Source: Paeniglutamicibacter psychrophenolicus (GTDB taxonomy: Bacteria; Actinomycetota; Actinomycetes; Actinomycetales; Micrococcaceae). From it: a DNA stretch of 64,000 nt. Within the stretch, counting starts at the first letter, position 1. Every line of letters begins with the position of its first letter. The position numbers and the translations under genes are program-made. The notes under the pieces were generated by a model that worked only from the letters and a program-made list of their open reading frames with translations, searched no databases and was not told where the DNA came from. Positions 1 to 64,000 of the stretch are shown here, piece by piece. The stretch covers positions 1 through 64,000 of the forward strand of contig NZ_JAUSSH010000004.1 in NCBI RefSeq assembly GCF_030812255.1, given 5' to 3'.

Positions 1-142
1 CCGCATCTCCCCCTCTGCGCTGTCTTTTTTTTTTTTTGGGCCCCCCCCCCCCCGGGGGGCCGGGCGGGGGGGGCCCCCCCCCCCGGGGGGCCCCCCCCCC
101 CCCCCCGGGGCCTGAAAGCAAGCCGGCTTGCCCGTTGTGGGC
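1..142. other. Homopolymer G/C block, probable sequencing artefact
   Basis: The first ~114 bases are a T run followed by long unbroken runs of C and G with almost no other base. No coding signal is present. A 14-bp perfect palindrome (GCAAGCCGGCTTGC, 118-131) follows, just downstream of the stop of the minus-strand dehydrogenase at 143, and may be part of its terminator. The homopolymers are more easily explained by failed base-calling in a GC hairpin than by real sequence. Confidence 0.6.
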
Positions 143-1420
143 CTAGAAGCCCTTGCGCAGCGGATCGAAATGGCGCGCCACGGACGGCTTTTCCTTGCCG
201 AGGATGCCGGCGGCGATCATCTTGCCGGTCAGCGGGCCAAGGGCCACGCCCCACATGCCGTGTCCGCCACCAACGTGCACGCGCGGGGAACGGGTGGCGC
301 CGACCAACGGCATGCCGTCGGCGGTGCAGGGACGACCGCCGACCCATTCTTCCTTGCGGTTCTCCCAGTTGATGCCCTTGTAGACAGGGGCCGCAGCGGC
401 AACGATGGCCTCGATGCGCTTGGGCTCCAACGGGTGGTTGGCGTCGCGGAACTCCATCGTTCCGGCGATGCGGAAGCGGTCCCCGAGCGGGGTGCAGGCC
501 ACGCGCTGGGACGGGAAGTAGATCGGGTGGGTCGGCATGACCTCGGGCTGGACGGTGAAGGAGTAGCCGCGGCCCGCCTGGACGACGACGTTCACGCCGA
601 ACTTCTTGGTCATGTCGTTGAGCCAGGCGCCGGTGGCCATGACCACGTGGTCGGCGGTGATCGAACGGCCCTCGGAGCCAATGACGGTGACCGAGCCGCC
701 GTTGTCCCGGATGTCGGTGACGTTGTAGGACCCGACGATGTCGCCGCCGCGGGCGATGACGGATTCGGCGAGGGACTCCATGTACTTCGGCGGGTTCAGG
801 AAGCGCTGGTTCTTGATGGCCACACCGGCAGCCACGGAATCGGAGAGGGTCGGCTCGAGGGCGCGCAGCTCGTCTCCGGTGAGCAGGTCGAACTCGACGT
901 TGCCGCCGGTCTTGCGGATCATGTCGAACTCGTGGAGCAGTCCGTCGCGGTCCTTGAGCGACTTGAATCCGGTCAGGAACGGGTTGGCCGGCTTGGTCTT
1001 CTCGACGACGCCCGGGCCCGCGTTGGTGCCCTCGGCGATCTCGTCGAAGGCGTCAAGCCCGGTGGTGCCGAGCTCGGAGTAGATGCGCATGGCCTCCTGC
1101 CACTTCTTCGGGGTGCTGTGCCAGGTGAACCCGATCAGGAAGCGAAGCAGCTTGGCGTTGGCTTTAAGCGGAATGTACAGCGGGGACGCCGGGTCCATCA
1201 TCATCTTCAGGCCGCTGGAGAAGATGGAGGGTTCGGCGATCGGCAGGGTCAGCGCCGGGGTCAGCCAGCCGGCATTGCCCCACGAAGCACCGGAGGCCAC
1301 GCCGCCGCGGTCAACGACCGTGACCTTGACGCCTTCTTCCTGCAGGTACCAGGCGGTGGACAGGCCGACGAACCCGGCGCCGACGATGACAACATGCTCA
1401 GGCGTCGTTACGCTGGCCAT
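143..1420 (-). CDS. dadA: D-amino acid dehydrogenase / FAD-dependent oxidoreductase (DadA family), copy 1
   Basis: A 425-residue DAO-superfamily flavoprotein expected to deaminate a D-amino acid oxidatively to its 2-oxo acid and pass electrons to the respiratory chain. The N-terminus carries the dinucleotide-binding fingerprint IVGAGFVGLSTAWYL followed by the acidic VVDR strand end. The C-terminus has the usual GGRPCTADGMPLVG and GGGHGMWGVALGP motifs that contact FAD. Length matches DadA (about 420). A second homologue lies at 31365-32705 and the two are nearly collinear, the other carrying a glycine-rich insertion. The gene is monocistronic in this window. The ~190-bp upstream region is AT-richer and contains a near-palindrome around ACGATCGT (1553-1568). 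The substrate cannot be read from sequence; D-alanine is the typical one, but a sarcosine or proline oxidase role is not excluded. Confidence 0.85.
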   Translation of the reverse strand: MASVTTPEHVVIVGAGFVGLSTAWYLQEEGVKVTVVDRGGVASGASWGNAGWLTPALTLPIAEPSIFSSGLKMMMDPASPLYIPLKANAKLLRFLIGFTWHSTPKKWQEAMRIYSELGTTGLDAFDEIAEGTNAGPGVVEKTKPANPFLTGFKSLKDRDGLLHEFDMIRKTGGNVEFDLLTGDELRALEPTLSDSVAAGVAIKNQRFLNPPKYMESLAESVIARGGDIVGSYNVTDIRDNGGSVTVIGSEGRSITADHVVMATGAWLNDMTKKFGVNVVVQAGRGYSFTVQPEVMPTHPIYFPSQRVACTPLGDRFRIAGTMEFRDANHPLEPKRIEAIVAAAAPVYKGINWENRKEEWVGGRPCTADGMPLVGATRSPRVHVGGGHGMWGVALGPLTGKMIAAGILGKEKPSVARHFDPLRKGF

Positions 1421-1552
1421 GGTTCACACTCCATTCAAGATTTTTCCAACACTTGGGCTCAACTTTGGCGGGGAATGCGGCGCGAAGCAACGGGACTTCG
1501 TTTTTCATCGGTGACGCAGGCCACAGCACCTTGTTGTTTGCATTAAATACGG

Positions 1553-1568
1553 TAAAGACGATCGTTTA
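1553..1568. promoter_or_regulatory. Near-palindrome upstream of dadA copy 1
   Basis: TAAAG-ACGATCGT-TTA: a perfect 8-bp palindrome with AT-rich flanks that pair apart from one extra G. It lies 133 bp upstream of the dehydrogenase start in the AT-richest part of the gap between two minus-strand genes, so an operator role is possible. The regulator is unknown. Confidence 0.25.
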
Positions 1569-1614
1569 TCATTTTTTCTGCGTCGAGTCGTTCGGAGGAC
1601 GGGTTTCTGACCCG

Positions 1615-2229
1615 TCATGCGGTGTCTGGCCTGTCTCCATCCTCGGTCGAATCGATCATTTGCGCCAGCGCCAGGGCGCCGACCGGGGCGAAGCCGTGCA
1701 TGTCAACCCCGACGTTGATGCCTCGGCCCGAGACCAGGAAGGCATTGTGGACGTGTCCGTGCAGCAACCATGCCCCCTCGTCACGCAACCGGAACTGCGC
1801 ATAGCGGTCGCCGCCATGGGAGTCCCCCGCGTACGGGAAATGGCTGAGCAGCACCTTGCGCCCCGGCGCATTGTTCACCGTCGCGGGCAGCTTGACCCGT
1901 GCGAAATCCTGCACGGAGGCGAAGCCCGCATCGAGGAACTGCCGGAGGTGGCGCTGCGCCCCGATGCGCCCGGGCCAGCACGCGTCGTGGTTGCCTGCCA
2001 CCAGGTGCTTGGTGCCGTGCAGCTCGGAGACGATCTCGAGCCCGCGGACCCTGTCACCCAGGGCCCAGTCCCCCAGCACCCAGACAGTGTCCGCGGCGCC
2101 CACCACCTGGTTCCACCTCCGGATGATCTCGGCATCCATTTCGGCGACGTCGGCAAAGGGCCTGTGGCAGGACTCGATGATGCGGGCATGTCCGAAATGG
2201 GTATCGGAGGTAAACCAGGTGCTTCCCAT
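1615..2229 (-). CDS. Calcineurin-like metallophosphoesterase
   Basis: A 204-residue protein with the full set of metallophosphatase motifs in order: DTHFGH (D9, H11), GDWALGD, GNHD, SHFPY and GHVHN. These residues bind the two-metal centre. The small size and HFGH signature match the single-domain phosphoesterases often found alone in actinobacterial genomes. The substrate is unknown. No signal peptide is visible, so it is probably cytoplasmic. It is transcribed away from the SNF2 helicase that starts at 2342, so the 112-bp gap must hold two divergent promoters. Confidence 0.85.
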   Translation of the reverse strand: MGSTWFTSDTHFGHARIIESCHRPFADVAEMDAEIIRRWNQVVGAADTVWVLGDWALGDRVRGLEIVSELHGTKHLVAGNHDACWPGRIGAQRHLRQFLDAGFASVQDFARVKLPATVNNAPGRKVLLSHFPYAGDSHGGDRYAQFRLRDEGAWLLHGHVHNAFLVSGRGINVGVDMHGFAPVGALALAQMIDSTEDGDRPDTA

Positions 2230-2329
2230 AAGTTTCCGTCACTTTCACCGCCACCCGGACGTTCCCGGCGGGTTTCAGCCCGCAGGCCCACTGCGGCCAT
2301 TTTGGCTCCGTGGCGTGGGTGCCCGCCTT

Positions 2330-2344
2330 TAGACTATTGACATG
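2330..2344 (+). promoter_or_regulatory. Probable -10 hexamer of a leaderless transcript (SNF2 gene)
   Basis: TAGACT (2330-2335) ends 6 nt before the ATG at 2342 and there is no Shine-Dalgarno sequence. This spacing would place the transcription start at the start codon, as in leaderless actinobacterial mRNAs. No convincing -35 is seen at 17 bp. Confidence 0.4.
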
Positions 2345-5300
2345 TCTTCCGTTGCACCACTGCTCAACTCCACCACACTGATCCGTGAGCTTGTCGGACC
2401 ACTCAGCCTGGATCGCGGGGCGGCATACGCAAGCCAGGGCAGGGTCCTGGACGTCAACTGGGTCGAGCCCATGGGCATCGTGCGCGCTTCGGTGTTGGGC
2501 TCCGGCGGCATGGTCTACCGCACCGCGGTCCATTCCCAGGTGCGCCACGGGCTGCTCATGCCCCAGCTGGGGATCTGCACCTGCCCGGTGGGCTCGAACT
2601 GCAAGCACGCGGCGGCCGCGCTTTTCGCCTATATGTGGGACGAGACAAACTACGAGGATCCCGATCCGCGTGCCCCGTGGGAGCGCACGCTGGACTCGCT
2701 CATAGGGGACGGCGGTGGCGCCGGGCAGGAAACCGAGCAGCGCGCCTTGGGCATCCAGTTTGAGCTGCGCCCGAAGACCCTGCAGCGCTACCAGGCCTCG
2801 GCCATGGCCAAGATCAAGGACGGGACCATCCCGCACACCTCCAAGCTGGAGCTGCTGCTGCGCCCGATCCAGCTCAACGACAAGGGCCGCTGGGTCTCGG
2901 GCAACCTGGCCTGGCAGCATTTCCGCTACACCCGCACCGGCGGCATCCCGACCCTGCCCTTCGACTACTCCTACGACCCGGAGCAGGTCGAGTGGTTCTG
3001 CACGCTGCTGCAGCTGAACTCCTTTGTCGCGTGGAACGGGACCCACCTCTCGGCCAGCGATTTCCTGACCCCGATGGTGTGGAACCACCTGGCACGGGCC
3101 GCGGCGCTGGGCATCGAACTGCGCGGCCAGTCGGCAAAATCCACGGTCCGGGTGCACGATCCGGTCGCGGTCCGCACCGACATCGCCTCCGAGGGCAAGA
3201 AGCTGCGGATCCGTCCCTCGGTCGATGTGCTGCCGCCGGACTTCGACAGCGACTTCCTCGGCGCCGTGGCCGACCACGGGGTCTTCTGGTGGGACACCAC
3301 CGAGGGCATGAAGAACGTGGACCTGCATCTGGCGCCCTCCCGCGCCAAGCTCCCCGCATTGGTCACCGGCCTGCTGGCCACCGACAAAAAGGTCACCGTC
3401 CCGGCCAACGGGCGGGAAAACTTTGAGCAGCAATACCTGCCCAAGCTAGCCAAGGCTTCCGAGCTCTCCTCCGTCGACCACTCCGTCGAGGTGCCGACCT
3501 CGCTTGAACCGGTCATGCTGCTGCGCGTCGAGCACTTCGCCGGCCAGCAGAACCCGGTCCGCAAGCAAAAGAAGGACGAAACCTCGGTCCCGGGCATCAA
3601 CCTGCATTGGGGCTATTCCTACGGCAACCACCAGGTGCCCCTGGAGCTGGTGGCGGGAACCGAACGCAACCCCAAGGCCGAGCTGGCCATGCAACGCGAA
3701 GTCGCCGCAGCGATCGCCGCTTTCCCCCAGGCCTATGCCGATGCCTTCGCCAATCCGCAACGCAACGTTGCCGCCACCCGGGTCGCACCGCGCCTGCATG
3801 GCGTCGCGGCGGCACGGTTCATCACCGAGGCGCTGCCGGCATTGCAGGCCTTGGAAAACCTGCGGGTGCACATCGACGGCGAACAGCCGGAGTTCGAGGA
3901 ACTCACCGCCAACCCGCTGATCACCATCTCGACCGAGAACACCGAAACCAACGACTGGTTCGACCTGGGCGTCGAAGTCGCGATCGACGGCAACAAGGTC
4001 CCGTTCACCGAGCTCTTCCAGGCACTGGCGCACGGCGATGAATTCCTGATGTTGCCCGACGGCAAGTACTTTGCCCTGGACCGCCCGGAATACGAGCAGC
4101 TGCGCCGGCTCATCGAGGAGGCCCGGGCACTGTCGGACGCCACAAGCGACGGCACCATCCGGATTTCCAAGCACCAGGCCTCGCTCTGGGAAGACCTCAA
4201 GGACATCGCCACCAACGTCGAGGCCTCGGCCGCGTGGAAGCACTCCACCGAGGGACTGAGCAACATCCTCGAGGTCGACCACGCCCCGCTGCCGGCCGGC
4301 ATCGACGCCACGCTGCGCCCCTACCAGCTCGAGGGCTTCGAATGGCTCTCCTTCCTCTACGACAACGGGCTGGGCGGGGTGCTCGCCGACGACATGGGAC
4401 TGGGCAAGACGCTGCAGACCCTGGCACTGATCCAGCACGCCAAGGACAACCACGACGAGTCGACCGGAAAGATGCCGCCGTTCCTGGTGGTGGCTCCGAC
4501 CTCCGTGGTCTCCAACTGGACCGCCGAGGCGGCACGCTTCGCCCCGAACCTGCGCAGCGTCTACATGACCGAGACCGTGCGCCGCGGCGGGGTCCCCGCG
4601 CACGAGATCGCCACCGAGGTCGACATCATGATCACCTCCTACGGCCTGTTCCGCATCGACCAGGACGAATACGCAGCCACCAGGTTCTCCGGGCTGATCC
4701 TGGACGAGGCGCAATTCGTGAAGAACCCCGCCACACAGGCCTCCAAGCAGGCCCGCGACTTCCCGACGCCCTTCAAGCTCGCGATCACCGGCACCCCCAT
4801 GGAGAACAACCTCTCCGAGCTCTGGTCGATGTTCGCCATTGCCGCCCCGGGGCTCTTCCCCGCGCTCAAGCGCTTCGACGAGACCTACCGCAAGCCCATC
4901 GAGAAGGACGGCGACAATGAGGCGCTGGGGCGCCTGCGTCGCCGGATCCGCCCGCTGATGCTGCGCCGCACCAAGGAACTGGTGGCCACGGACCTGCCCG
5001 AGAAGCAGGAGCAGGTCCTGGAACTCGACCTGGCGCCCAAGCACCGGGTCATCTACCAGCGCCATCTGCAGCGCGAACGCCAGAAGGTGCTGGGCATGCT
5101 CGAGGACATGGACAAGAACCGCTTCGCGGTGTTCTCCTCGCTGACCAAGCTGCGCCAGCTGGCGCTGGACGCCTCGCTCATCGACGAGGAGTACGCCTCC
5201 GTTCCCAGCAGCAAGCTCGACGCCCTGCTCGAGCAGCTCGAGGACCTCACCGCAGAGGGCCACAACGCCCTGGTCTTCAGCCAGTTCACCTCGTTCCTGT

Positions 5301-5713
5301 CCAAGGCCAGCGACCGGCTGACCGAGGCCGGGATCGAGCATGCCTACCTGGACGGCTCGACCACCAAGCGCGCCAAGGTCATCGAGTCCTTCACCTCCGG
5401 CAAGGTCAAGGTGTTCCTGATTTCGCTGAAGGCCGGCGGGTTCGGCCTGAACCTCACCCAGGCCGACTACTGCTTCCTGATGGATCCGTGGTGGAACCCG
5501 GCCTCGGAGAACCAGGCCGTGGACCGTGCCCACCGCATCGGGCAGAAGCGCAACGTCATGGTCTACCGGATGGTTTCCAAGAACACCATCGAGGAAAAGG
5601 TCATGGCGCTGAAGGACAAGAAGGCCAAGCTCTTCACCGCGGTCCTCGACGACGATGCGGCCTTTGCCTCGGCGATCAGCGCCGACGACGTTCGCTCGCT
5701 CTTCGCGGATTAG
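2342..5713 (+). CDS. SNF2-family DEAD/DEAH helicase with N-terminal SWIM zinc finger
   Basis: A 1123-residue cytoplasmic ATP-dependent DNA translocase. A SWIM zinc finger lies at residues 79-89 (C79, C81, C87, H89, in the CxC...CxH pattern). The SNF2 ATPase core starts near residue 655: Walker A DDMGLGKT near 685, TSYGLFR, the Walker B region LDEAQFVKN near 785 and the TGTPMENN motif III. The helicase C lobe has FSQFTSF, LISLKAGGFGLNL and the arginine-finger motif DRAHRIGQ. The architecture is that of bacterial RapA/HepA-like remodelers with a SWIM domain, whose role is thought to be in transcription recycling or repair. It is followed 69 bp later by an unknown protein on the same strand, probably co-transcribed. 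Confidence 0.93.
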   Translation: MSSVAPLLNSTTLIRELVGPLSLDRGAAYASQGRVLDVNWVEPMGIVRASVLGSGGMVYRTAVHSQVRHGLLMPQLGICTCPVGSNCKHAAAALFAYMWDETNYEDPDPRAPWERTLDSLIGDGGGAGQETEQRALGIQFELRPKTLQRYQASAMAKIKDGTIPHTSKLELLLRPIQLNDKGRWVSGNLAWQHFRYTRTGGIPTLPFDYSYDPEQVEWFCTLLQLNSFVAWNGTHLSASDFLTPMVWNHLARAAALGIELRGQSAKSTVRVHDPVAVRTDIASEGKKLRIRPSVDVLPPDFDSDFLGAVADHGVFWWDTTEGMKNVDLHLAPSRAKLPALVTGLLATDKKVTVPANGRENFEQQYLPKLAKASELSSVDHSVEVPTSLEPVMLLRVEHFAGQQNPVRKQKKDETSVPGINLHWGYSYGNHQVPLELVAGTERNPKAELAMQREVAAAIAAFPQAYADAFANPQRNVAATRVAPRLHGVAAARFITEALPALQALENLRVHIDGEQPEFEELTANPLITISTENTETNDWFDLGVEVAIDGNKVPFTELFQALAHGDEFLMLPDGKYFALDRPEYEQLRRLIEEARALSDATSDGTIRISKHQASLWEDLKDIATNVEASAAWKHSTEGLSNILEVDHAPLPAGIDATLRPYQLEGFEWLSFLYDNGLGGVLADDMGLGKTLQTLALIQHAKDNHDESTGKMPPFLVVAPTSVVSNWTAEAARFAPNLRSVYMTETVRRGGVPAHEIATEVDIMITSYGLFRIDQDEYAATRFSGLILDEAQFVKNPATQASKQARDFPTPFKLAITGTPMENNLSELWSMFAIAAPGLFPALKRFDETYRKPIEKDGDNEALGRLRRRIRPLMLRRTKELVATDLPEKQEQVLELDLAPKHRVIYQRHLQRERQKVLGMLEDMDKNRFAVFSSLTKLRQLALDASLIDEEYASVPSSKLDALLEQLEDLTAEGHNALVFSQFTSFLSKASDRLTEAGIEHAYLDGSTTKRAKVIESFTSGKVKVFLISLKAGGFGLNLTQADYCFLMDPWWNPASENQAVDRAHRIGQKRNVMVYRMVSKNTIEEKVMALKDKKAKLFTAVLDDDAAFASAISADDVRSLFAD

Positions 5714-5782
5714 CACGGAGCCGGAAGGCACCACCCAAGCAGCACCCAGAATTTTCCAAGCCCAGAGGGGGACGACACCAAC

Positions 5783-6949
5783 ATGTCGAAATCAAAATCC
5801 GCCGGCAAGCCACGCAGCGGGCACCCGGGACGCAATCCAAGCGCCGGCGCCTCCAAATTCGAGGACCAGGTCCGCACGGCCATGCGGCCCTACGCCGCGC
5901 AATTGCGTGCCTTCTTCAACCAGCGCCACACCCCGGACGACTCCGAGGCCGGCATCGAGGGCCTGGTCACCCTGCTGACGGTCCATGCCCGGCTGCGCGG
6001 GAAGGTGACGGTGTCCGAGCTCGACCATGGCGCGCTGGCCATCCAGTTCACGGACCTGCGCGAGCTCGGCGACGAGGTCGCCGTCGCGTGCGCCGCCATG
6101 CTGCGCGAGTTCATGCTCTTTTTGGCCGAAACCGGCCGTTGGAGCGGAGAGGTGGAGGAATTCAAGGCCGTCTTCGACCTGCTGTCGGCCCAGGGCGGCC
6201 AATCCCCCGTTGTGGTCCCCGAGCTTGACGAGGCCAGCGCGGACGAGCGCTGGGCCAAGCTGCCGATGGTGGCCACGGCCCGGGCCTTGCTGGCTTGGGT
6301 GGGCGAGGGCCGCGAGGTGGCAGAGGACGGATTGCTGCTGCCCACCGACCTGGTTTCGGCCGCCGCTGCCGTCGGGCTCGAGGTCCGCCTGGACCCGGAA
6401 TCCGAGGATGCACGGCCGGGCTGGGTGCCCGAGGCCGGATCCTCGGTTGCCACATTGGCTCAGCTTCCGAAACTGGGCACCTATTGGGATGCGCTGTTGC
6501 GTGCCGGGGTACTGAGCTTCAAAGAGGGAACGGCACTTCCCAACCCGGTGGTGGCCGAGGCGTTGAACGCCGATTCGGGATTCAGCGCCCGCGGGGCGAA
6601 GGACCTGGTGGCCGAGGGACTCTACGCCCACATCCTGCTCAATGCTGTGGGTCCGGATGCGGACCACACCGTCACGCAGATGACCGCCGCGTTGCTGGCC
6701 AAGGCCGGATCGGCGAATCCCCCGCGCACCGAGGCAGCGTTTTCGATTCCCGCACCCGGGGAGCTGGAGCCGGAACAGGCCCACCTGCAGCCGCTCTTCG
6801 CAAAGACCGTGCCGGCCGCCGAGGCCCTGCTGCGTGCCGCCGAGGCCGAGGGACTCGTGCGCATCGGCAAGCACATCCGCGTGCCGCGCGTGCTTCGCGC
6901 CCCGCTGGAACGTGCACTGACCCGCGTGGCCGAAGAGGTCTTGGCCTAG
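5783..6949 (+). CDS. Uncharacterised 388-aa protein, paralogue of the 17397-18647 product
   Basis: I do not recognise a named family. The N-terminal 30 residues are basic and low-complexity (Lys, Ser, Gly), followed by a mainly helical soluble protein with no signal peptide or membrane segment. It aligns by eye with the product at 17397: EFMLFLAETGRWSGEVEEF matches EFLHATGTWGGTHEQF; YWDALLRAGVLSF matches YWGALVGAGLIEL; and near the C-terminus AEGLVRIGKHIRVP matches DEGLVEIGSTLSIP, in the same order at similar spacing. The last two pairs resemble winged-helix cores, so DNA binding is a guess. It follows the SNF2 gene by 69 bp (GAGGGGG 11 nt before the ATG), suggesting a joint role with the helicase. 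Confidence 0.8.
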   Translation: MSKSKSAGKPRSGHPGRNPSAGASKFEDQVRTAMRPYAAQLRAFFNQRHTPDDSEAGIEGLVTLLTVHARLRGKVTVSELDHGALAIQFTDLRELGDEVAVACAAMLREFMLFLAETGRWSGEVEEFKAVFDLLSAQGGQSPVVVPELDEASADERWAKLPMVATARALLAWVGEGREVAEDGLLLPTDLVSAAAAVGLEVRLDPESEDARPGWVPEAGSSVATLAQLPKLGTYWDALLRAGVLSFKEGTALPNPVVAEALNADSGFSARGAKDLVAEGLYAHILLNAVGPDADHTVTQMTAALLAKAGSANPPRTEAAFSIPAPGELEPEQAHLQPLFAKTVPAAEALLRAAEAEGLVRIGKHIRVPRVLRAPLERALTRVAEEVLA

Positions 6950-6961
6950 GTCCCAATGCTT

Positions 6962-7012
6962 AACGCCGTGGGGCGGCGAAGATGCCTGGCATCTTCACCG
7001 CCCCACGGCGTT
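6962..7012. terminator. Bidirectional hairpin terminator between convergent genes
   Basis: A stem of about 24 bp: AACGCCGTGGGGCGG and GAAGATGC on the left arm pair with GCATCTTC and CCGCCCCACGGCGTT on the right, around a 3-nt loop. It lies 12 bp after the stop of the plus-strand unknown gene and 25 bp before the stop of the minus-strand nitroreductase, so it can serve both. There is no T-run on either side. Confidence 0.8.
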
Positions 7013-7036
7013 CCTGCTTCGGGCTTGGCCGCACGT

Positions 7037-7660
7037 CTAGATGCTGGTGGTTGCCACGTCGATGTCCAGTCGCGGCAGGCGATCGAACCATGGGTTCTCG
7101 CCGGGGGTGCCCACATTGACGATCAGGAACGCATGGTTGGACGAGTCCGCGTTGATGACCGAATCCACGCCGGCCGCGTCGAAGCCGCCCATCGGTCCGG
7201 CGTGCAGCCCTGCCGCGCGAACGGCCATGATGAAGTAGCCGGCCTGCATCCAGGCGTTGTTCTTGGCGATTTCGGCGCGCGAGGCGGCGTCCTGGTCGAA
7301 CATGGCCTTGCGCTCGGGAGCGTGTGGGAAGAACACCGGGAACTGTTCGTGCCAGTCGGCGTCGTAGCTAAGCACCGCAAGCGCCGGGGCGGCCAGGGAC
7401 TTGGCCCGGTTCCCTTCCATCATCTTGGCGACGACTGCCTCGCGGGCCTCGGCGCTCTTGACCCAGGTGATGCGCAGCGGCTGGTTGTTCATCATCGTCG
7501 GGCCCATTTTGGTGAGCTCGTAGATGGCATCGAGGGTTTCGCCGGCAACGGGTTCCTCGGAGAAGGTGTTTGCGGTGCGGGCTTCAAGGAAGAGCTTGTC
7601 TGCGGTGTCGGCATCGATCGACAGCTGGTCGTACACGGTTGCGGCGGTTTCAACGCTCAT
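7037..7660 (-). CDS. Nitroreductase-family protein, RutE-like (malonic semialdehyde reductase)
   Basis: A 207-residue FMN-dependent nitroreductase-fold protein. Motifs typical of the RutE/HadB-RutE subfamily are present: ARTANTFSEEPV at the N-terminus, MGPTMMNNQPLRI (FMN phosphate contact), AGYFIMAVRAAGLHAGPMGGFD and the C-terminal NVGTPGENPWFDRLPRL. RutE reduces 3-oxopropanoate to 3-hydroxypropanoate in pyrimidine breakdown, but no other rut gene is nearby, so the substrate here is open. The ATG at 7660 is chosen because AAGGAG lies 8 nt upstream; an in-frame ATG at 7702 lacks such a site. It probably acts as a cytoplasmic dimer. Confidence 0.85.
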   Translation of the reverse strand: MSVETAATVYDQLSIDADTADKLFLEARTANTFSEEPVAGETLDAIYELTKMGPTMMNNQPLRITWVKSAEAREAVVAKMMEGNRAKSLAAPALAVLSYDADWHEQFPVFFPHAPERKAMFDQDAASRAEIAKNNAWMQAGYFIMAVRAAGLHAGPMGGFDAAGVDSVINADSSNHAFLIVNVGTPGENPWFDRLPRLDIDVATTSI

Positions 7661-8109
7661 CTGGGGTGTTCTCCTTGCGGTTCTTCGGTGGCTTCCTACC
7701 AAGCAGAACCGCCACAGCCACGGGAAGCATTCCCTCGGGGCCTGTGAAGCGCATCACCCGCCGGGCCAATCACCGGAAAATCGGGGCAACCATGAGCTTA
7801 AACATCAGCACGCCCGACGACGCCGATGGTGGCTTCTCTTGGGGTAGAAGCGACCTAGGAACCTTCAATGCCAAATGCTCCTTGGGGGAAAGCATTTGAC
7901 GTGATTCCTGTGCTGCGAACCAACTTGGGGGCTCGGTTCGCGGGGCTGGCGTCGTCTGGCGTGCTGGAAATGAGTTCTGGAAACGCCACTCGCAAAACGT
8001 TCCTAGTTCCCATCAATCGGCTATTCCGCCGATGTAGTACCTACTCTATCCATGCGAGCGGGTGCTGCACATTAGACCTTTGGCCATACTTACTGAGGTA
8101 ACCTCAAGG
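7661..8109. other. Intergenic region without a convincing gene
   Basis: A gap of 449 bp upstream of the nitroreductase and downstream of the histidine kinase, both on the minus strand, with lower GC than its surroundings. I see no supported gene; a 77-codon plus-strand frame here has no ribosome site or recognisable protein. Two structures stand out: CAAATGCT / AGCATTTG arms (7872-7879, 7891-7898) around an 11-nt loop, and a TGAGGT-A-ACCTCA palindrome (8095-8107) directly after the kinase stop. Either could end the kinase transcript. Confidence 0.5.
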
Positions 8110-9363
8110 TTATTCCGGGGCACTGGATGTGCCCTCCGGAGCCTTGACTCCCTGGTCGATGGTAGTGGCCGGGAGTTCGGCACGCACCACCCAATCGCCG
8201 CGGACTCGCTTGGCGGAGAGGGTGCCGCCGAAGGCCGCCATCCGGTCGGACATGCCGACGATGCCCGAGCTGTGCCCGCCAATGTCGAAACCTTGGTCCA
8301 TGACGTGGCGGGGTAGCGAGTTGGCGATTTCCAGCCATACCCGGTCCCCGACCACGAGTGCCTCAATGCGGCATGCGGCATGCGGCTCCGCATGCTTGAC
8401 GATATTCGTCGTGGATTCCTGCAGAACCCTATACAGCGCGGCCTGCGCGGACTGCGGCAAGCCGGCAAGCCTCGGATCGGCCATGGTCTTCGTCGGATGG
8501 CCGAGGTCAATCAGCCGCTCGGCAAACACCTCGACACCGATGAGGATCTCCAGGCTGCTGGCTGCATTTCCCGCGGAGTCAACGAGCGATCCGTCCACGC
8601 GGGTCGCTGGCCCGTCCGATCGCAGGACGTTGAGCATGACGCGGAGGTCCTGCAGCGCCTCCTTCGAGGTGTTCCCAATGACCTTGAGCGCGGCTTGGGC
8701 AACTGCGGGGTCCCCCGAAAAACCTGCGGCCTTGGCCTGCATGGAAATCACTGTGATGTCATGGGCGACGATGTCATGCAGGTCCCTGGCGATGGCCTTG
8801 CGCTCGGCCTCCACGGCTTCTTGCTGCTTGCGGCGCAAATCCTCGATGCGTTTCCTGTCAGATTCGCGTTGCTCTTGGAACTTCCGGGCAAACAGTGCCA
8901 CAAAATAGGCCAGCAATATCAATGGCACAAGAAGAACCAAGAAGCCCACGTCTAGCGGTCGTACTACCACGATCAAGATGGCCCATAACAGCGAAAAGCA
9001 TAGATATCGAAGCGAGAACTTGCGTATCTGGGTCAGCGTAACCAGCCCAAGGAGCAAGGGCACAACGAGTAGGGCAAAAAGATATTTTCCCACGATCAGG
9101 CTCAAAATCATGGCAAGAACAGAAATAATGGCTGCCGCCCCTGCCCGAGCCCACAGCAGCCCGAGCGCAAGAGCGAAGGCAACGCTTACGAGACTTTCCA
9201 TTGCACGATCCCGAAACCGCGAAGGATCAGTCTCACTGAGCAAACTTATGATGTCTGTAACCAGCAATAGCGCGACGATCCCGCTGGCAATGAGAAGTAT
9301 CGTCCGCCCCAAAGGGGCGGACGATGGCTCAATGGCGCTGGGTGGAGAATGTGGTCGTTTCAC
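8110..9363 (-). CDS. Sensor histidine kinase (HisKA_3 / NarL-type)
   Basis: A 417-residue membrane kinase. Residues about 20-160 form roughly six transmembrane helices with little extracytoplasmic sequence. A coiled-coil linker rich in Glu/Arg/Lys (161-190) leads to the HisKA_3 box RDLHDIVAHD with phospho-acceptor H196. The HATPase_c domain follows with N-box TTNIVKHAEPHA and G-box GIVGMSDRMAAFGG. The cognate regulator is very likely the LuxR-type protein at 9730, encoded divergently with only a small secreted-peptide gene between them. The mostly membrane-embedded sensor, resembling DesK-like and peptide-sensing kinases, leaves the stimulus open (envelope stress or a ligand within the membrane). 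Confidence 0.9.
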   Translation of the reverse strand: MKRPHSPPSAIEPSSAPLGRTILLIASGIVALLLVTDIISLLSETDPSRFRDRAMESLVSVAFALALGLLWARAGAAAIISVLAMILSLIVGKYLFALLVVPLLLGLVTLTQIRKFSLRYLCFSLLWAILIVVVRPLDVGFLVLLVPLILLAYFVALFARKFQEQRESDRKRIEDLRRKQQEAVEAERKAIARDLHDIVAHDITVISMQAKAAGFSGDPAVAQAALKVIGNTSKEALQDLRVMLNVLRSDGPATRVDGSLVDSAGNAASSLEILIGVEVFAERLIDLGHPTKTMADPRLAGLPQSAQAALYRVLQESTTNIVKHAEPHAACRIEALVVGDRVWLEIANSLPRHVMDQGFDIGGHSSGIVGMSDRMAAFGGTLSAKRVRGDWVVRAELPATTIDQGVKAPEGTSSAPE

Positions 9364-9380
9364 AATCCCATTCTCACTGA

Positions 9381-9410
9381 AAGCAGGGCTCCTGTCTGCG
9401 AGCCCTGCTT
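9381..9410 (-). terminator. Hairpin terminator downstream of the small secreted peptide gene
   Basis: Perfect 10-bp arms AAGCAGGGCT (9381-9390) and AGCCCTGCTT (9401-9410) around a 10-nt loop. It lies between the stop of the peptide gene (9421) and the start of the kinase gene (9363), so it should uncouple peptide expression from the kinase. Confidence 0.7.
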
Positions 9411-9420
9411 TCTGACGCGG

Positions 9421-9627
9421 TTAGCGGCACAGAGCGCCGAGGTTACGGCAAACCCAGTCGTTGAAAGCATCAGACATCCCGGCAGGCGAAGCGACAGGCA
9501 ACGAGCCACCTTGGGAAATAGGCCCCGAGACAACGGCGGCCTGGGCGGGAATGGCGGCCGGCAGCAACAAGGCAGCGGACATGGTTACAGCAGCGAAGAT
9601 ACGAGTTTTACGAGTCATGTTGCTCAT
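9421..9627 (-). CDS. Small secreted peptide with two C-terminal cysteines
   Basis: A 68-residue product with a clear Sec signal peptide: basic MTRKTR start, a hydrophobic run AAVTMSAALLLPAA, and a signal-peptidase site after IPAQA. The predicted mature part is about 38 residues (begins AVVSGPISQGG) and ends NDWVCRNLGALCR, with two cysteines six residues apart that could form a disulfide loop. I do not recognise a family. The gene sits between a histidine kinase and its probable response regulator and has its own terminator, so a signalling or accessory-ligand role is plausible. Starts at 9645, 9627 and 9618 are all possible; 9627 is chosen for a weak GGGA element upstream. The signal peptide is kept in all three. 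Confidence 0.65.
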   Translation of the reverse strand: MSNMTRKTRIFAAVTMSAALLLPAAIPAQAAVVSGPISQGGSLPVASPAGMSDAFNDWVCRNLGALCR

Positions 9628-9676
9628 TCTTGCACTTATTCCCATAAGTCAACAGGTGTTTTCCCAAAAGTTCATG

Positions 9677-9729
9677 TTGTTATCCATCAAAGACGCTGAT
9701 ATACCCAAAAGATCACTAGACTCAAGACT
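9677..9729 (+). promoter_or_regulatory. Promoter region of the response regulator gene
   Basis: Two overlapping readings are possible in this AT-rich gap. TTGTTA (9677-9682), 17 bp, then TATACC (9700-9705) gives a conventional promoter with an ~18-nt leader. Alternatively TAGACT (9717-9722) ends 7 nt before the GTG at 9730, which has no ribosome site, suggesting a leaderless transcript. Confidence 0.45.
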
Positions 9730-10401
9730 GTGACCGACATCCGAGTTCTTGTGGTTGATAACGAACCACTCATGCGCCAAGCCCTCAAGATCATCCTTGA
9801 AGCCGCCCCGGGGTTTCAGTGGCTTGGAGAAGCGACAAACGGCATTGAAGCCGTCGACTTCTGCGTGGGCAACAACCCGGATGTAATCCTCATGGACATG
9901 CAAATGCCCCGCATGGACGGCGTTGAAGCAACCAGCATCATCACCACAAATTACCCGGGCATTGGCGTACTTGCCATCACCGCTTTTTCCTCGGAAGAAT
10001 ACCTGGTCCCGGCTCTTCGCGCAGGAGCCGCGGGTTACCTGGTCAAGGACGCCGAGCCCACGGAAATCCTCGCAGCCATTCAGGCAGTACAAGACGGAAG
10101 CGCGGCGATCTCCGCGTCGGTGTCGCAGGACCTTATTCGCGCAATCCGCGAAGCCCACGATGTGAAGCCCAGCAGTTCCATCGGGACGAACCCCATGGCA
10201 TTGTCCGAGCGGGAGCAGGAAGTTCTCCAACTACTCGCACGGGGCAGAAACAATCCGGAGATGGCCGCAGAATTGCACATTTCCGAGGCAACCGTGAAAG
10301 CCCACCTGAGCCGGGTCATGGCAAAATTCGGCGTTCGCGACAGGGTCCAGGCCCTGATCCGGGCCGCGCAGTACGGTCTGGTCGAGCTTCATATGGACTA
10401 A
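9730..10401 (+). CDS. LuxR/NarL-family response regulator
   Basis: A 223-residue two-domain regulator. The receiver domain has the acidic pair VVDNE, phospho-acceptor D56 in ILMDMQMPRMDG, a switch residue in AITAFSS and K at VKDAEP. The C-terminal GerE/LuxR helix-turn-helix is LSEREQEVLQLLARG followed by HISEATVKAHLSRV. It almost certainly pairs with the HisKA_3 kinase at 8110-9363, encoded divergently. The GTG at 9730 is used because the receiver domain begins at once and there is no room for an earlier start. Targets are not visible; the neighbouring peptide gene and the BCCT transporter downstream are candidates. Confidence 0.92.
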   Translation: MTDIRVLVVDNEPLMRQALKIILEAAPGFQWLGEATNGIEAVDFCVGNNPDVILMDMQMPRMDGVEATSIITTNYPGIGVLAITAFSSEEYLVPALRAGAAGYLVKDAEPTEILAAIQAVQDGSAAISASVSQDLIRAIREAHDVKPSSSIGTNPMALSEREQEVLQLLARGRNNPEMAAELHISEATVKAHLSRVMAKFGVRDRVQALIRAAQYGLVELHMD

Positions 10402-10571
10402 CCATTCGACGAACGGCTCTGGGGTGCTCCGAGCGCTTCACCACCAACGCCTTGTGCGGTTCCGAATCCGACGCCTGAACCGTACGCAGGGGGCTTACCT
10501 TTATCTGGAAAACCTTGTAGTTTTTCCTCAGGTGAACCCCAATCCATAGGTCCTCAAAGTTTCGCAAATTT

Positions 10572-10587
10572 GGTGGTGAATACCACC
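10572..10587 (+). promoter_or_regulatory. Inverted repeat in the BCCT leader
   Basis: GGTGGT-gaat-ACCACC, perfect 6-bp arms with a 4-nt spacer, 41 bp upstream of the transporter ATG. It may be an operator or an RNA hairpin in the leader. No ribosome site stands out close to the ATG. Confidence 0.3.
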
Positions 10588-10628
10588 TTTCTTGTTGGTC
10601 GCCCCCTCCTACCCCTTAGGCTCGGAAA

Positions 10629-12410
10629 ATGACAACCGAACAGACAAAGACGAGTACATCGCCCCGTGTACACCGGTGGGTCTTCTGGCCCGCGGCCATC
10701 ATCACCATTGTTTTTGCCACGTTCGCCATGACCATGCCCGGTACGGCAGAGTCATTCTTCTCATCCATCCAGACGAAGATCATCGGATACTTCAACTGGT
10801 ACTACGTCCTGATTGCAACGGGCTTTGTGGTGTTCAGTCTCTGGCTGGGATTCGGGAAATTCGGCGAGATCAAGCTCGGCAAGGACGAAGACGAACCGGA
10901 GTTCTCCCTGGGTTCCTGGTTCTCGCTTCTCTTTGCCGCAGGGATGGGCATCGGCCTGGTTTTCTACGGCGTCTCCGAGCCGCTGAGCCACTTTGCCTCA
11001 CCCAAACCCGGCGCTTCGGGGTCCCCGGCAGATCTTGCCCAACAGGCCCAGGCCCAAACGTTCCTGCACTGGGGCGTCCATGCGTGGTCGATCTACGTTG
11101 TCATCGGGTTGGCCCTGGCCTACGCGATCCACCGGCGAGGCCGACCCATTTCGATCCGCTGGACCCTCGAACCATTGCTGGGTCGCAAGGTCCATGGCGG
11201 CCTCGGCAACCTCATTGACGTCGTAGCCCTGGTCGGCACGATCTTCGGTGTGGCCACCTCGCTGGGCTTGGGCGTCCTGCAGATCAGTGCCGGCCTGGAA
11301 AGCGCCGGCATGGTCAAGGCCTCCCAATTCATCGACATCGTCATCATTGCCGTCGTCACCTGCCTGGTGCTCTTCTCCGTGCTTTCGGGCGTTGGCAAGG
11401 GCATGAAGTGGCTCTCGAACACCAACCTGATCTTGGCCGGGGTGTTCGTCGTCTTCCTGCTGGTTGTTGGCCCCACGCAATTCCTTCTGCGCAACTTCGT
11501 GCAGTCGATCGGCAACTACCTGCAAAACTTCCTTGCCATGTCCTTTAACGTCAGCGCCTTCACCGGTGCCGAAGGCGAAGCCTGGCAGGGCGTGTGGACC
11601 ACGTTCTACTGGGGCTGGTGGATTTCCTGGGCCCCGTTCGTGGGCATCTTCATCGCCAGGATCTCCCGCGGCCGCACGGTGCGCCAGTTCGTTGGCGGAG
11701 TCATCCTGGTCCCCACGGTTGTCACCATGCTGTGGTTCGCCGTCCTGGGAGGAACCGCGATCTACGGCCAGCTGCAAGGCACCGGGAACCTCGTGGCTGA
11801 GGACCGCTCGATCGACACCGAAGGCGCGTTGTTCGCCATGCTGGACACCTTGCCGGCCGGTGCCGTGCTGACGGTCGGGGCAATCATCATGATTGTCATC
11901 TTCTTCGTCACCTCGGCCGACTCGGGCGCACTGGTCATGGGCATGATCGCCACCGGCGGCGACGTGGAACCGAAGAACTGGATCCGCATTTTCTTCACGC
12001 TGGCCACTTCCCTGTTGGCTGCTTCGCTGCTCATATCCGGAGGCCTCGAAGCGCTCAAGACCGCAGCCATCGTCATCGCGTTGCCCTTCAGCATTGTCTT
12101 GATCATGATCTGCTGGGCGACATACCGGGCGTTCTCCCGTGAAGTGAAGGTCTATGAGAAGGCCCGACGGATGGCGTTCGTGGACCACATCGGTGACTTC
12201 TACGGGTTGGAAGTTGAAGGCCCGAACCGGGATTCGCAGCTGCTCAATCTCCAGAACCTGACGGCAAGGCTGCGCCGGGCCGTTCCGCAGGGTCGTCGAG
12301 CCGATGCCACGGTGCCGGCTGTCCTTGTTGGCGCGACAGCTGTCCATGGCGCAGACGCACCCATGGCCGATGCCGGACAGCCCGGAGTGCACCCCAAGTC
12401 CACCGACTAG
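10629..12410 (+). CDS. BCCT-family transporter (glycine betaine / choline / carnitine)
   Basis: A 593-residue secondary transporter with twelve predicted transmembrane helices. BCCT hallmarks are visible: the early GMGIGLVFYGVSEPLSHF segment (ion and substrate path), the family signature WTTFYWGWWISWAPFVGIFIARISRGRT split over TM8, and the Trp-rich box that cages the quaternary ammonium. It moves trimethylammonium compounds with Na+ or H+ and usually serves osmoprotection or choline catabolism. The C-terminal ~85 residues are hydrophilic and could sense osmotic state as in BetP. It stands alone. Its stop codon is followed almost at once by the G/C homopolymer block, so its downstream context is unreliable. 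Confidence 0.93.
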   Translation: MTTEQTKTSTSPRVHRWVFWPAAIITIVFATFAMTMPGTAESFFSSIQTKIIGYFNWYYVLIATGFVVFSLWLGFGKFGEIKLGKDEDEPEFSLGSWFSLLFAAGMGIGLVFYGVSEPLSHFASPKPGASGSPADLAQQAQAQTFLHWGVHAWSIYVVIGLALAYAIHRRGRPISIRWTLEPLLGRKVHGGLGNLIDVVALVGTIFGVATSLGLGVLQISAGLESAGMVKASQFIDIVIIAVVTCLVLFSVLSGVGKGMKWLSNTNLILAGVFVVFLLVVGPTQFLLRNFVQSIGNYLQNFLAMSFNVSAFTGAEGEAWQGVWTTFYWGWWISWAPFVGIFIARISRGRTVRQFVGGVILVPTVVTMLWFAVLGGTAIYGQLQGTGNLVAEDRSIDTEGALFAMLDTLPAGAVLTVGAIIMIVIFFVTSADSGALVMGMIATGGDVEPKNWIRIFFTLATSLLAASLLISGGLEALKTAAIVIALPFSIVLIMICWATYRAFSREVKVYEKARRMAFVDHIGDFYGLEVEGPNRDSQLLNLQNLTARLRRAVPQGRRADATVPAVLVGATAVHGADAPMADAGQPGVHPKSTD

Positions 12411-12733
<323 letters not shown>

Positions 12734-14464
12734 TCAGCCCGATTCGTCGGTGTCCTTCTGCTGCGCCGGGCCAAACACCTTGGCCACGGGGCCCTGCGGG
12801 GTTGTCCGTGCGCCAAGCTCCGGGTGGTGGAGGTCAAGGGCCGGGCGCTCGGAACGGATGCGCGGGATCGAGCTGAAGTTGTGGCGCGGCGGCGGGCAGG
12901 AGGTTGCCCATTCCAGCGACCCGCCAAAGCCCCACGGATCGTCCACCACCACCTTCTTCCCGTTCCGGTGCGTGGTCCACACGTTCCAGAAGAACGGGAT
13001 CATCGAGGCTCCCAGGATGAAGGAGAACACCGAGGAGAATTGGTTCATCGTTGTGAACCCGTCTTCCGGAAGGTAATCCGCATAGCGACGCGGCATCCCC
13101 ATGACGCCCAGCCAATGCTGGATCAGGAACGTTCCGTGGAAGCCCACGAACAGCATCCAGAAGTGGATCTTGCCCAATCGCTCGTTGAGCATCTTGCCGG
13201 TCCACTTCGCCCACCAGAAGTAGAAGCCCGCGAACATCGCGAACACCACGGTTCCGAAGACGACGTAGTGGAAATGGGCGACGACGAAGTAGGTGTCTGT
13301 CACATGGAAGTCCAGGCCCGGTGCCGACAGGACGATGCCGGTCAGGCCGCCGAAGAGGAAGGTCACCAGGAATCCGATGCTCCAGAGCATCGGGGTTTCG
13401 AAGGTGACAGAGCCTCGCCAGAGGGTGCCGATCCAGTTGAAGAACTTCACGCCCGTGGGCACCGCGATCAGCATGGTCATGAAGGCGAAGAACGGCAGCA
13501 TGACCTGGCCGGTGGCGTACATGTGGTGGGCCCAGACGGAAATCGAAAGCGCAGCGATCGAGATGGTGGCAAAGATCAGGCCCTTGTAGCCGAAGATCGG
13601 CTTGCGGGAGAACACCGGGAAGATCTCCGTGACGATGCCAAAGAACGGCAACGCAATGATGTAGACCTCGGGGTGCCCGAAGAACCAGAACAGGTGCTGC
13701 CACAGCATCGGGCCGCCCGCTTCCGGATCATACACATGCGCACCGAACCGCCTGTCCGCACCCAGGGCGAACAGCGCCGCCGCCAGCGGCGGGAACGCCA
13801 TCAGGATCATGATCGCGGTGATCAGCGTGTTCCACGTGAAAATGGGCATGCGCCACATGGTCATGCCAGGTGCACGTAGGCAGATGATCGTGGTGATGAA
13901 GTTGACCGCGCCCAGGATGGTGCCGAAGCCCGACAGCGCCAGGCCGAAGACCCAGAGGTCACCGCCGATGCCGGGGCTGAAGGTGGTGTTCGACAACGGT
14001 GCATACCCGGTCCAGCCAAACGCCGCCGCGCCCTGCGGGGCCAGGAAGCCCGAGATCGCGATGGTCGAGCCAAAGAGGAAGAACCAGAAGGCCAGCGCGT
14101 TGAGCCTGGGAAACGCGACGTCGGGCGCCCCGATCTGCAGCGGCATCATCACGTTGGCGAAACCGGCAAAAAGCGGCGTCGCGAACATCAGCAACATCAA
14201 CGTGCCATGCATGGTGAACAGCTGGTTGTATTGTTCCTTGGTCTGCACGATCTGCAGGCCGGGGTCGAACAATTCGGCCCTCATCAGCATCGCCATCACG
14301 CCGGCCAGGCAGAAGAAGGTGAACGAGGCAATCAGGTACATGTACCCGATCTTCTTGTGGTCGGTGGTCGTGAGCCAGCCGACGATCATCCGCCCCTTGC
14401 TCAGCGGGACTGCCCGTGGCTGGTCGCGGGTCAGTTCATCCGTTGCGTATTCATAGGTTGCCAT
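12734..14464 (-). CDS. ctaD: Cytochrome c oxidase subunit I (aa3-type)
   Basis: A 576-residue twelve-helix haem-copper oxidase subunit. Present are the low-spin haem ligand in TMHGTLML, the CuB His with the D-channel Glu in WFFGHPEVY, the CuB His pair in WAHHMYATG, the K-channel region [10 protein letters not shown], and the two haem ligands in [11 protein letters not shown]. It reduces O2 to water and pumps protons in the cytoplasmic membrane. Length and the hydrophilic C-terminal tail are typical of actinobacterial CtaD. It is solitary: ctaC, ctaE, ctaF and qcr genes are not nearby, so it may be a second copy or an orphan subunit, as in actinobacteria where ctaD lies apart from the rest. 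Confidence 0.95.
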
Positions 14465-14650
14465 TTTTCATCTCACGGTTTCCCCAAACGACGCGGCAGG
14501 CACCCGACGTTCCCCGGCCGGGCATCCGATCCACGAAGTTTCTGTGGTTCGAAATGTGTGGTTCTTCCCCAGCATGCTCTTCTTTGGGCCAAGTTGCTAG
14601 GGCTGGCCGACGGCTGGCACCGGTGCCGGCAGCCACGTCCGGGGCAGGAC

Positions 14651-15904
14651 TCAGCCGCCGAACCGAAGCCTTGTCGCGCGGTATCCCAGTCCCACGGCGA
14701 ACATGACCAGTCCGCCGATGACGGCGGAGGCCGGAAGCGTGGCGACGAGCACCGCGCAGCCCGCGGTCCCGGCGACACCCAGCCACACGGGCGCCAACCG
14801 CTCGTTCTTTGGTTGCTTCGCGGCCGAGATGTTGGCGATCAGGTAGTAGACCAGGACCCCGAACGACGAGAAGCCAATGGCCGTGCCCAGGTCGAAGAAC
14901 GCGATGAGCGCCAGGATCGCGGCACCGACGACGAGTTCGGCCCTCAGGGGTGTGGAAAACCGCGGGTGCACGGCTGAAAGGGCCCGAGGCAGGTCGTTCT
15001 CCCTGGCCATGGCCATGGCGGTGCGTCCGATCCCTGCCACCAGGGCCAGCAAGGCACCCAGGGAGGCCAGCGCCGCCGCAACCTGGACCAGCGGAAGCGC
15101 CCAGGAGTCCCCCACCGCGGTCGCCAGCGGCTTGGGGCTTTGGGCAATGCCGGCCGTCCCCAGGACATTGATCAGCACCAGAGCCACCGCGGCATAGAGG
15201 ACCACCACGATGCCGAGCCCGATTCCGATGGCCCTCGGAATGCTCTTGGACGGGTTCCGCACTTCTTCCCCCAGGGTCGCGATGCGCGCATAACCGGCAA
15301 ACGCGAAGAACAACAACCCCGCTCCCTGCAAGACGCCAAAAACCCCGTGGTCGGTACCGGCAACGTATTCCGGCGGAGCATGTCCTCCCGCCAGGATCAC
15401 GATCAGGACCACGGCCAGAAGCGCCAGGACCGCGGTGACGATGATTCTGGCCGCGGCCGCCGTGCGGGTAACGCCCAGGCAGTTGACGCCCACGAGCACC
15501 GCCACAGCCACAGCGGCCACCGGTTTCACCCAGGGTCCGGGGACCGTGTAGGTGGCAAAGGTCAATGCCATGGCTGCCGCGGATGCAGTCTTGCCGACCA
15601 CGAACCCCCACCCGGCAATGAAACCGGGCCACGGCCCCAGCACCTCCCGCCCATAGGCGTAGGTGCCGCCGGAAGTCGGGTAGCGTGCCGCGAGCTGCGC
15701 GCTGGAACGAGCATTGGCATAGGCAATCGCGGAGGCAAGAACGAGGGAGACCAAGAGCGCGGAGCCGGCCGCGGAGGCCGCGGGCGTGAAGGCCGAAAAC
15801 AGGCCCGCCCCGATCATCGCCCCCAGCCCGATCATGACCGCGTCAAAGGTGCCCAACCGTCGCTGAAGACCTGGTACCACTTTTTCCCCATCCTGAGTTC
15901 GCAT
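14651..15904 (-). CDS. APC-family amino acid permease
   Basis: A 417-residue protein with about twelve transmembrane helices. The N-terminus has the APC signature FDAVMIGLGAMIGAGLF; the middle carries LFFAFAGYARIATLGEEVRNP, the conserved helix-6 region followed by the Glu-Glu-Val motif. It is closest in appearance to the YfnA/CAT-like cationic or branched amino acid permeases. The substrate is not determinable. A TTG codon six bases upstream of the ATG could also start translation; neither has a clear ribosome site. It is divergent from the exonuclease gene at 16032. Confidence 0.85.
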   Translation of the reverse strand: MRTQDGEKVVPGLQRRLGTFDAVMIGLGAMIGAGLFSAFTPAASAAGSALLVSLVLASAIAYANARSSAQLAARYPTSGGTYAYGREVLGPWPGFIAGWGFVVGKTASAAAMALTFATYTVPGPWVKPVAAVAVAVLVGVNCLGVTRTAAAARIIVTAVLALLAVVLIVILAGGHAPPEYVAGTDHGVFGVLQGAGLLFFAFAGYARIATLGEEVRNPSKSIPRAIGIGLGIVVVLYAAVALVLINVLGTAGIAQSPKPLATAVGDSWALPLVQVAAALASLGALLALVAGIGRTAMAMARENDLPRALSAVHPRFSTPLRAELVVGAAILALIAFFDLGTAIGFSSFGVLVYYLIANISAAKQPKNERLAPVWLGVAGTAGCAVLVATLPASAVIGGLVMFAVGLGYRATRLRFGG

Positions 15905-16031
15905 GCACAAGATCTACTACACGAAAGTTAACACCCGGTGGGCCCCAAACACCGGACCCGAGTCCCACGGCCCTGCCGGTTGGCCTAGGATCAAAACACA
16001 TCGTCGGATACGGGCAGGGAGCGGGGCCTCC

Positions 16032-17279
16032 ATGGCACAAGGATATTTTGCCGTGATTGACACGGAAACCACGGGACTTTTCCCGGGAAACCACGACCGC
16101 ATTGCGGAAATTGCCGTCATCACACTCGACCGCTCGGGCACCGTCCTGGATCGGTGGGAAACGCTGGTCAACCCCGAACGGGACCTGGGCAAGCAATCGA
16201 TCCACGGGATCCGTGCCAAGGACATCCTCGAGGCACCGCGCTTCGTCGACATCGCCCAGGAGCTTGACTGGCGGCTGTCCGGAACCATCGTCGTCGCGCA
16301 CAACCTCGGCTTCGACGCCCGCTTCCTCGGCGCCGAATTCCAGCGCGCGGGGCTGGCCCTGCCGGACTTCTACCTGCCCCGAGGCCTGTGCACCATGCAA
16401 ATGGCCCACGAATACCTGCCCGGCGCCGGGCGTTCCCTGCAGGACTGCTGCGATTCGTTCAGCATCGAGCTGCGCCATGCGCACAGCGCCGGGGACGACG
16501 CGGAGGCCACCGCCGTGCTCTTGTCCCGGTACATGGAGCTTGACCCGGACCTGGACGACTGGGACTACCTGCTGGAGCAGGCAGCGGCCACCAGCTGGAA
16601 CGTAGATACTCCTCCCGCGCTGTTTGCACCCGTGCACCGCTCCACGGAGGGAACCAGGGAAACCCACTTCGTCGACCGGATCGTGGTTCGCCTGCCCGAA
16701 ATCACCGGGCCCGCCCAGCACCAGGAATACCTGGCGTTGCTCGACCGCGCACTGCTTGACAGGTATCTCTCGGCCCACGAGCAATCCGCCCTGGTGGCGA
16801 TGGCCGACGAGCTCGAATTGAGCAGGGCCACCGTCATCGAACTGCACCGCCAATATTTCTCCTCGATCGCCGACACCGCTTGGGCCGACGGTGTCCTCAC
16901 CCACGACGAGCTGCACGACCTGGCAACCATCGCCCAGCTGCTTGGCATCCCTTCCGCACAACTCGATGCCGCCACGCTGGCCAGGCCGGCCGGCCCGCCA
17001 CAGGCCCCCTTGCCGCAGCGGACGGCATCCTCGTTCCTGGAACCCGGGGACCTCGTCGTGCTCACCGGGGACATGACCCGGCCCCGGAGCGCCATCGAGG
17101 CCGAACTGGAATCCGCCGGGTTCAAGTCGCACCCGGCGGTGACGAAAAAGGTGAAGCTGTTGGTGGCCGCCGACCCGGACAGCCTCTCGGGCAAGGCCCG
17201 CAAGGCCAGGTCATACGGCATCCCGGTCGTTGGCGAAGATTACCTGTGGAACCAGGTCCTCCACCCGGCCGGGCGCTGA
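16032..17279 (+). CDS. DEDD 3'-5' exonuclease (DnaQ-like) with C-terminal BRCT domain
   Basis: A 415-residue protein. The N-terminal DnaQ-family exonuclease has ExoI VIDTETTG, ExoII VVAHNLGFDARFL and ExoIII HSAGDDAEATAVL, the full acidic set for two-metal catalysis. A helical middle region (about 200-310) contains an EF-like DGVLTHDELHDLATIA stretch resembling a TerB-like segment. The C-terminal ~80 residues form a BRCT domain (VVLTGDMTRPRSAIEAELE, KVKLLVAADPDSLSGKARKA, IPVVGEDYLW). The combination suggests a repair nuclease rather than the replicative proofreader. The ATG at 16032 is the first that precedes the exonuclease fold. It is followed 117 bp later by an unknown protein related to the one after the SNF2 gene. 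Confidence 0.9.
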   Translation: MAQGYFAVIDTETTGLFPGNHDRIAEIAVITLDRSGTVLDRWETLVNPERDLGKQSIHGIRAKDILEAPRFVDIAQELDWRLSGTIVVAHNLGFDARFLGAEFQRAGLALPDFYLPRGLCTMQMAHEYLPGAGRSLQDCCDSFSIELRHAHSAGDDAEATAVLLSRYMELDPDLDDWDYLLEQAAATSWNVDTPPALFAPVHRSTEGTRETHFVDRIVVRLPEITGPAQHQEYLALLDRALLDRYLSAHEQSALVAMADELELSRATVIELHRQYFSSIADTAWADGVLTHDELHDLATIAQLLGIPSAQLDAATLARPAGPPQAPLPQRTASSFLEPGDLVVLTGDMTRPRSAIEAELESAGFKSHPAVTKKVKLLVAADPDSLSGKARKARSYGIPVVGEDYLWNQVLHPAGR

Positions 17280-17396
17280 GGCGGCCGAGAAAACCTTCGT
17301 TCGCAGTACTAACGGCCCCGGCTCGCTAGTATGCTCAAATCGAAAGCGGCCCTGCCGTCATCATGAGGCATTGCCACGAATCCCGACACGTGTGGA

Positions 17397-18647
17397 ATGA
17401 AGATGTCTCACAAGGACCCGGAAACAGCCAAGAACGCCGAACCGGCGCCACGGGAATCCCGCGGGCCGGCCATCGTCAGCATCGGTGAATATCGCATACG
17501 GCGCGAGATTCCACGTGTGCTCCCGGCGTTCGAAGCTTGGTGCCGCGAGAAGAATTTTGACGTCCGCGGAGACGCGCTCAAGGCACGAATCACCGCCTTT
17601 CTCGGACACTACGCACGCCTCAACAGGGACAGCGACATCACCTTCCTGAACGTCCAGGCCTTCGCGGCAACACTGGATGAGCTGATGTTCTTCGGGAAAA
17701 CCAACGATTTCCTGGACATGACCCACGTCTTTGGCGCCTACCTCGAGTTCCTGCACGCCACCGGCACCTGGGGCGGAACCCACGAGCAATTCGTGCAGCT
17801 CGACACCTACTTCAAGTGCTTCAGCTTTCCCGGCTTCGAGCCGTCCTACTCCCCGATCCCCGAGCTTCAAGCCGCCATCATCACCGTCCCCAAGCTCTCC
17901 GAGGACGAGCTCGCCGAAGCCATCGGAAGGCTGCCGGTGGCCAGGCGGGTGCTCTCGTTCCTGCAATGGCTCGGGCCAAGGCGCGAGATCACCAGCTTGA
18001 AGGTGCTCAACAAGAAGCACGTCCAAGAGGCCGCCGCGGCCCTGGACGTCGACGCCGTGCCCGTCTCCGGCGCCCTTCCGGTCGGAGGGCAACCCACGAA
18101 CGGTCCGGTCTTGTTCAAGAGCGCTACAGGCGTCGGCCGGCTTGAACTTTATTGGGGCGCGCTGGTCGGTGCCGGATTGATCGAGCTCAGTGCCAGCCGG
18201 GCCTACCCGAGCCCCGAGGCAATCGGCTTCCTCGAGGATCCCTCCGCGAACCTTGTCGAGGTCGTTCGCACCGTCGCCCGGAACATGTATGGGGCGTTCT
18301 CCAAGGAGGTCAGCGACCGCTACCAGGAGATGGAAATGGGGTACCTGACCCGGTATTTCCTGTTGGAGGCGGCCGTGGAACCGATCAACACCGAGGTGCT
18401 CAAGCACCCGGTCCGCGGCCTACCCGACCTTGATCCGCGGGGAGACGCCGACATCATTGCGATTGCCTGGCAACGGCTGGAACGACTGTGCGACGAGGGG
18501 CTGGTCGAGATTGGTTCAACCCTTTCCATCCCGCCCGCCTTGCTCAAGCCCTTGGTCCTTGAACTCGCGAAGGCCTCCGAGGTTGCGGTCCGTTTCAAGG
18601 ACCCGGCCGACGAGGCCCCGGCCGTCGACGGATACCCTCCGGCTTGA
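17397..18647 (+). CDS. Uncharacterised 416-aa protein, paralogue of the 5783-6949 product
   Basis: A soluble, mainly helical protein without signal peptide or membrane segments. I do not recognise a family. By-eye alignment with the 388-residue product at 5783 shows the same blocks in the same order: a Trp-Gly/Ser motif (ATGTWGGTHEQF against ETGRWSGEVEEF), a YWGALVGAGLIEL block, and a C-terminal DEGLVEIGSTLSIP block that looks like a winged-helix wing. Starts at 17397 and 17403 are both possible; GGAATGAAG precedes the second. It lies 117 bp after a DnaQ-BRCT exonuclease gene on the same strand, whereas its paralogue lies after a SNF2 helicase gene. Both partners act on nucleic acid. Confidence 0.8.
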   Translation: MKMSHKDPETAKNAEPAPRESRGPAIVSIGEYRIRREIPRVLPAFEAWCREKNFDVRGDALKARITAFLGHYARLNRDSDITFLNVQAFAATLDELMFFGKTNDFLDMTHVFGAYLEFLHATGTWGGTHEQFVQLDTYFKCFSFPGFEPSYSPIPELQAAIITVPKLSEDELAEAIGRLPVARRVLSFLQWLGPRREITSLKVLNKKHVQEAAAALDVDAVPVSGALPVGGQPTNGPVLFKSATGVGRLELYWGALVGAGLIELSASRAYPSPEAIGFLEDPSANLVEVVRTVARNMYGAFSKEVSDRYQEMEMGYLTRYFLLEAAVEPINTEVLKHPVRGLPDLDPRGDADIIAIAWQRLERLCDEGLVEIGSTLSIPPALLKPLVLELAKASEVAVRFKDPADEAPAVDGYPPA

Positions 18648-18668
18648 ACCCGGCGAACCGCGGCGGAG

Positions 18669-19868
18669 CTAGGTCCGGATTCCCAGGTGGTTCGCCAGGA
18701 TGTGTTCGGCAATGGCCATGGCCGAGGTTGCCGCCGGCGAGGGCGCGTTGCGCAGCAGCGTGACCGGCCCGACCTGGTCCACGGCAAAGTCATCAAGCAG
18801 GGAACCGTCCCTGGACCATGCCTGGGCGCGAACTCCCGCGGTGGTCTTGTGCCGCAGGTCAGAGGGCAGCAGCTCCGGGATGAAGGCCTGGGCAGCCTTG
18901 AAATACAGCGGCTTGAAGAGCGACGCGGCAATTTCCTTTCCACCCATTTTCCAGTGGGCCTTGGCCAGGGCTCCGGCCCCGGGCCACCGCAGGGATTCGA
19001 CGGTGTCGCGGACCGAGATCCTGCCCCACGAATACCCCTCCCGGGCCAGTGCCGGTACGGCGTTGGGCCCCACATGCGTTTCGCCATAGACCCCGCGGGT
19101 GAAGTGGACCCCGAGGAACGGGAATGCGGGATCCGGAACCGGGTAGATCATGCCCTTGACCAGGTCGTTGCGCTCGGGGGCCAGGGACCAGTACTCGCCG
19201 CGGAACGGCAGTATCCGTGGCGAGTCCGAGGCCCCGACCAGCTTGGCGACGACATCCGAATGCAGGCCGGCGCAGACCACCATCCGGTCGAAGACGTGGG
19301 TGGTGCCGGAGGTTGAAACGCGGCAGCTGCCGGGCGAGGATTCAACGGCCTGGACCTTTTGGTTAAGCAGCACCCTGCCGCCGGCCCGCCGCACCTGGTG
19401 GGCCATGGTTTCGGCAATCACCGCATAGTCGACGACCGCGGTATGCGGGGAATGCAACGCGGCGACCCCCGCCGCATGCGGCTCGATCTCGCGCAGCCGC
19501 GCCATGGAAACGCGAGCCAGACCGGGGACCGCGTTCAGGGCGGAGCGCCGCTGGATCTCCTCGAGCCGCGGGACCTCTTCGGCATTCAGGGCCACCACGA
19601 GTTTCCCGGCCTCGCGGTACGGAAGGGAATGCTCCTGGCAGTATTCGCGGGTCATCGCCCGCCCCTTGGCGCAGAGTTCGGCCTTGAGCGAGCCGGGTTG
19701 GTAGTACAGCCCGGCGTGCACGACCCCGGAGTTGTGGCCGGTTTGGTGCATGGCCACACGGGATTCCTTCTCCAGCACCGTCACGTCGAAGTCCCCCGTG
19801 CGGGACAGCGCCTGGGCGATGGCCAGACCCACGATCCCGGCGCCAACGATCCCGATGCGTTCGACCAT
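18669..19868 (-). CDS. lhgO: L-2-hydroxyglutarate oxidase
   Basis: A 399-residue FAD enzyme of the LhgO/YgaF type, which oxidises L-2-hydroxyglutarate to 2-oxoglutarate and feeds electrons to the membrane quinone pool. The N-terminus has the FAD fingerprint IGIVGAGIVGLAIAQAL with the acidic VLEKE strand end. The signature TGHNSGVVHAGLYYQPGSLK follows, and FPFLGVHFTRGVYGETHVGPNA is diagnostic of the LhgO group. The ATG at 19868 is chosen because GGGAGG lies upstream and the FAD fold begins at once; about 39 extra upstream in-frame codons are unlike the family. It is separated by about 120 bp from the next minus-strand gene. Confidence 0.92.
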   Translation of the reverse strand: MVERIGIVGAGIVGLAIAQALSRTGDFDVTVLEKESRVAMHQTGHNSGVVHAGLYYQPGSLKAELCAKGRAMTREYCQEHSLPYREAGKLVVALNAEEVPRLEEIQRRSALNAVPGLARVSMARLREIEPHAAGVAALHSPHTAVVDYAVIAETMAHQVRRAGGRVLLNQKVQAVESSPGSCRVSTSGTTHVFDRMVVCAGLHSDVVAKLVGASDSPRILPFRGEYWSLAPERNDLVKGMIYPVPDPAFPFLGVHFTRGVYGETHVGPNAVPALAREGYSWGRISVRDTVESLRWPGAGALAKAHWKMGGKEIAASLFKPLYFKAAQAFIPELLPSDLRHKTTAGVRAQAWSRDGSLLDDFAVDQVGPVTLLRNAPSPAATSAMAIAEHILANHLGIRT

Positions 19869-19989
19869 GATTTTCCGCCCTCCCTGCGCACAAATGGTGG
19901 TGTCCCCAAAAACCCCAGGGGACCTTCGCATCGTCTCACGACACCGCCGGGATGGGTATGGCTCCTCGGGGACGACGCCATCCACCCGG

Positions 19990-20559
19990 CTACCGGATGA
20001 GCGGGGTGTCCACGGCCTGCCCGTTGACGCTGCGCACCTTCCAGGGTCCCTCGTCGTTGTCCAGCAGCGAGACCGAGCCGTTGAGGATGCTGTCGAACGT
20101 GCATCCGGCGAGCGCGGAGAGCGTGTAGCGGATGATCGTCCCGTGACACACCACCGCGACGTTCCTGCCCGGGAGGTCCGCGGCGATCTTCTCGATCGCC
20201 GCTCTTCCGCGGGCGACCACGGAGTCCAGGGCCTCGATGCCGCCGCCGACCTTGTTGGGCCAGAGCTTTTCCCATTCCTCGTCCGTCATGCCCTCGGCCT
20301 GGCTGTAGTCGCGCTCGATGAGTTCGTCATAGCTGCGGCCAAGTTCGATGCCCAGGCCGGCGGCGATGATTTCGGCCGTTTCACGCGCCCGGGAGAGCGG
20401 GGAGCTGACGATGGCGTCCCACGTTCCGGCGCCAAGCACCGCCACGGCGTCACGGGCCTGCTGGCGTCCGACGTCGTTGAGCGGGATGTCGCTGGAGCCC
20501 TGCAGGCGGCCTTCGGCGTTCCAGTTGGTCTGTCCATGGCGAATGAATCCAAGTTTCAT
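19990..20559 (-). CDS. Histidine phosphatase family protein (phosphoglycerate mutase-like)
   Basis: A 189-residue single-domain phosphatase of the GpmB/CobC type. The catalytic RHGQTNWN motif is at residues 7-14; the second arginine is in SPLSRARETAEII, the catalytic glutamate is near YDELIERDYSQAEG, and the second histidine is in VVCHGTIIRYTL. The substrate is unknown; members act on sugar phosphates, nucleotides or alpha-ribazole phosphate. The ATG at 20559 follows GGGAGA at a suitable distance and begins directly with the fold. It is cytoplasmic and divergent from the GAF regulator at 20715. Confidence 0.9.
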   Translation of the reverse strand: MKLGFIRHGQTNWNAEGRLQGSSDIPLNDVGRQQARDAVAVLGAGTWDAIVSSPLSRARETAEIIAAGLGIELGRSYDELIERDYSQAEGMTDEEWEKLWPNKVGGGIEALDSVVARGRAAIEKIAADLPGRNVAVVCHGTIIRYTLSALAGCTFDSILNGSVSLLDNDEGPWKVRSVNGQAVDTPLIR

Positions 20560-20714
20560 GCTTTCATTCTCCCGGTTCCCGCTCTCCGCCGCCCACCTTG
20601 TGACGAAGCAGGGCAGCCGTCCCCCGGGTGCGACACGGAGGGCAGGGGCATGCACCCGCCCCTTCCGCGGATTGAGCTTCCGTGCGATCCTCTAATGGGC
20701 GAGAGGCGGGAGAC

Positions 20715-21875
20715 ATGAAGGTGCAACGGCTGGAAGCCGCACTGGCCGCATTCGAGGATCCGGCGGCCAAGGCACGCTCGCTGGTGCCCCTGTACCGGGC
20801 GTGGGCCAGCACCGAGGCCATCCCCGCACCGGTGCGCCCCGTGGTGGCCAGGTCCTGGCAGCGGCAGTCGCTGAAGAACCCTGCCGTCCGGCCGCTGGGT
20901 TCGGCGGGGATCGGGGACCGCAGGGAACGCGCGGCGGTGCTTTCCGGCCTGGTGCCGATGCTCGAGGACCGCCTGCTGCCCCTGGCGGCGGATGCCGGCA
21001 ACGAGCTGGTCATCAGCGACGACGAGGGCTACGTCCTGTGGGTTGCCGGGCCCTCCCCCATCCGCCGGCGCAGCGAGGACATCGGATTCGTCGCCGGCGC
21101 GCGCTGGCGGGAAACCGATGTCGGCACCAACGGGCTGGGCGCCGCCATGGCCGAACGCACCCCGGTGCAGATCTTTGGCCCGGAGCACGCCCGCGAGGAA
21201 CAGCACACCTGGGTGTGCACCAGCGCCCCGATCATCGAGGAACGCACCGGCCAGGTGCTTGGCGCCATCACGCTCTCCGGCTCCTACCGCACCGCCCACC
21301 CGCACACCCTGGCGCTGGTCAGCGCGACGGCGCGGGAGGCCACCGGCCTGCTGGCGGCGCGGCACGAGGGCGCGCTGCACCTGCTGGCCGGCTCGGTTCC
21401 CGTCCCTTCCGGCCGGCACGTGCTGGTCGATGCGCAGGGCTGGGTGGCGCATGCGGCGGGCTTCGGGGTGGGGAACCGCCTGCGGCTTCCGGGCGGCCTG
21501 TGCGCCGGCGGGGCGTGGGTGCCCGAGCTCGGTGCGGTGGTGGCCGAAGAGGTCCCCGGGGGCTGGCTGCTGCACGGTGGCGACCGTGCGTCCGACGCCC
21601 GGCTGGAATTCTCCCCGGCCCCCGTGCCGGTGGCCACCATTATCCAGGACGGGCAGCGGACCGATATCCGGCTCAGCGAGCGGCACGGGCAGATCCTGGC
21701 GCTGCTGGTGGCCAACCCCGAGGGACTTGACGCCCACGCACTCATGGAACGGCTGCCCGGGACCACCACCACCGTCACGGTGCGCGCCGAGCTGTCGAGG
21801 CTGCGCGCCCGGCTCGGCGGGCTGGTCGAGTCCCGGCCCTACCGCCTGGGCCTGCCGGCGGACTTCCGCCCCTGA
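20715..21875 (+). CDS. GAF-domain transcriptional regulator (AcoR-like, without sigma-54 ATPase)
   Basis: A 386-residue protein. An N-terminal helical segment with a conserved SWQRQ stretch (also seen in AcoR-type activators) is followed by a GAF sensor domain, about residues 70-210, with RWRETDVGTNGLGAAMAE and FGPEHAREEQHTWVCTSAPI. The C-terminal ~80 residues form a winged HTH (LSERHGQILALLVANPEG then TVTVRAELSRLRARLGGLV). The AAA+ domain of classical AcoR is absent, as is usual in actinobacteria, so it probably acts with sigma-70-type polymerase. GGGAG precedes the ATG at 20715. The monooxygenase gene 97 bp downstream is the likely target. Confidence 0.85.
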   Translation: MKVQRLEAALAAFEDPAAKARSLVPLYRAWASTEAIPAPVRPVVARSWQRQSLKNPAVRPLGSAGIGDRRERAAVLSGLVPMLEDRLLPLAADAGNELVISDDEGYVLWVAGPSPIRRRSEDIGFVAGARWRETDVGTNGLGAAMAERTPVQIFGPEHAREEQHTWVCTSAPIIEERTGQVLGAITLSGSYRTAHPHTLALVSATAREATGLLAARHEGALHLLAGSVPVPSGRHVLVDAQGWVAHAAGFGVGNRLRLPGGLCAGGAWVPELGAVVAEEVPGGWLLHGGDRASDARLEFSPAPVPVATIIQDGQRTDIRLSERHGQILALLVANPEGLDAHALMERLPGTTTTVTVRAELSRLRARLGGLVESRPYRLGLPADFRP

Positions 21876-21888
21876 ACCGCGGCGGGCA

Positions 21889-21904
21889 TTGCAACCTTCT
21901 GCAA
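21889..21904. promoter_or_regulatory. Candidate operator for the GAF regulator
   Basis: TTGCA-accttc-TGCAA, 5-bp inverted arms with a 6-bp spacer, also readable as a GCAACC direct repeat. It lies in the gap between the regulator and the monooxygenase, 69 bp upstream of the latter's ATG. The position suits an activator site; no other copy was noticed. Confidence 0.35.
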
Positions 21905-21972
21905 CCCTCGCGGCACTGTGACCCAGCTCATAGCATCGTCTCCATCGCAACACGCTTTCGAAGGAGACGGAC

Positions 21973-23763
21973 ATGACTGAAGTGAACGCCGGCGCCGCGG
22001 CGGAACAATGGCTCGGGGAACTGGAACGCGCCCTGGGAGCGGGCAACACCGAAGCGGCCGCGGCCCTCTTCGGCGAGGAATCCTACTGGCGGGACCTGTC
22101 CGCGCTGACCTGGAACCTGCACACCTCCGAGGGCCGCGGGGAAATCAAGGACATGCTGGACGGGGTCGGGCCCGACGCCTGGCCGCGGAACCTCGCCCTG
22201 GCCTCCGCCACCGAGGGCGACGGCGTGGTCGAGGCCTGGTACACCTTCACCAACAAGTCCATCGACGGCAAGGGGCTGTTGCGGCTGCGCGAGGGACAAT
22301 GCTGGACGCTGCTCTCCACCGCCCAGGGACTGCGCGACTTCCCGGAACCCGCGGGGGCGCTGCGCGAACGCGGGGCCGAGCACGGCAGCGAAATGTCCTC
22401 GGAGAACTGGCTGGACAAGCGCACCCGCCGCGAGGCCGAATTCGGCATCACCGAACAGCCCTACGTGCTGGTCATCGGCGGCGGGCAGGGCGGCATCGGG
22501 CTGGCGGCGCGCCTCAAGCGCCTGGGCGTCCCGGCGCTGGTCATCGACAAGCACCCGCGCCCGGGCGACCAGTGGCGCTCGCGCTACCACTCGCTGTGCC
22601 TGCACGACCCCGTCTGGTATGACCACATGCCCTATATCCCGTTCCCCGACCACTGGCCGGTGTTCACCCCCAAGGACAAGATGGGCGACTGGCTCGAAAG
22701 CTACACCCTGCTGATGGAGCTGGACTACTGGTCCAACACAGAGGCCACCTCCGCCACCCACGACCCGGACACCGGCAGCTGGACGGTGCAGCTGATCCGC
22801 GAGGGGAAGGCGCACACGCTCCACCCCGCGCACGTGGTCATCGCCACCGGCATGTCCGGGATCCCCAACATCCCCTCCTTCGAGGGCCGGGATGTTTTCG
22901 CCGGGGAACAGAATCATTCCTCGACCCACCCGGGCGGCGAGGCGTACCGCGGCAAGGACGTGGTGGTCATCGGCGCCAACAACTCCGCCCACGACATCTG
23001 TGCGGACCTGGTGCAGAACGGTGCCAGGCCCGTGATGGTGCAGCGCTCCAGCACCCACATCGTGCGTTCCGAGTCCCTGATGAACACCGTGCTCGGCCCG
23101 CTGTACTCGGAGGAGGCGCTGGCCAACGGCATCGACCACGAGACCGCGGACCTGATCTTCGCCTCCATCCCGTACAAGGTGCTGCCCGAATTCCACCGCC
23201 CGGCCTTCGAGAAGATCCGCGCCGACGACGCGGACTTCTACCAGGGGCTCGCCGACGCCGGGTTCGACCTGGACTTCGGCGACGACGACTCCGGGTTGTT
23301 CCTCAAATACCTGCGCCGCGGCTCGGGCTACTACATCAACATCGGCGCCTCGGAGCTGGTCGCCGACGGGTCCATCGCCCTGGCACACGGCGACGTGGCG
23401 CAGCTGACCGAGGACTCGGTGGTGCTCGACGACGGCACGGTGCTCCCTGCGGACGCGGTCATCTACGCGACCGGCTACGGGTCCATGAACGGCTGGGCCG
23501 CCAAGCTCATCTCCCAGGACGTCGCCGACGCCGTGGGCAAGTGCTGGGGCCTGGGCTCTGACACCACCAAGGACCCCGGTCCGTGGCAGGGCGAGCTGCG
23601 GAACATGTGGAAGCCGACCCGGCAGGAGAACCTGTGGTTCCACGGCGGGAACCTGCACCAGTCGCGGCACTATTCCAAGTACCTGGCGCTGCAGCTCAAG
23701 GCCCGCTTCGAGGGCATCGACACCCCGGTCTACGCGCTGGCCGAAACCCACCACGCCTCCTGA
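21973..23763 (+). CDS. Flavin-containing monooxygenase with N-terminal NTF2-like domain
   Basis: A 596-residue NAD(P)H/FAD oxidoreductase. Residues 1-140 form a SnoaL/NTF2-like cone (for example EAAAALFGEESYWRDLSALTWNL without its last residues, and VVEAWYTFTNKS). Residues from ~160 give the FAD fingerprint VIGGGQGGIGLAARL; the FMO region near 290 has VVIATGMSGIPNIPSF, and the NADPH fold VVVIGANNSAHDICADL follows. ATGYGSMNG near the C-terminus completes the class B architecture. Enzymes of this arrangement act on ketones, amines or sulfur compounds; the substrate is not evident. AAGGAG lies 9 nt before the ATG. The GAF regulator immediately upstream suggests induction by the substrate or its product. 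Confidence 0.88.
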   Translation: MTEVNAGAAAEQWLGELERALGAGNTEAAAALFGEESYWRDLSALTWNLHTSEGRGEIKDMLDGVGPDAWPRNLALASATEGDGVVEAWYTFTNKSIDGKGLLRLREGQCWTLLSTAQGLRDFPEPAGALRERGAEHGSEMSSENWLDKRTRREAEFGITEQPYVLVIGGGQGGIGLAARLKRLGVPALVIDKHPRPGDQWRSRYHSLCLHDPVWYDHMPYIPFPDHWPVFTPKDKMGDWLESYTLLMELDYWSNTEATSATHDPDTGSWTVQLIREGKAHTLHPAHVVIATGMSGIPNIPSFEGRDVFAGEQNHSSTHPGGEAYRGKDVVVIGANNSAHDICADLVQNGARPVMVQRSSTHIVRSESLMNTVLGPLYSEEALANGIDHETADLIFASIPYKVLPEFHRPAFEKIRADDADFYQGLADAGFDLDFGDDDSGLFLKYLRRGSGYYINIGASELVADGSIALAHGDVAQLTEDSVVLDDGTVLPADAVIYATGYGSMNGWAAKLISQDVADAVGKCWGLGSDTTKDPGPWQGELRNMWKPTRQENLWFHGGNLHQSRHYSKYLALQLKARFEGIDTPVYALAETHHAS

Positions 23764-23823
23764 CGGCGGCCGCCGTGCCCCGAATTCCGGCGTATTGTCG
23801 GGGCTTCGGGGCACAATGGTGGT

Positions 23824-26286
23824 GTGAGTCCCGCACGCCACGATCCTGCCCAGACGCAGCTTCCCCTGGATGACGAAGCGATCGCCGCGATGGCGCCCGC
23901 CCACCCGGAGGTCGAAGACGTGGCCAGCGCCGAGGCGGTTGCCAGCGCCGTGCAGCGCGAGCTCGAGGCGCTGCGCATCGACAACAAACGGCTGCGCAAG
24001 CTGCTTGACTTGGGCGCCTCCGAGGCCCGGGCCGCCGCCCCGGACCAGGGGCAGCTTGCGCTGGCGGCGCCCGGCCCGGTGACCGCCGCCTCCCCGGAGG
24101 CCGAGAAGATCGCCTTCTACATGGACCTGTTCCGCACCCGGACCGACGTCTTTGCGCTGCGCTGGGAAAATGCCGCGGACGGAAAAGCCGGCTGGGTGCC
24201 GGCGGTTCCCGGCGGCTGGCGCAAGTGGATGGACCGGGACAACACGAACTACACCCGGCTCACCCCCGCCGAGGTCGAGGCCCACCTCCGGGGCCGGCAG
24301 CACATCGGGCTCTACCCGCTCACCGAGGCCGACAGCTGCGCCTTCGTGGCCGCCGACTTCGACGGTGCGGCGGCGATGCTCGATGCCTTGGCCTACCTCA
24401 AGGCCGCCCGTTTCCGGGGCATCCCCGCCGCACTGGAAGTCTCGCAATCCGGGCGCGGGGCCCACGTGTGGATCTTCTTCACCCACTTTGTCCCGGCCGA
24501 GGCGGCCCGGGCCCTGGCCACGTCGCTGCTGCACGAGGCCATGGGCATCCGCGGCTCGATGTCGCTGCGCAGCTACGACCGGTTGTTCCCCTCCCAGGAC
24601 CGGCACACCGGCAAGGGCATGGGAAACCTGATCGCCGCCCCGCTTTCCGGGCGGCGCCGGATGCACGGCACCACGCTCTTCCTGGATCCCGCGACGCTGG
24701 AACCCTTTGGGGACCAGTGGGCCTACCTCTCGGGGCTGGGCCGGGTGAGCCCCGGGGAGCTGAAGAAACTGCTGCGCTCCCTGTCGCCGCCGGCCACCGG
24801 GCGCAAGACCCGCCTGGAGGTCCCGGCCTCCTCCAAGATCTCCCCGCGCCCGGCACCCGTTGTCCAAGCGGTCATCGGGGCACGCATCACCCTGCGCTCC
24901 ACCGACCTGGGCCCGGCCATGGTCACCGCACTGAAGCACGCCGCGGCCCTGCCCAACCCCGACTTCTACGAGCGCCAGCGCCAGCGCCGCTCCACCTGGG
25001 GCATCCCGCGCTTCCTGGCCAGCTACGACGAGAGCCTCGAGGGCGACCTCATCCTGCCACGCGGGCTGCTGCCGATGCTCGAGAAGCTGGTGGAAACCGC
25101 CGGCAGCCGCCTGGCGCTCACCGACGAGCGCGTGGGAGGGCAACCCCAGGACTTCGCGTTCACCGCGACCCTGCACCCCGAGCAGGCCCGGGCCTTCAAG
25201 GCGCTGTCGGCCCGCACCCACGGCGTGCTGGTGGCAGCCCCCGGCAGCGGCAAGACCGTCATGGCCTGCGCGCTGATCGCGGCCAAGTCCGTCTCCACGC
25301 TGGTGCTGGTGGACCGCAAGGCGCTGGCGGACCAGTGGCGCGGGGAGATCCTGAGGTTCCTGGGCGAGAAATCCGGGCAGATCGGCGGCGGGAAGTCCAA
25401 GACCACCGGGCGGATCGACGTGGCGTTGCTGCCCACGCTGGCGCGGCGCAAGAACGTCGCCGAGCTGGCGGCCGGGTACGGGTTCGTCGTCGTCGACGAG
25501 TGCCACCACATTCCGGCGGCCGCGTTCAGCCAGGTCATGAACCAGATCCCGGCCCGCTCCTGGCTGGGGCTCACCGCCACCCCGTACCGGCGGGACGGGC
25601 TGGAGGAGTTGATCTTCCACCAGCTGGGCACCTTCACCCACGAATTCACCGCGCCGCGCCACGGCGAGCTGCCGCAAGGCCCCGCCGAGCACCCTGCCCC
25701 CACCCTGCAATTGCAGGTCCACGAAACCGCCTTCGCCTATGACGGGGACATCGACCCGAGCTCCCCGGGCGGAATCACGGCGATCTACAAGATCCTCATC
25801 GAGGACGCCGCCCGCGTGGCCCAGGTCGCCGGCGACATCATCGAGGCGCACGCACAGGGCAGGCAGGTCCTGGTGCTTTCGACCTGGAAACGGCACCTGC
25901 AGCTGATTTCCGAGGCGTTGCGCGCCGCGGGGCTGGACCCAATCGAACTCACCGGGTCGCTGAAGGCCGCGGCACGCCGAGAGGCCATGTCGCGGATCAA
26001 CACCGCCCCGGCGAACGAGCCGCTGCTGGTGCTGGGCACCGGGTCGCTGATCGGTGAGGGCTTCGACTGCCCGCGCCTGGACACGCTCTTTCTTGCCGCA
26101 CCGGTTTCCTTCAAGGGCCGGTTGGTGCAGTACGCCGGACGTGTCACCCGCCCGTACCCGGGCAAGGCCAATGCCGTGGTGCACGACTATGTCGACGTCC
26201 TGACCCCGGTGATCGCCAGGGCCTACGACAAGCGTTCGGCCGGGTACCGGGAGCTGGGGTTCGACCCCGTGCCGGCCCCGCGCTGA
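23824..26286 (+). CDS. TOTE-type AEP primase fused to SF2 (DEAD/DEAH) helicase
   Basis: An 820-residue fusion. Residues 44-65 form a short coiled coil. About 95-310 resemble the archaeo-eukaryotic primase domain of TOTE conflict-system proteins: AADFDG (D178, D180) for metal binding and SGRGAHVWIFF (209-219) carrying the catalytic His, then SLRSYDRLFPSQD and a GNLIAAPLSG strand. The SF2 helicase has Walker A APGSGKT near 472, DECHH near 558, SAT-like LTATPYRRDGLEEL, and motif VI VQYAGRVTRP. Such proteins are proposed to prime or extend on invasive or damaged DNA; no other TOTE component (nuclease, sensor, extra helicase) is in the window, so it appears to be a stand-alone form. The GTG start has no clear ribosome site. 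Confidence 0.85.
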   Translation: MSPARHDPAQTQLPLDDEAIAAMAPAHPEVEDVASAEAVASAVQRELEALRIDNKRLRKLLDLGASEARAAAPDQGQLALAAPGPVTAASPEAEKIAFYMDLFRTRTDVFALRWENAADGKAGWVPAVPGGWRKWMDRDNTNYTRLTPAEVEAHLRGRQHIGLYPLTEADSCAFVAADFDGAAAMLDALAYLKAARFRGIPAALEVSQSGRGAHVWIFFTHFVPAEAARALATSLLHEAMGIRGSMSLRSYDRLFPSQDRHTGKGMGNLIAAPLSGRRRMHGTTLFLDPATLEPFGDQWAYLSGLGRVSPGELKKLLRSLSPPATGRKTRLEVPASSKISPRPAPVVQAVIGARITLRSTDLGPAMVTALKHAAALPNPDFYERQRQRRSTWGIPRFLASYDESLEGDLILPRGLLPMLEKLVETAGSRLALTDERVGGQPQDFAFTATLHPEQARAFKALSARTHGVLVAAPGSGKTVMACALIAAKSVSTLVLVDRKALADQWRGEILRFLGEKSGQIGGGKSKTTGRIDVALLPTLARRKNVAELAAGYGFVVVDECHHIPAAAFSQVMNQIPARSWLGLTATPYRRDGLEELIFHQLGTFTHEFTAPRHGELPQGPAEHPAPTLQLQVHETAFAYDGDIDPSSPGGITAIYKILIEDAARVAQVAGDIIEAHAQGRQVLVLSTWKRHLQLISEALRAAGLDPIELTGSLKAAARREAMSRINTAPANEPLLVLGTGSLIGEGFDCPRLDTLFLAAPVSFKGRLVQYAGRVTRPYPGKANAVVHDYVDVLTPVIARAYDKRSAGYRELGFDPVPAPR

Positions 26287-26594
26287 GCTTCCCCTCCGGC
26301 GGCGGGCGCAGGAAGGGCTGCCGTTTCCCGCCGCGACGCCGTGGCGGTGGTCGCTGCCCGATAACTCCCCCAAGGACCGGTGCAGCGCACCGACCAGGCA
26401 TCGAGACGCACCCTCCGGCGGGGGCCCAAGGGGCCCCGCATGCCGGTGGCACGGCGGGAAACGGCTACCACCGGCCAGGCGGTGGAGTCCACCGCGTACC
26501 GGTACACCCACCTAAGCATGGCCCGTCGGCTTCGCCAAGGCCGCAGCCGCCGAACCGGCCCGTTGTAGGCCAAAGTGCATACAGCCGCGGGCCT
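26287..26594. other. Intergenic region between convergent genes, no gene seen
   Basis: A gap of 308 bp downstream of both the primase-helicase (+) and the coupled sensor operon (-). The only open frame, 62 codons rich in Arg and Thr, has no ribosome site or recognisable content. Short GC-rich self-complementary stretches may act as terminators, but none is as clean as elsewhere in the window. Confidence 0.4.
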
Positions 26595-27602
26595 TTATTG
26601 AGCCCTTGTTACGTCTTCGCCGTCGCTGAGCATGCGCAGCACCGGTTCGGCTCCGGGCCCCGGAGGCCGCACCAGGATGCCCACCGTGGCGCGCGGGCCG
26701 CCGGGCCGCACCCGGACGGTGACCTCCCCGGCCCGCGCCGCGGCCAGCACCTCGAGCACGGCCTGACCCACCCGCTCCAGGAACCCCGTATCGAGCTCCT
26801 CGTTGCGGTCATCGAGCAGCTGGACCTCCACGCCGCGCTCGCGCGCCTGCTGCGCCGCGGCCAGCAGCGGGCCGGTGGCCAGCGCCCTGCCGCGGATCTC
26901 GTCGCGCAGCCGCGCCTCGAGCATCGGCATCTCCCGCTTCTCATCCTCGGCCAGGACATGGGATTCGTCGGCGATGAGGGACAGGATTCCCCCTGCGAGC
27001 CGGCGCACGTGCCGGATCCACTGCGCGCGCGAGGCATCCAGTGCCGTCTCGGTGTCCTGCCGCAGGGCGGCCGCCGCCGCGTCGGCGGTGTACTGGGCGA
27101 TCTTCGCGTCGCTGCTGTCCAACAGGTGCGCGATGCCGCCGGCCACCGCCGTCCAGCCGAGGGTGGCGGTGGTGAACAGCAGCCCGCCGAGCACCCCGGG
27201 CGGGCCGGGGGCCGCCCACCAGATCATCGCCAGCATCTGGATGAGCACCCCGGTCCAGGCCGCAGCGGCCCGCTGGCGCAGCACCAGGATCACCAGCAGC
27301 GTGTAGCTGGAGGACAGGTTCCACAGCGCGTAGCCGTCCCAGGCGCCGGCTTGCAGGGTCCACGGGACCACCGCGTTGATGGCCGCGACGTACAGCAGCA
27401 CGGCGATGGTGCGCCAGGCGGGCAGGCACCGTCCGGCCGGGCGCAGCGCCAGGGCGATCGCCGCCGGGTACAGGGCCAGCAGCACCAGGTACGCGGCCTT
27501 CTCCTGCACCTGCCACAGGGCCAGGACCGCCAGCAGCAACTGGACCGCCACCAGCGCCAGGCACAGCAGGACCATGGTCTTCGCCGAGATCAGCCGGATC
27601 AT
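26595..27602 (-). CDS. Membrane protein with degenerate histidine-kinase-like C-terminus
   Basis: A 335-residue product. Residues 1-165 form about six transmembrane helices (MVLLCLALVAVQLLLAVLAL is the first). The soluble part starts like a HisKA_3 dimerisation helix (WIRHVRRLAGGILSLIADES) and is followed by an ATPase-like fold that lacks recognisable N and G boxes (ends in VGILVRPPGPG). I infer a pseudokinase partner of the preceding kinase. Its ATG overlaps the stop of that kinase gene by 4 bp (ATGA), so translation is coupled. It is third in the order regulator, kinase, this gene. An independent anti-kinase or sensor role is equally possible. Confidence 0.7.
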   Translation of the reverse strand: MIRLISAKTMVLLCLALVAVQLLLAVLALWQVQEKAAYLVLLALYPAAIALALRPAGRCLPAWRTIAVLLYVAAINAVVPWTLQAGAWDGYALWNLSSSYTLLVILVLRQRAAAAWTGVLIQMLAMIWWAAPGPPGVLGGLLFTTATLGWTAVAGGIAHLLDSSDAKIAQYTADAAAAALRQDTETALDASRAQWIRHVRRLAGGILSLIADESHVLAEDEKREMPMLEARLRDEIRGRALATGPLLAAAQQARERGVEVQLLDDRNEELDTGFLERVGQAVLEVLAAARAGEVTVRVRPGGPRATVGILVRPPGPGAEPVLRMLSDGEDVTRAQ

Positions 27603-28807
27603 GCCCGCTCCCCCTCCCCCGACGACGCTTCCCAGAGCAGCTGGACGGCGGTGCCGCGGCCGGGGCGCGACTCGATGCGCCCGTGCCCTCCGACCGAATC
27701 CATGCGCCCCGTGATGGACACCTTGATGCCCAGTCGACGGGCCGGGACGGCGTCCGGATCGAACCCCTTCCCGTCGTCGATGACCAGCAGGCGCACCCGG
27801 GCCCGCTCCCCATGCCCCCGGCATTCGAGGGACACCTGGCAGCGTGCGGCCGCGGCGTGTCTCCGGGCGTTGGTGACGGCCTCGGTGCAGGCCTCGAACA
27901 GCGCCCGGGCCACCTCGGCGGGGATCCCGGTGCCGTCCCCGGCCGCGGGGGCGACATCCAGGGCCATCGTGCCGTGCCCGGTGTCGTTGGCGAAGCGGAT
28001 CCGCGCCTCCAGCTCGGCGGGGGCCACGGCACGTGAACCGGGGGCCGTGCGCCCGCCGTCCTCAAGCCGTTCGATGGCGCTGCGTGCCAGCTTGGCGTTC
28101 CGCGCCCGGGAGCCGGGGGCCTGGAGCCCGGAGGCGGCCAGCAGCACCGTCATCACGCTGTCGTGCAGCAGCGCGTCGAAGCGCGCCCGTTCGCTGCGCA
28201 GCGCTCCCTGGTGCGCGGCCGCGCGGTATTCGTCCACGGCGTGCTGCGCCGCGGCATCGGAGCGCGCCGCGGCCTGGCGCAGGATGCCGATGGCCATCAC
28301 GATCACCAGGCCCATCACGGTGGCCAGCAGCGCGTCCTGCAGTGCCGTGGAAAAATCCGCGCCTCCACCGGTCGGCGAGGCCCGCACCAGGGCGAAGAGC
28401 ACGCCCAGGAGAACCGTGTAGGCGCCGGCGATCCGGGTGCCGGCGGCGTAGGCGCACCAGGCGGCACCCACATTGATCATGGCCCAGGACCAGGGCGGCC
28501 CGGAACCTTCGGGCAGCGGCGCCGGGGCGGCCAGCGGCCAGGTGGCGTATCCCAGCAGCACCAGTGCCGCGGCCGTTGCCACCAGCGCCGTGGTTTCCCT
28601 GCCGCACATGGCCAGGATGAAGGCCAGCGCGAACACGGCCAGGAAGCCGAAGAGGAACACCGCATTCCACCACCAGGCCATGAACGGCGTTTGCGCCAGC
28701 AGCGAGCCGGAGGCCTGGATGAGCAGCAGCAGCGCGAAGGCGGCGATGCCGCGGGCCATCAACCGGTGCGTGGCCGCCGCGGAGATCCCTGCCGGCCGTG
28801 GGCTCAC
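27599..28807 (-). CDS. Sensor histidine kinase (HisKA_3-like) of coupled operon
   Basis: A 402-residue kinase with about six transmembrane helices over residues 20-190, then a Ser/Ala-rich helical linker and the phosphorylation helix FDALLHDSVMTVLLAASG (His near 213). The ATPase domain has N-box ALFEACTEAVTNARRHA, G1 VIDDGKGFDPDAVP, and G2 RLGIKVSITGRMDSVGG. The GTG at 28807 is chosen because it overlaps the TGA of the regulator gene (GTGA), the standard coupled arrangement, and because the upstream in-frame residues are low-complexity. It pairs with the regulator at 28804-29490. Confidence 0.88.
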   Translation of the reverse strand: MSPRPAGISAAATHRLMARGIAAFALLLLIQASGSLLAQTPFMAWWWNAVFLFGFLAVFALAFILAMCGRETTALVATAAALVLLGYATWPLAAPAPLPEGSGPPWSWAMINVGAAWCAYAAGTRIAGAYTVLLGVLFALVRASPTGGGADFSTALQDALLATVMGLVIVMAIGILRQAAARSDAAAQHAVDEYRAAAHQGALRSERARFDALLHDSVMTVLLAASGLQAPGSRARNAKLARSAIERLEDGGRTAPGSRAVAPAELEARIRFANDTGHGTMALDVAPAAGDGTGIPAEVARALFEACTEAVTNARRHAAAARCQVSLECRGHGERARVRLLVIDDGKGFDPDAVPARRLGIKVSITGRMDSVGGHGRIESRPGRGTAVQLLWEASSGEGERA

Positions 28808-29490
28808 CGGCGGTCCCGCCGCGACAGGGGCAGCACCGGCGGCAGGATCCCGTCCTCGACGGCTCGGCGGAACAAATCGACCTTGTCCCCGGCGGGGCGC
28901 CCGGCCTGCGCGTACTTCTGCCGGATCCGCTCGATGGTCTTCTTGACGGTCTGCTCGGAGACGCCCATGCGCCGGGCCACGGAGAACTTCGCCAGCCCGT
29001 CGGCGTAGAGGCCCAGGCATTCCTGTTCCCGTTCGCCGAGGATCACCCGCACGAAGTCCTGGTCCATCTCAATCATCCGGGCCAGTTCCTGGTCGTCGAT
29101 GGTTTCCCCGGCGGCGACCAGGCGCAGCTTGGCGAAGGTCCGCTCCGGGGCGTCCGATTTCCGGGAGAACCCCAGCGCCCCGTTGGCCAGCGCGTCCTGG
29201 ACCCGGGCGACCTCGGCCACCGCCGAGTAGATCAGCACCGGGTAGCCGGCCGCGACCAGCCGGGCGACGTTGTCCCCGGGACGCGAACCGTCCTCCAACG
29301 ACAAGTCCAGGGCCACCACGTCGCAGTCCTCGGCGTCCAAGGCCAGGAATTCATCCACGGTGGCCGCGAGCCGGGTCACCGTGATGGGCGGGGAATTGAC
29401 CCGCGCATCGGCCTGGACGCGGTACGCGAACCCCTCCCGCATCAGGTCGTGGTCATCGATGAAACCGGCCCTGATCGTGTGCTGCTCCAT
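28804..29490 (-). CDS. LuxR-family response regulator of coupled operon
   Basis: A 228-residue regulator. The receiver domain has the acidic pocket IDDHD and a phospho-acceptor D62 in VVALDLSLEDG; the usual Thr/Ser is in IYSAVAEV and the Lys in FSRKSDAPE. The C-terminal HTH reads LGEREQECLGLYADGLAKF then MGVSEQTVKKTIERI, a LuxR-type recognition helix although the conserved KAH is replaced by KKT. It is first in a three-gene operon with overlaps of 4 bp at each junction, so regulator, kinase and kinase-like protein are made in a fixed ratio. The ATG at 29490 starts directly with the receiver fold. Confidence 0.88.
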   Translation of the reverse strand: MEQHTIRAGFIDDHDLMREGFAYRVQADARVNSPPITVTRLAATVDEFLALDAEDCDVVALDLSLEDGSRPGDNVARLVAAGYPVLIYSAVAEVARVQDALANGALGFSRKSDAPERTFAKLRLVAAGETIDDQELARMIEMDQDFVRVILGEREQECLGLYADGLAKFSVARRMGVSEQTVKKTIERIRQKYAQAGRPAGDKVDLFRRAVEDGILPPVLPLSRRDRR

Positions 29491-29624
29491 GCCGCCCCCT
29501 CGTTTCCCCGGCCCGCCGGGCCGGCCCCACCACGGCGTGTTGGCGCCATGAAGCCAATATAGGCGTTGGCAGGGCGTTTTCGACCCCTTCGCCGCGCGCG
29601 GGTGCCGGGGACACCGGCGCGTGG

Positions 29625-31223
29625 CTACCCGGAATGGAGCTCCGTGACGGCGCCGGTGGCGGTGTCCGCCCGGAAGCTGCGCTCCCAGGTTTTCCCGCCG
29701 GCATGCAGGGCGCAGTGCACCATTGAGTGCCCGCGGGCCACGTCGGCCTCGGTGACGGTGTATTTGGGGGTGAAATACAGGGCTGCTTCCCCGGGCGTCA
29801 CCGCCGCGGCCGGGAAGGACGCAGCCACGTCCCCGTCGAAGTTTCCGTCCAGGACCGCCTCGACGGTGTGGCCGGATGGGTTCCGGAAGCGCCCGGTGAA
29901 GGCCAGGATGTCCCCGGCCCGCAACCCCGGTGCGGCGGGCCCGTAGTTCACGTCCTGGGCCTCGCGGGTGCCCAGGACCTGGTCCCCGTCCCCGTAGCCC
30001 TGCCCGATTTCCTTCCAGGTGTGAACGCCCCACTGCGCGGGCGCCGCGGAGATGGTGTGGGATTCCCCGACGCTGCGCCAGGCTGCGGGGCGTCCCGGGG
30101 TGATCGAGCGCAGCACCAGGCAGAAGTCCCCGCCGTCGTCATCGAGGTACGCCGCGGCGGCCGCTTCCAGTGCGGCGGGGGCCAGGTGCTCCGCGGCCAG
30201 CCGGGCGAAGACGATCTCGCTGTAGCCGTTGTCCTCGTAGAGCACCCCGAGGGAACCGTCGGGCAGCAGCGCCGCTGTGGAGTACGCGCTGGATCCGCGG
30301 CGGATCGCGGCGACCGGGCGCCAGCCGGCGCCCTCGTCCCGGGACATGCTCAGCACGGTGTTGCGGCGCAGGTCGGTATCCCGGTTGTTGGTGGCCAGCA
30401 GCAGTCCCGGGCCCGCTCCCGGTGCCGGGAGCCGCAGGATGCTGCCGTTGTCGCTGGGATCGGGCAGGCTTGGCACTTCTTCCAGCGGCCCGTAGCTGTG
30501 CCCGCCGTCGGTGGAGATGGCCTGCAGCCGGGCGCCGCGGGCCCGGGAATTCAGCAGCACCCGCCCGCCGGGCAGCTCGACAACCTTGTTCTCATTGGCC
30601 TCGGTGGCGGTGGCCTGGCCGAGCGTCCAGCTCTGGCCGTGGTCGTCCGAGTAGGCGGAGGCGGCGCGGATGTTCCCGTGCAGCAGGATGACCATTTGCT
30701 GGACCAAGCGCCCGGCCCACGGCCCGTCTTGCAGCTGGATGCCTGCCCCGGCCGCGGCGAAGATCCCGGTGATGCCCTCGCGCTTGAGCGCCCCGGTCAG
30801 CCGCCGGTGGCTCCAGGATTCCCCGTCGTCATCCGAGAAGGACACATCCACGTGCTGCACCGCGTCGTCGGGTTCCAGGCCCTCGACGGCCTCGAAGAAC
30901 CCGGCATGGGTGCCGGCGGCGTGGAAGCAGAAGATGCGCCCGGTGATCTTGTCCACCAGCAGGCTGGGGTCCCCGAAGCCCTGCAGCCCGCTGCCGGTGC
31001 GGATTTCCTGCTGGGCCTCCCAGCTCGCCCCGTTGTCGAAGCTGCGGCGCAGCAGCAGGTCGATGGTGTTGGGCAGGTCATCGAGGTTGGGGCGCCCGTC
31101 GTAGGCGGCCAGGACCGTTCCGCGCGTGGACACCGCCAGCGCGGGGATCCGGTATTGGCGGTGGCCGCCGGCGCCCCGGGCGGCCAGGACCTGGTGGGAG
31201 AACGGGGAAACGTCATGGGTCAT
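29625..31223 (-). CDS. Exo-alpha-sialidase (neuraminidase, GH33-like)
   Basis: A 532-residue six-bladed propeller hydrolase that would release terminal sialic acid. The RIP motif is in HRQYRIPALAV; the Asp box (SxDxGxxW) occurs at least four times: SFDNGASW, SFSDDDGESW, AYSDDHGQSW, SRDEGAGW. The catalytic Tyr/Glu pair is plausible in LYEDNGYSEIVFARL. After residue ~370 comes an extra beta-rich, Ig-like domain of about 150 residues. No signal peptide or sortase motif is present, so the protein appears cytoplasmic, unlike most bacterial sialidases. No sialic acid catabolic genes (nanA, nanE, nanK) or importer are nearby. Confidence 0.88.
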   Translation of the reverse strand: MTHDVSPFSHQVLAARGAGGHRQYRIPALAVSTRGTVLAAYDGRPNLDDLPNTIDLLLRRSFDNGASWEAQQEIRTGSGLQGFGDPSLLVDKITGRIFCFHAAGTHAGFFEAVEGLEPDDAVQHVDVSFSDDDGESWSHRRLTGALKREGITGIFAAAGAGIQLQDGPWAGRLVQQMVILLHGNIRAASAYSDDHGQSWTLGQATATEANENKVVELPGGRVLLNSRARGARLQAISTDGGHSYGPLEEVPSLPDPSDNGSILRLPAPGAGPGLLLATNNRDTDLRRNTVLSMSRDEGAGWRPVAAIRRGSSAYSTAALLPDGSLGVLYEDNGYSEIVFARLAAEHLAPAALEAAAAAYLDDDGGDFCLVLRSITPGRPAAWRSVGESHTISAAPAQWGVHTWKEIGQGYGDGDQVLGTREAQDVNYGPAAPGLRAGDILAFTGRFRNPSGHTVEAVLDGNFDGDVAASFPAAAVTPGEAALYFTPKYTVTEADVARGHSMVHCALHAGGKTWERSFRADTATGAVTELHSG

Positions 31224-31294
31224 CCTCCATCTCTACCGCTGTCCCGCCGTCCGAACCAAGTCGGCGCATGGTGCGTTACGGGGCGGAAAATGCG

Positions 31295-31342
31295 CCGGGG
31301 GTGTGGTGCGGACCCTGACGGGTTCCGCACCACGCCCCCCGG
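31295..31342 (-). terminator. Hairpin terminator after dadA copy 2
   Basis: Left arm CCGGGGGTGTGGTGCGGA pairs, with one mismatch and one bulged base, with right arm 31324-31342 (TCCGCACCACG then CCCCCCGG). It lies 23 bp beyond the stop of the dehydrogenase, between it and the sialidase start. Confidence 0.75.
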
Positions 31343-31364
31343 TGTCGTTGCGCCGGGGCGCGGG

Positions 31365-32705
31365 TCAGCGCAGCGGATTGAAGTGCTGCATCACCGCCGG
31401 GGTCGATTCCCCGGTGATCGAGGCGGCCAGCATCTTGCCGGTCAGCGGGCCCAGCGCCACGCCCCACATGCCGTGGCCGCCGGCCACGTGCACGCGGTTC
31501 GAGCGGGTGGCCCCGATCAGCGGCAGCCCGTCGGTGGTGCAAGGCCGGGAACCGACCCATTCCTCCTGCCGGTCCTCCCAGTTGATGCCGGTGAACAGCG
31601 GGGAGGCCGCGGCGACGATGGCCTCGATGCGCTTGGGCTCCAACGGGTGGTCGGCATCGCGGAACTCCATCGTGCCGGCCACCCGGAACCTGTCGCCCAG
31701 CGGGGTGCAGGCCACGCGCTGGGCGGGGAAGTAGATCGGGTGGGTCGGCATGACCTCGGGAACCACGGTGAAGGAGTAGCCGCGGCCGGCCTGGACCACG
31801 CGCTTGACGCCGAACTTCCTCGCGAGCCTGCCCAGCCAGGCGCCGGTGGCGATGACCACCGCGTCGGCGCCCTGGGTGCGTCCGTGGACGTCGACGACCT
31901 CGACCCCGTGGGCGTGTTCGCGGATGTCGGCGACCTCGAAGTCGGTGGTGATCTGCCCGCCGCGGGCGATGACCGAGTCGGCCAGGGAGTCCATGAACTT
32001 GGGCGGGTTGATGAAACGCTGGTGGTGGATCGCGACACCGGCCTTGACGCCGTCGCCGAGGGTGGGTTCCATGGCACGGATGTCCGCGGCGTCCAGCAGG
32101 TCGAATTCGACCTGGCCGCCGGAGGCGCGGATGCCCTCGAGCTCGTGCAGCAGCCCGTCGCGGTCCTTGAGGTTCTTGAAGCCGGTCAGGAACGGTTCGG
32201 CGGGCTTGGTCGGTTCGGAAACGCCGGTGCCCAGGGTCGTGGTGCCGCCGCCGTTGCCGGGGGTGCCCCCGCCGACGGCGGCGTGGTCCCGGCCGATCCT
32301 GGTGACGGCGTTGGCCTCGGAGATCTCGTCGAAGGCGTCCAGCCCGGTGGCACCGATCTCGCTGAACACGGCCATGGCCTCGCGCCACTTGCCCGGGGTG
32401 CAGTGCCGGGCGAAGCCGAGCAGGAAGCGGATCAGCGAGGGCTTGGCCGAGAGCGGGATGTACAGCGGGGAGGCCGGATCGAACATGGTCTTCAGCCCAT
32501 AGGTGAGCACCGAGGGTTCGCTCAGCGGCAGCGTGAGGGCGGGGGTCAGCCAGCCGGCGTTGCCCCACGATGACCCGGCGGCGACGCCGTCGCGGTCCAC
32601 CACGGTGACGTTGACACCGCGTTCCTGGAGGTACCAGGCGGTGGCGAGCCCCACCATGCCCGCACCGATGACGACCACGTTTTCCGGCGTCTGCGTATTG
32701 CTCAT
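31365..32705 (-). CDS. dadA: D-amino acid dehydrogenase (DadA family), copy 2, next to xsc
   Basis: A 446-residue FAD enzyme, collinear with the product at 143-1420 (same VVIGAGMVGLATAWYL fingerprint, same GSRPCTTDGLPLIG and GGHGMWGVALGPLTGKM motifs). It carries an extra ~22-residue segment around residue 135 with a Gly/Thr-rich loop (VGGGTPGNGGGTTTLGTG), absent from copy 1. It would oxidise D-amino acids, typically D-alanine to pyruvate, at the membrane. It lies 166 bp downstream of xsc on the same strand, beyond a strong hairpin. With an alanine racemase encoded beside the taurine aminotransferase, it could regenerate pyruvate consumed in taurine deamination; that is inference. The ATG at 32705 starts just ahead of the FAD motif. 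Confidence 0.88.
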   Translation of the reverse strand: MSNTQTPENVVVIGAGMVGLATAWYLQERGVNVTVVDRDGVAAGSSWGNAGWLTPALTLPLSEPSVLTYGLKTMFDPASPLYIPLSAKPSLIRFLLGFARHCTPGKWREAMAVFSEIGATGLDAFDEISEANAVTRIGRDHAAVGGGTPGNGGGTTTLGTGVSEPTKPAEPFLTGFKNLKDRDGLLHELEGIRASGGQVEFDLLDAADIRAMEPTLGDGVKAGVAIHHQRFINPPKFMDSLADSVIARGGQITTDFEVADIREHAHGVEVVDVHGRTQGADAVVIATGAWLGRLARKFGVKRVVQAGRGYSFTVVPEVMPTHPIYFPAQRVACTPLGDRFRVAGTMEFRDADHPLEPKRIEAIVAAASPLFTGINWEDRQEEWVGSRPCTTDGLPLIGATRSNRVHVAGGHGMWGVALGPLTGKMLAASITGESTPAVMQHFNPLR

Positions 32706-32784
32706 TGTTCGCTCCAATCCTTGTGCTGTCTCCCGCGGTGCACCTCGTTGTGCGGCGGCGGAAGTGAATCTCTGGGGGATGCAA

Positions 32785-32841
32785 GCGGGGGAAGGCGAGG
32801 CAAGCGGGCACCGCGGTGCCCCCTGCCTTGCCCTCCCCCGC
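32785..32841 (-). terminator. Long GC hairpin after xsc
   Basis: Imperfect stem spanning 57 bp: GCGGGGGAAGGC and AGGCAAGCGGGCACC on the left pair with GGTGCCCCCTGCCT and GCCCTCCCCCGC on the right with a 2-nt apex. It lies 31 bp past the xsc stop and before dadA, and would end or attenuate the xsc transcript. Confidence 0.7.
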
Positions 32842-32871
32842 ATCATTGCTGCCCGGGGTTGCCTTCCGGGT

Positions 32872-34677
32872 TTAGACGTAGTCCTTGTACTTCTCCAGAT
32901 GGCGGACCGGGGTGGACAGCGCGTCGCGGCGGAACGGGTCGCCCAGCTCGCGGGTGCACATGACCTCGATGACGGTGGTCTTGCCGTCGACCATCTGGGC
33001 GTTCAGGGCTTCCTTGAGCGCGGCACCGACGTTCTCCAGCTTGTCCACCACGATGCCCTCGGCACCCATGGAACGGGCCATCTCGGCGAAAGACTCGCCG
33101 TTGTCCAGCTCCCCGGCGATGAAGCGGCGGTTGTAGAACTCGACCTGGTTCTTCTTCTCGGCGCCCCACTGGCGGTTGCGGAAGACGACCGCGGTGACCG
33201 GCAGGTCGTGGCGGACCGCGGTGAGGACCTCGCCCATGCTCATGGCCCAGGCGCCGTCGCCTGCGTAGGCGATGGCCGGGCGGTGCGGGGCCGCGGCCTT
33301 GGCGCCGATGATGGTCGGCAGCGCGTAGCCGCAGTTGCCGAAGGACATCGGGGCGAAGAAGCTGCGCGGCTTTTCGAAGCGCAGGTAGCTGTGGGCCACG
33401 GAGTTGATGTTGCCGATGTCGGTGGAGATCATCACGTCTTCCGGCATGGCGTTTTCCAGTTCGCGCAGCACCTGGCGCGGGTGCAGCCAGTTGCCTTCCT
33501 CGCCCTTGGCCTCCTCGATGACATCGAGGGAGTACTCGTCCTTCTCGTGGGTCCAGGCGGAAAGCTCCTGCTCCCAGGCGTCCTTTTCGGCCTTGATGTT
33601 CGCGGCGCGCTCGGCCTTGGTGGCGTCCGAGGCGAGCTCGGTGCCCTCGAGGCGCTTGACCAGTTCGATGGCCACGGCCTTGGCGTCGCCGGTGATGCCC
33701 ACGGAGATCTTCTTGACCAGTCCGAGCTTGGTGTGGTCCGCGTCGATCTGGATGATCTTGGCCTCGGTGGGCCAGTAGGCCTGGCCGTACTGCGGCAGGG
33801 TGCCAAACGGGCCAAGCCGGGTGCCCAGGGCGATGACGACGTCCGCCTCGGAGATCAGCTTCATGCCGGCCTTGGATCCCTGGTAGCCCAGCGGACCGGC
33901 CCAGAGCGGGTGGCTGGCGGGGAAGGAGTCGTTGTGCTGGTAGCTGTTGACCACCGGTGCGCCCAGGCGCTCGGCCAGGGCCTTGGCTTCCTCCACGCCG
34001 TCGGCCATGACCACGCCGCCGCCGGAGACGATAACCGGGTTCTTGGCGGTCTTGAGCAGCTCGATGGCCTCGTCGAGGGACTTGGTGCCGCCGGCACCGC
34101 GGTCCACGCGGCGGGGGGCCGGGATCTCGGTGATGGATTCGCCGTAGAAGTAGTCGCGCGGGATGTTCAGCTGGGTCGGGCCGTTTTCGCTCATGGCGCG
34201 GTCGAAGCAGCGGGCGGTGAATTCGGCCATGCGGTTCGGGTGGGTGACATGGCCCTGGTACTTGGTGAATTCCTGGAACATCGGCAGCTGGTTGGCTTCC
34301 TGGAAGCCGCCCAGGCCGATGGTGTTGGTTCCGGCTTCCGGGGTGATGATCACAACCGGGCTGTGGGCCCAGTAGGCGGCGGCGATGCCGGTGACGCAGT
34401 TGGAGATACCGGGGCCGTTCTGGCCGATGACCACGCCGTGGCGGCCGGAGGCACGTGCATAGCCGTCGGCCATGTGGGCGGCGCCCTGTTCGTGGACGAC
34501 CGGAACCAGGCGGATGCCGGCCGGGGCGAAGATATCCATGGCGTCCATGAAGGCAGAGCCCATGATGCCGAAGATATCGGTGACGTCGTTGGACACCAGC
34601 GTCTCAACGAAGGCTTCCGACGACGTCATCTTCTGCGCGCCCTTGACGACCTCGCGGGATGTGGCCTTTTCAGTCAT
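32872..34677 (-). CDS. xsc: Sulfoacetaldehyde acetyltransferase
   Basis: A 601-residue thiamine-diphosphate enzyme that converts sulfoacetaldehyde and phosphate to acetyl phosphate and sulfite, the desulfonation step in taurine and isethionate breakdown. The N-terminal Pyr domain has the activating Glu at E63 in VVHEQGAAHMADGYAR; the C-terminal PP domain has the ThDP motif GDGAWAMSMGE (near residue 470), ending with VVFRNRQWGAEKKNQ. The overall pattern, with IGQNGPGISN and LNIPRDYFYGE, matches Xsc rather than glyoxylate carboligase or acetolactate synthase. The ATG at 34677 has AAGGAG 8 nt upstream. It is divergent from an iclR gene, with a good promoter in the gap. The acetyl phosphate would go to the Pta encoded at 44222. 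Confidence 0.93.
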   Translation of the reverse strand: MTEKATSREVVKGAQKMTSSEAFVETLVSNDVTDIFGIMGSAFMDAMDIFAPAGIRLVPVVHEQGAAHMADGYARASGRHGVVIGQNGPGISNCVTGIAAAYWAHSPVVIITPEAGTNTIGLGGFQEANQLPMFQEFTKYQGHVTHPNRMAEFTARCFDRAMSENGPTQLNIPRDYFYGESITEIPAPRRVDRGAGGTKSLDEAIELLKTAKNPVIVSGGGVVMADGVEEAKALAERLGAPVVNSYQHNDSFPASHPLWAGPLGYQGSKAGMKLISEADVVIALGTRLGPFGTLPQYGQAYWPTEAKIIQIDADHTKLGLVKKISVGITGDAKAVAIELVKRLEGTELASDATKAERAANIKAEKDAWEQELSAWTHEKDEYSLDVIEEAKGEEGNWLHPRQVLRELENAMPEDVMISTDIGNINSVAHSYLRFEKPRSFFAPMSFGNCGYALPTIIGAKAAAPHRPAIAYAGDGAWAMSMGEVLTAVRHDLPVTAVVFRNRQWGAEKKNQVEFYNRRFIAGELDNGESFAEMARSMGAEGIVVDKLENVGAALKEALNAQMVDGKTTVIEVMCTRELGDPFRRDALSTPVRHLEKYKDYV

Positions 34678-34766
34678 TACAAGTCTCCTTCGTGGATCAA
34701 GACGTCGCAATCACGCAAAGTCTCAAAAAATGATTCGAACTGCTCCCATAAACGGGATTGATGACA

Positions 34767-34796
34767 AAGCTATGCGACCCAACTCACATCCGTCAA
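34767..34796 (-). promoter_or_regulatory. Promoter of xsc
   Basis: On the minus strand TTGACG (34796-34791), 18 bp, TAGCTT (34772-34767), close to the housekeeping consensus. It gives a leader of about 80 nt before the xsc ATG at 34677. The IclR gene diverges from the same gap. Confidence 0.6.
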
Positions 34797-34803
34797 GCCC
34801 CTA

Positions 34804-34840
34804 TTTCATTTATTCTTCGTGCTGATACGATTTAATGAAA
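34804..34840. promoter_or_regulatory. Inverted repeat over the iclR promoter
   Basis: Perfect 7-bp arms TTTCATT (34804-34810) and AATGAAA (34834-34840), 23 bp apart. A plausible -10 TACGAT (34826-34831) for iclR lies between them, so binding here would block iclR, and possibly xsc from the adjacent promoter. Confidence 0.35.
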
Positions 34841-34853
34841 CTTCGCACAACGG

Positions 34854-35708
34854 ATGATTGGATCGATCATGGAAAATCTCACGGAACCGGATCTCGGGCC
34901 CGCGGGTGCCGTCCAGGGCGAAACACCGGCCCTGCGCCTCTTCGCACTGCTGGAGCTGATCACCACCCGCGACCAGCTCTTCACCCTGCAATCCCTGGTG
35001 GACCAGACGGGGCTTCCCAAGCCGACCCTGCACCGCATGCTGCAACAACTCGAGGGCGCCAACCTGCTGACCCGCCAGTCCGACGGCCGGCACTACGGCA
35101 CCGGTTCGCGCATGCGCCGCATGGCCGAGGACGTGCTGCTCAACGACACCCGGCACGGCACCCGGCACGCCATACTGCGCGGACTGGTCGATGAAATCGG
35201 CGAAAGCTGCAACATCACGGCCCTGTCCGGCAACGAGGTCATCTACCTGGACCGCGTGGAAACCAACGAGCCGCTGCGCGTGTACCTGGGCCCCGGTTCC
35301 CGGGTGCCGGTGCATTGCTCGGCCAGTGGCAAGTTGATCCTCGCCCAATTCGGCCCCACCCAGCGCGAACGCGTGCTGACCAGCGGACCGCTGCAGCGCT
35401 TCACCGCGCACACGCTCACCGACAAGACGGAAATCGAGGCCGAGCTGACCCAGATCCGGCGCAACGGCTACGCCGAGGACCGCCAGGAATACCTGGACGG
35501 GCTGGTCTGCCTGGCTGTGCTGGTCCCGAACCCGGCAGGCCGTTCCAACCTTTGCGTCGCGGTGCAGGCCCCGATGATGCGCAAGAGCTCGGCGGACCTG
35601 CTCACCTTGCTGCCGGCCCTGCGCCGGGCCGCCGAGAGCATCTCGCGTCTCGAGGACCACGCGGATCTGGGCTCTCCGGAGTCCGAGCCGATCGCGGCAG
35701 GGTGGTGA
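34854..35708 (+). CDS. IclR-family transcriptional regulator
   Basis: A 284-residue regulator with an N-terminal winged helix (ALRLFALLELITTRDQLF, then TLQSLVDQTGLPKPTLHRML) and a C-terminal IclR effector domain (ITALSGNEVIYLDRVET, PVHCSASGKLILAQF, and GYAEDRQEYLDGLVCLAV, in which the ligand-binding Gly-Tyr and Asp-Glu positions of the family are seen). It is divergent from xsc with a shared 176-bp gap, so xsc is the most likely target, with sulfoacetaldehyde or another intermediate as inducer. The gene overlaps or nearly abuts the cobS-like gene, forming an operon of regulator, ATPase, VWA protein and DUF1801. Starts at 34854 and 34869 are both possible. Confidence 0.9.
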   Translation: MIGSIMENLTEPDLGPAGAVQGETPALRLFALLELITTRDQLFTLQSLVDQTGLPKPTLHRMLQQLEGANLLTRQSDGRHYGTGSRMRRMAEDVLLNDTRHGTRHAILRGLVDEIGESCNITALSGNEVIYLDRVETNEPLRVYLGPGSRVPVHCSASGKLILAQFGPTQRERVLTSGPLQRFTAHTLTDKTEIEAELTQIRRNGYAEDRQEYLDGLVCLAVLVPNPAGRSNLCVAVQAPMMRKSSADLLTLLPALRRAAESISRLEDHADLGSPESEPIAAGW

Positions 35709-35713
35709 ACCGG

Positions 35714-36700
35714 ATGAGCCACCAAACACCCGGGCTCGCGGCCCAGGAGCTGGTTTCGGTCCGCGAGATATTCGGCATTGACAGCGAGGCGCGCGCGCCG
35801 CGGTTCCTCGAGGCCACCGAGCATGTCCCGGCCATCGACCCGGCCTACCGCTTCAACCCCGATGTCACCCTGGCGATCCTGGCAGGGTTCACCCACAACA
35901 GCCGGGTGATGGTCCAGGGGCTGCACGGCACCGGGAAGTCCACCCACATCGAGCAGGTCGCCGCCCGGCTGAACTGGCCGCTGATGCGGGTGAACCTGGA
36001 TGGCCACATCAGCCGCCTGGATTTGGTCGGCAAGGACACCGTCGTGATCCAGGACGGTGCACCTGCCACCCAGTTCCAGGAGGGAGTGGTGCCCTGGGCG
36101 ATGATCCAGCCGATGGCGCTGGTCTTCGACGAATACGATGCCGGCCGCCCCGATGTCATGTTCGTCATCCAGCGGCTGCTGGAGCGCGACGGCGGCTTCA
36201 CGCTGCCGGACCAGAACCGGGTCATCCGCCCGCACCCGCACTTCCGGCTCTTCGCCACCGCCAACACCGTCGGGCTGGGCAACCTCAATGGGCTCTACCA
36301 CGGGGTGCAGCGGCTGAACCACGCCCAGCTGGACCGCTGGAACATCGTCGCGGCACTGGACTACCTGCCCGTGGCCGACGAGGTCGGCATCGTGGCCGCC
36401 CGCGTCCCGGACCTGGCACAGAAGCCCTCCGGAATGGAACTGATCCGCTCCATGGTGCAGGTTGCCAACCTCACCCGGGACGGCTTTGCCGCCGGGGACA
36501 TCTCCACCCTGATGTCCCCGCGCACCGTGATCACCTGGGCGGAGAACATCTCCATCTTCCGCGATCCCGCGCTGGCTTTCCGGCTCTCCTTCATCAACAA
36601 GTGCGACGAGGCCGAGCGCTTCATCATCTCCGAGTACTACCAGCGCGTCATGGCATGCGAGCTCGAGGAGTCCTACGCGCTCGTTCCGGCCGGGGCCTAG
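35714..36700 (+). CDS. CobS-like MoxR-type AAA+ ATPase
   Basis: A 328-residue AAA+ protein with Walker A GLHGTGKST (69-77), Walker B ALVFDEYDAGRPD, sensor-1 RLFATANTVGLGN and a CobS-like N-terminal segment (VREIFGIDSEARAPRFLEAT). CobS is the ATPase of aerobic cobaltochelatase CobNST, but no cobN or other cobalamin gene is seen here, so the protein may work with the following VWA protein as a MoxR/VWA chaperone on another client. A GTG at 35705 overlapping the iclR stop (GTGA) is an alternative start; the ATG at 35714 has AGGGTGG at about 10 nt. Confidence 0.88.
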   Translation: MSHQTPGLAAQELVSVREIFGIDSEARAPRFLEATEHVPAIDPAYRFNPDVTLAILAGFTHNSRVMVQGLHGTGKSTHIEQVAARLNWPLMRVNLDGHISRLDLVGKDTVVIQDGAPATQFQEGVVPWAMIQPMALVFDEYDAGRPDVMFVIQRLLERDGGFTLPDQNRVIRPHPHFRLFATANTVGLGNLNGLYHGVQRLNHAQLDRWNIVAALDYLPVADEVGIVAARVPDLAQKPSGMELIRSMVQVANLTRDGFAAGDISTLMSPRTVITWAENISIFRDPALAFRLSFINKCDEAERFIISEYYQRVMACELEESYALVPAGA

Positions 36701-36720
36701 CGGACACCGTCCGGAACGCC

Positions 36721-38436
36721 ATGGACACCACGGGAATCACCGAGCGCCGCGCCCAGGAAATCCGCCAGCTGTGCGCAGCCTCCCTGCGCGCGCTCGGCGC
36801 CGACCCGCGCCTGGAGCTGCTCGGCTCCCGGCCATACCGGGGCACCACGGTGCTGCCGTTCAACGCGCCGCACCTCTACCCGCCCTCCCCCGGCGCGGCG
36901 TTCGAGTCCTTCCGCGGCGCCAGCGACGGGATGGCGTTGCGCACCCTGCATTCGGACACCGCCGCCCACCTGGCCCTGCTCCCCGAGAATCCCAGCGCCC
37001 GACTGGTCTTCGAGGTGCTCGAGCAATTCCGTTGCGAATCCCTGGCCACCCTGCCGGGGGTCCTTTCCAACCTGCGGGCCCGGCACGAGGCATGGTCCAA
37101 GGAATACCTGGCCTCGGGCCTGGCCGAAACCTCGCTGGGCATGCTGCTGTACACGATCCTGCAGGTCACCCGTTCGCGGATCACCGCCGAACCGGTGGTC
37201 GCCGAATCCGAGGACATGATCGAGGCGACCCGCGCGAACCTGTCCCCGGTGCTGGGCCCGCTTCTTCCCGCCCTGCGCCGGAACAAGCTCAGCCAGTCCA
37301 ATTTCGCCTCGCCGGCGTTGGAGATCGCACGTCTTGTCGCCGACGCCGTCCATGCCCTGGAATCCCGGGCACCTGCCCGCAATGCGCCGAAGGCGAAGGA
37401 GTCCAAGGCGGCGGAGTTCTCGCTGCTTGTGGACGTCGAGCGGGAGGCCGCGCTGATCGGGAGAACCTGCACGGGAGCCAGCGGCACGCTGGCGGACGCG
37501 GCCGGCGGCTACACGGTCTTCACTCGTGCCTATGACAAGGAATCGGCGGCCCGGGACCTGGTCCGGGAGGACCTGTTGCGCGGCTACCGCGAACGCATTG
37601 CCGCCCGGGTGCACACCGAGGCGGTGAACACGGCGCTGCTGGCCAAAAGGCTCCAGGGGCTGCTCTGCGTCCCGGAGCGCTCCGGGCACGATTCCGGCGC
37701 GGAGGAAGGCCTGCTCGATGGTTCCCGGCTGGGCCAGCTGATTGCCTCCCCCACCGAGTCCAGGCTGTTCAAGACCGAACGCTTCGAGCCGGTGGCCGCC
37801 GCGGCCGTCACGTTCCTGGTCGACTGCTCCGGGTCGATGAAGCAGCACGCCGAGGGGCTCGCGGCATTCCTGGATGTGCTGGTGCGGGCGCTGGAACGCA
37901 TCGAGGTGCCCTGCGAGGTCCTGGGCTATACCACCGGGGCGTGGAACGGCGGGCGCGCGCTGAAGGATTGGCGCCGCGCCGGCGCCCCGCCGAATCCCGG
38001 GAGGCTCAACGAGCTGTGCCACCTGGTCTTCAAGGACGCCGCGACCTCGTGGCGCACCGGGCGCCCCGGGCTTGCGGCGATGCTCAAGTCCACGCTGTAC
38101 CGCGAGGGCGTCGACGGGGAAGCCGTGCGCTGGGCGCTGTCCCGGCTCGGGGCACGGGGCGAGGACCGCAGGATCCTGGTGGTGGTCACCGATGGCAGCC
38201 CGTCGGACGGCGCCACGGCCAACGCCAACGACGAAAACTACCTGCAGCATGATTTGGCCGCGGTGCTGCGCGGGGCCGAGGCCGCGGGCTCCACCATCCT
38301 GGGCCTGGGGTTGGGCCTGGACATGAGCGGGTATTTCCGCCGCAGCACCATCCTGGATGCCGGGCGGCTCGGCGGCTCCGAATCCGTGCGCGACCTGCTG
38401 GACCTGCTTCAGCGCTCGCTGCGCCCCGGGCGCTGA
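36721..38436 (+). CDS. CobT-like VWA-domain protein
   Basis: A 571-residue protein with a C-terminal von Willebrand A domain: the MIDAS motif VDCSGSMKQ near residue 367, and a later VVVTDGSPSDG loop that completes the metal site. The N-terminal 300 residues resemble cobaltochelatase CobT (ALRTLHSDTAAHLALLP, IFEQ-like VFEVLEQFRCESLA). It starts 20 bp after the cobS-like gene, so the two are co-expressed and should form a MoxR/VWA complex. In known CobNST the pair loads cobalt through CobN, absent here. What it acts on is unknown; position next to xsc makes a role in the sulfonate pathway a hypothesis only. Confidence 0.87.
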   Translation: MDTTGITERRAQEIRQLCAASLRALGADPRLELLGSRPYRGTTVLPFNAPHLYPPSPGAAFESFRGASDGMALRTLHSDTAAHLALLPENPSARLVFEVLEQFRCESLATLPGVLSNLRARHEAWSKEYLASGLAETSLGMLLYTILQVTRSRITAEPVVAESEDMIEATRANLSPVLGPLLPALRRNKLSQSNFASPALEIARLVADAVHALESRAPARNAPKAKESKAAEFSLLVDVEREAALIGRTCTGASGTLADAAGGYTVFTRAYDKESAARDLVREDLLRGYRERIAARVHTEAVNTALLAKRLQGLLCVPERSGHDSGAEEGLLDGSRLGQLIASPTESRLFKTERFEPVAAAAVTFLVDCSGSMKQHAEGLAAFLDVLVRALERIEVPCEVLGYTTGAWNGGRALKDWRRAGAPPNPGRLNELCHLVFKDAATSWRTGRPGLAAMLKSTLYREGVDGEAVRWALSRLGARGEDRRILVVVTDGSPSDGATANANDENYLQHDLAAVLRGAEAAGSTILGLGLGLDMSGYFRRSTILDAGRLGGSESVRDLLDLLQRSLRPGR

Positions 38437-38511
38437 GCCCGCGACACCCCGCGGAGCTTCACCGGACCGGGGAGGTACGCTGGGCCATCCAGCACCATCG
38501 CGAGGAGACCC

Positions 38512-38934
38512 ATGGGAAAGAAACCGCCCGCCATGTCACCGTCGGACCTGCCGGTTGCCCAGGTCCTGGACCGGGCCACGGGGCCGCGGCGCGCCGAGGC
38601 CGACGAATTGCTCGCACTGTTCGGAGAGCTCAGCGGCGAGACCCCGGTCGTGTGGGCCGGGCGCATCATCGGGTTCGGCGAGTACGAGTACCGCTACGAG
38701 AGCGGGCACTCGGGCCGTGCCCCCGTCCTCGCCTTCGCTCCGGGACCGACGAAGCACACGATCTACCTTGTCAACGACTTCTCCCAACGCTGGCCGGAGC
38801 TGCTGGACCGGCTCGGGCCGCACCGCGCTTCCAAGGCCTGCCTGTACCTCACCCGGTTGACCGGGGTGGACCGCGGCGCGCTGCGCCAGTTGCTGGAGCA
38901 TTCGCTCGCGGAGACGATGTCGCCGGGGCGCTGA
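38512..38934 (+). CDS. DUF1801-family small protein
   Basis: A 140-residue cytoplasmic protein of the DUF1801 (YdhG-like) fold. Recognisable segments are the N-terminal RRAEADELLALFGELSGE, TPVVWAGRIIGFGEYEY, and the C-terminal CLYLTRLTGVDRGALRQLLEHS. No function is established for the family. It follows the cobT-like gene by 75 bp and has GAGGAG 8 nt upstream of the ATG, so it is either last in that operon or transcribed on its own. Confidence 0.82.
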   Translation: MGKKPPAMSPSDLPVAQVLDRATGPRRAEADELLALFGELSGETPVVWAGRIIGFGEYEYRYESGHSGRAPVLAFAPGPTKHTIYLVNDFSQRWPELLDRLGPHRASKACLYLTRLTGVDRGALRQLLEHSLAETMSPGR

Positions 38935-39136
38935 ACACCGCACCGTTCTCGAACGGCCGCGGTGGTGGCTCGATCGATATAGCACGGGGACGGCAGCTTG
39001 GCCCGCGACATACGGACGTCGTAAAGGTGAACGCCAGGTTTACCGCCTCGTTCGGTACCGGAACTGCTCCCGGGCAGCCGGTGCGTGGTCCTGCCATGAG
39101 CGTGGTCCTGCCTTGAGGGTGGGCCTGTCCTCAACC
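38935..39136. other. Non-coding stretch with a short direct repeat
   Basis: A gap of 202 bp before a pseudogene. A 13-bp direct repeat GCGTGGTCCTGCC (39083-39095 and 39100-39112) is 17 bp apart in phase. Together with the broken gene that follows, it suggests local sequence decay. Confidence 0.4.
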
Positions 39137-39645
39137 ATGGGTGCATACGTCCTCGTTGACCTTGTTGTTCCTGTCCAGGCCGGTTTGGCCCGCCCCGGTC
39201 CGGCTGGCCGCTGAACATTGCCTTGGACCGCTTCGACACCCGGGAGACCGCCAAGTTCGCAAGCGCCCGGCTCGACGGTGTGCTGCCGGTGCGATTGGGC
39301 TTTGGCGTGCGCGTAGGCGCGGACGCGCAGTTCGGCCACGACGCGTCCGTGCCGGTCTCGCTGGTGGAACCGGAGCCGGCCCTGCGTCGCCTCCACGCCG
39401 CCGCGCTGGAGGCGCTGGGAGCGCAGGTCCACCTGCCCGGTGCGCAACATAACCGCTCGAATTACCGGCCGCACGCCACCCGTGCCGGCGAAGGCCTGCG
39501 ACCCGGGGACCCGGCCATGATCCGTCAGGCTGCGCTGGTGGATATGCTCCGGAACAATGATCCCCGGCCGCGCCGGGTTCTGGCCGTGTGGGAACCGGTG
39601 CAAGGCCCAATCCGCCGCCCATGCAGGCGCGGTTGTCCACGCTGA
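39137..39645 (+). pseudogene. Remnant of a LigT / 2H-phosphodiesterase (2'-5' RNA ligase family)
   Basis: Two frames together resemble the 2'-5' RNA ligase family. An ATG at 39137 opens with MGAYVLVDLVVPVQ, a LigT-like first strand, and hits a stop near 39205. A different frame from ~39215 continues with RFDTRETAKF, SVPVSLVEPEPALRRLHAA, the second HxT motif in NYRPHAT and then RRVLAVWE. The first HxT motif of the family is missing between the two, so both a frameshift and a small deletion are needed. The downstream end runs into unrelated sequence. A sequencing error alone would not restore the missing motif. Confidence 0.55.
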
Positions 39646-39744
39646 ACTCGACAACCCGAACCACGTGGCCGGTTGGCACCAGGATTTCTTCTCCACTGGC
39701 CGGCCAAAGCCTGCGGGCAGGACCGGCATGGCCCGCACCCAGGC

Positions 39745-41208
39745 TCAGGTTCCGCAGAACGTCCGGTAGGGGGCGAAGCCTTCCGGGGCCGCGGCGGCGA
39801 ACCGCTCGAGGCCGGGGCGCTCCTGGAAAGGTGTGCTCAGCGCAGCCAAAAGCTGCGAGAGCGGCTCCTGGTCGCCGTCGACGGCGGCGGCGAGCGCCTC
39901 CTCGACGAGGTGGTTCCGCGGGATGTAGACGGGGTTCGTCCGGTCCATCAGGCCAGCGTCCGGTTCCAGCGCCCGCCAGCGCTGAGCCCAGGCCTCGAAC
40001 GCGGCCGGGCCAGGGAACATGGAGCACGCGGACTCGGCGTCACCGCGCGCGGCCGTGCCCAGATTTCGGAAGAAGGACGTGTAGTCCACGCGGGCCTCCT
40101 GCAGGAGGGTGAACAATTCCCCGGTCAGTGACGTGGCCGAGTCATCGTCCAGGCCCTCGGCCAGGCCGAGCTTGGCTTTCATTCCGGCCAGCCACGCGGC
40201 GCTGTACCGGGTGTGGAAGGCGCCCAGGGATTCCTGTGCCAAGGCAACAGCCTGGTCCTGGTCCTCGTGGAAGAGTGGCAGGAGTGCCTCCGCGAGCCGG
40301 GCGAGGTTCCACTGGGCCACGTGGGGCTGGTTGCCGTAGGCATAGCGCCCGGCTTCGTCGATCGAACTGTAGACCGTGGCAGGATCGAAAACGTCCATGA
40401 AGGCGCACGGGCCGTAGTCGATGCCCTCCCCCGAGATGGTCATGTTGTCCGTGTTCATGACGCCGTGGATGAAACCCACCAGCATCCATTGGGCCACCAG
40501 CGATGCTTGGGCCGCGACCACCGCTTCGAACAGGGCGAGATAGGGGTTCTGGCCCTCGGCCGCCCCGGGATGGTGGCGTGTCATCGCATGGTCGGCCAGG
40601 CGGCGCAGCAGGTCCGCGTCGTCCATGGCCCGGGCATATTGGAAGCTTCCCACCCTCAAGTGGCTGCTTGCCACCCGGCTCAGCACCGCCCCGGGCAGCT
40701 TGGTCTCGCGGCTCACCGACCGTCCCGTCGCCACCACGGCCAGGGAGCGCGTGGTGGGAATGCCCAGGGCGTGCATCGCCTCGCTGATCACGTACTCACG
40801 GAGCATCGGGCCGAGGGTGGCAAGGCCGTCACCACGGCGGGCAAACGGCGTGCGTCCGGAACCCTTGAGGTGGAGGTCCCACAGGCGGCCCCCGGCATCG
40901 ACAATCTCGCCGAGCAGCAGCGCCCGGCCATCTCCCAGGCGCGGCGAGTAGGAGCCGAACTGGTGGCCTGCGTAGCCCTGCGCCACCGGGGTGGCGCCAT
41001 GGGGCAGCCCGGTGCCGATCAGCAGCCTCAGTCCCTCGGCATTGCCCAGGGACTCGGGGTCGAGGCCCAGCTCCTCTGCCAGCGGCTCGTTGAGCACGAC
41101 CAGTCTCGGATCCGGAGCCTGTTCCGCCTGCCAGGGAACGGCCAGCTCGGGAAGCTCACGGGCAAATTGGCCGTCCAGGAAGACGGTGGATTGTGCATCG
41201 ACACTCAT
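39745..41208 (-). CDS. selO: SelO-family protein adenylyltransferase (YdiU)
   Basis: A 487-residue pseudokinase-fold enzyme that transfers AMP from ATP to protein Ser/Thr/Tyr residues (known for SelO, linked to redox stress). Diagnostic motifs: [66 protein letters not shown] and DYGPCAFMD, with the metal-binding Asn and Asp in the last two. The C-terminal FCGT retains the cysteine equivalent to the selenocysteine of eukaryotic SelO. Length is normal. It lies downstream of the yeiH-like gene but after a strong terminator, so it is probably separate. Confidence 0.94.
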
Positions 41209-41325
41209 CTTTCAAGCGTACCTTCGATATGGTGCGGTCCGCGGGGAATGACGGAAGCAGGCAACTGCCACGGCGCCGAAGACGCCCCCTTGGCCTCCGG
41301 CGAATCACCACACCGGATAACAGGG

Positions 41326-41367
41326 AAGGGCCCGTCCGCCGGAAACCGTTCCGGCAGACGAGCCCTT
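41326..41367 (-). terminator. Hairpin terminator after the yeiH-like gene
   Basis: Left arm 41326-41344 (AAGGGC, CCGTC, CGCCGGAA) pairs with right arm 41349-41367 (TTCCGGC, AGACG, AGCCCTT), a ~19-bp stem with few mismatches and a 4-nt loop. It lies 26 bp beyond the stop at 41393 and upstream of selO. Confidence 0.75.
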
Positions 41368-41392
41368 CGGCTCGGTTCTTGCGGCCCCTGCC

Positions 41393-42469
41393 CTACAGCT
41401 GCAGCAGCAGGACTCCCGCGTAGCCCAGGCCGGCGATCAGCGCCCAGGCGCACAGCGCCATGAGGATCGAGGCGCCCTTGGAGGCGAAGAGCTGGCGGAC
41501 CCGCACCGCGGAACCCAGGCCGAAGAGCGCCGCGGCCAGCACGATGTCCTGCACGATCGTGGCGGCGTCCAGCAGCTCGGCCGGAACCTCGAAGATCGAG
41601 CGCACGGCCACCAGGGCCACAAACCCGATGATGAACCCGGGAATGATCGGGGGCAGCTTCAGCCCCTCGTGCGTGGAGCCGGTCCCCTGCGTGCGGCGGC
41701 TGATGATGCCCGCGGCGGCAACCATCGGGGCCAGGGTCAGCACGCGGGTGAGCTTGATGACGATGGCGATGGCCAGCGCGGAGGCGCCGGCGGTCTGCGC
41801 GGTGGCCACGACCTGCCCCACGTCATGCACCGAGGCGCCGACCCACTGCCCGAAGGCCTCCGGGCCCAGCCCCAGCGGAACCATCAGCAGCGGCAGCACG
41901 GCAATGGCCAGGGTGCCGCACAGGGTCACCAGCGCCACCGGGATCACGGTGTCCTCGTCCTTGGAGCGGCGCACCGCGCTCATCGCGCCGATGGCCGAGG
42001 CACCGCAGATGGAAAAGCCCGTGGCAACCAGCAACGGCTGGTCCCCGGGCAGCTTGAACGCCTTGCCCAGCAGGTAGGTTCCGCCGAAGGCCAGCAGCAC
42101 GATGGCCACGACCACCACGAAGGTCAACCAGCCCAGGTCCAGGACATCGACGATGCTCAGCTTCAGGCCCAGCAGCACGATGCCGACGCGCATGAGCTTC
42201 TTCCCGGCGAATCCCAGGCCCTTCTGCAGGGGGCCGGCCACCAGGGAGGACAGGCCCGGGATGTTGGCCGACAGCACGCCGAGCACCACCGCGGTGGTCA
42301 TCACGGGGACGGAAGGGAACAGCAGGTGCACCGCGAAGGACAGCGGGACGGCCACGGCACAGGCGGCCAGTCCGGCCCAGTGCGCCACGACCCAGGAGCG
42401 GGCCTTGCCCGTGACCGAGGTACCCGGCCCCTTGGACTGCACCACCGGTTCGTGTGTTTGGTTGGCCAT
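41393..42469 (-). CDS. YeiH-family membrane protein (putative sulfite/sulfate exporter)
   Basis: A 358-residue protein with about ten transmembrane helices, of the UPF0324/YeiH family. Typical segments are VLGVLSANIPGLSS, GLGFAGKKLMRVGIVLLGLKLS, the conserved GFSICGASAIGAMSAV loop and the WVGASVHDVGQVVATAQT segment, both characteristic of the family. Family members near xsc are annotated as sulfite or sulfate exporters; removing toxic sulfite released by Xsc would be the role here (inference from context). It follows the permease-pta-tpa genes on the same strand, but after a perfect hairpin, so it may be transcribed separately or by read-through. Confidence 0.85.
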   Translation of the reverse strand: MANQTHEPVVQSKGPGTSVTGKARSWVVAHWAGLAACAVAVPLSFAVHLLFPSVPVMTTAVVLGVLSANIPGLSSLVAGPLQKGLGFAGKKLMRVGIVLLGLKLSIVDVLDLGWLTFVVVVAIVLLAFGGTYLLGKAFKLPGDQPLLVATGFSICGASAIGAMSAVRRSKDEDTVIPVALVTLCGTLAIAVLPLLMVPLGLGPEAFGQWVGASVHDVGQVVATAQTAGASALAIAIVIKLTRVLTLAPMVAAAGIISRRTQGTGSTHEGLKLPPIIPGFIIGFVALVAVRSIFEVPAELLDAATIVQDIVLAAALFGLGSAVRVRQLFASKGASILMALCAWALIAGLGYAGVLLLQL

Positions 42470-42498
42470 GAGGGGGAAGCTCCTTGGAAAAGAGTCGC

Positions 42499-42531
42499 GT
42501 TCGTGGTGCGGCCTGCGGCCGCACCACGAAC
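42499..42531 (-). terminator. Perfect hairpin terminator after the APC permease
   Basis: Perfect 15-bp arms GTTCGTGGTGCGGCC (42499-42513) and GGCCGCACCACGAAC (42517-42531) with a 3-nt loop. It lies 47 bp past the permease stop and just upstream of the exporter gene. Confidence 0.8.
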
Positions 42532-42577
42532 CACGCGCTGGATATGTTTACTATTGTGCCGCGTCTTGCTCCGGGCG

Positions 42578-44137
42578 TCAGTTTGCCGCCGAGGCACCGC
42601 TGGCGGACGGGGCCTTGAGTTTGGTGCCCTCCGGCCTCGGGGCACCGAGCACCAGGATGTCGACCTGTTCGTCGGACAGGGTCTTGTTGTGCTTGCGGCG
42701 CATCATGAAGAACACCACGCCCAGCACGGTCCAGACGGCCAGTGCGGACATGGATTCGACGCCCAGCACGCCCGGCGAGCCCGGGACCAGCAGCAGGGCC
42801 ATGAACACCAGCGCCGTGACCGCGCCCAGCGCGCTGAGCACCTTCTTGGAGGTCGAGCGGGTGCCTTCCAGGTCGCCCGCCCGCTCAACGGAGTTGGTCG
42901 GGCGGAAGATCTTGAACGCGCACAGGCAGGTGTAGAGGTAGGCGACGGTCACTCCGACCGCGGACATGTCCACCACCCAGGTCAGTGCGGCACGACCGAA
43001 CCACGGGCTGACCAGGCATACGGCGCCAACAAAGATGACTCCGACATACGGGGTCTTGTACTTGGGGTGCAGCCGGGCGAACACCTTCGGGACCATCTGG
43101 GCCCGGCCCATGCCCAGCAGGATGCGGCTGGCCGAGACGTAGAAGCCGTTCAGTCCGGTGCTCACGCCCATGGTGATTCCGATGGTCAGCAGCAGCAGGC
43201 CCGAGCCGCCCAGCACCCCGGTCAACGCATCCGCGGTGCCCCACGCGGAGTCCCCGGCAACCAGGGCCTCCCAGGGTGCGGCCATCGCCACCGCGGCAAT
43301 CATGGCCGCGTAGAGCAAGGCAGCTGCCAGCAGGGCCAGCACAATCAACTTCATGGCCTTGGCCGGAGGGAAGTCGAACTCCTCCGCGGCCTGCGGGACG
43401 TTGTCGAATCCGATGAAGGCCCAGGGCGCAATCGCGACGATCGCAGCTATCGCGGCGATGGGATTGACATTCTCCGGGAATGCCGGAAGCGCGTTGGAAA
43501 AGACGACCTGCGGGCTGGCGATGACGGCCACCAGGATGCAGGCGACCGCGACGAGCATGATCACGCAGGCAATGAACTGGATGCGGCCCGACAGTGCGGT
43601 GCCGCGGATGTTCAGGTAGGCGAAGACCGCCAGGGCCACCATCGAGATGATGACTTCCACCAGGTAGACGTCCCAGCCGGCCACGGTGTAGAGGTAGCCC
43701 TGCTGCACCACGTCGGGCATGAGCTTGCGGAAGAGCAGCGCCAGCGCCGAGGCATTCAGCGCCACGATGCAGGTGTACCCCAGGGTCAGGAACCAGCCGC
43801 AGAAGAAGGCGTGGGTCCGGCCGAAGCCGACCAGCGCGAAGGCCAGTTCGCCGCCGGAGACCGGGAACGACTTGATCAGGAACCCGTAGCTGACGGCGAT
43901 GAGCACCATCAATGCGCCGCCGATCAGGAAGCCGGAGACCGCCCCGAGCGGTCCACCCATGGCCAGCCAATCGGTGGGCAGGATGAAGGCTCCCCACCCC
44001 ACCGCGGAGCCCAGGGCGATGGCCCAGACCCAGTGGGCCTTGAGCGTCTTTTCCATGCGCTCGGGCTGGCCGCCGTCGAAACCTGGCGAAGCCGATGCCA
44101 TGGGACTAGTCACCGTCTTGTCTGTTGTGGCTTTCAT
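42578..44137 (-). CDS. APC-superfamily permease, candidate taurine importer
   Basis: A 519-residue protein with about twelve transmembrane helices and a hydrophilic C-terminus. The start of the core, WAIALGSAVGWGAFILPTDW, resembles the AAT/EAT ethanolamine-type APC branch; WAFIGFDNVPQAAEEFDFP is the helix-6 region. It lies directly downstream of pta and tpa on the same strand (85 bp from pta), with only short gaps, and no TauABC or TRAP uptake genes are in the window. Hence a taurine or related amine uptake role is inferred. The ATG at 44137 has GAGG 6 nt upstream; an in-frame ATG at 44176 lacks one. Confidence 0.82.
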   Translation of the reverse strand: MKATTDKTVTSPMASASPGFDGGQPERMEKTLKAHWVWAIALGSAVGWGAFILPTDWLAMGGPLGAVSGFLIGGALMVLIAVSYGFLIKSFPVSGGELAFALVGFGRTHAFFCGWFLTLGYTCIVALNASALALLFRKLMPDVVQQGYLYTVAGWDVYLVEVIISMVALAVFAYLNIRGTALSGRIQFIACVIMLVAVACILVAVIASPQVVFSNALPAFPENVNPIAAIAAIVAIAPWAFIGFDNVPQAAEEFDFPPAKAMKLIVLALLAAALLYAAMIAAVAMAAPWEALVAGDSAWGTADALTGVLGGSGLLLLTIGITMGVSTGLNGFYVSASRILLGMGRAQMVPKVFARLHPKYKTPYVGVIFVGAVCLVSPWFGRAALTWVVDMSAVGVTVAYLYTCLCAFKIFRPTNSVERAGDLEGTRSTSKKVLSALGAVTALVFMALLLVPGSPGVLGVESMSALAVWTVLGVVFFMMRRKHNKTLSDEQVDILVLGAPRPEGTKLKAPSASGASAAN

Positions 44138-44221
44138 TTGAACCTCGTTCTTGCACGGCGACGCCTGCGTCACCATGGATGGGGGTTTGTCGGTTCGCCC
44201 TGGCGGGCGGACCTGTCGGGG

Positions 44222-45235
44222 TCAAGATTTCTGGGATTGCATCATGCTGATCAGTGAAACGTTCACGATGTCCGCCACGGTTGCGCCGCGGGAGAGATCG
44301 TTGATCGGTGCGGCCAAGCCCTGCAGGATCGGCCCATAGGCCTGGGCGCCGGCGAGGCGTTGGGTGATCTTGTACCCGATGTTTCCGGCGGCCAGGTTGG
44401 GGAAGATGAAGACGTTGGCGTGCCCGGCCACCGCGGAACCCGGCGCCTTGGAAACGGCCACCGATTCAAGCAGCGCCGCATCGAATTGCAGTTCCCCGTC
44501 GATCTGCAGCGCCGGCTCGGCCGCCCGCGCCAGCGCCGTGGCCGTGCGGACCATCGAGATGCTTTCGTGCTCGGCGGAACCGGCGGTGGAGAAGGAGAGC
44601 ATCGCGACCGCCGGCTCCTGCCCGGTGAGCGTGGCGAAGGTGCGCGCGGTGGCGGTGGCGATGTGCGCCAATTGGGTGGAATCGGGGGTGGGGATCACCG
44701 CGCAGTCGCCGTAGCCCACGTAGCGTCCGTCGTTCAGCCGCATCAGGAACGAGGAGGAGATGGTGCCGCCCGCCTCGCGGGTTCCCACGACCCGAAGGGC
44801 CGCACGCAAGACCTCGGAGGTGGGCCGGGTGGCCCCGGCGACGGCTGCCGCCGCCAGACCCGCCGGGACCGCGGCGACGGCCAGGAACAGCGGGTCATCC
44901 ATCCACCCGGCGGTCTTCCCCGGCCCGAGCCCGGCGACAACCTCGGCGAGGTGGGCCCCGGCGGCGCTGTCCCTCAGCTCGGCGGTGTCCATGACGGTGG
45001 TGGCGTCCGTGAGCGTGACGCCCTCGGTGAGCGCGAGGGCGTTGATGCCCTCGCGCCCGCCGACCAGGATGACCTCCAGGCCGATCTCGTTGAGCACGCC
45101 GGCGGCGGTGATGGCCCGCGCGTCGTGCCCGTCGGCCAGGATGATGCGGCCCGAGGTGCCGGCCCAGTGGCCCGCGGTGAAGCGGGCCAGCATGTTTTCG
45201 TCGACCCCCTGGGGCCGCACCGGTGCGATGGTCAT
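44222..45235 (-). CDS. pta: Phosphate acetyltransferase (short form)
   Basis: A 337-residue enzyme of the PTA_PTB fold, without the N-terminal DRTGG/P-loop extension of the long form. It exchanges acetyl phosphate and CoA to acetyl-CoA, the step after Xsc. Conserved parts include GRIILADGHDARAITAA at the N-terminus, GTISSSFLMRL, the GYGDCAVIPTPDSTQLA strand, AMLSFSTAGSAEHESISMV, the ELQFDAAL region and the C-terminal VFIFPNLAAGNIGYKITQRL. It begins 20 bp after the tpa-like gene on the same strand, so the two form an operon. No ackA is adjacent, unlike the usual pta-ackA pair, in line with a function in sulfonate use rather than overflow metabolism. Confidence 0.93.
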   Translation of the reverse strand: MTIAPVRPQGVDENMLARFTAGHWAGTSGRIILADGHDARAITAAGVLNEIGLEVILVGGREGINALALTEGVTLTDATTVMDTAELRDSAAGAHLAEVVAGLGPGKTAGWMDDPLFLAVAAVPAGLAAAAVAGATRPTSEVLRAALRVVGTREAGGTISSSFLMRLNDGRYVGYGDCAVIPTPDSTQLAHIATATARTFATLTGQEPAVAMLSFSTAGSAEHESISMVRTATALARAAEPALQIDGELQFDAALLESVAVSKAPGSAVAGHANVFIFPNLAAGNIGYKITQRLAGAQAYGPILQGLAAPINDLSRGATVADIVNVSLISMMQSQKS

Positions 45236-45255
45236 CTGCTGTGCTTCCCTGGTTC

Positions 45256-46647
45256 CTAGACCGAGGCCAGGGCGGCGGGGGCCTTGAGGTAGCTGTCCAC
45301 CGCGCCCATGACGTGGTCGACCTTGTTCAGCAGGTCGTCGAGCACGTCCTGGTCGGCGACCAGCGGCGGGGAGAGCACCAGCATCGTCGCGCCGCGGTTG
45401 TCCGGGCGGGTGATGAGGTTGACCTCGCGCATGGCCTGCGGCATGATGCGGGTCAGCAGCGCCTTGGAATGCTCCGCGGTCAGCTCGCGGCCCTCGCTGC
45501 GGCTGCCCATGAGCTCGATGGAGTAGAAGAATCCGGTGCCGCGGTATTCCTTGATGCCGTCGTGCGCCGAGAGGATCGCGTCCAGCCCGTTCTGGAAGTA
45601 GGGCTCGAGGCTGCGCACGTTGCCCACGACGTTTTCTTCCTTCAGCGCGGTCAGGTTGGCGACGGCGGTGGCCGTGGCCACCGGGTGCCCGCCCCAGGTG
45701 GCCCCGTGGGTGAAGACCCCGGCCAGCGGCGAGGCGAGCATGGAATCGGCCAGCGGCTTGCGGATGATGACCCCGCCCAGCGGTGCATAGCCGGAGGTCG
45801 AGCCCTTGGCGAAGGTGATCATGTCCGGGACCACACCGTACTTGATGCTGCCGAACCACTCGCCGAGGCGGCCGAAGCCGGTGATGACCTCGTCGGCAAC
45901 CAGCAGGATGCCGTGCTCGTCGCAGATGGAACGCAGTTCCTGCCAGTAGCCCGCCGGCGGGACCAGGGCGCCGCGGGAGTTCTGCACCGGCTCGGCGAAG
46001 AGCGCGGCGATGGTGTGGGCGCCTTCGCGGGCAATGACCTCGCGGATGGCCTGCACGGAGGGCAGGTCAGCGGCGGAGCCGCCTTCCGGGACGACCTCGC
46101 CCAGGGTGTTCGGGACGTGGAAGACCCCGGGCATCAGCGTGCCGAAGGCTTCCTTGTAGGCCGGGATGCCGGTGACGGCCAGGGCGCCGAGGGTGGTGCC
46201 GTGGTAGGCCATGTCGCGGGCGATGATCTTGGTGCGCTCGGGCTGCCCCTGGCTGCGGTGGTACTGGCGGGCGAACTTGATGGCCGATTCGACGGCCTCG
46301 GAGCCGGAGTTCACGAAGAACACGACGTCCAGGTCGCCCGGGGCCAACTCGGCGATGGCGGTGGCGGCATCGACGGCGGCCGGGTGCGCCGAGCCCCAGT
46401 TGGTCCAGTAGGCCAGCTTGGACATCTGCTCGTACGCGGCCTTCGGGATGTCCTGGCGTCCGTGGCCGATGTTGGCGCAGAAGAGTCCGGCCAATCCGTC
46501 CAGGAACTTGTTGCCGTCTTCGTCGAAGAGGTAGCTTCCCTCGCCCCGGGTGATGATCGGCAGGTTCGGGTCGTTCCACACCTGGCCGGTGGTGAAGTGC
46601 GGGTAGAGATGCCGCTGTGCACGATTGCGGATATCTGAGTTGGTCAC
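45256..46647 (-). CDS. tpa: Class III aminotransferase, probable taurine-pyruvate aminotransferase
   Basis: A 463-residue PLP enzyme of the omega-aminotransferase group. Motifs: FFVNSGSEAVESAIKFARQYH, AYHGTTLGALAVTG, ADEVITGFGRLGEWFG with the PLP-ring Asp, and the Schiff-base Lys near residue 280 in TFAKGSTSGYAPLGG. Family members act on taurine, beta-alanine or putrescine with pyruvate as acceptor. The choice of taurine rests on context: pta follows by 20 bp and xsc is in the same region. The GTG at 46647 is preceded by GGAGGGG 6 nt upstream; extra upstream codons are unlike the family. Products would be sulfoacetaldehyde and L-alanine. Confidence 0.85.
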   Translation of the reverse strand: MTNSDIRNRAQRHLYPHFTTGQVWNDPNLPIITRGEGSYLFDEDGNKFLDGLAGLFCANIGHGRQDIPKAAYEQMSKLAYWTNWGSAHPAAVDAATAIAELAPGDLDVVFFVNSGSEAVESAIKFARQYHRSQGQPERTKIIARDMAYHGTTLGALAVTGIPAYKEAFGTLMPGVFHVPNTLGEVVPEGGSAADLPSVQAIREVIAREGAHTIAALFAEPVQNSRGALVPPAGYWQELRSICDEHGILLVADEVITGFGRLGEWFGSIKYGVVPDMITFAKGSTSGYAPLGGVIIRKPLADSMLASPLAGVFTHGATWGGHPVATATAVANLTALKEENVVGNVRSLEPYFQNGLDAILSAHDGIKEYRGTGFFYSIELMGSRSEGRELTAEHSKALLTRIMPQAMREVNLITRPDNRGATMLVLSPPLVADQDVLDDLLNKVDHVMGAVDSYLKAPAALASV

Positions 46648-46788
46648 GAGACCCCTCCATTCAAAGTTTTCCTGACAGGACCGGCAGCAACCTCGCTGCG
46701 GTCCTCGCCACACATGGCTTGCTGTGGTGTGTATCACTCTGCCCGTATGCTGGGCCCTTTCCCAGACCCAAATTGGCGTCCCTTTTTA

Positions 46789-46804
46789 GGTACCAGTTAC
46801 CTAC
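46789..46804 (-). promoter_or_regulatory. GGTA-rich repeat between alr and tpa
   Basis: On the minus strand directly after the alr stop the sequence reads GTAGGTAACTGGTACCTA, with GGTA repeated and a GGTACC palindrome. It lies about 145 bp upstream of the tpa start. MocR/TauR-type regulators bind direct or inverted repeats of comparable size, and one is encoded upstream, but no consensus can be proved here. Confidence 0.25.
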
Positions 46805-47986
46805 CTACAGGTAGATCCGTGGCACCCTGGACCCGATGCGGGTCAGCACCTCGTAGGGAATGGTCCCGGCGGCCGCGGCCCACGCCTCCACGTGCGGTTC
46901 CCCGGAGTCCCCGGGGCCAAAAAGCAGTGCCGCATCCCCGGCCGCGACATCGTCATCGCCCACGTCAACCACGAACTGGTCCATGCAGACCCGGCCCAGC
47001 ACCCGGTAGGCCCGGTTGCCGATGAGCACCGGGCCCGCGGAGCTGGCACTGCGGAAGACCCCGTCGGCGTAGCCCAGCGGCACCACCGCCAGCGTGGTCT
47101 GCCGTGCGGTGGATTCGGTGTGCCCGTAGGAAACCCCGGCGCCGGCCGGAGCGCGCTTGGTTTGCACGACCGCCGCGCCCAGGCTCATGGCCGGGCGCAA
47201 CGCGGGACCGTTCCCGCGGTCAGCCTCGGCCAGCGGGTTCACCCCGTAGACGGCCAGGCCGGGGCGGACCATGTCGAAGTGCGCCTCGGGGCTCGCCAGG
47301 GTCGCGGCGGAGTTGGCGATGTGGCACAGCGTCGGCTCCAGCCCCAGGGCGCGGGCCGTGGCGATCGCCTGCCGGAAGACCTCCAGCTGCGCGGGAAGCG
47401 ATGGGTGTCCCGGCTCGTCCGCGCAGGCCAGGTGGGACCAGATGCCCAGCACCCGGATCCTGCCTTCGGTTTCGAGCTCCCGGGCCGCGGCACAGAGCCC
47501 GGGCCAGTCCCCGGGCGTTGCCCCGCCGCGCCACATCCCGGTGTCGATCTTCAGGTGGATCCGCGGCACGGCGCCGACCTGTTGCCCGGCATCCGCGATT
47601 TCCCGCAGCTGGCCCAGCGAGTAGGCGGCCAGCTCGATGTCCTCGGCGATCGCCCGGCCGTAGGGTGCACCGGGTGCCGACAGCCAGGAGAAGAGCGGGG
47701 CGGTGATCCCGGCCGCGCGCACCGCGAAGGCCTCCTCGAGCACCGCGGTGCCCAGGTAGTCGGCGCCGCCCTCCAACGCGGCCCGGGCCGCGGGCACGAT
47801 GCCGTGTCCGTAGCCGTCGGCCTTGAGCACGGCCAGGACCTTGGCGCCCTTCGCGACCTCGCGCAGGGCCCGCACGTTGGCGGTGATCGCGGCGGTCTCG
47901 ATGTAGGCCGCGCGTTGCGGCACGAACCCCTCGTCGTTGCGGTAAGCGGATGCGGCGGTGTTCTTGAGCGTGCTTGACCGGTTCAT
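46805..47986 (-). CDS. alr: Alanine racemase
   Basis: A 393-residue fold-type III PLP enzyme interconverting L- and D-alanine. The PLP lysine is K55 in LAVLKADGYGHG; the second catalytic base is Tyr in GVSYGHTESTARQTTLAVVPLGYADG, of which GVSYGHTES holds it. HLKIDTGMWRGG, HIANSAATL and RVCMDQFVVDVG are family signatures. The gene lies directly upstream of tpa on the same strand. In this setting it could convert alanine formed by Tpa into D-alanine for DadA, apart from a wall-synthesis function. Whether another alr exists elsewhere cannot be seen. AAGGAG lies 10 nt before the ATG at 47986. Confidence 0.92.
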   Translation of the reverse strand: MNRSSTLKNTAASAYRNDEGFVPQRAAYIETAAITANVRALREVAKGAKVLAVLKADGYGHGIVPAARAALEGGADYLGTAVLEEAFAVRAAGITAPLFSWLSAPGAPYGRAIAEDIELAAYSLGQLREIADAGQQVGAVPRIHLKIDTGMWRGGATPGDWPGLCAAARELETEGRIRVLGIWSHLACADEPGHPSLPAQLEVFRQAIATARALGLEPTLCHIANSAATLASPEAHFDMVRPGLAVYGVNPLAEADRGNGPALRPAMSLGAAVVQTKRAPAGAGVSYGHTESTARQTTLAVVPLGYADGVFRSASSAGPVLIGNRAYRVLGRVCMDQFVVDVGDDDVAAGDAALLFGPGDSGEPHVEAWAAAAGTIPYEVLTRIGSRVPRIYL

Positions 47987-48108
47987 GGCATGGACTCCTT
48001 CGTCGTGGGTGCGCTTCGGCGCCGTTGGGTTCAACTGTTCTTCACCTTCGGCGCCCGGCCCAGATCCAGATCGGGGGCGCTTCCTTGGGTCCACCGCGGT
48101 GCGGCGCG

Positions 48109-49620
48109 TTACCGCGCAGGCAGGGCGGCGATGACCCGGCCCAGTTCCTTGATGCCGGGGCGGATGGCCTCGAGGGAAATCGCGGCGAAGCCCAGGCGGA
48201 AGTGGTTGCGGTTGGCTTCGGGGTCGTCGAAGAACACGTCCCCGCGCTCGATCACGATCCCGGCCTCCAGTGCCGCGGCCGCCAGCGCGACGCAGTCCAG
48301 CCCCTCGGGCCCGCGGATCCAGATGCTCACCCCGCCCGGGGGCGCGGTGATCGTCCACGGCACGAACTCCTCCAGTGCCTCGACGAGCACCTGCCACTTG
48401 CGCGCCAGCTGGGTGCGGCGCCGGGAGATCGTGCGGTGGTACTGCCCGGATTCGATCAGCAGGGCCATGGCCCGCTGCGGGTGGCCGGGGATGTGGCGGA
48501 TCTTGTAGCGGCGCTGGTTGCGCAGCTCGGTGACCAGCTCGGCCTCGGCCACCAGGTAGCCCATGCGCAGCCCCGGGGCCAGGAACTTGGTGAAGGAGCC
48601 CAGATAGATGACGTGCTCGGAGTCCGGCAGCGCCTTGAGCGCCGGGGTGGGCTTGCCGCGGTAGCGGAACTCGGAGTCGTAGTCGTCCTCGATGACCAGC
48701 GCCCCGGTTTCCCGGGTGCCGTCGAGGATCTGCCGGCGCCGGGACCCCGAGAGCGTGACGTTGGTGGGGCTGTGGTGGCTGGGGGTCAGGTAGAGCAAAT
48801 CCAGCTCGCCCAGGGATGCGGTCGGGACCAGCCCGTGCTCGTCCACCTCCAGCGGGCGCAGCGTCGCCCCGGTGCGGGCAAAGGTGTGCCGCGCATCGAC
48901 GTACCCGGGGTTTTCGACGCCCACCAGGGTGTTGGTGCCCATCATGGTTTGCGCCAGCAGGTCCAGGCCCTGCTGGGAGCCGGCGGTGATGAGGATGTTC
49001 TCGGGCCGGGCCAGGATGCCGCGGGCAGGAAGCACGTGCTTGCACAGGACCTCGACCAGGAACGGGTCGTCCTCGTCGACGGAGTCGCGCAGCGAGTAGA
49101 ACAGGTGCGGCGGGTCCAGTGCGTCGCGCAGTGCCCGGGACCAGCCCAGCCGCGGGAAGTCGCGCTCGTCGACCTGCCCGGCCACGAACGGGTAGGGGTA
49201 GCTGGACCAGTCGCGGACCTTGGTGATCTCGGGCATCCCGGCGTCCTGGCGGGGACGGATGTGCCGGGACCAGTCCACCGTCGAGCCCGCGGCAGGAGCC
49301 GCGGCGGACTCCGGGGCCGCCTTGCGCAGCATCTGGGTGTTGATGAAGTAGCCGCGCCGCGAGTGGGACTCGATGATGCCCGACGCGAGCATTTCCTGGT
49401 AGGCGGCGTTCACGGTGTTGCGCGAGAGTCCCAGTTCCCGGGCCAGTTCCCGGGAGGAGGGCAGCGGCAGGTTGGGCACCAGCGAGCCGGAGAGGATCTG
49501 GTGCTCCAGGGCCTGGCGCAGCTGCCGGTACAGCGGCTCCCCGGAATCCGAGCTGACCGCGATCGGGGCGCGGACCAGCCCGTGGCGCGACGGGGGGAGG
49601 TGCGGGTTCGGTGGCGTCAT
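48109..49620 (-). CDS. MocR-family regulator (GntR HTH plus aminotransferase domain), TauR-like
   Basis: A 503-residue protein. Residues about 20-95 are a GntR-type winged helix (GEPLYRQLRQALEHQILSG, then LPSSRELARELGLSRNTV). A class I aminotransferase-like domain follows with the PLP lysine in YLGSFTKFLAPGLRMGYL and the conserved IEDDYDSEFRY. MocR proteins sense PLP adducts of amino compounds, and TauR and GabR are members that activate taurine or GABA genes. Position upstream of alr-tpa-pta-permease on the same strand makes it the likely taurine sensor. It is 20 bp downstream of the universal stress gene, and 122 bp before alr. Confidence 0.9.
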   Translation of the reverse strand: MTPPNPHLPPSRHGLVRAPIAVSSDSGEPLYRQLRQALEHQILSGSLVPNLPLPSSRELARELGLSRNTVNAAYQEMLASGIIESHSRRGYFINTQMLRKAAPESAAAPAAGSTVDWSRHIRPRQDAGMPEITKVRDWSSYPYPFVAGQVDERDFPRLGWSRALRDALDPPHLFYSLRDSVDEDDPFLVEVLCKHVLPARGILARPENILITAGSQQGLDLLAQTMMGTNTLVGVENPGYVDARHTFARTGATLRPLEVDEHGLVPTASLGELDLLYLTPSHHSPTNVTLSGSRRRQILDGTRETGALVIEDDYDSEFRYRGKPTPALKALPDSEHVIYLGSFTKFLAPGLRMGYLVAEAELVTELRNQRRYKIRHIPGHPQRAMALLIESGQYHRTISRRRTQLARKWQVLVEALEEFVPWTITAPPGGVSIWIRGPEGLDCVALAAAALEAGIVIERGDVFFDDPEANRNHFRLGFAAISLEAIRPGIKELGRVIAALPAR

Positions 49621-49639
49621 GGATGGTCCGGGCGCGGCC

Positions 49640-50536
49640 CTAGATGCGTCCCGGCCGGCCAGCCGCCGGGACCGGGACGTGGAAGCGCGGAACCACGACC
49701 ATGGGCACCGGCAACGCGCGCAGCATCTTGTTGGCGGTGGATCCCAGGAAGATCCGGCTGCGTTCGGCCAGGCGGGAGGAGCCGATCATCACGATTTCCG
49801 ACTCGTCCCAGTCCAGGGATTCGATGGCCGCCTCCGTGGATTTCCCCTGCGCCACGTCGGCGGTGACAATGGTGCGGGCCCGCACCCCTTCGATGGCGCG
49901 TTCCAGCGTCGCGGCGGCATGTGCGCGGGCCCACCGCCCTGCGTCGGCATGGCCTGGATCCCCGTCCAGGGCCACCAGGGAGATCAGCCGCAGCGGCACG
50001 TGGCGGATCGCGGCGGAATCCACGGCGACCTCCAGCACCGAGTCGGCTCCCGTGCGGGTTCCCAGGGCGCAGGTGATCCGGGTGATTTCCCGCGGCGGCA
50101 GGTACCCGGAAGGCGCCAGGGCCACGGGCACCGGGGAGGAATGCAGCAGCGCGTTGGCCACGGATCCGACGGTGAAGCGCCGGAACGGCCCGTGGCTGGC
50201 CGCGCCCACCACCACCAGGTCCGCCTTGAACGCGGAGACGGCCTCGAGCAGCCCCTCGGCCATCGAGTCGGCAAAGCGGATGTGGGTGCGCGCGGTCATG
50301 CTCGAGGGGACCAGGGCCAGCGCGCGGTCCATCCACTTCTGCGCGGACTGCTGCAGGAACTGCTGGTAGACGCGCTCGCTGTGCGATCCCGCGTCCTCGG
50401 GCGCGGCCCCGCGGATGATGTGGACCAGCTCCAGTTCGGCTTGCGTCGGCGCGGCCAGCGATTTGGACAGGGCCAGGGCCAGCGAGATCGCCTCGCGGCC
50501 GCGCTTGTCCGCAAGGCATCCGACGACATACTTCAT
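49640..50536 (-). CDS. Universal stress protein with two USP domains
   Basis: A 298-residue tandem UspA-fold protein. Each half ends with an ATP-binding G-2x-G-9x-G-S/T signature: GAASHGPFRRFTVGSVAN in the first and GSSRLAERSRIFLGSTAN, shortened at the first Gly spacing, in the second. The first domain begins MKYVVGCLADKRG, where the usual Asp after the first strand is a Cys-Leu pair. The function is unspecific; such proteins respond to stress or energy state. It lies 20 bp upstream of the mocR gene on the same strand and so may be co-transcribed with it. Confidence 0.9.
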   Translation of the reverse strand: MKYVVGCLADKRGREAISLALALSKSLAAPTQAELELVHIIRGAAPEDAGSHSERVYQQFLQQSAQKWMDRALALVPSSMTARTHIRFADSMAEGLLEAVSAFKADLVVVGAASHGPFRRFTVGSVANALLHSSPVPVALAPSGYLPPREITRITCALGTRTGADSVLEVAVDSAAIRHVPLRLISLVALDGDPGHADAGRWARAHAAATLERAIEGVRARTIVTADVAQGKSTEAAIESLDWDESEIVMIGSSRLAERSRIFLGSTANKMLRALPVPMVVVPRFHVPVPAAGRPGRI

Positions 50537-50643
50537 TTCAGTGGCCCCTTCGGTGGGAGTTCGGCAGGCGGTGCTGCGTGCTCCCCATACCTACCAGCAA
50601 TGCCCGGCGGGCGGAAAGCATGACGATTGTGTGACGCAGTGCA

Positions 50644-52143
50644 CTACTTGTCGCCGGAGTGCTGGGCCAGGAAGGAATACACCTCGGTCTCGTCCACGCC
50701 GGGGAAGGCACCCTGCGGCATGGCGGCCAGCAGGTGGGTCTGGGCACGGGCGCTGGGCCAGGCCTGCCCGGCCCATTGCTTCTGGAGTTCCAGCGGCGGG
50801 CGCCGGCAGCACGATTCGTCCGGGCAGGTGGAGATGGAGCGCTCGGTGGTGTCGCGCCCGCGGAACCACTTCACGTGCACGTACGGCACCCCGATGCTCA
50901 GCGAGAACTTCCCGGTGGTGGATCGCTCGGTCCGCGCGGTGCACCAGAACGTGCCGGCGACCGTGTCGGTGTATTGGTTGTAGGCGCTGAACTGGTCGGC
51001 CACGTCGAAGACCTCGCGGCTGGTCCAGTGCCGGCAGACCGACTGGCCCTCGATGGCGCCGATGTGGTCCATCGGGAAGTTCACCCCGTCGTTCTCGTAG
51101 GCCTTGTGGATGATGCCGGACTCGTGCACCTTCTGGAAGTGCACCGTGATTCCCAGGTGCTCGGTGGCCAGGTTGGTGAAGCGGTGGGCCGCGGTCTCAT
51201 AGGACACCGCGAAGGCGTCCCGGATGTCCTCGACCGCGAGCTCGCGGGCACTCTTGGCGCGCTGCAGGAATTCCACCGTGGCCTTTTCCGGCATCATCAG
51301 GGAGGCTGCGAAGTAGTTGGTGGCCACGCGCTGGCGCAGGAACTCGGCGTAGTCGCCCGGGGTGGCGTGGCCCAGCACGTGGTGCCCGAACGCCTGCAGC
51401 AGCACCGAGCGGGTCGAGTGCTCGGAACGCTGGGACTGGGTGAGGTAGACCCGCATGTTCTTCAGGTCGGTGACCGAGCGGGTGGAGTGCGGCAGGTCCG
51501 AGACGTTGTGCAGCGAGAATCCCAGGTGCGAGGCGATGTCCGCGACCTCGTGGTGCGAGAGCGGTCCGGTGGCATGGCCGATGGCCTTGAGCACCTTGGC
51601 CGCTTCCTTCTCGATCTCCGGGTAGTAGTTGTTGCGCTCGCGCATTTCCCCGCGCAGCTCGGCATTGGCGCGCCGGGCTTCCTCGGGCGTTGCGGATTGC
51701 TCGTTGAGCCGGCGTTCCAGCTCGCCCTGCAACCCGACCAGGGACTCGAGCACGTCCATGGGCAGCCGCGAGGAAATGCGCACCTTGGGCAACCCCAGCG
51801 CCTGGTAGAGCGGGCCGCGCTGGGCCCGCTCGAGTTCGATTTCCAGGGCCGCCCGCTTGGTGGGCGGCTCGGCCCCGAGCAGTTCCTCGAGCCCCACGCC
51901 GAAGACCGAAGCCAGCGACTTGAGCATGCTCAGCTTGGGTTCGCGCTTCCCGTTTTCCATCAGCGAGAGCTGGCTCGGCGCCGTTCCCACGGCCGCCGAG
52001 AGATCGTCGAGGGTCATCGCCTTGGCCTTGCGCAGATGGCGAATCCGCCGGCCCAGGGAAATGATGTCCAGCTCTTCGGCGTCTTCCGGGGACAGGATGC
52101 TCTTTTCCGGCGCTGCGGGCCGGTTCCATGTGGGGGTGCTCAC
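50644..52143 (-). CDS. ramB: RamB/ScfR-type regulator (XRE HTH, ImmA/IrrE-like, DUF2083)
   Basis: A 499-residue regulator with an N-terminal Xre helix-turn-helix (LGRRIRHLRKAKAMTLDDLS, then VGTAPSQLSLMENGKREP), a helical linker, an ImmA/IrrE-like metallopeptidase remnant (QAFGHHVLGH, where the usual HExxH Glu is replaced) and a C-terminal short-chain fatty acyl regulator domain ending in a Cys cluster (STCPDESCC). Such proteins (RamB, PrpR) sense acyl-CoA and control acetate and propionate genes such as pta, aceA and prp. Position next to the taurine region, whose product is acetyl-CoA via Pta, fits. The GTG at 52143 lacks a ribosome site; TACCCT lies 6 nt upstream, suggesting a leaderless transcript. 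Confidence 0.87.
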   Translation of the reverse strand: MSTPTWNRPAAPEKSILSPEDAEELDIISLGRRIRHLRKAKAMTLDDLSAAVGTAPSQLSLMENGKREPKLSMLKSLASVFGVGLEELLGAEPPTKRAALEIELERAQRGPLYQALGLPKVRISSRLPMDVLESLVGLQGELERRLNEQSATPEEARRANAELRGEMRERNNYYPEIEKEAAKVLKAIGHATGPLSHHEVADIASHLGFSLHNVSDLPHSTRSVTDLKNMRVYLTQSQRSEHSTRSVLLQAFGHHVLGHATPGDYAEFLRQRVATNYFAASLMMPEKATVEFLQRAKSARELAVEDIRDAFAVSYETAAHRFTNLATEHLGITVHFQKVHESGIIHKAYENDGVNFPMDHIGAIEGQSVCRHWTSREVFDVADQFSAYNQYTDTVAGTFWCTARTERSTTGKFSLSIGVPYVHVKWFRGRDTTERSISTCPDESCCRRPPLELQKQWAGQAWPSARAQTHLLAAMPQGAFPGVDETEVYSFLAQHSGDK

Positions 52144-52441
52144 TTTTTCAGGGTACGCGAAGAAGTGGAGATCTTCCCAGTACTTTGCCCGATCGGGAGA
52201 GGGTGGAAACCCCAAAAGACGGGTTTCGTGCAATTCTTGTCGCGGGCCACCTGCCGGAACGGCTTTCCGCGAGCCACCCGAATGCGTCCGGCTTCCGCGC
52301 GATGGACGGACGGTTCCTGCGGCGGATGCCACGCATCCTGGCAATTTCGGGGAAGCGGCCGGTGCAGAAAGCCTGAAACCGGATGTCGGACCGCCGTACG
52401 GACCCTGGAGGGGGTTGCGGCGGCCTTTCCGCACTGACAGC

Positions 52442-53239
52442 ATGAAACCGGTGACCGCACTTGCGAAATACCTCGAAGCCTACGACGACCAGCTCCGCAC
52501 GGACGCCGAGACACCCAGCGCGATCCGGGTCGACCTGCTGGGCCCCCTGCGATTGGTGACCTTTGCCGGCGGGCGCGGTTTCATCACCTACCGCGATCTG
52601 GGGGACCTGGACGGGCGCCGCATCGCGGCACTCGTTGGCCGGGTGCTGGACCACTTCCGCGCCGATCCCGAGATCACCCGCGTCGAGTGGAAGAGCCGCG
52701 GCCACGACCGCGCCCCGGGGTTGCACGAGGCGTTGCTGGCGCACGGCTTCCTGCCCGACGAGCCCGAGTCGATCATGATCGGGGCCCTCGAGAGCCTGTG
52801 CACCGATGTCCCCATGCCCGCAGGGGTGTCGTTGCGGCGGATCAGCAGCGATGCCGATGTCCGCGCCATGGGCGCGATGGCCCAGGAAGCCTTCGGCGAC
52901 CCCGCCGAGACCCGGCTTGCCGAAGCACTCATCTCGCGCCTGGCGCGCAACGACGGCATGGAGCTGTGGGTCGCCGAAACCGACGGGCGCATGGTCGGTG
53001 CCGGCCGGCTCGAGCCCGTGCCGAACACCGACTTCGCGGGCATCTGGGGCGGTGCCACCCTCGCGGCTTACCGCGGGCGCGGCATCTACCGTGCGTTGAC
53101 GGCGGCCCGGGCGCGCTCGGCGCTGGCGGCGGGCAAGACGCTGGTCCACAGCGATTCGACGGAGTATTCCAGGCCCATCCTGGAACGCTCCGGCCTGTTC
53201 AAGGTCTCGACAACCACGCCCTACAACTGGTCGCGCTAA
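52442..53239 (+). CDS. GNAT-family N-acetyltransferase
   Basis: A 265-residue protein with a GNAT domain in its C-terminal half: MELWVAETDGRMVGAGRLEP (beta-4), GIWGGATLAAYRGRGIYRAL carrying the acetyl-CoA pyrophosphate loop (RGRGIYR), and KTLVHSDSTEYSRPILERSG. The N-terminal half is probably a degenerate second GNAT repeat (VEWKSRGHDRAPGLHEALLA). The substrate is unknown. The ATG at 52442 is the first that fits the fold. It converges on the DszC-like gene with a 21-bp gap. Confidence 0.85.
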   Translation: MKPVTALAKYLEAYDDQLRTDAETPSAIRVDLLGPLRLVTFAGGRGFITYRDLGDLDGRRIAALVGRVLDHFRADPEITRVEWKSRGHDRAPGLHEALLAHGFLPDEPESIMIGALESLCTDVPMPAGVSLRRISSDADVRAMGAMAQEAFGDPAETRLAEALISRLARNDGMELWVAETDGRMVGAGRLEPVPNTDFAGIWGGATLAAYRGRGIYRALTAARARSALAAGKTLVHSDSTEYSRPILERSGLFKVSTTTPYNWSR

Positions 53240-53260
53240 GCCCGAAGACCCGCCGCCCGA

Positions 53261-54499
53261 CTACGCCTTTTTCGACGCCCCGATGGCCCATACCCGCGGC
53301 AGCGCCGCACCGTTGACCGCGTGGTCCCCGACCAGCCTGGCCTTGTAGACCCAGGGGTTGTGGTTGCCGGCCGTGCGGGCGTTGCGCCAGTGCCGGTCCA
53401 GGTTCTTGGTGGTGCTGGTGGCCGAGGCGGCCAGCGCGTCAAAGGCGTGGGTCACCGCGTGCAGCACCAGCGGGGTGAGCGCCACCTGGGCCTGTGCCGA
53501 GGCAAGTTCCGCGGCATCGTTGGCTGCCTCGTCCTCCTGTTCGGTGACATCCCCGGTGTGGATCCCGACGGCGGTTTCGTAGGCACGCTGCAGGGAAGCG
53601 GCCACGCGTTCCACCGCTCCGGAAGCGACGAATGCCGCGGCGGACACTTCGCCGACGATTTGCAGCAACTGCGGGTCCTGCCCCGCCACCTCGGCGGCCG
53701 CGTGGCTGAAGGTGCGCTTGCGCGCGGCAAGCTCCGCGGCGAACTCGCGTTCGACGGCGCGCGCCGTTCCGGCCAGCACCGCCAGCAGCACCTCCTGGTA
53801 GAACGCCGTCTGGTACTTGAACCGGGTGTCGAACTCGATGAGGTTCCCGGCGGTCACGACGGCATCGGTGAACGTGGAGGTTCCGGTGCCGGTGGTGCGC
53901 TGGCCGAATCCGTCCCAGTCGTCCGCGAGCTGCACGCCGGGCTGGTGGGCGTTGATCGCCGCAATGACCCTGGTTCCGGTGTCGGTGCGCTGGGCGTAGG
54001 TGTCGATCCAGTCGGCGTAGATCGACCCGGTCGAGTAGTACTTGGTCCCGTTGACCACGAACCCGCCTTTGCCGTCCGGGCTGACCTTGGTGTTCACCTC
54101 GCCCACGGTGACGGTCCCGATCTCGGTCCAGGAGTTGCCGACCAGCTCGCCGGCGGCGAAGCGCGCCAGCCAGATGTCGCGTTCCGCGCCGGGTGCGGCA
54201 ACGAGCCGGTCCTCCACGAAGGCGAAGTGCGCGCGCAGCGCCTGGGTGATGTTGGGGTCCGCTGCCGCGAGTTCGGTCAGCAGCTCAAAGAGCTCGGGCA
54301 GCGTGGCCCCGGCCCCGCCGTGGGATTCGGGCACGCGCACCGCGCCGAACCCGGCAGCGGCCAGCGCCGCCACCTGTTCGCGGGGAAGCGAGTGGCTGCT
54401 GTCGCGCTCCGAGGCACCGGCGGCAATCTCTTCGAAGAGCGGTGCGAAGCGTGCCGAGAGCAGCTCGAGCCGGCTGCGGTTCAGGGAAGTCGTGGTCAT
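53261..54499 (-). CDS. Acyl-CoA dehydrogenase-fold flavin monooxygenase (DszC/SfnB-like)
   Basis: A 412-residue protein of the acyl-CoA dehydrogenase superfamily, of the group that uses FMNH2 and O2 (DszC, SfnB, NtaA-like partner enzymes). Visible parts: N-terminal helix bundle with AALAAAGFGAVRVPESHGGAG, the beta domain with GNSWTEIGTVTVGEV and VNGTKYYSTGSIYADW, and the C-terminal helical domain with YKARLVGDH. No catalytic Glu of the acyl-CoA dehydrogenases is evident. SfnB and DszC act on organosulfur compounds, which fits the sulfonate theme of the neighbouring region, but the reaction is not certain. AGGAG is 6 nt before the ATG at 54499. Confidence 0.85.
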   Translation of the reverse strand: MTTTSLNRSRLELLSARFAPLFEEIAAGASERDSSHSLPREQVAALAAAGFGAVRVPESHGGAGATLPELFELLTELAAADPNITQALRAHFAFVEDRLVAAPGAERDIWLARFAAGELVGNSWTEIGTVTVGEVNTKVSPDGKGGFVVNGTKYYSTGSIYADWIDTYAQRTDTGTRVIAAINAHQPGVQLADDWDGFGQRTTGTGTSTFTDAVVTAGNLIEFDTRFKYQTAFYQEVLLAVLAGTARAVEREFAAELAARKRTFSHAAAEVAGQDPQLLQIVGEVSAAAFVASGAVERVAASLQRAYETAVGIHTGDVTEQEDEAANDAAELASAQAQVALTPLVLHAVTHAFDALAASATSTTKNLDRHWRNARTAGNHNPWVYKARLVGDHAVNGAALPRVWAIGASKKA

Positions 54500-55060
54500 G
54501 GGGGGCTCCTGGTCGTGTCGGCAAATCGATCGAAATGGTTGGGATTCCGGTGTGAGGCGCGAACCTACAGGCACCTTCGGCGCTGGGGATGGAATTCGAC
54601 TTGAACGCCTCCCAGCGGGCACTGCACTGCCGGCCGAAGGGGGAGTTGCGCGATCTCCATCGATCCTGGCGGAAGCACTATCCACTCATTGCCGAGTGGA
54701 CTTGCTGCGGCGTCGACAAGCCAGGTCTCTCGGCCGCTCTGGATGGGTACCCCTTGATTCAAGCAGCCGACATGATCCGGCGGAACCCGTCCGTCATATG
54801 AGGACCAGCTACGGTCACGTGGGGTCACATGGGGCATTTCCCGCGCCCCGGGTCCTACCCCGGCGGATATTCGCCAGGGGCACCGCGTCATCAACCGCAA
54901 GAAACCTTGACCTTTCGACACCAAGGTGGACGGGGCCAGGCAGGTGCATCGGATGCGGGGCCCGGGAACGTGCACGTCGACAGCCAAAAGATGTTGTCGG
55001 ATTTCCTGCCCCGGGCCGGGGAAGAAAACTAGAATTGAGGTACCGACAAAGGACCCGGTG
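54500..55060. other. Sparsely coded region with a tandem repeat
   Basis: 561 bp without a convincing gene. Frames of 70 (plus) and 140 (minus) codons exist but lack recognisable sequence. A tandem 10-bp repeat, GGTCACGTGG and GGTCACATGG (54813-54832), resembles a regulatory site. The composition is less GC-rich than the flanks around 54540-54800. Confidence 0.4.
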
Positions 55061-55327
55061 ATGACGATGAAAAAGATATTCCCCCGCCCGGAAAGCGTCC
55101 AGGGCAGGACGTCACGGATGGGACCGGCATCCCTGCACGGTTCGGCGTCAAGCCCCGGCCTTCCGAATCTCGCCGGTGCCCAGATCCCTGGTCCTGGTAC
55201 CGAGCACCTGCTTTACGGCGAGGACGGCCGGTTGTCCGACGAGGCCGCGGGCCCTTGGGAGCTCGAGGGACATTTGGGCTCCCGCGGCGGGGTTCGCCGT
55301 TTTCTGGGCCGGTTGCTCGGACGCTGA
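55061..55327 (+). CDS. Small hypothetical protein
   Basis: An 88-residue frame beginning MTMKKIFPRPES with AAAGGA 6 nt upstream, so start signals are better than for most short frames here. It is rich in Gly, Pro and Ser in its first half and ends basic (RRFLGRLLGR). No family is recognised. A strong intrinsic terminator 50 bp past its stop supports transcription of this stretch. Whether it is translated is uncertain. Confidence 0.4.
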   Translation: MTMKKIFPRPESVQGRTSRMGPASLHGSASSPGLPNLAGAQIPGPGTEHLLYGEDGRLSDEAAGPWELEGHLGSRGGVRRFLGRLLGR

Positions 55328-55377
55328 GAGCGCGGCCAGGAATCCGATCTACGGAATCCCTGTCATATTCGATCAAC

Positions 55378-55417
55378 CCAAGCGCAGGAATCCACCTTAG
55401 TGGTTTCCTGCGCTTGG
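55378..55417 (+). terminator. Intrinsic terminator
   Basis: Perfect 13-bp arms CCAAGCGCAGGAA (55378-55390) and TTCCTGCGCTTGG (55405-55417) with a 14-nt loop, followed by TGTTTTCC. It is the most canonical factor-independent terminator in the window and lies after the small frame at 55061. Confidence 0.85.
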
Positions 55418-55486
55418 TGTTTTCCTCGACTCGTCACGAAGGCATCCCCTGCTTCACCCGTCTGGTTACATATAGCAAGGGAACGA

Positions 55487-56689
55487 GTGGGGAAGGTGGC
55501 GAGCGCATACGTGGCCAAGGAATCCGCTGTCGAGGCCGGGACGATACCCGACCCGGTGCTCAGGTCCATCGGCTTCCTGGCATTTTTTGACCGCTTCGCC
55601 ACCCCGCCGATGCTCATCGTCCTGGCCACGGTCACCGAACTCACCCTGGCCCAGGCAGTCCAGCTGGTTGCCGCCTATTCGCTGTTCTACGCGCTCGGGC
55701 AACCGCTCTGGGGCTTGCTCAGCGACCGATTCGGCCGGCTAGCGGTGCTGCGGCTGGCGCTGGCCGGGGCCGCGGTCGGAGCCGTCACGAGCACCCTGTT
55801 CATGGCATACCTGCCGTTGCTCGTGGTCCGTTCATTCACCGGTTTCATGTTCGGCGCGCTCTATCCGACCCTGCTGACGCTGCTGGGCGACACCCGCAAG
55901 GGGACCGACCGCGCACGGGGACTCTCGGACCTGCAGATCTATTCCTCACTCGGGGCAACCCTGGCCACGTTGGGTGCCGGAGCCATTGCAACCTTTGTGG
56001 ATTGGCGGTTGGTCTTCGGGCTTCCAGCCCTCGGGGCCGCGGCAATACTGGTTGCGCTGACAAGGGTGGAAGCACCTCCGGCGGTGCGCGGCCGGTTCCG
56101 GCTGCGGAGGGCCTTCACTCGCGCCGTGGTTGGACTCTATGCCATTGCCTTGCTGGAAGGCACGGTGTTGCTCGGCGCCCTGACCTACATCGTGCCGGCG
56201 CTGCAGCACGCCGGCGTGGGGATCGGATTGGCCGGGCTGTTGGCCACCGGCTATGCCGTCGGGGTGATTGCCGGGGCACGGGCGATGAAGGCCCTGGTGC
56301 ATCGCTTCTCCCGGACCCGGCTGATCTGTGCCGGCGGCGCGGTGTTGGCGCTGGCCTGCGGGATCTCCATGCTCTGGCCGGTCCCGGCGGTGGTCACCGT
56401 GACGGCGACCCTGATAGGCGTGGCCAACGCGGTCATGCACTCGTCCATGCAGGGCTGGGCCACGGACGTGGCACCGCAGGCCCGCGCGACGACGGTATCG
56501 CTGTTCGCCGCATCGCTGTTCCTGGGCGGCTCGCTGGGAAACTTCGCCACGGCAACACTGGCCGAGGCAGGTTCCTATGCCGCCATCTTCGGATTCGGCC
56601 TGCTGGCCAGCGTGGTGCTGACAATCGCCGCGACGATCGGCCATGCCGCATGGACCCGCCGACACGCGAATCGCGCAACCCCGCGATAA
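55487..56689 (+). CDS. MFS transporter
   Basis: A 400-residue twelve-helix major facilitator. The loop 2-3 motif GLLSDRFGRLAVL is standard and the loop 8-9 repeat is weaker. Further recognisable are RSFTGFMFGALYPTLLTLLGD in TM4-5 and RARGLSDLQIYSSLGATLATL. The substrate is unknown. The GTG at 55487 is chosen as the nearest in-frame start to AAGGGAA; a GTG at 55496 is an alternative. It converges on the shikimate dehydrogenase-like gene with 69 bp between. Confidence 0.85.
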   Translation: MGKVASAYVAKESAVEAGTIPDPVLRSIGFLAFFDRFATPPMLIVLATVTELTLAQAVQLVAAYSLFYALGQPLWGLLSDRFGRLAVLRLALAGAAVGAVTSTLFMAYLPLLVVRSFTGFMFGALYPTLLTLLGDTRKGTDRARGLSDLQIYSSLGATLATLGAGAIATFVDWRLVFGLPALGAAAILVALTRVEAPPAVRGRFRLRRAFTRAVVGLYAIALLEGTVLLGALTYIVPALQHAGVGIGLAGLLATGYAVGVIAGARAMKALVHRFSRTRLICAGGAVLALACGISMLWPVPAVVTVTATLIGVANAVMHSSMQGWATDVAPQARATTVSLFAASLFLGGSLGNFATATLAEAGSYAAIFGFGLLASVVLTIAATIGHAAWTRRHANRATPR

Positions 56690-56758
56690 CCACCGCGGCG
56701 GTTTCCGGTGTTTTGCCCAGTCCCCGTTACCGAGGTTCCCGGCCCGCCAGCTCCGGCG

Positions 56759-57586
56759 TCAGGCGCGAGGTGTCGGCGCCAGCATGAATGCGCGTGCCGC
56801 GCGGATCTGTTCGGTGGTGGGCCGGATGCCCGTGTAGAGCACGAATTGCTCCACGGCCTGCAATGTTGCAACATCGGCGCCTGTCACGACCGGCTTTCCC
56901 GCAGTGCGTGCCGCGCGAACCAACGGCGTGTCCGTCGGGACGGCAACCACGTCAAACACCACCTCCGCGGTGGCCACGTGCTCCTGCGAGAACGGCATCT
57001 GGTCCGCCTCCGCGCCGCCCGCCATGCCGATGGGTGTGACATTGACCAACAATTCCGCGTCTTCGGTGGTTTCCGTCGCCCACGTGAAGCCGTAGGTCTC
57101 GGCCAGATTCCGTCCTGCCGCCTCGTTGCGGGCCACCACCACGACGTCGCCAAACCCGGAGTGCGCCAGCGCCGCCACCACTGCCTTGGCCATCCCGCCG
57201 GAGCCCCTGACCACGGTCCGCAGGGCAGGGGAAACGTTGTGGGTCCCCAACAGTTCAACGACCGCCGAGTAGTCGGTGTTGTGGGCGGTGAGGATCCCGT
57301 TGTCATTGACGATGGTGCTCACCGACTCGATGGCTGCCGCCGACGGGGCCAAGTGGTCTACGAGCGGGATCACCGCTTCCTTGTAGGGCATGGATACTGC
57401 GGCACCGCGGATGCCCAGACCACGAATGCCGGAGATGGCCTGGGTCAGGTCGGTTGGGGCGAAAGCCTTGTAGATCCAGTTCAGTCCCAGCTGGTCGTAG
57501 AGGTGGTTGTGGAACAGCGTCCCGTTGTTGCTGGGCCGCGCCGCCAGCGAAATGCAGAGGGTCATGTCCTTGTTTAGTATCGGCAT
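56759..57586 (-). CDS. Shikimate 5-dehydrogenase-like protein (HI0607/SDH-L type)
   Basis: A 275-residue protein of the AroE fold. The catalytic Lys is present in AAVSMPYKEAVIPLVD, the Asn-Asp pair in TAHNTDYSAVVELL, and the Rossmann loop in RGSGGMAKAVVAALA. In place of the substrate-binding SxS of AroE it has CISLAARPSNNGT, the pattern of the HI0607 subgroup, whose shikimate activity is weak and whose natural role is unknown. It is probably not the biosynthetic AroE. The ATG at 57586 has CGAGG about 5 nt upstream. It stands alone. Confidence 0.87.
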   Translation of the reverse strand: MPILNKDMTLCISLAARPSNNGTLFHNHLYDQLGLNWIYKAFAPTDLTQAISGIRGLGIRGAAVSMPYKEAVIPLVDHLAPSAAAIESVSTIVNDNGILTAHNTDYSAVVELLGTHNVSPALRTVVRGSGGMAKAVVAALAHSGFGDVVVVARNEAAGRNLAETYGFTWATETTEDAELLVNVTPIGMAGGAEADQMPFSQEHVATAEVVFDVVAVPTDTPLVRAARTAGKPVVTGADVATLQAVEQFVLYTGIRPTTEQIRAARAFMLAPTPRA

Positions 57587-57760
57587 GCCTCGAGTCTATT
57601 CCGGCAGCCACGGCCCCAATTTTCTGGACGTCCGGAAAAACGATCCGGGGCAACAGTCGGCCCTGGACGGGAACCTGAAGCAGCAAACGGCGAGCGCTGA
57701 CAACGAACAACACCAATTCGGGTGAACACGGATAGCTGCCGGTCGCCGCCGTGCCTGCGG

Positions 57761-58441
57761 CTATCGCCCGGGCATCCAGCCCATGCAATAGTCGAGGTTC
57801 GCGATGACGGTGCGCACGGCGGCGTCGCCGTCCCCTGCCTCGATCGCCTCGAGCAGCTCCTCGTGCCCGGCGGCCAGGCAACCGTCAAAGCCGGCTTCGA
57901 GCCGCTGCACCATCTTCGTCCCGTGGAAGACGTCCCCGAAGCTCTCGTAGAGTTCGTGCAACAGCGTGTTCTCGGAAGCCTCGGCGACGCGCAGGTGGAA
58001 TTCCCAGTCCGCGGCCGACCATGCCTCGTAGTCCCCGGCTTCCCAGCTTTCGCGCCGGCGCACCAGCAGCGCGCGCAGGAGGCCGACCACCGCGGCATCT
58101 GCCGCGCCGGCGGCAAGCCGGGCGGCCTGCGTATCCAGGGCGAAGCGCACCTGAAGCACGTCCTCGTCCGCGTGCTCGCGATAGACCCGCTGGGCGGTGC
58201 CGCTGATTTCGCTGGTGGCCCGCACGTACGTCCCGTCGCCGCGCAGCACTTCGAACAAGCCGGCGTGGGCCAGCGCCTTGACCGCTTCGCGCAGGGTCCC
58301 GCGGGAGACACCGAATTCGGCGATGAGTTCGGGTTCGGAAGGGATTTTCGTTCCCACGGCCCAGCGGCCCGACGCGACGGCCTCGCGCAGCCGGGCAACC
58401 ACCTCGTCGGCCAGTGGAAGCCTCGCCCCGGGGGTGCTCAT
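57761..58441 (-). CDS. GntR-family regulator, FadR subfamily (FCD domain)
   Basis: A 226-residue regulator with a GntR winged helix (LREAVASGRWAVGTKIPSEP, then LIAEFGVSRGTLREAVKAL) and an FCD effector domain with the metal-binding Asp/His positions (AADWEFHLRVAEASENTLLHE, then AGHEELLEAIEAGDGDAA). Its ATG overlaps the stop of the MFS gene upstream by 4 bp (ATGA), so the two are co-translated, and it probably autoregulates through the 22-bp palindrome just upstream of that MFS gene. The effector would be a small carboxylate carried by the transporter. Confidence 0.9.
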   Translation of the reverse strand: MSTPGARLPLADEVVARLREAVASGRWAVGTKIPSEPELIAEFGVSRGTLREAVKALAHAGLFEVLRGDGTYVRATSEISGTAQRVYREHADEDVLQVRFALDTQAARLAAGAADAAVVGLLRALLVRRRESWEAGDYEAWSAADWEFHLRVAEASENTLLHELYESFGDVFHGTKMVQRLEAGFDGCLAAGHEELLEAIEAGDGDAAVRTVIANLDYCMGWMPGR

Positions 58442-59751
58442 GCCCGCACCTCCACCGGGGTGCCTTGCTTCCGTCCGATTCCGCCGAGCCGGTATCCCAG
58501 GAAGAACTGGACCAGGGTGACCCCGACGAGGATGACCAGCGGAACCGTCCAGGACCCCAGGACGCCCTGCAACAGGCCAAGCCCGAACGGGCCTGCGGCG
58601 GCGACCAGGTACCCGACGGACTGGGCCAAGGTCGACAGGGCCGTCGTTTCCGCCGCGCTCTCGCCGCTGCGGCTGATCATCAGCATCAACAGCGGGAAGA
58701 TGCCCAGCCCCAGTCCGGTGAGCACCGCGGGGATCACGGAGAATTCGACCGGGAGCAGCAGCAGGGCAGTGAATCCGGCGACGGCGGACCCGCAGGTCAG
58801 GATGAAGGCGGGGCGCAAGAGCCGTGGTTTCGAGGCCATCCACAGCAAGAGCAGGACCGTCGGAATGCTGACGGCCTGGACCAGGCCCAGCATGAAGCCG
58901 GCGGTGGCGGGGTCGGAGCCGCGCGAGATGAGGATGTGCGGCAACCAGCTCAGCAGGGTGTAGACCAGCAATGCCTGCACGGCGAAGACCGAGGTGAACA
59001 GCAGGCCCTTGCGCGTGGCAAGCATCGGCCACGGGGAAACGTGCGGCCCCGCGGGTCCGTCCGTGCGGCTCCCCCGGATGGCCAGCGGCAGGAACACCAG
59101 CAGCGCCAGTGCGGCGGGAACCGCCCAGGCGGCCAGCCCGAGGGTCGGGGAGCCCAGCCGCGCGGCAATCGGCACGCTGAAGGCCGCGGCGCTGGTCGCA
59201 CCCACCGACATGGTGACGGTGTAGGTGGCGGTCATGGATGCGGTCCGGTGCGGGTGGTGTTCGCGGATGAAGGAGGGCATGGCCACGTTGCAGATGGCCA
59301 GCCCGGACATGCCAAGCACGGTGCCGGCCAGCAGCAGCCAAGTGGATTCGAAGGCGCGCACGGCCAGGCCCAGGGTGAGCAGCAGCAGGGCCACGCCGAT
59401 GGCCCGTTCGAGTCCGGTGCGCTTGACCAGCCAGGCGGTCCCCGCCCCGGCGAAGGCGAAGCACAACACCGGGATGGTCGGCAGCAGCGAGGCCACCAGC
59501 GTGCCGTACCCCAGCAGGTCCTCAAGGTCGTGGAAGAGCGGCGCCGCGGAGGCGATCCCGGCGCGCAGGTTCAGGCCCACCAGCACCACGGCCGCCACGG
59601 CCAAGGCCGCGGAAAACCAGCGATTCCACCTTGCGGGGGCCGTTCCCGACACCGGGGCACCCACCGCGGCCTCCGCCGCCACCATTTCGCCGGCGACATC
59701 CTCCAGGGCCTGCGGCGGGGCGGACGGTTGGCGGGTGCTCTCTGAATTCAT
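58438..59751 (-). CDS. MFS transporter, CynX/NimT family
   Basis: A 437-residue twelve-helix permease of the CynX/NimT type. The family's first helix LNLRAGIASAAPLF (Asn-Leu-Arg) is present, as are RTGLERAIGVALLLLTLGLA and ASMTATYTVTMSVGAT in helix 5. It starts with a ~45-residue hydrophilic N-terminus. Members move cyanate, nitroimidazoles or other small anions. It is first in an operon with the GntR-FCD gene and diverges from a second CynX-type permease at 59901. Confidence 0.88.
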   Translation of the reverse strand: MNSESTRQPSAPPQALEDVAGEMVAAEAAVGAPVSGTAPARWNRWFSAALAVAAVVLVGLNLRAGIASAAPLFHDLEDLLGYGTLVASLLPTIPVLCFAFAGAGTAWLVKRTGLERAIGVALLLLTLGLAVRAFESTWLLLAGTVLGMSGLAICNVAMPSFIREHHPHRTASMTATYTVTMSVGATSAAAFSVPIAARLGSPTLGLAAWAVPAALALLVFLPLAIRGSRTDGPAGPHVSPWPMLATRKGLLFTSVFAVQALLVYTLLSWLPHILISRGSDPATAGFMLGLVQAVSIPTVLLLLWMASKPRLLRPAFILTCGSAVAGFTALLLLPVEFSVIPAVLTGLGLGIFPLLMLMISRSGESAAETTALSTLAQSVGYLVAAAGPFGLGLLQGVLGSWTVPLVILVGVTLVQFFLGYRLGGIGRKQGTPVEVRA

Positions 59752-59755
59752 GGTT

Positions 59756-59777
59756 AAACATTAGACGTCTGATGTTT
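59756..59777. promoter_or_regulatory. 22-bp near-perfect palindrome, candidate GntR/FCD operator
   Basis: AAACATTAGAC and GTCTGATGTTT abut to form a palindrome with one mismatched pair. The core TTAGACGTCTGA resembles FadR-subfamily operators (short inverted repeats around a central GACGTC or TGTCNGACA). It starts 5 bp upstream of the minus-strand permease ATG and lies between two divergent permease genes. Confidence 0.6.
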
Positions 59778-59900
59778 GTTACGGTGAATTTCGTGGCCTT
59801 TCCAACAATCCGGCATGACCGGCACCGGGCTCCGATAGGCTGGCGGCAGCACCATGCGCACCACTTTGCGCTCCACCTCCGCGATTCAGAGGAGCCCGCC

Positions 59901-61145
59901 ACGCATCCCCGTCCTTCACCGCGCACGACCCTGCCATGGGTCATCGCCGGCATCGTGGTCGTGGCCTTGAGCCTGCGTGCTCCGATCATCGCCCCCACCG
60001 CGGTGATCCCCGACATCACCGCCGGCACCGGGCTCAGCGCGGTCGGGGCCGGGCTGCTGACCGGGTTGCCGGTGCTGCTGTTTGCGCTCGCCACACCGCT
60101 GGCCACCCGAAGCATCCGCCGCTTCGGCCCCGAGGCCACCATCATCCTGTGCCTGGCCGGGGTGCTGGCCGGAACCGTCATCCGCTCGATCGGACCGGCA
60201 CCGGTGGTGCTGGCCGGAACCGTGTTGATCGGTGCGGCCATGACCCTGGGGAACATCGCCGTCCCCGTGCTGATCCGCCGGGATGTCCCGTTCAACCGGA
60301 TCTCCGCCGCCACCGGCGCCTATTCGGCCACCATGAACATCGGCTCCATGGCCACGCTGCTGGGCACCGCGCCGCTGGCTGCCCTCGTCGGCTGGCGCTG
60401 GGCGATCGCGGCGTGGGGCGTGGTGACCGCCGCAGGGCTGGCCTATTGGCTGCTGCGCCAACGGCGCGGGCGTTTTGCACCCACGCCCCGCGAGGCCGCG
60501 GCATCGCCGGCGCCCGCGGCCCCCGCCTTGTCCGACGGGCCCGGCGCACTTGCCGCCACCGCACGCGGCTCGGCCGAGCGGACCCGCTTCCGGCGCGTCG
60601 TCGGGCTGCTGGTCCTGGCCTTCTGCGGCCAGTCCGCCGCCTACTACGCCACGACCGCCTGGCTGCCCCTATTGCTGGCCGACACCCGCGGACTGGCTCC
60701 GGCCTCCTCCGGCGCAACGGCTTCCCTCTTCCAGATAGCGGCCGTCGTCGGGGCGTTCGGCGTTCCGCTGCTGGCCGCCCGCACAAAACTCTGGATCGCC
60801 ACGGCCGCCATCGCCCTGTGCTGGGCCACGCTGCCGATTGGACTTCTTGCCGCCCCCGAGTACTTCGTGCTCTGGGCCGTCATCGGCGGGGTGGCCCAGG
60901 GCGGCGGGTTCACGGCGATCTTCTCGATCATCCCCCGGGTCGCCCACAACAATGCCGACGTGGCAACCGCGTCGGCCCGCATCCAGGGCAGCGGATACCT
61001 CGCGGCGACCTGCGCCCCGCCGTTGGCCGGGTGGCTGAACGGCGCCACCGGATCCTGGACCGTACCGCTGTTCCTGGTGCTTGCCGCGACCCTCGCCTTC
61101 AGCGTCGGTTCGCTGCTGGCCGTGCGGCTCTCCGAGCGACGCTAA
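59901..61145 (+). CDS. MFS transporter, CynX/NimT family, second copy (start uncertain, possible ACG)
   Basis: A ~414-residue twelve-helix permease related to the one at 58438. First helix ALSLRAPIIAPTAVIPDI (Leu-Arg-Ala/Pro like CynX), then RRFGPEATIILCLAGVLAG and GAYSATMNIGSMATLLG. No ATG/GTG/TTG lies where the family normally starts. AGAGGAG (59888-59894) is followed after 6 nt by an in-frame ACG at 59901, which would be the expected start if it were ATG. In-frame ATG (59772) or GTG (59784) upstream add a ~40-residue tail that does not look like the family. The LLM gene follows 24 bp downstream. Confidence 0.82.
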   Translation, partial: THPRPSPRTTLPWVIAGIVVVALSLRAPIIAPTAVIPDITAGTGLSAVGAGLLTGLPVLLFALATPLATRSIRRFGPEATIILCLAGVLAGTVIRSIGPAPVVLAGTVLIGAAMTLGNIAVPVLIRRDVPFNRISAATGAYSATMNIGSMATLLGTAPLAALVGWRWAIAAWGVVTAAGLAYWLLRQRRGRFAPTPREAAASPAPAAPALSDGPGALAATARGSAERTRFRRVVGLLVLAFCGQSAAYYATTAWLPLLLADTRGLAPASSGATASLFQIAAVVGAFGVPLLAARTKLWIATAAIALCWATLPIGLLAAPEYFVLWAVIGGVAQGGGFTAIFSIIPRVAHNNADVATASARIQGSGYLAATCAPPLAGWLNGATGSWTVPLFLVLAATLAFSVGSLLAVRLSERR

Positions 61146-61169
61146 GCCGGTGCTGCCCCGCCCGCCGCC

Positions 61170-62234
61170 ATGCCGGGAATAGCGCAGGCGGGCGGCGCGT
61201 TGGCCACCGGTGTGAAGAACATCGGATTCCTGTCATTCGGCCACTGGACCGACCACCCGTCCTCGGCCACGCGCACCGCGTCCGACTCGCTGCTGCAGGC
61301 CATCGACCTTGCGGTGGCGGCCGAGGAGCTCGGCGCCGACGGCGCCTACTTCCGTGTCCACCACTTCGCCCAGCAGCACGCCTCCCCGTTCCCCCTGCTC
61401 GCAGCGATCGGGGCGCGGACCAGCCGCATCGAGATCGGCACCGGGGTGATCGACATGCGCTACGAAAACCCGCTCTACATGGCGGAGGACGCCGGCGCCG
61501 CCGACCTGATCTCGGGCGGACGGCTGCAGTTGGGCATCAGCCGCGGTTCGCCCGAGCAGGTCATCGACGGGTGGCGCCACTTCGGCTTCTCCCCCGCGGC
61601 GGGCCAGTCCGACGCGGACATGGGCCGGCGGCACACCGAACGCCTGCTCGAGGTGCTCACCGGCGAGGGCTTCGCGGAGCCGAGCCCGCGCCCGATGTTC
61701 CCGAACCCTCCGGGCCTGCTGCGCGTGGAACCGCACTCGGAGGGCCTGCGCGAACGCATCTGGTGGGGTTCCGGCTCCAATGCGACGGCCGTGTGGGCCG
61801 CGAAGCTGGGCATGAACCTGCAAAGCTCCACACTCAAGGACGACGAGTCCGGCAAGCCCTTCCACGTCCAGCAGGCCGAGCAGATCGCGCTCTACCGGCA
61901 GGCGTGGAAGGAGGCGGGCCACCAGCGCGAGCCGCGGGTCTCGGTCAGCCGCAGCATCTTCGCGCTGACGGACGAGCGCGACTGGCAGTACTTCGGCCGC
62001 GACCGCCACAGCTCCGACCAGGTCGGCAACATCGATGCGAAGACGCGCGCGGTCTTCGGCAGGTCCTACGCCGGGGAACCAGACGAGCTGGCCGCCACGC
62101 TGGCGCAGGACGAAGCCATCGCCGCGGCAGACACCCTGCTGCTCACGGTCCCGAACCAGCTGGGCGTCGAGTACAACGCCCACGTGATCGAAGCGATCCT
62201 CACCCAGGTCGCGCCACAGCTCGGCTGGCGCTGA
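61170..62234 (+). CDS. LLM-class flavin-dependent oxidoreductase (luciferase-like)
   Basis: A 354-residue TIM-barrel flavin monooxygenase of the bacterial luciferase family. Segments: VKNIGFLSFGHW at the N-terminus, ELGADGAYFRVHHFAQQHA, TSRIEIGTGVIDMRYENP, and ISGGRLQLGISRGSPEQV for FMN binding. It needs FMNH2 or F420H2 from a partner. The substrate is unknown. It is 24 bp downstream of the second CynX-type permease and probably co-transcribed, suggesting transport and oxidation of the same compound. Confidence 0.88.
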   Translation: MPGIAQAGGALATGVKNIGFLSFGHWTDHPSSATRTASDSLLQAIDLAVAAEELGADGAYFRVHHFAQQHASPFPLLAAIGARTSRIEIGTGVIDMRYENPLYMAEDAGAADLISGGRLQLGISRGSPEQVIDGWRHFGFSPAAGQSDADMGRRHTERLLEVLTGEGFAEPSPRPMFPNPPGLLRVEPHSEGLRERIWWGSGSNATAVWAAKLGMNLQSSTLKDDESGKPFHVQQAEQIALYRQAWKEAGHQREPRVSVSRSIFALTDERDWQYFGRDRHSSDQVGNIDAKTRAVFGRSYAGEPDELAATLAQDEAIAAADTLLLTVPNQLGVEYNAHVIEAILTQVAPQLGWR

Positions 62235-62361
62235 GCCTTCCGGGGACAAGTGCCCGGTCCAAGGTGCCTGCCTGTGCCGGGTTGAACCGGCCGGTGCACC
62301 ACCGGGCGTGGCCGCCCACCCAACGGCGCCCAACGCCCGTCGACGGCCATGCCGGAAGCAC

Positions 62362-62913
62362 CTAGTGGTGGGCGTGCCCGCCGTGCTCGGCGGCTTTGTC
62401 GCCTCCGTCCAGCTGGTGGCCGTGCCCGCCTCCCATGACTTCGGTGAGCGAGACCGCCGGGGAATGCACAAGCAGCGGAAGGATCAGCTCGTTTTCCTTG
62501 CGTTGGTGGCTCTCGAAGGCCTCGAGGACCGCGGTGGCGTAGGCGGCCGCGGTTGCTCCCTCGCTCCGGCCAAAATGCCCGACGAGACGCTTGATCAGGA
62601 CATGCTCTTGGACCATGCCCTCGATGAGCAGCCTGCCCTCGGCCAGTTCCCCGGCCGCGGCGTAGGTGGTGGCCTCTTCCTCGTCGGCGTGCGGGACAAG
62701 GACGTCCGCGTACCACCGTTGGACCTGATCGCGGGCGGTAGCCTCATGCCCCGGCCCGGCTTCCCGCAGGGCGGCGGTGATCCGCTCCAGTTCCGCGACC
62801 ATGCTCGCGTGGTGGACACGGATTTCGTCGGCCAGCCGCGCGTCGCCGGCATGGTGTCCGTGCTCCGCGGCGGATGCCCCTGCCTTGCCGTGTTCATGTT
62901 TCCCGGGGGTCAT
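62362..62913 (-). CDS. Hemerythrin-domain (HHE) protein with histidine-rich ends
   Basis: A 183-residue protein with a four-helix hemerythrin-like bundle. Candidate metal ligands are HHASMVAELERI, HADEEEATTY and MVQEHVLIKRLVGHF, with FESHQRKENELILPLLV closing the HxxxE pattern. Both ends are histidine-rich (KHEHG and HGHHAGD at the start; GGGHGHQLDGGD and HGGHAHH at the end), which would bind extra metal. The role may be O2/NO or iron handling. The ATG at 62913 is preferred because AGGGAAG lies about 6 nt upstream; 62928 is an alternative. Confidence 0.85.
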   Translation of the reverse strand: MTPGKHEHGKAGASAAEHGHHAGDARLADEIRVHHASMVAELERITAALREAGPGHEATARDQVQRWYADVLVPHADEEEATTYAAAGELAEGRLLIEGMVQEHVLIKRLVGHFGRSEGATAAAYATAVLEAFESHQRKENELILPLLVHSPAVSLTEVMGGGHGHQLDGGDKAAEHGGHAHH

Positions 62914-63264
62914 GGTGCTTCCCTTCATTTGCCGGCGGGCTCACGCAGCCAAACACCCGCTCGGACCCAGTATTGCCCGTGCGGTACCCAAACGCCAGAG
63001 AGACCCGGACGTGGATCCGGGGCAAGGCCGTTGCCCGCGACGGCGTCCCGCGTTGGACGGCACCGGATCGCCTCTGTTGCAACCCGGTGACCGGCTCCTT
63101 CAGCTTCGCTTCCCCGACGACGCGTCCGGCCCTTCAATGACGCAGCACGCATGCGCTCCCGGGCGGCCCTGTCCTCGCGCTGCGCCCGCAACCCGGCTGG
63201 CGCTGCTTCGCCCCGGCGCATGCCCGCCCTAGCCAGTGGGGTATTTGGTGTTGCACAATCAGGC
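62914..63264. other. Intergenic region between divergent genes
   Basis: 351 bp holding the divergent promoters of the hemerythrin-domain gene (-) and the membrane protein gene (+). GC-rich, with no reliable -10/-35 pair, no clean palindrome and no supported small gene. A short frame starting near 63137 ends in Arg/Pro/Ala-rich sequence and looks spurious. Confidence 0.4.
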
Positions 63265-64000
63265 ATGCACACTCCTGTCGACGAGAACCACGGCTTGGAC
63301 ACACTGCGTTACCTGCGCCTGATGCTCCTGGTCATTCCGCTGCTGCTCCTGGTGGCCATCGCCCTGTATGCCTGGTGGACCGGGGCCATCGGGGACTCCA
63401 TCAGCTCCTACTACATCGGCCCGGCCCGGAACCTGTTCGTGGCGATGATGGTGTCCACCGGCGTGCTGCTGGTCGTCTACAAGGGCCCGCCCTTGGAGGA
63501 CCAGGCGCTGAACCTCGCCGGCTTCTACGCGATGTTCGTGGCCCTCGTCCCCGCCGGGCTGGGCCAGGCGCTTGGCACCCTGGACCCCGCCGCGGCACGC
63601 GAGCTCATCCAATCCATCCAGGTCTCCGTGGTTGCGGTGCTGGTCGTGGCGGTGGCATTCGGGTGGCTGGAGTGGAAGACCCGCAGTTGGTCGCCGCGCT
63701 CATTGCTGCAACGCACGGAAACACGTTGGCTGGCCGTGGCAGGCACGCTGCTGCTGGCGGGGTTCCTGGTGCTGTTGCTGTGGCGGACGCTCGAAGGCAG
63801 GGACTTCGTCGGCGTCCACCTTGCCGCAGCCCTGCTCCTGCTCGCCAGCATGGGCATCGCGATCGCCAGCCACCTGGGCAGCGGCAGGCTTGGTGACACC
63901 GACACCAGCGGCGGGCGGGCAGGCCACTATGCGGGGCTGCTGGTCCTGATGGCGCTGGGCGTGGTGGCGTGGGCCGTGTTGGCCGCGCTCGGGGTCAGGC
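63265..64000 (+). CDS. Predicted multi-pass membrane protein, cut by the window end
   Basis: The first 245 residues of a protein that continues past the edge. Hydrophobic helices at about 18-38 (LRLMLLVIPLLLLVAIALYAW), 55-75, 83-105, 124-143, 156-175, 180-198 and near the end suggest six or more transmembrane segments with short loops, including GDSISSYYIGPARNLFVAMMV. That YY-IGPARN loop resembles small membrane proteins of unknown function. No signal peptide cleavage site. Family not recognised. Confidence 0.75.
   Translation, partial: MHTPVDENHGLDTLRYLRLMLLVIPLLLLVAIALYAWWTGAIGDSISSYYIGPARNLFVAMMVSTGVLLVVYKGPPLEDQALNLAGFYAMFVALVPAGLGQALGTLDPAAARELIQSIQVSVVAVLVVAVAFGWLEWKTRSWSPRSLLQRTETRWLAVAGTLLLAGFLVLLLWRTLEGRDFVGVHLAAALLLLASMGIAIASHLGSGRLGDTDTSGGRAGHYAGLLVLMALGVVAWAVLAALGVR

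Follow-up and report, generated by a model that had tools for sequence, protein, structure and literature searches.

Gene organization of the putative taurine cluster

The window analysed was a 64,000-nucleotide stretch of Paeniglutamicibacter psychrophenolicus (contig C4, positions 1 to 64,000), and it carried a putative taurine dissimilation cluster with the following genes and features:

31365..32705, minus strand: FAD oxidoreductase of the DAO family, 446 aa, proposed D-alanine dehydrogenase (PF01266, 204 bits)
32785..32841, minus strand: hairpin in the intergenic region separating the oxidoreductase gene from xsc, which may act as an attenuator or a processing site (fold z-score -4.6)
32872..34710, minus strand: xsc, sulfoacetaldehyde acetyltransferase (TIGR03457, 1025 bits; cut-off 676)
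34854..35708, plus strand: IclR-family regulator, divergent from xsc (PF01614 and PF09339)
41393..42469, minus strand: YeiH-like putative sulfate/sulfite exporter (TIGR00698, 117.6 bits; below the cut-off of 232.6)
42578..44176, minus strand: amino acid permease of the APC superfamily, candidate taurine importer (PF13520, 132.7 bits)
44222..45190, minus strand: pta, phosphate acetyltransferase (PRK09653, 319 bits; cut-off 310)
45256..46737, minus strand: Tpa-like class-III aminotransferase, start position tentative (PRK06541, 581.5 bits; cut-off 574)
46762..46771, minus strand: operator-like box TTGGGTCTGG in the gap between alr and tpa
46805..47986, minus strand: alr, an additional alanine racemase belonging to a distinct taurine-cluster subfamily (TIGR00492, 300.8 bits; cut-off 168)
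48060..48069, minus strand: operator-like box CTGGATCTGG upstream of alr (pattern match)
48109..49620, minus strand: MocR-family regulator, by inference the probable counterpart of TauR (NF052282, PdxR-type MocR, 367 bits; cut-off 320)

The gene order reported in a first-pass annotation was confirmed: xsc, pta, and alr exceeded the cut-offs of their family models, and alr lay directly upstream of the aminotransferase gene. The taurine gene set named there was recovered for xsc, pta, the class-III aminotransferase, and the APC permease, while the YeiH-type exporter was recognized only below its cut-off. The MocR and IclR regulators were absent from that gene list. Pta passed the PRK09653 cut-off but reached only 287 bits against TIGR00651 (cut-off 311). 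Of 100 family genomes, the eight with xsc, and no others, had homologues of the Tpa-like aminotransferase with at least 59% identity. The IclR regulator adjoined xsc in 48 of the 50 loci having at least 4.5 kb on that side; at the threshold of the box survey (see below), homologues of the MocR regulator, the YeiH-like exporter, and the APC permease were found in 61, 28, and 24 (nine of them alr-type; see below) of 81 loci, respectively.

The oxidoreductase gene was located between xsc and a BNR-repeat gene, and its start was probably at 32705 rather than 32846, because orthologues shared a ribosome-binding site and an ATG at that point. The 166-bp gap to xsc contained the hairpin, and the fold z-scores in three orthologous gaps were -4.9, -1.4 (not significant), and -3.8. 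The best named family of the oxidoreductase was the DadA-type PRK00711 of NCBIfam (195.5 bits; cut-off 383), on which E. coli DadA scored 755 and another oxidoreductase of this genome (C2:305826-306992) scored 214, slightly more than the xsc-linked one. The first-pass label dadA was correct as to a DAO-family FAD oxidoreductase directly after xsc but too firm as a name, because the PRK00711 score fell below the cut-off. The protein aligned with E. coli DadA over most of its length (24% identity; E 4e-30 in a 31-row set) and kept the arginine of the W-x-G-x-R-P motif. A structure predicted from a two-protein alignment of window proteins, whose first row started two codons ahead of the likely ATG, had a pLDDT of 33.

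The sequence comparison was also applied to TauY proteins. The P. yeei and Ruegeria proteins were annotated merely as FAD-binding oxidoreductases and took the name TauY from their place beside xsc (the P. yeei gene also followed tauA-type transport genes); an S. medicae ORF labelled TauY was left out, as it was very probably in a wrong frame and matched no other TauY row. Identity of the oxidoreductase with TauY was not supported: matches to the P. yeei and Ruegeria proteins were confined to the FAD motif (about 44 residues). Of these two, the P. yeei protein was also examined by family scan and by residue comparison; it lacked the W-x-G-x-R-P arginine and had a different best family. In sequence, the oxidoreductase resembles DadA more than these TauY proteins, yet it misses the DadA cut-off.

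Distribution of alr, ald, and the xsc-linked oxidoreductase

The 80 actinobacterial tpa loci listed among 226 Tpa relatives found were divided by the gene within 3.5 kb of tpa: 34 had ald (ald-type), nine had alr (alr-type), 37 had neither, and none had both. The mocR–tpa interval, which holds alr in this genome, was occupied by ald in Arthrobacter wenxiniae and Paenarthrobacter PH39-S1, where ald ran antiparallel to tpa. Among the listed loci, eight Brevibacterium clusters and many Amycolatopsis clusters had neither gene near tpa, which means that having a recycling gene close by was not obligatory. All listed alr-type loci, together with Brevibacterium, fell in one Tpa clade (the Tpa of genome G062, whose stretch contained a stop, was left out of the alignment), and the gene associations may therefore represent a single event.

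The cluster alr was one of two alr genes in this genome, the other (C8:110277-111368) adjoining tsaE; likewise, two copies were present in all ten alr-type genomes searched. The cluster Alr subfamily (at least 65% identity) was found in six of 100 family genomes, all alr-type, and the next best match had 53% identity. Cluster Alr scored 155.5 on the DadX model, below the cut-off of 600, and its gene was 14 kb from the oxidoreductase gene.

The oxidoreductase gene was directly 3′ of xsc in 10 of 12 alr-type genomes versus 0 of 50 other loci; the latter count covered loci with at least 700 bp after xsc, and of the five shorter loci left out one was alr-type with the oxidoreductase gene next to xsc. 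A DAO homologue with at least 68% identity was present in all ten alr-type genomes searched, and the identity of the xsc-linked form fell to 64–71% across genera. Genomes lacking an alr-type cluster also had homologues of about 70% identity: the ald-type A. wenxiniae (71%), the xsc-free genome G024 (72%), and, with homologues of the paralogue type, other xsc-free genomes. Both Glutamicibacter genomes had no xsc-linked oxidoreductase, and their nearest homologue was paralogue-type and 9–11 kb beyond xsc. A 44% homologue in Rhodococcus was located with genes for RidA, an Lrp-type regulator, and pyruvate dehydrogenase.

A search for the ald C-terminal domain gave no match in C4:1-64000, in agreement with the first-pass premise that alanine dehydrogenase was missing from the window; the genome-wide search proposed there nevertheless revealed one ald on the same contig (C4:109908-111023; TIGR00518, 520 bits, cut-off 392), 62 kb from alr. 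It was neighboured by purS/purQ/purL-type genes and a YchJ-like gene; a Na+/H+ antiporter gene lay further up, and no operator-like box was found within 1.5 kb. An ald homologue was present in 93 of 100 family genomes. Twenty genomes were additionally searched: (i) of ten alr-type genomes, P. quisquiliarum and G. soli yielded no ald and the other eight had at least one each; (ii) five ald-type genomes had two each; and (iii) five Brevibacterium genomes had one genomic ald each, their clusters having neither ald nor alr beside tpa. Besides this genome, ald was found in nine of the other 11 alr-type genomes.

The operator-like box was present upstream of alr in 7 of 10 stretches versus about 1% expected, a count that is partly circular since the pattern was picked after inspection of some of these stretches; it was absent before alr in the three loci of the A. 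crystallopoietes group. The matches in ald-type loci, before tpa in 8 of 34 and before the permease gene in 3 of 6, were not circular. No box was found before xsc (0/58) or, where both alr and ald were lacking, before tpa (0/36). Within the window, the R. capsulatus TauR consensus CTGGACYTAA was matched once, with a single mismatch, against 1.87 matches expected; a search for pairs of CTGG[AT]C repeats was uninformative.

A possible D-alanine route for pyruvate recycling

In the proposed pathway, Tpa would transaminate pyruvate with taurine as amino donor, yielding sulfoacetaldehyde and L-alanine; Xsc would convert sulfoacetaldehyde to acetyl phosphate and sulfite, and Pta acetyl phosphate to acetyl-CoA. 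The dedicated second Alr would convert L-alanine to D-alanine, and the FAD oxidoreductase may oxidize D-alanine to pyruvate and ammonia, with electrons probably passing to the respiratory chain; the cluster would presumably be taurine-induced. On comparative grounds, a DadX/DadA-like arm probably displaced the NAD-linked ald of an ancestral cluster once, in a single clade comprising the Paeniglutamicibacter, Glutamicibacter, and Arthrobacter crystallopoietes groups. The fuller statement, that a Micrococcales clade swapped NAD-linked ald for a dedicated racemase plus a respiratory-chain-linked D-alanine dehydrogenase, has about an even chance of being right. The first-pass suggestion that a racemase and a D-amino-acid dehydrogenase take the place of ald thus gained support from the comparison (alr and ald never together beside tpa, the extra and distinct alr, the shared box, the oxidoreductase observed next to xsc in alr-type clusters only, and the two genomes in which ald was not found), while its exclusivity in this organism failed with the ald elsewhere in the genome, and the pattern represents one clade. 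The alignment with E. coli DadA, the neighbours of the Rhodococcus homologue, and the ald of published TauR regulons also speak for the displacement. Against it speak the genomic ald, the Brevibacterium and Amycolatopsis clusters with neither gene, the PRK00711 score, the homologues outside alr-type clusters, the Glutamicibacter genomes without the xsc-linked copy, the 14-kb distance between the two genes, the hairpin-bearing gap after xsc, and the box not being found before xsc or before tpa in loci without alr and ald.

Recycling of pyruvate by the ordinary ald at 110 kb of contig C4 or by general alanine aminotransferases, with alr doing no more than keeping the pools of alanine or the supply of D-alanine in balance and with an unrelated role for the oxidoreductase, is unlikely. 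This reading draws on the full ald of this genome, the wide occurrence of ald in the family, and the five Brevibacterium genomes that have a genomic ald and no ald or alr beside tpa; set against these are the location of the genomic ald among pur-type, YchJ-like, and antiporter genes with no box nearby, the two alr-type genomes in which ald was not found, and the separate tsaE-linked alr, a location expected of a wall-synthesis gene, and it leaves unexplained why alr lies in the interval occupied by ald in some relatives. Somewhat less likely still, the xsc-linked oxidoreductase would be a second sulfoacetaldehyde-forming entry enzyme, TauY-like or N-methyltaurine-dehydrogenase-like, with alr a separate matter. 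An FAD oxidoreductase gene directly beside xsc occurs in alphaproteobacterial clusters, and PMC4254191 gives tauY as required for growth of S. meliloti on taurine; however, the P. yeei and Ruegeria proteins align only at the FAD motif, the P. yeei protein has a different best family, no NTF2-like gene (TauX by gene order) was found beside the oxidoreductase gene, and no oxidoreductase of the xsc-linked form was observed outside alr-type clusters.

A very improbable reading is linkage without function, in which a single arrival brought alr and the oxidoreductase gene close to the cluster and shared ancestry kept them there. The single Tpa clade holding every alr-type locus would fit such linkage, but the gene order was kept across genera while identity fell to 65% for Alr and to 64–71% for the oxidoreductase, and the xsc-free genome G074 of the same genus had only the other alr and the paralogue, the cluster alr and the xsc-linked oxidoreductase both being missing.

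Transaminase-driven sulfonate breakdown has two halves, of which pyruvate recycling has attracted less notice. If the D-alanine route operates, the taurine aminotransferase would be pulled irreversibly forward in place of a thermodynamically uphill NAD step, and D-alanine, ordinarily a precursor of the wall, would serve as a catabolic intermediate; species without ald would depend mainly on the racemase/D-alanine dehydrogenase arm. Such a displacement would mean that pyruvate recycling has two unrelated solutions, would make the cluster alr a marker for taurine pathways in ald-less genomes, and would connect taurine use to D-alanine and respiration. Among the listed matches in the open-access literature, none paired a taurine enzyme with a racemase or a D-amino-acid dehydrogenase; taurine together with dadX and dadA gave no match, nor did N-methyltaurine, and for taurine, alanine racemase, and sulfoacetaldehyde the racemase appeared solely in a cited title.

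Comparison with known systems

The alphaproteobacterial TauXY clusters shared with this cluster an FAD oxidoreductase gene adjoining xsc, but here the alignment was limited to the FAD motif, no NTF2-like partner gene lay beside the oxidoreductase gene, and an aminotransferase was present. Compared to the DadX/DadA system of E. coli and Pseudomonas aeruginosa, this cluster likewise had a second racemase plus a DAO-family FAD enzyme, but the two genes were 14 kb apart (adjacent in E. coli), MocR- and IclR-type regulators were alongside, and the oxidoreductase was below the DadA cut-off. The Rhodococcus-type Tpa-Ald-Xsc-Pta pathway under TauR shared the MocR regulator, the Tpa-like aminotransferase, Pta, the YeiH-type exporter, and Xsc, with cluster proteins displaying 40–81% identity to Rhodococcus loci L144 and L147. 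Actinobacterial TauR regulons are described in PMC5320631 as containing ald, whereas here alr occupied the place of the cluster ald, an APC permease was present, and an oxidoreductase gene mostly followed xsc.

Layout of the taurine region and the proposed alanine route

The genome had a size of 4.57 Mb in 35 contigs, and the window corresponded to C4:1-64000 (C4 being contig NZ_JAUSSH010000004.1). The taurine-related genes are listed below, minus-strand genes in order of transcription:

48109-49620, minus strand: MocR regulator gene
46805-47986, minus strand: cluster alr (racemase)
45256-46737, minus strand: class-III aminotransferase gene (tpa)
then, minus strand: pta, APC permease gene, YeiH-like exporter gene, and SelO gene
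35315-38436, plus strand, between the SelO gene and xsc: CobS/CobT-like pair
34854-35708, plus strand, adjoining that pair: IclR regulator gene
32872-34710, minus strand, beyond the plus-strand genes: xsc
31365-32705, minus strand: DAO-family oxidoreductase gene

The coordinates in the first-pass annotation were borne out except for two starts: that of the oxidoreductase, probably at 32705, and that of the aminotransferase, which was uncertain. In the proposed route, Tpa would consume pyruvate and give L-alanine, Alr would convert L-alanine to D-alanine, and the oxidoreductase, with D-alanine as putative substrate, would yield pyruvate plus ammonia.

The CobS/CobT-like pair scored 466 and 253 bits against cobaltochelatase cut-offs of 559 and 759, and beside IclR it went with xsc in 48 of the 50 loci having at least 4.5 kb on that side; the two proteins may serve in the maturation of Xsc or as its chaperones, and not as a cobalt chelatase. 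The IclR frame and the CobS frame (35315-36700) overlapped by almost 400 bp as ORFs, and their matches overlapped in several relatives too; the real CobS start is probably further downstream than 35315. An SfnB/DszC-like sulfur-acquisition flavoprotein gene (53261-54685, minus strand; 244 bits, below the cut-off of 431) lay near the taurine region.

Distribution and history of alr and ald beside tpa

A single search seeded with five aligned Tpa sequences gave 226 relatives, two Paeniglutamicibacter species being among the nearest. In the best 80 of these 226 loci, compared over a 10-kb flank beyond which genes were not counted, the region within 3.5 kb of tpa held ald in 34, alr in nine, neither in 37, and both in none. 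Among the 37 loci with neither, one had ald farther away and five had a contig end near tpa, and in one of the five (L132) the contig end carried a short match to ald. In a quick tree, one 18-row clade united the alr-type loci with eight from Brevibacterium that lacked both genes, and it stood near a clade with MocR-Tpa-Ald-Pta. The alr-type loci probably descend from one ancestor, and the associations would therefore represent few events; the simplest history, with its direction inferred on an unrooted tree, is a single ald-to-alr swap followed by alr loss in Brevibacterium. The Brevibacterium loci suggest that the pathway can do without a local recycling gene. Locus L213 on Paenarthrobacter ureafaciens plasmid pCZY had a 58% Tpa homologue surrounded by genes of CoA-transferase, enoyl-CoA hydratase, and F420 types; some 7-8 kb off were ald and a gene of the sulfate-exporter family. 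This homologue may serve another substrate.

In the 100-genome family set, an aminotransferase homologue of at least 59% identity occurred in the same eight genomes that had xsc: (i) six with the order MocR-Alr-Tpa-Pta-APC and (ii) two with Ald between MocR and Tpa, ald being on the strand opposite tpa, in which cluster alr was absent and no DAO gene adjoined xsc. Alr at 65% identity or more was confined to six genomes, exactly the alr-type ones (next best, 53%). The other alr of this genome adjoined tsaE and shared 48% identity with the one in the cluster. Across 20 genomes, each of ten alr-type genomes had two alr copies, nine of the ten others had one, and A. wenxiniae had two.

The first-pass annotation had found no ald in the window and had left the rest of the genome to be checked; the window search agreed, but a true ald was present farther along the same contig (C4:109908-111023; 520 bits with TIGR00518, cut-off 392). 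Among its neighbours were genes of the purS, purQ, and purL types, one resembling YchJ, and one for a Na+/H+ antiporter; it looks like a general gene, since 93 of the 100 family genomes had a homologue and only eight had xsc. At E 1e-50 or better, a threshold that leaves room for more distant alanine dehydrogenases and for alanine aminotransferases, ald was found in neither Paeniglutamicibacter quisquiliarum nor Glutamicibacter soli; there was at least one in each of the other eight alr-type genomes, one in each of five Brevibacterium, and two in each of five ald-type genomes. G. soli (G051 in the family set) was rated 100% complete, and the family search likewise found no ald there. In G074, of the same genus as P. 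psychrophenolicus, searches found neither xsc nor ald, and thus the genus may be able to do without ald.

The oxidoreductase adjoining xsc

The gene first read as a dadA beside xsc did lie directly after xsc, but its best model, the DadA-type PRK00711, scored below cut-off; PRK00711 was also the top NCBIfam model, again below cut-off, for another oxidoreductase of this genome (C2:305826-306992). Among 12 alr-type genomes, 10 had the oxidoreductase gene directly after xsc; of 50 other loci whose sequence ran 700 bp or more past xsc, none did. The two alr-type exceptions, both Glutamicibacter, had a paralogue-type homologue 9-11 kb past xsc. The paralogue in the window, at 143-1420 on the minus strand, was 67-71% identical to the oxidoreductase (71% in A2, the oxidoreductase alignment), and genes like it occurred in relatives without xsc. 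The ald-type A. wenxiniae and the xsc-free G024 also had homologues of 71-72%, neither of them beside xsc.

The oxidoreductase was 24% identical to E. coli DadA across most of its length. It also kept the arginine of the W-x-G-x-R-P motif, commonly regarded in the DAO family as the residue that binds the carboxylate of the substrate; at this position the P. yeei protein treated as TauY had no arginine.

Regulation and comparison with known systems

The box [CT]TGG[AG]TCT[AG][GT], which is a candidate operator for MocR, occurred within 300 bp before the alr match start in 7 of 10 loci (about 1% expected). Over the same distance, it preceded tpa in 4/10 alr-type, 8/34 ald-type, and 0/36 'neither' loci, the permease gene in 3/6 ald-type and 0/18 other loci, and ald in 2/34 ald-type loci; it was found before none of 58 xsc, 57 pta, and 28 YeiH genes. 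The actinobacterial TauR regulons described in PMC5320631 comprise tauE, tpa, pta, ald, gabP, thiG, and pdxS, so alr would take the usual regulon place of ald. Gene order invites the guess that xsc and the oxidoreductase gene are under IclR control. These two genes may differ in expression, because they are separated by a 166-bp gap with a hairpin (32785-32841, minus strand; z-score -4.6); the same gap folded in three relatives gave z-scores of -4.9, -1.4, and -3.8, a hairpin of differing sequence being clear in two of the three.

Alanine deamination is uphill when NAD-linked and flavin-linked oxidation is not, which would give a reason for the ald swap. A 44% homologue of the oxidoreductase in Rhodococcus pseudokoreensis occurred with RidA, Lrp-type regulator, and pyruvate dehydrogenase genes. 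P. aeruginosa DadA, as described in PMC9714295, releases imino-alanine, which the Rid-family DadY deaminates to pyruvate, and their locus includes an AsnC-type regulator; by analogy, the Rhodococcus neighbourhood is suggestive, not proof, of a DadA-like role. The variant had been put forward as one not seen described, and no description was found in the open papers searched, a literature to which most subscription journals do not belong. Comparison, not biochemistry, supports the predicted racemase plus oxidoreductase arm as a new form of the known taurine pathway.
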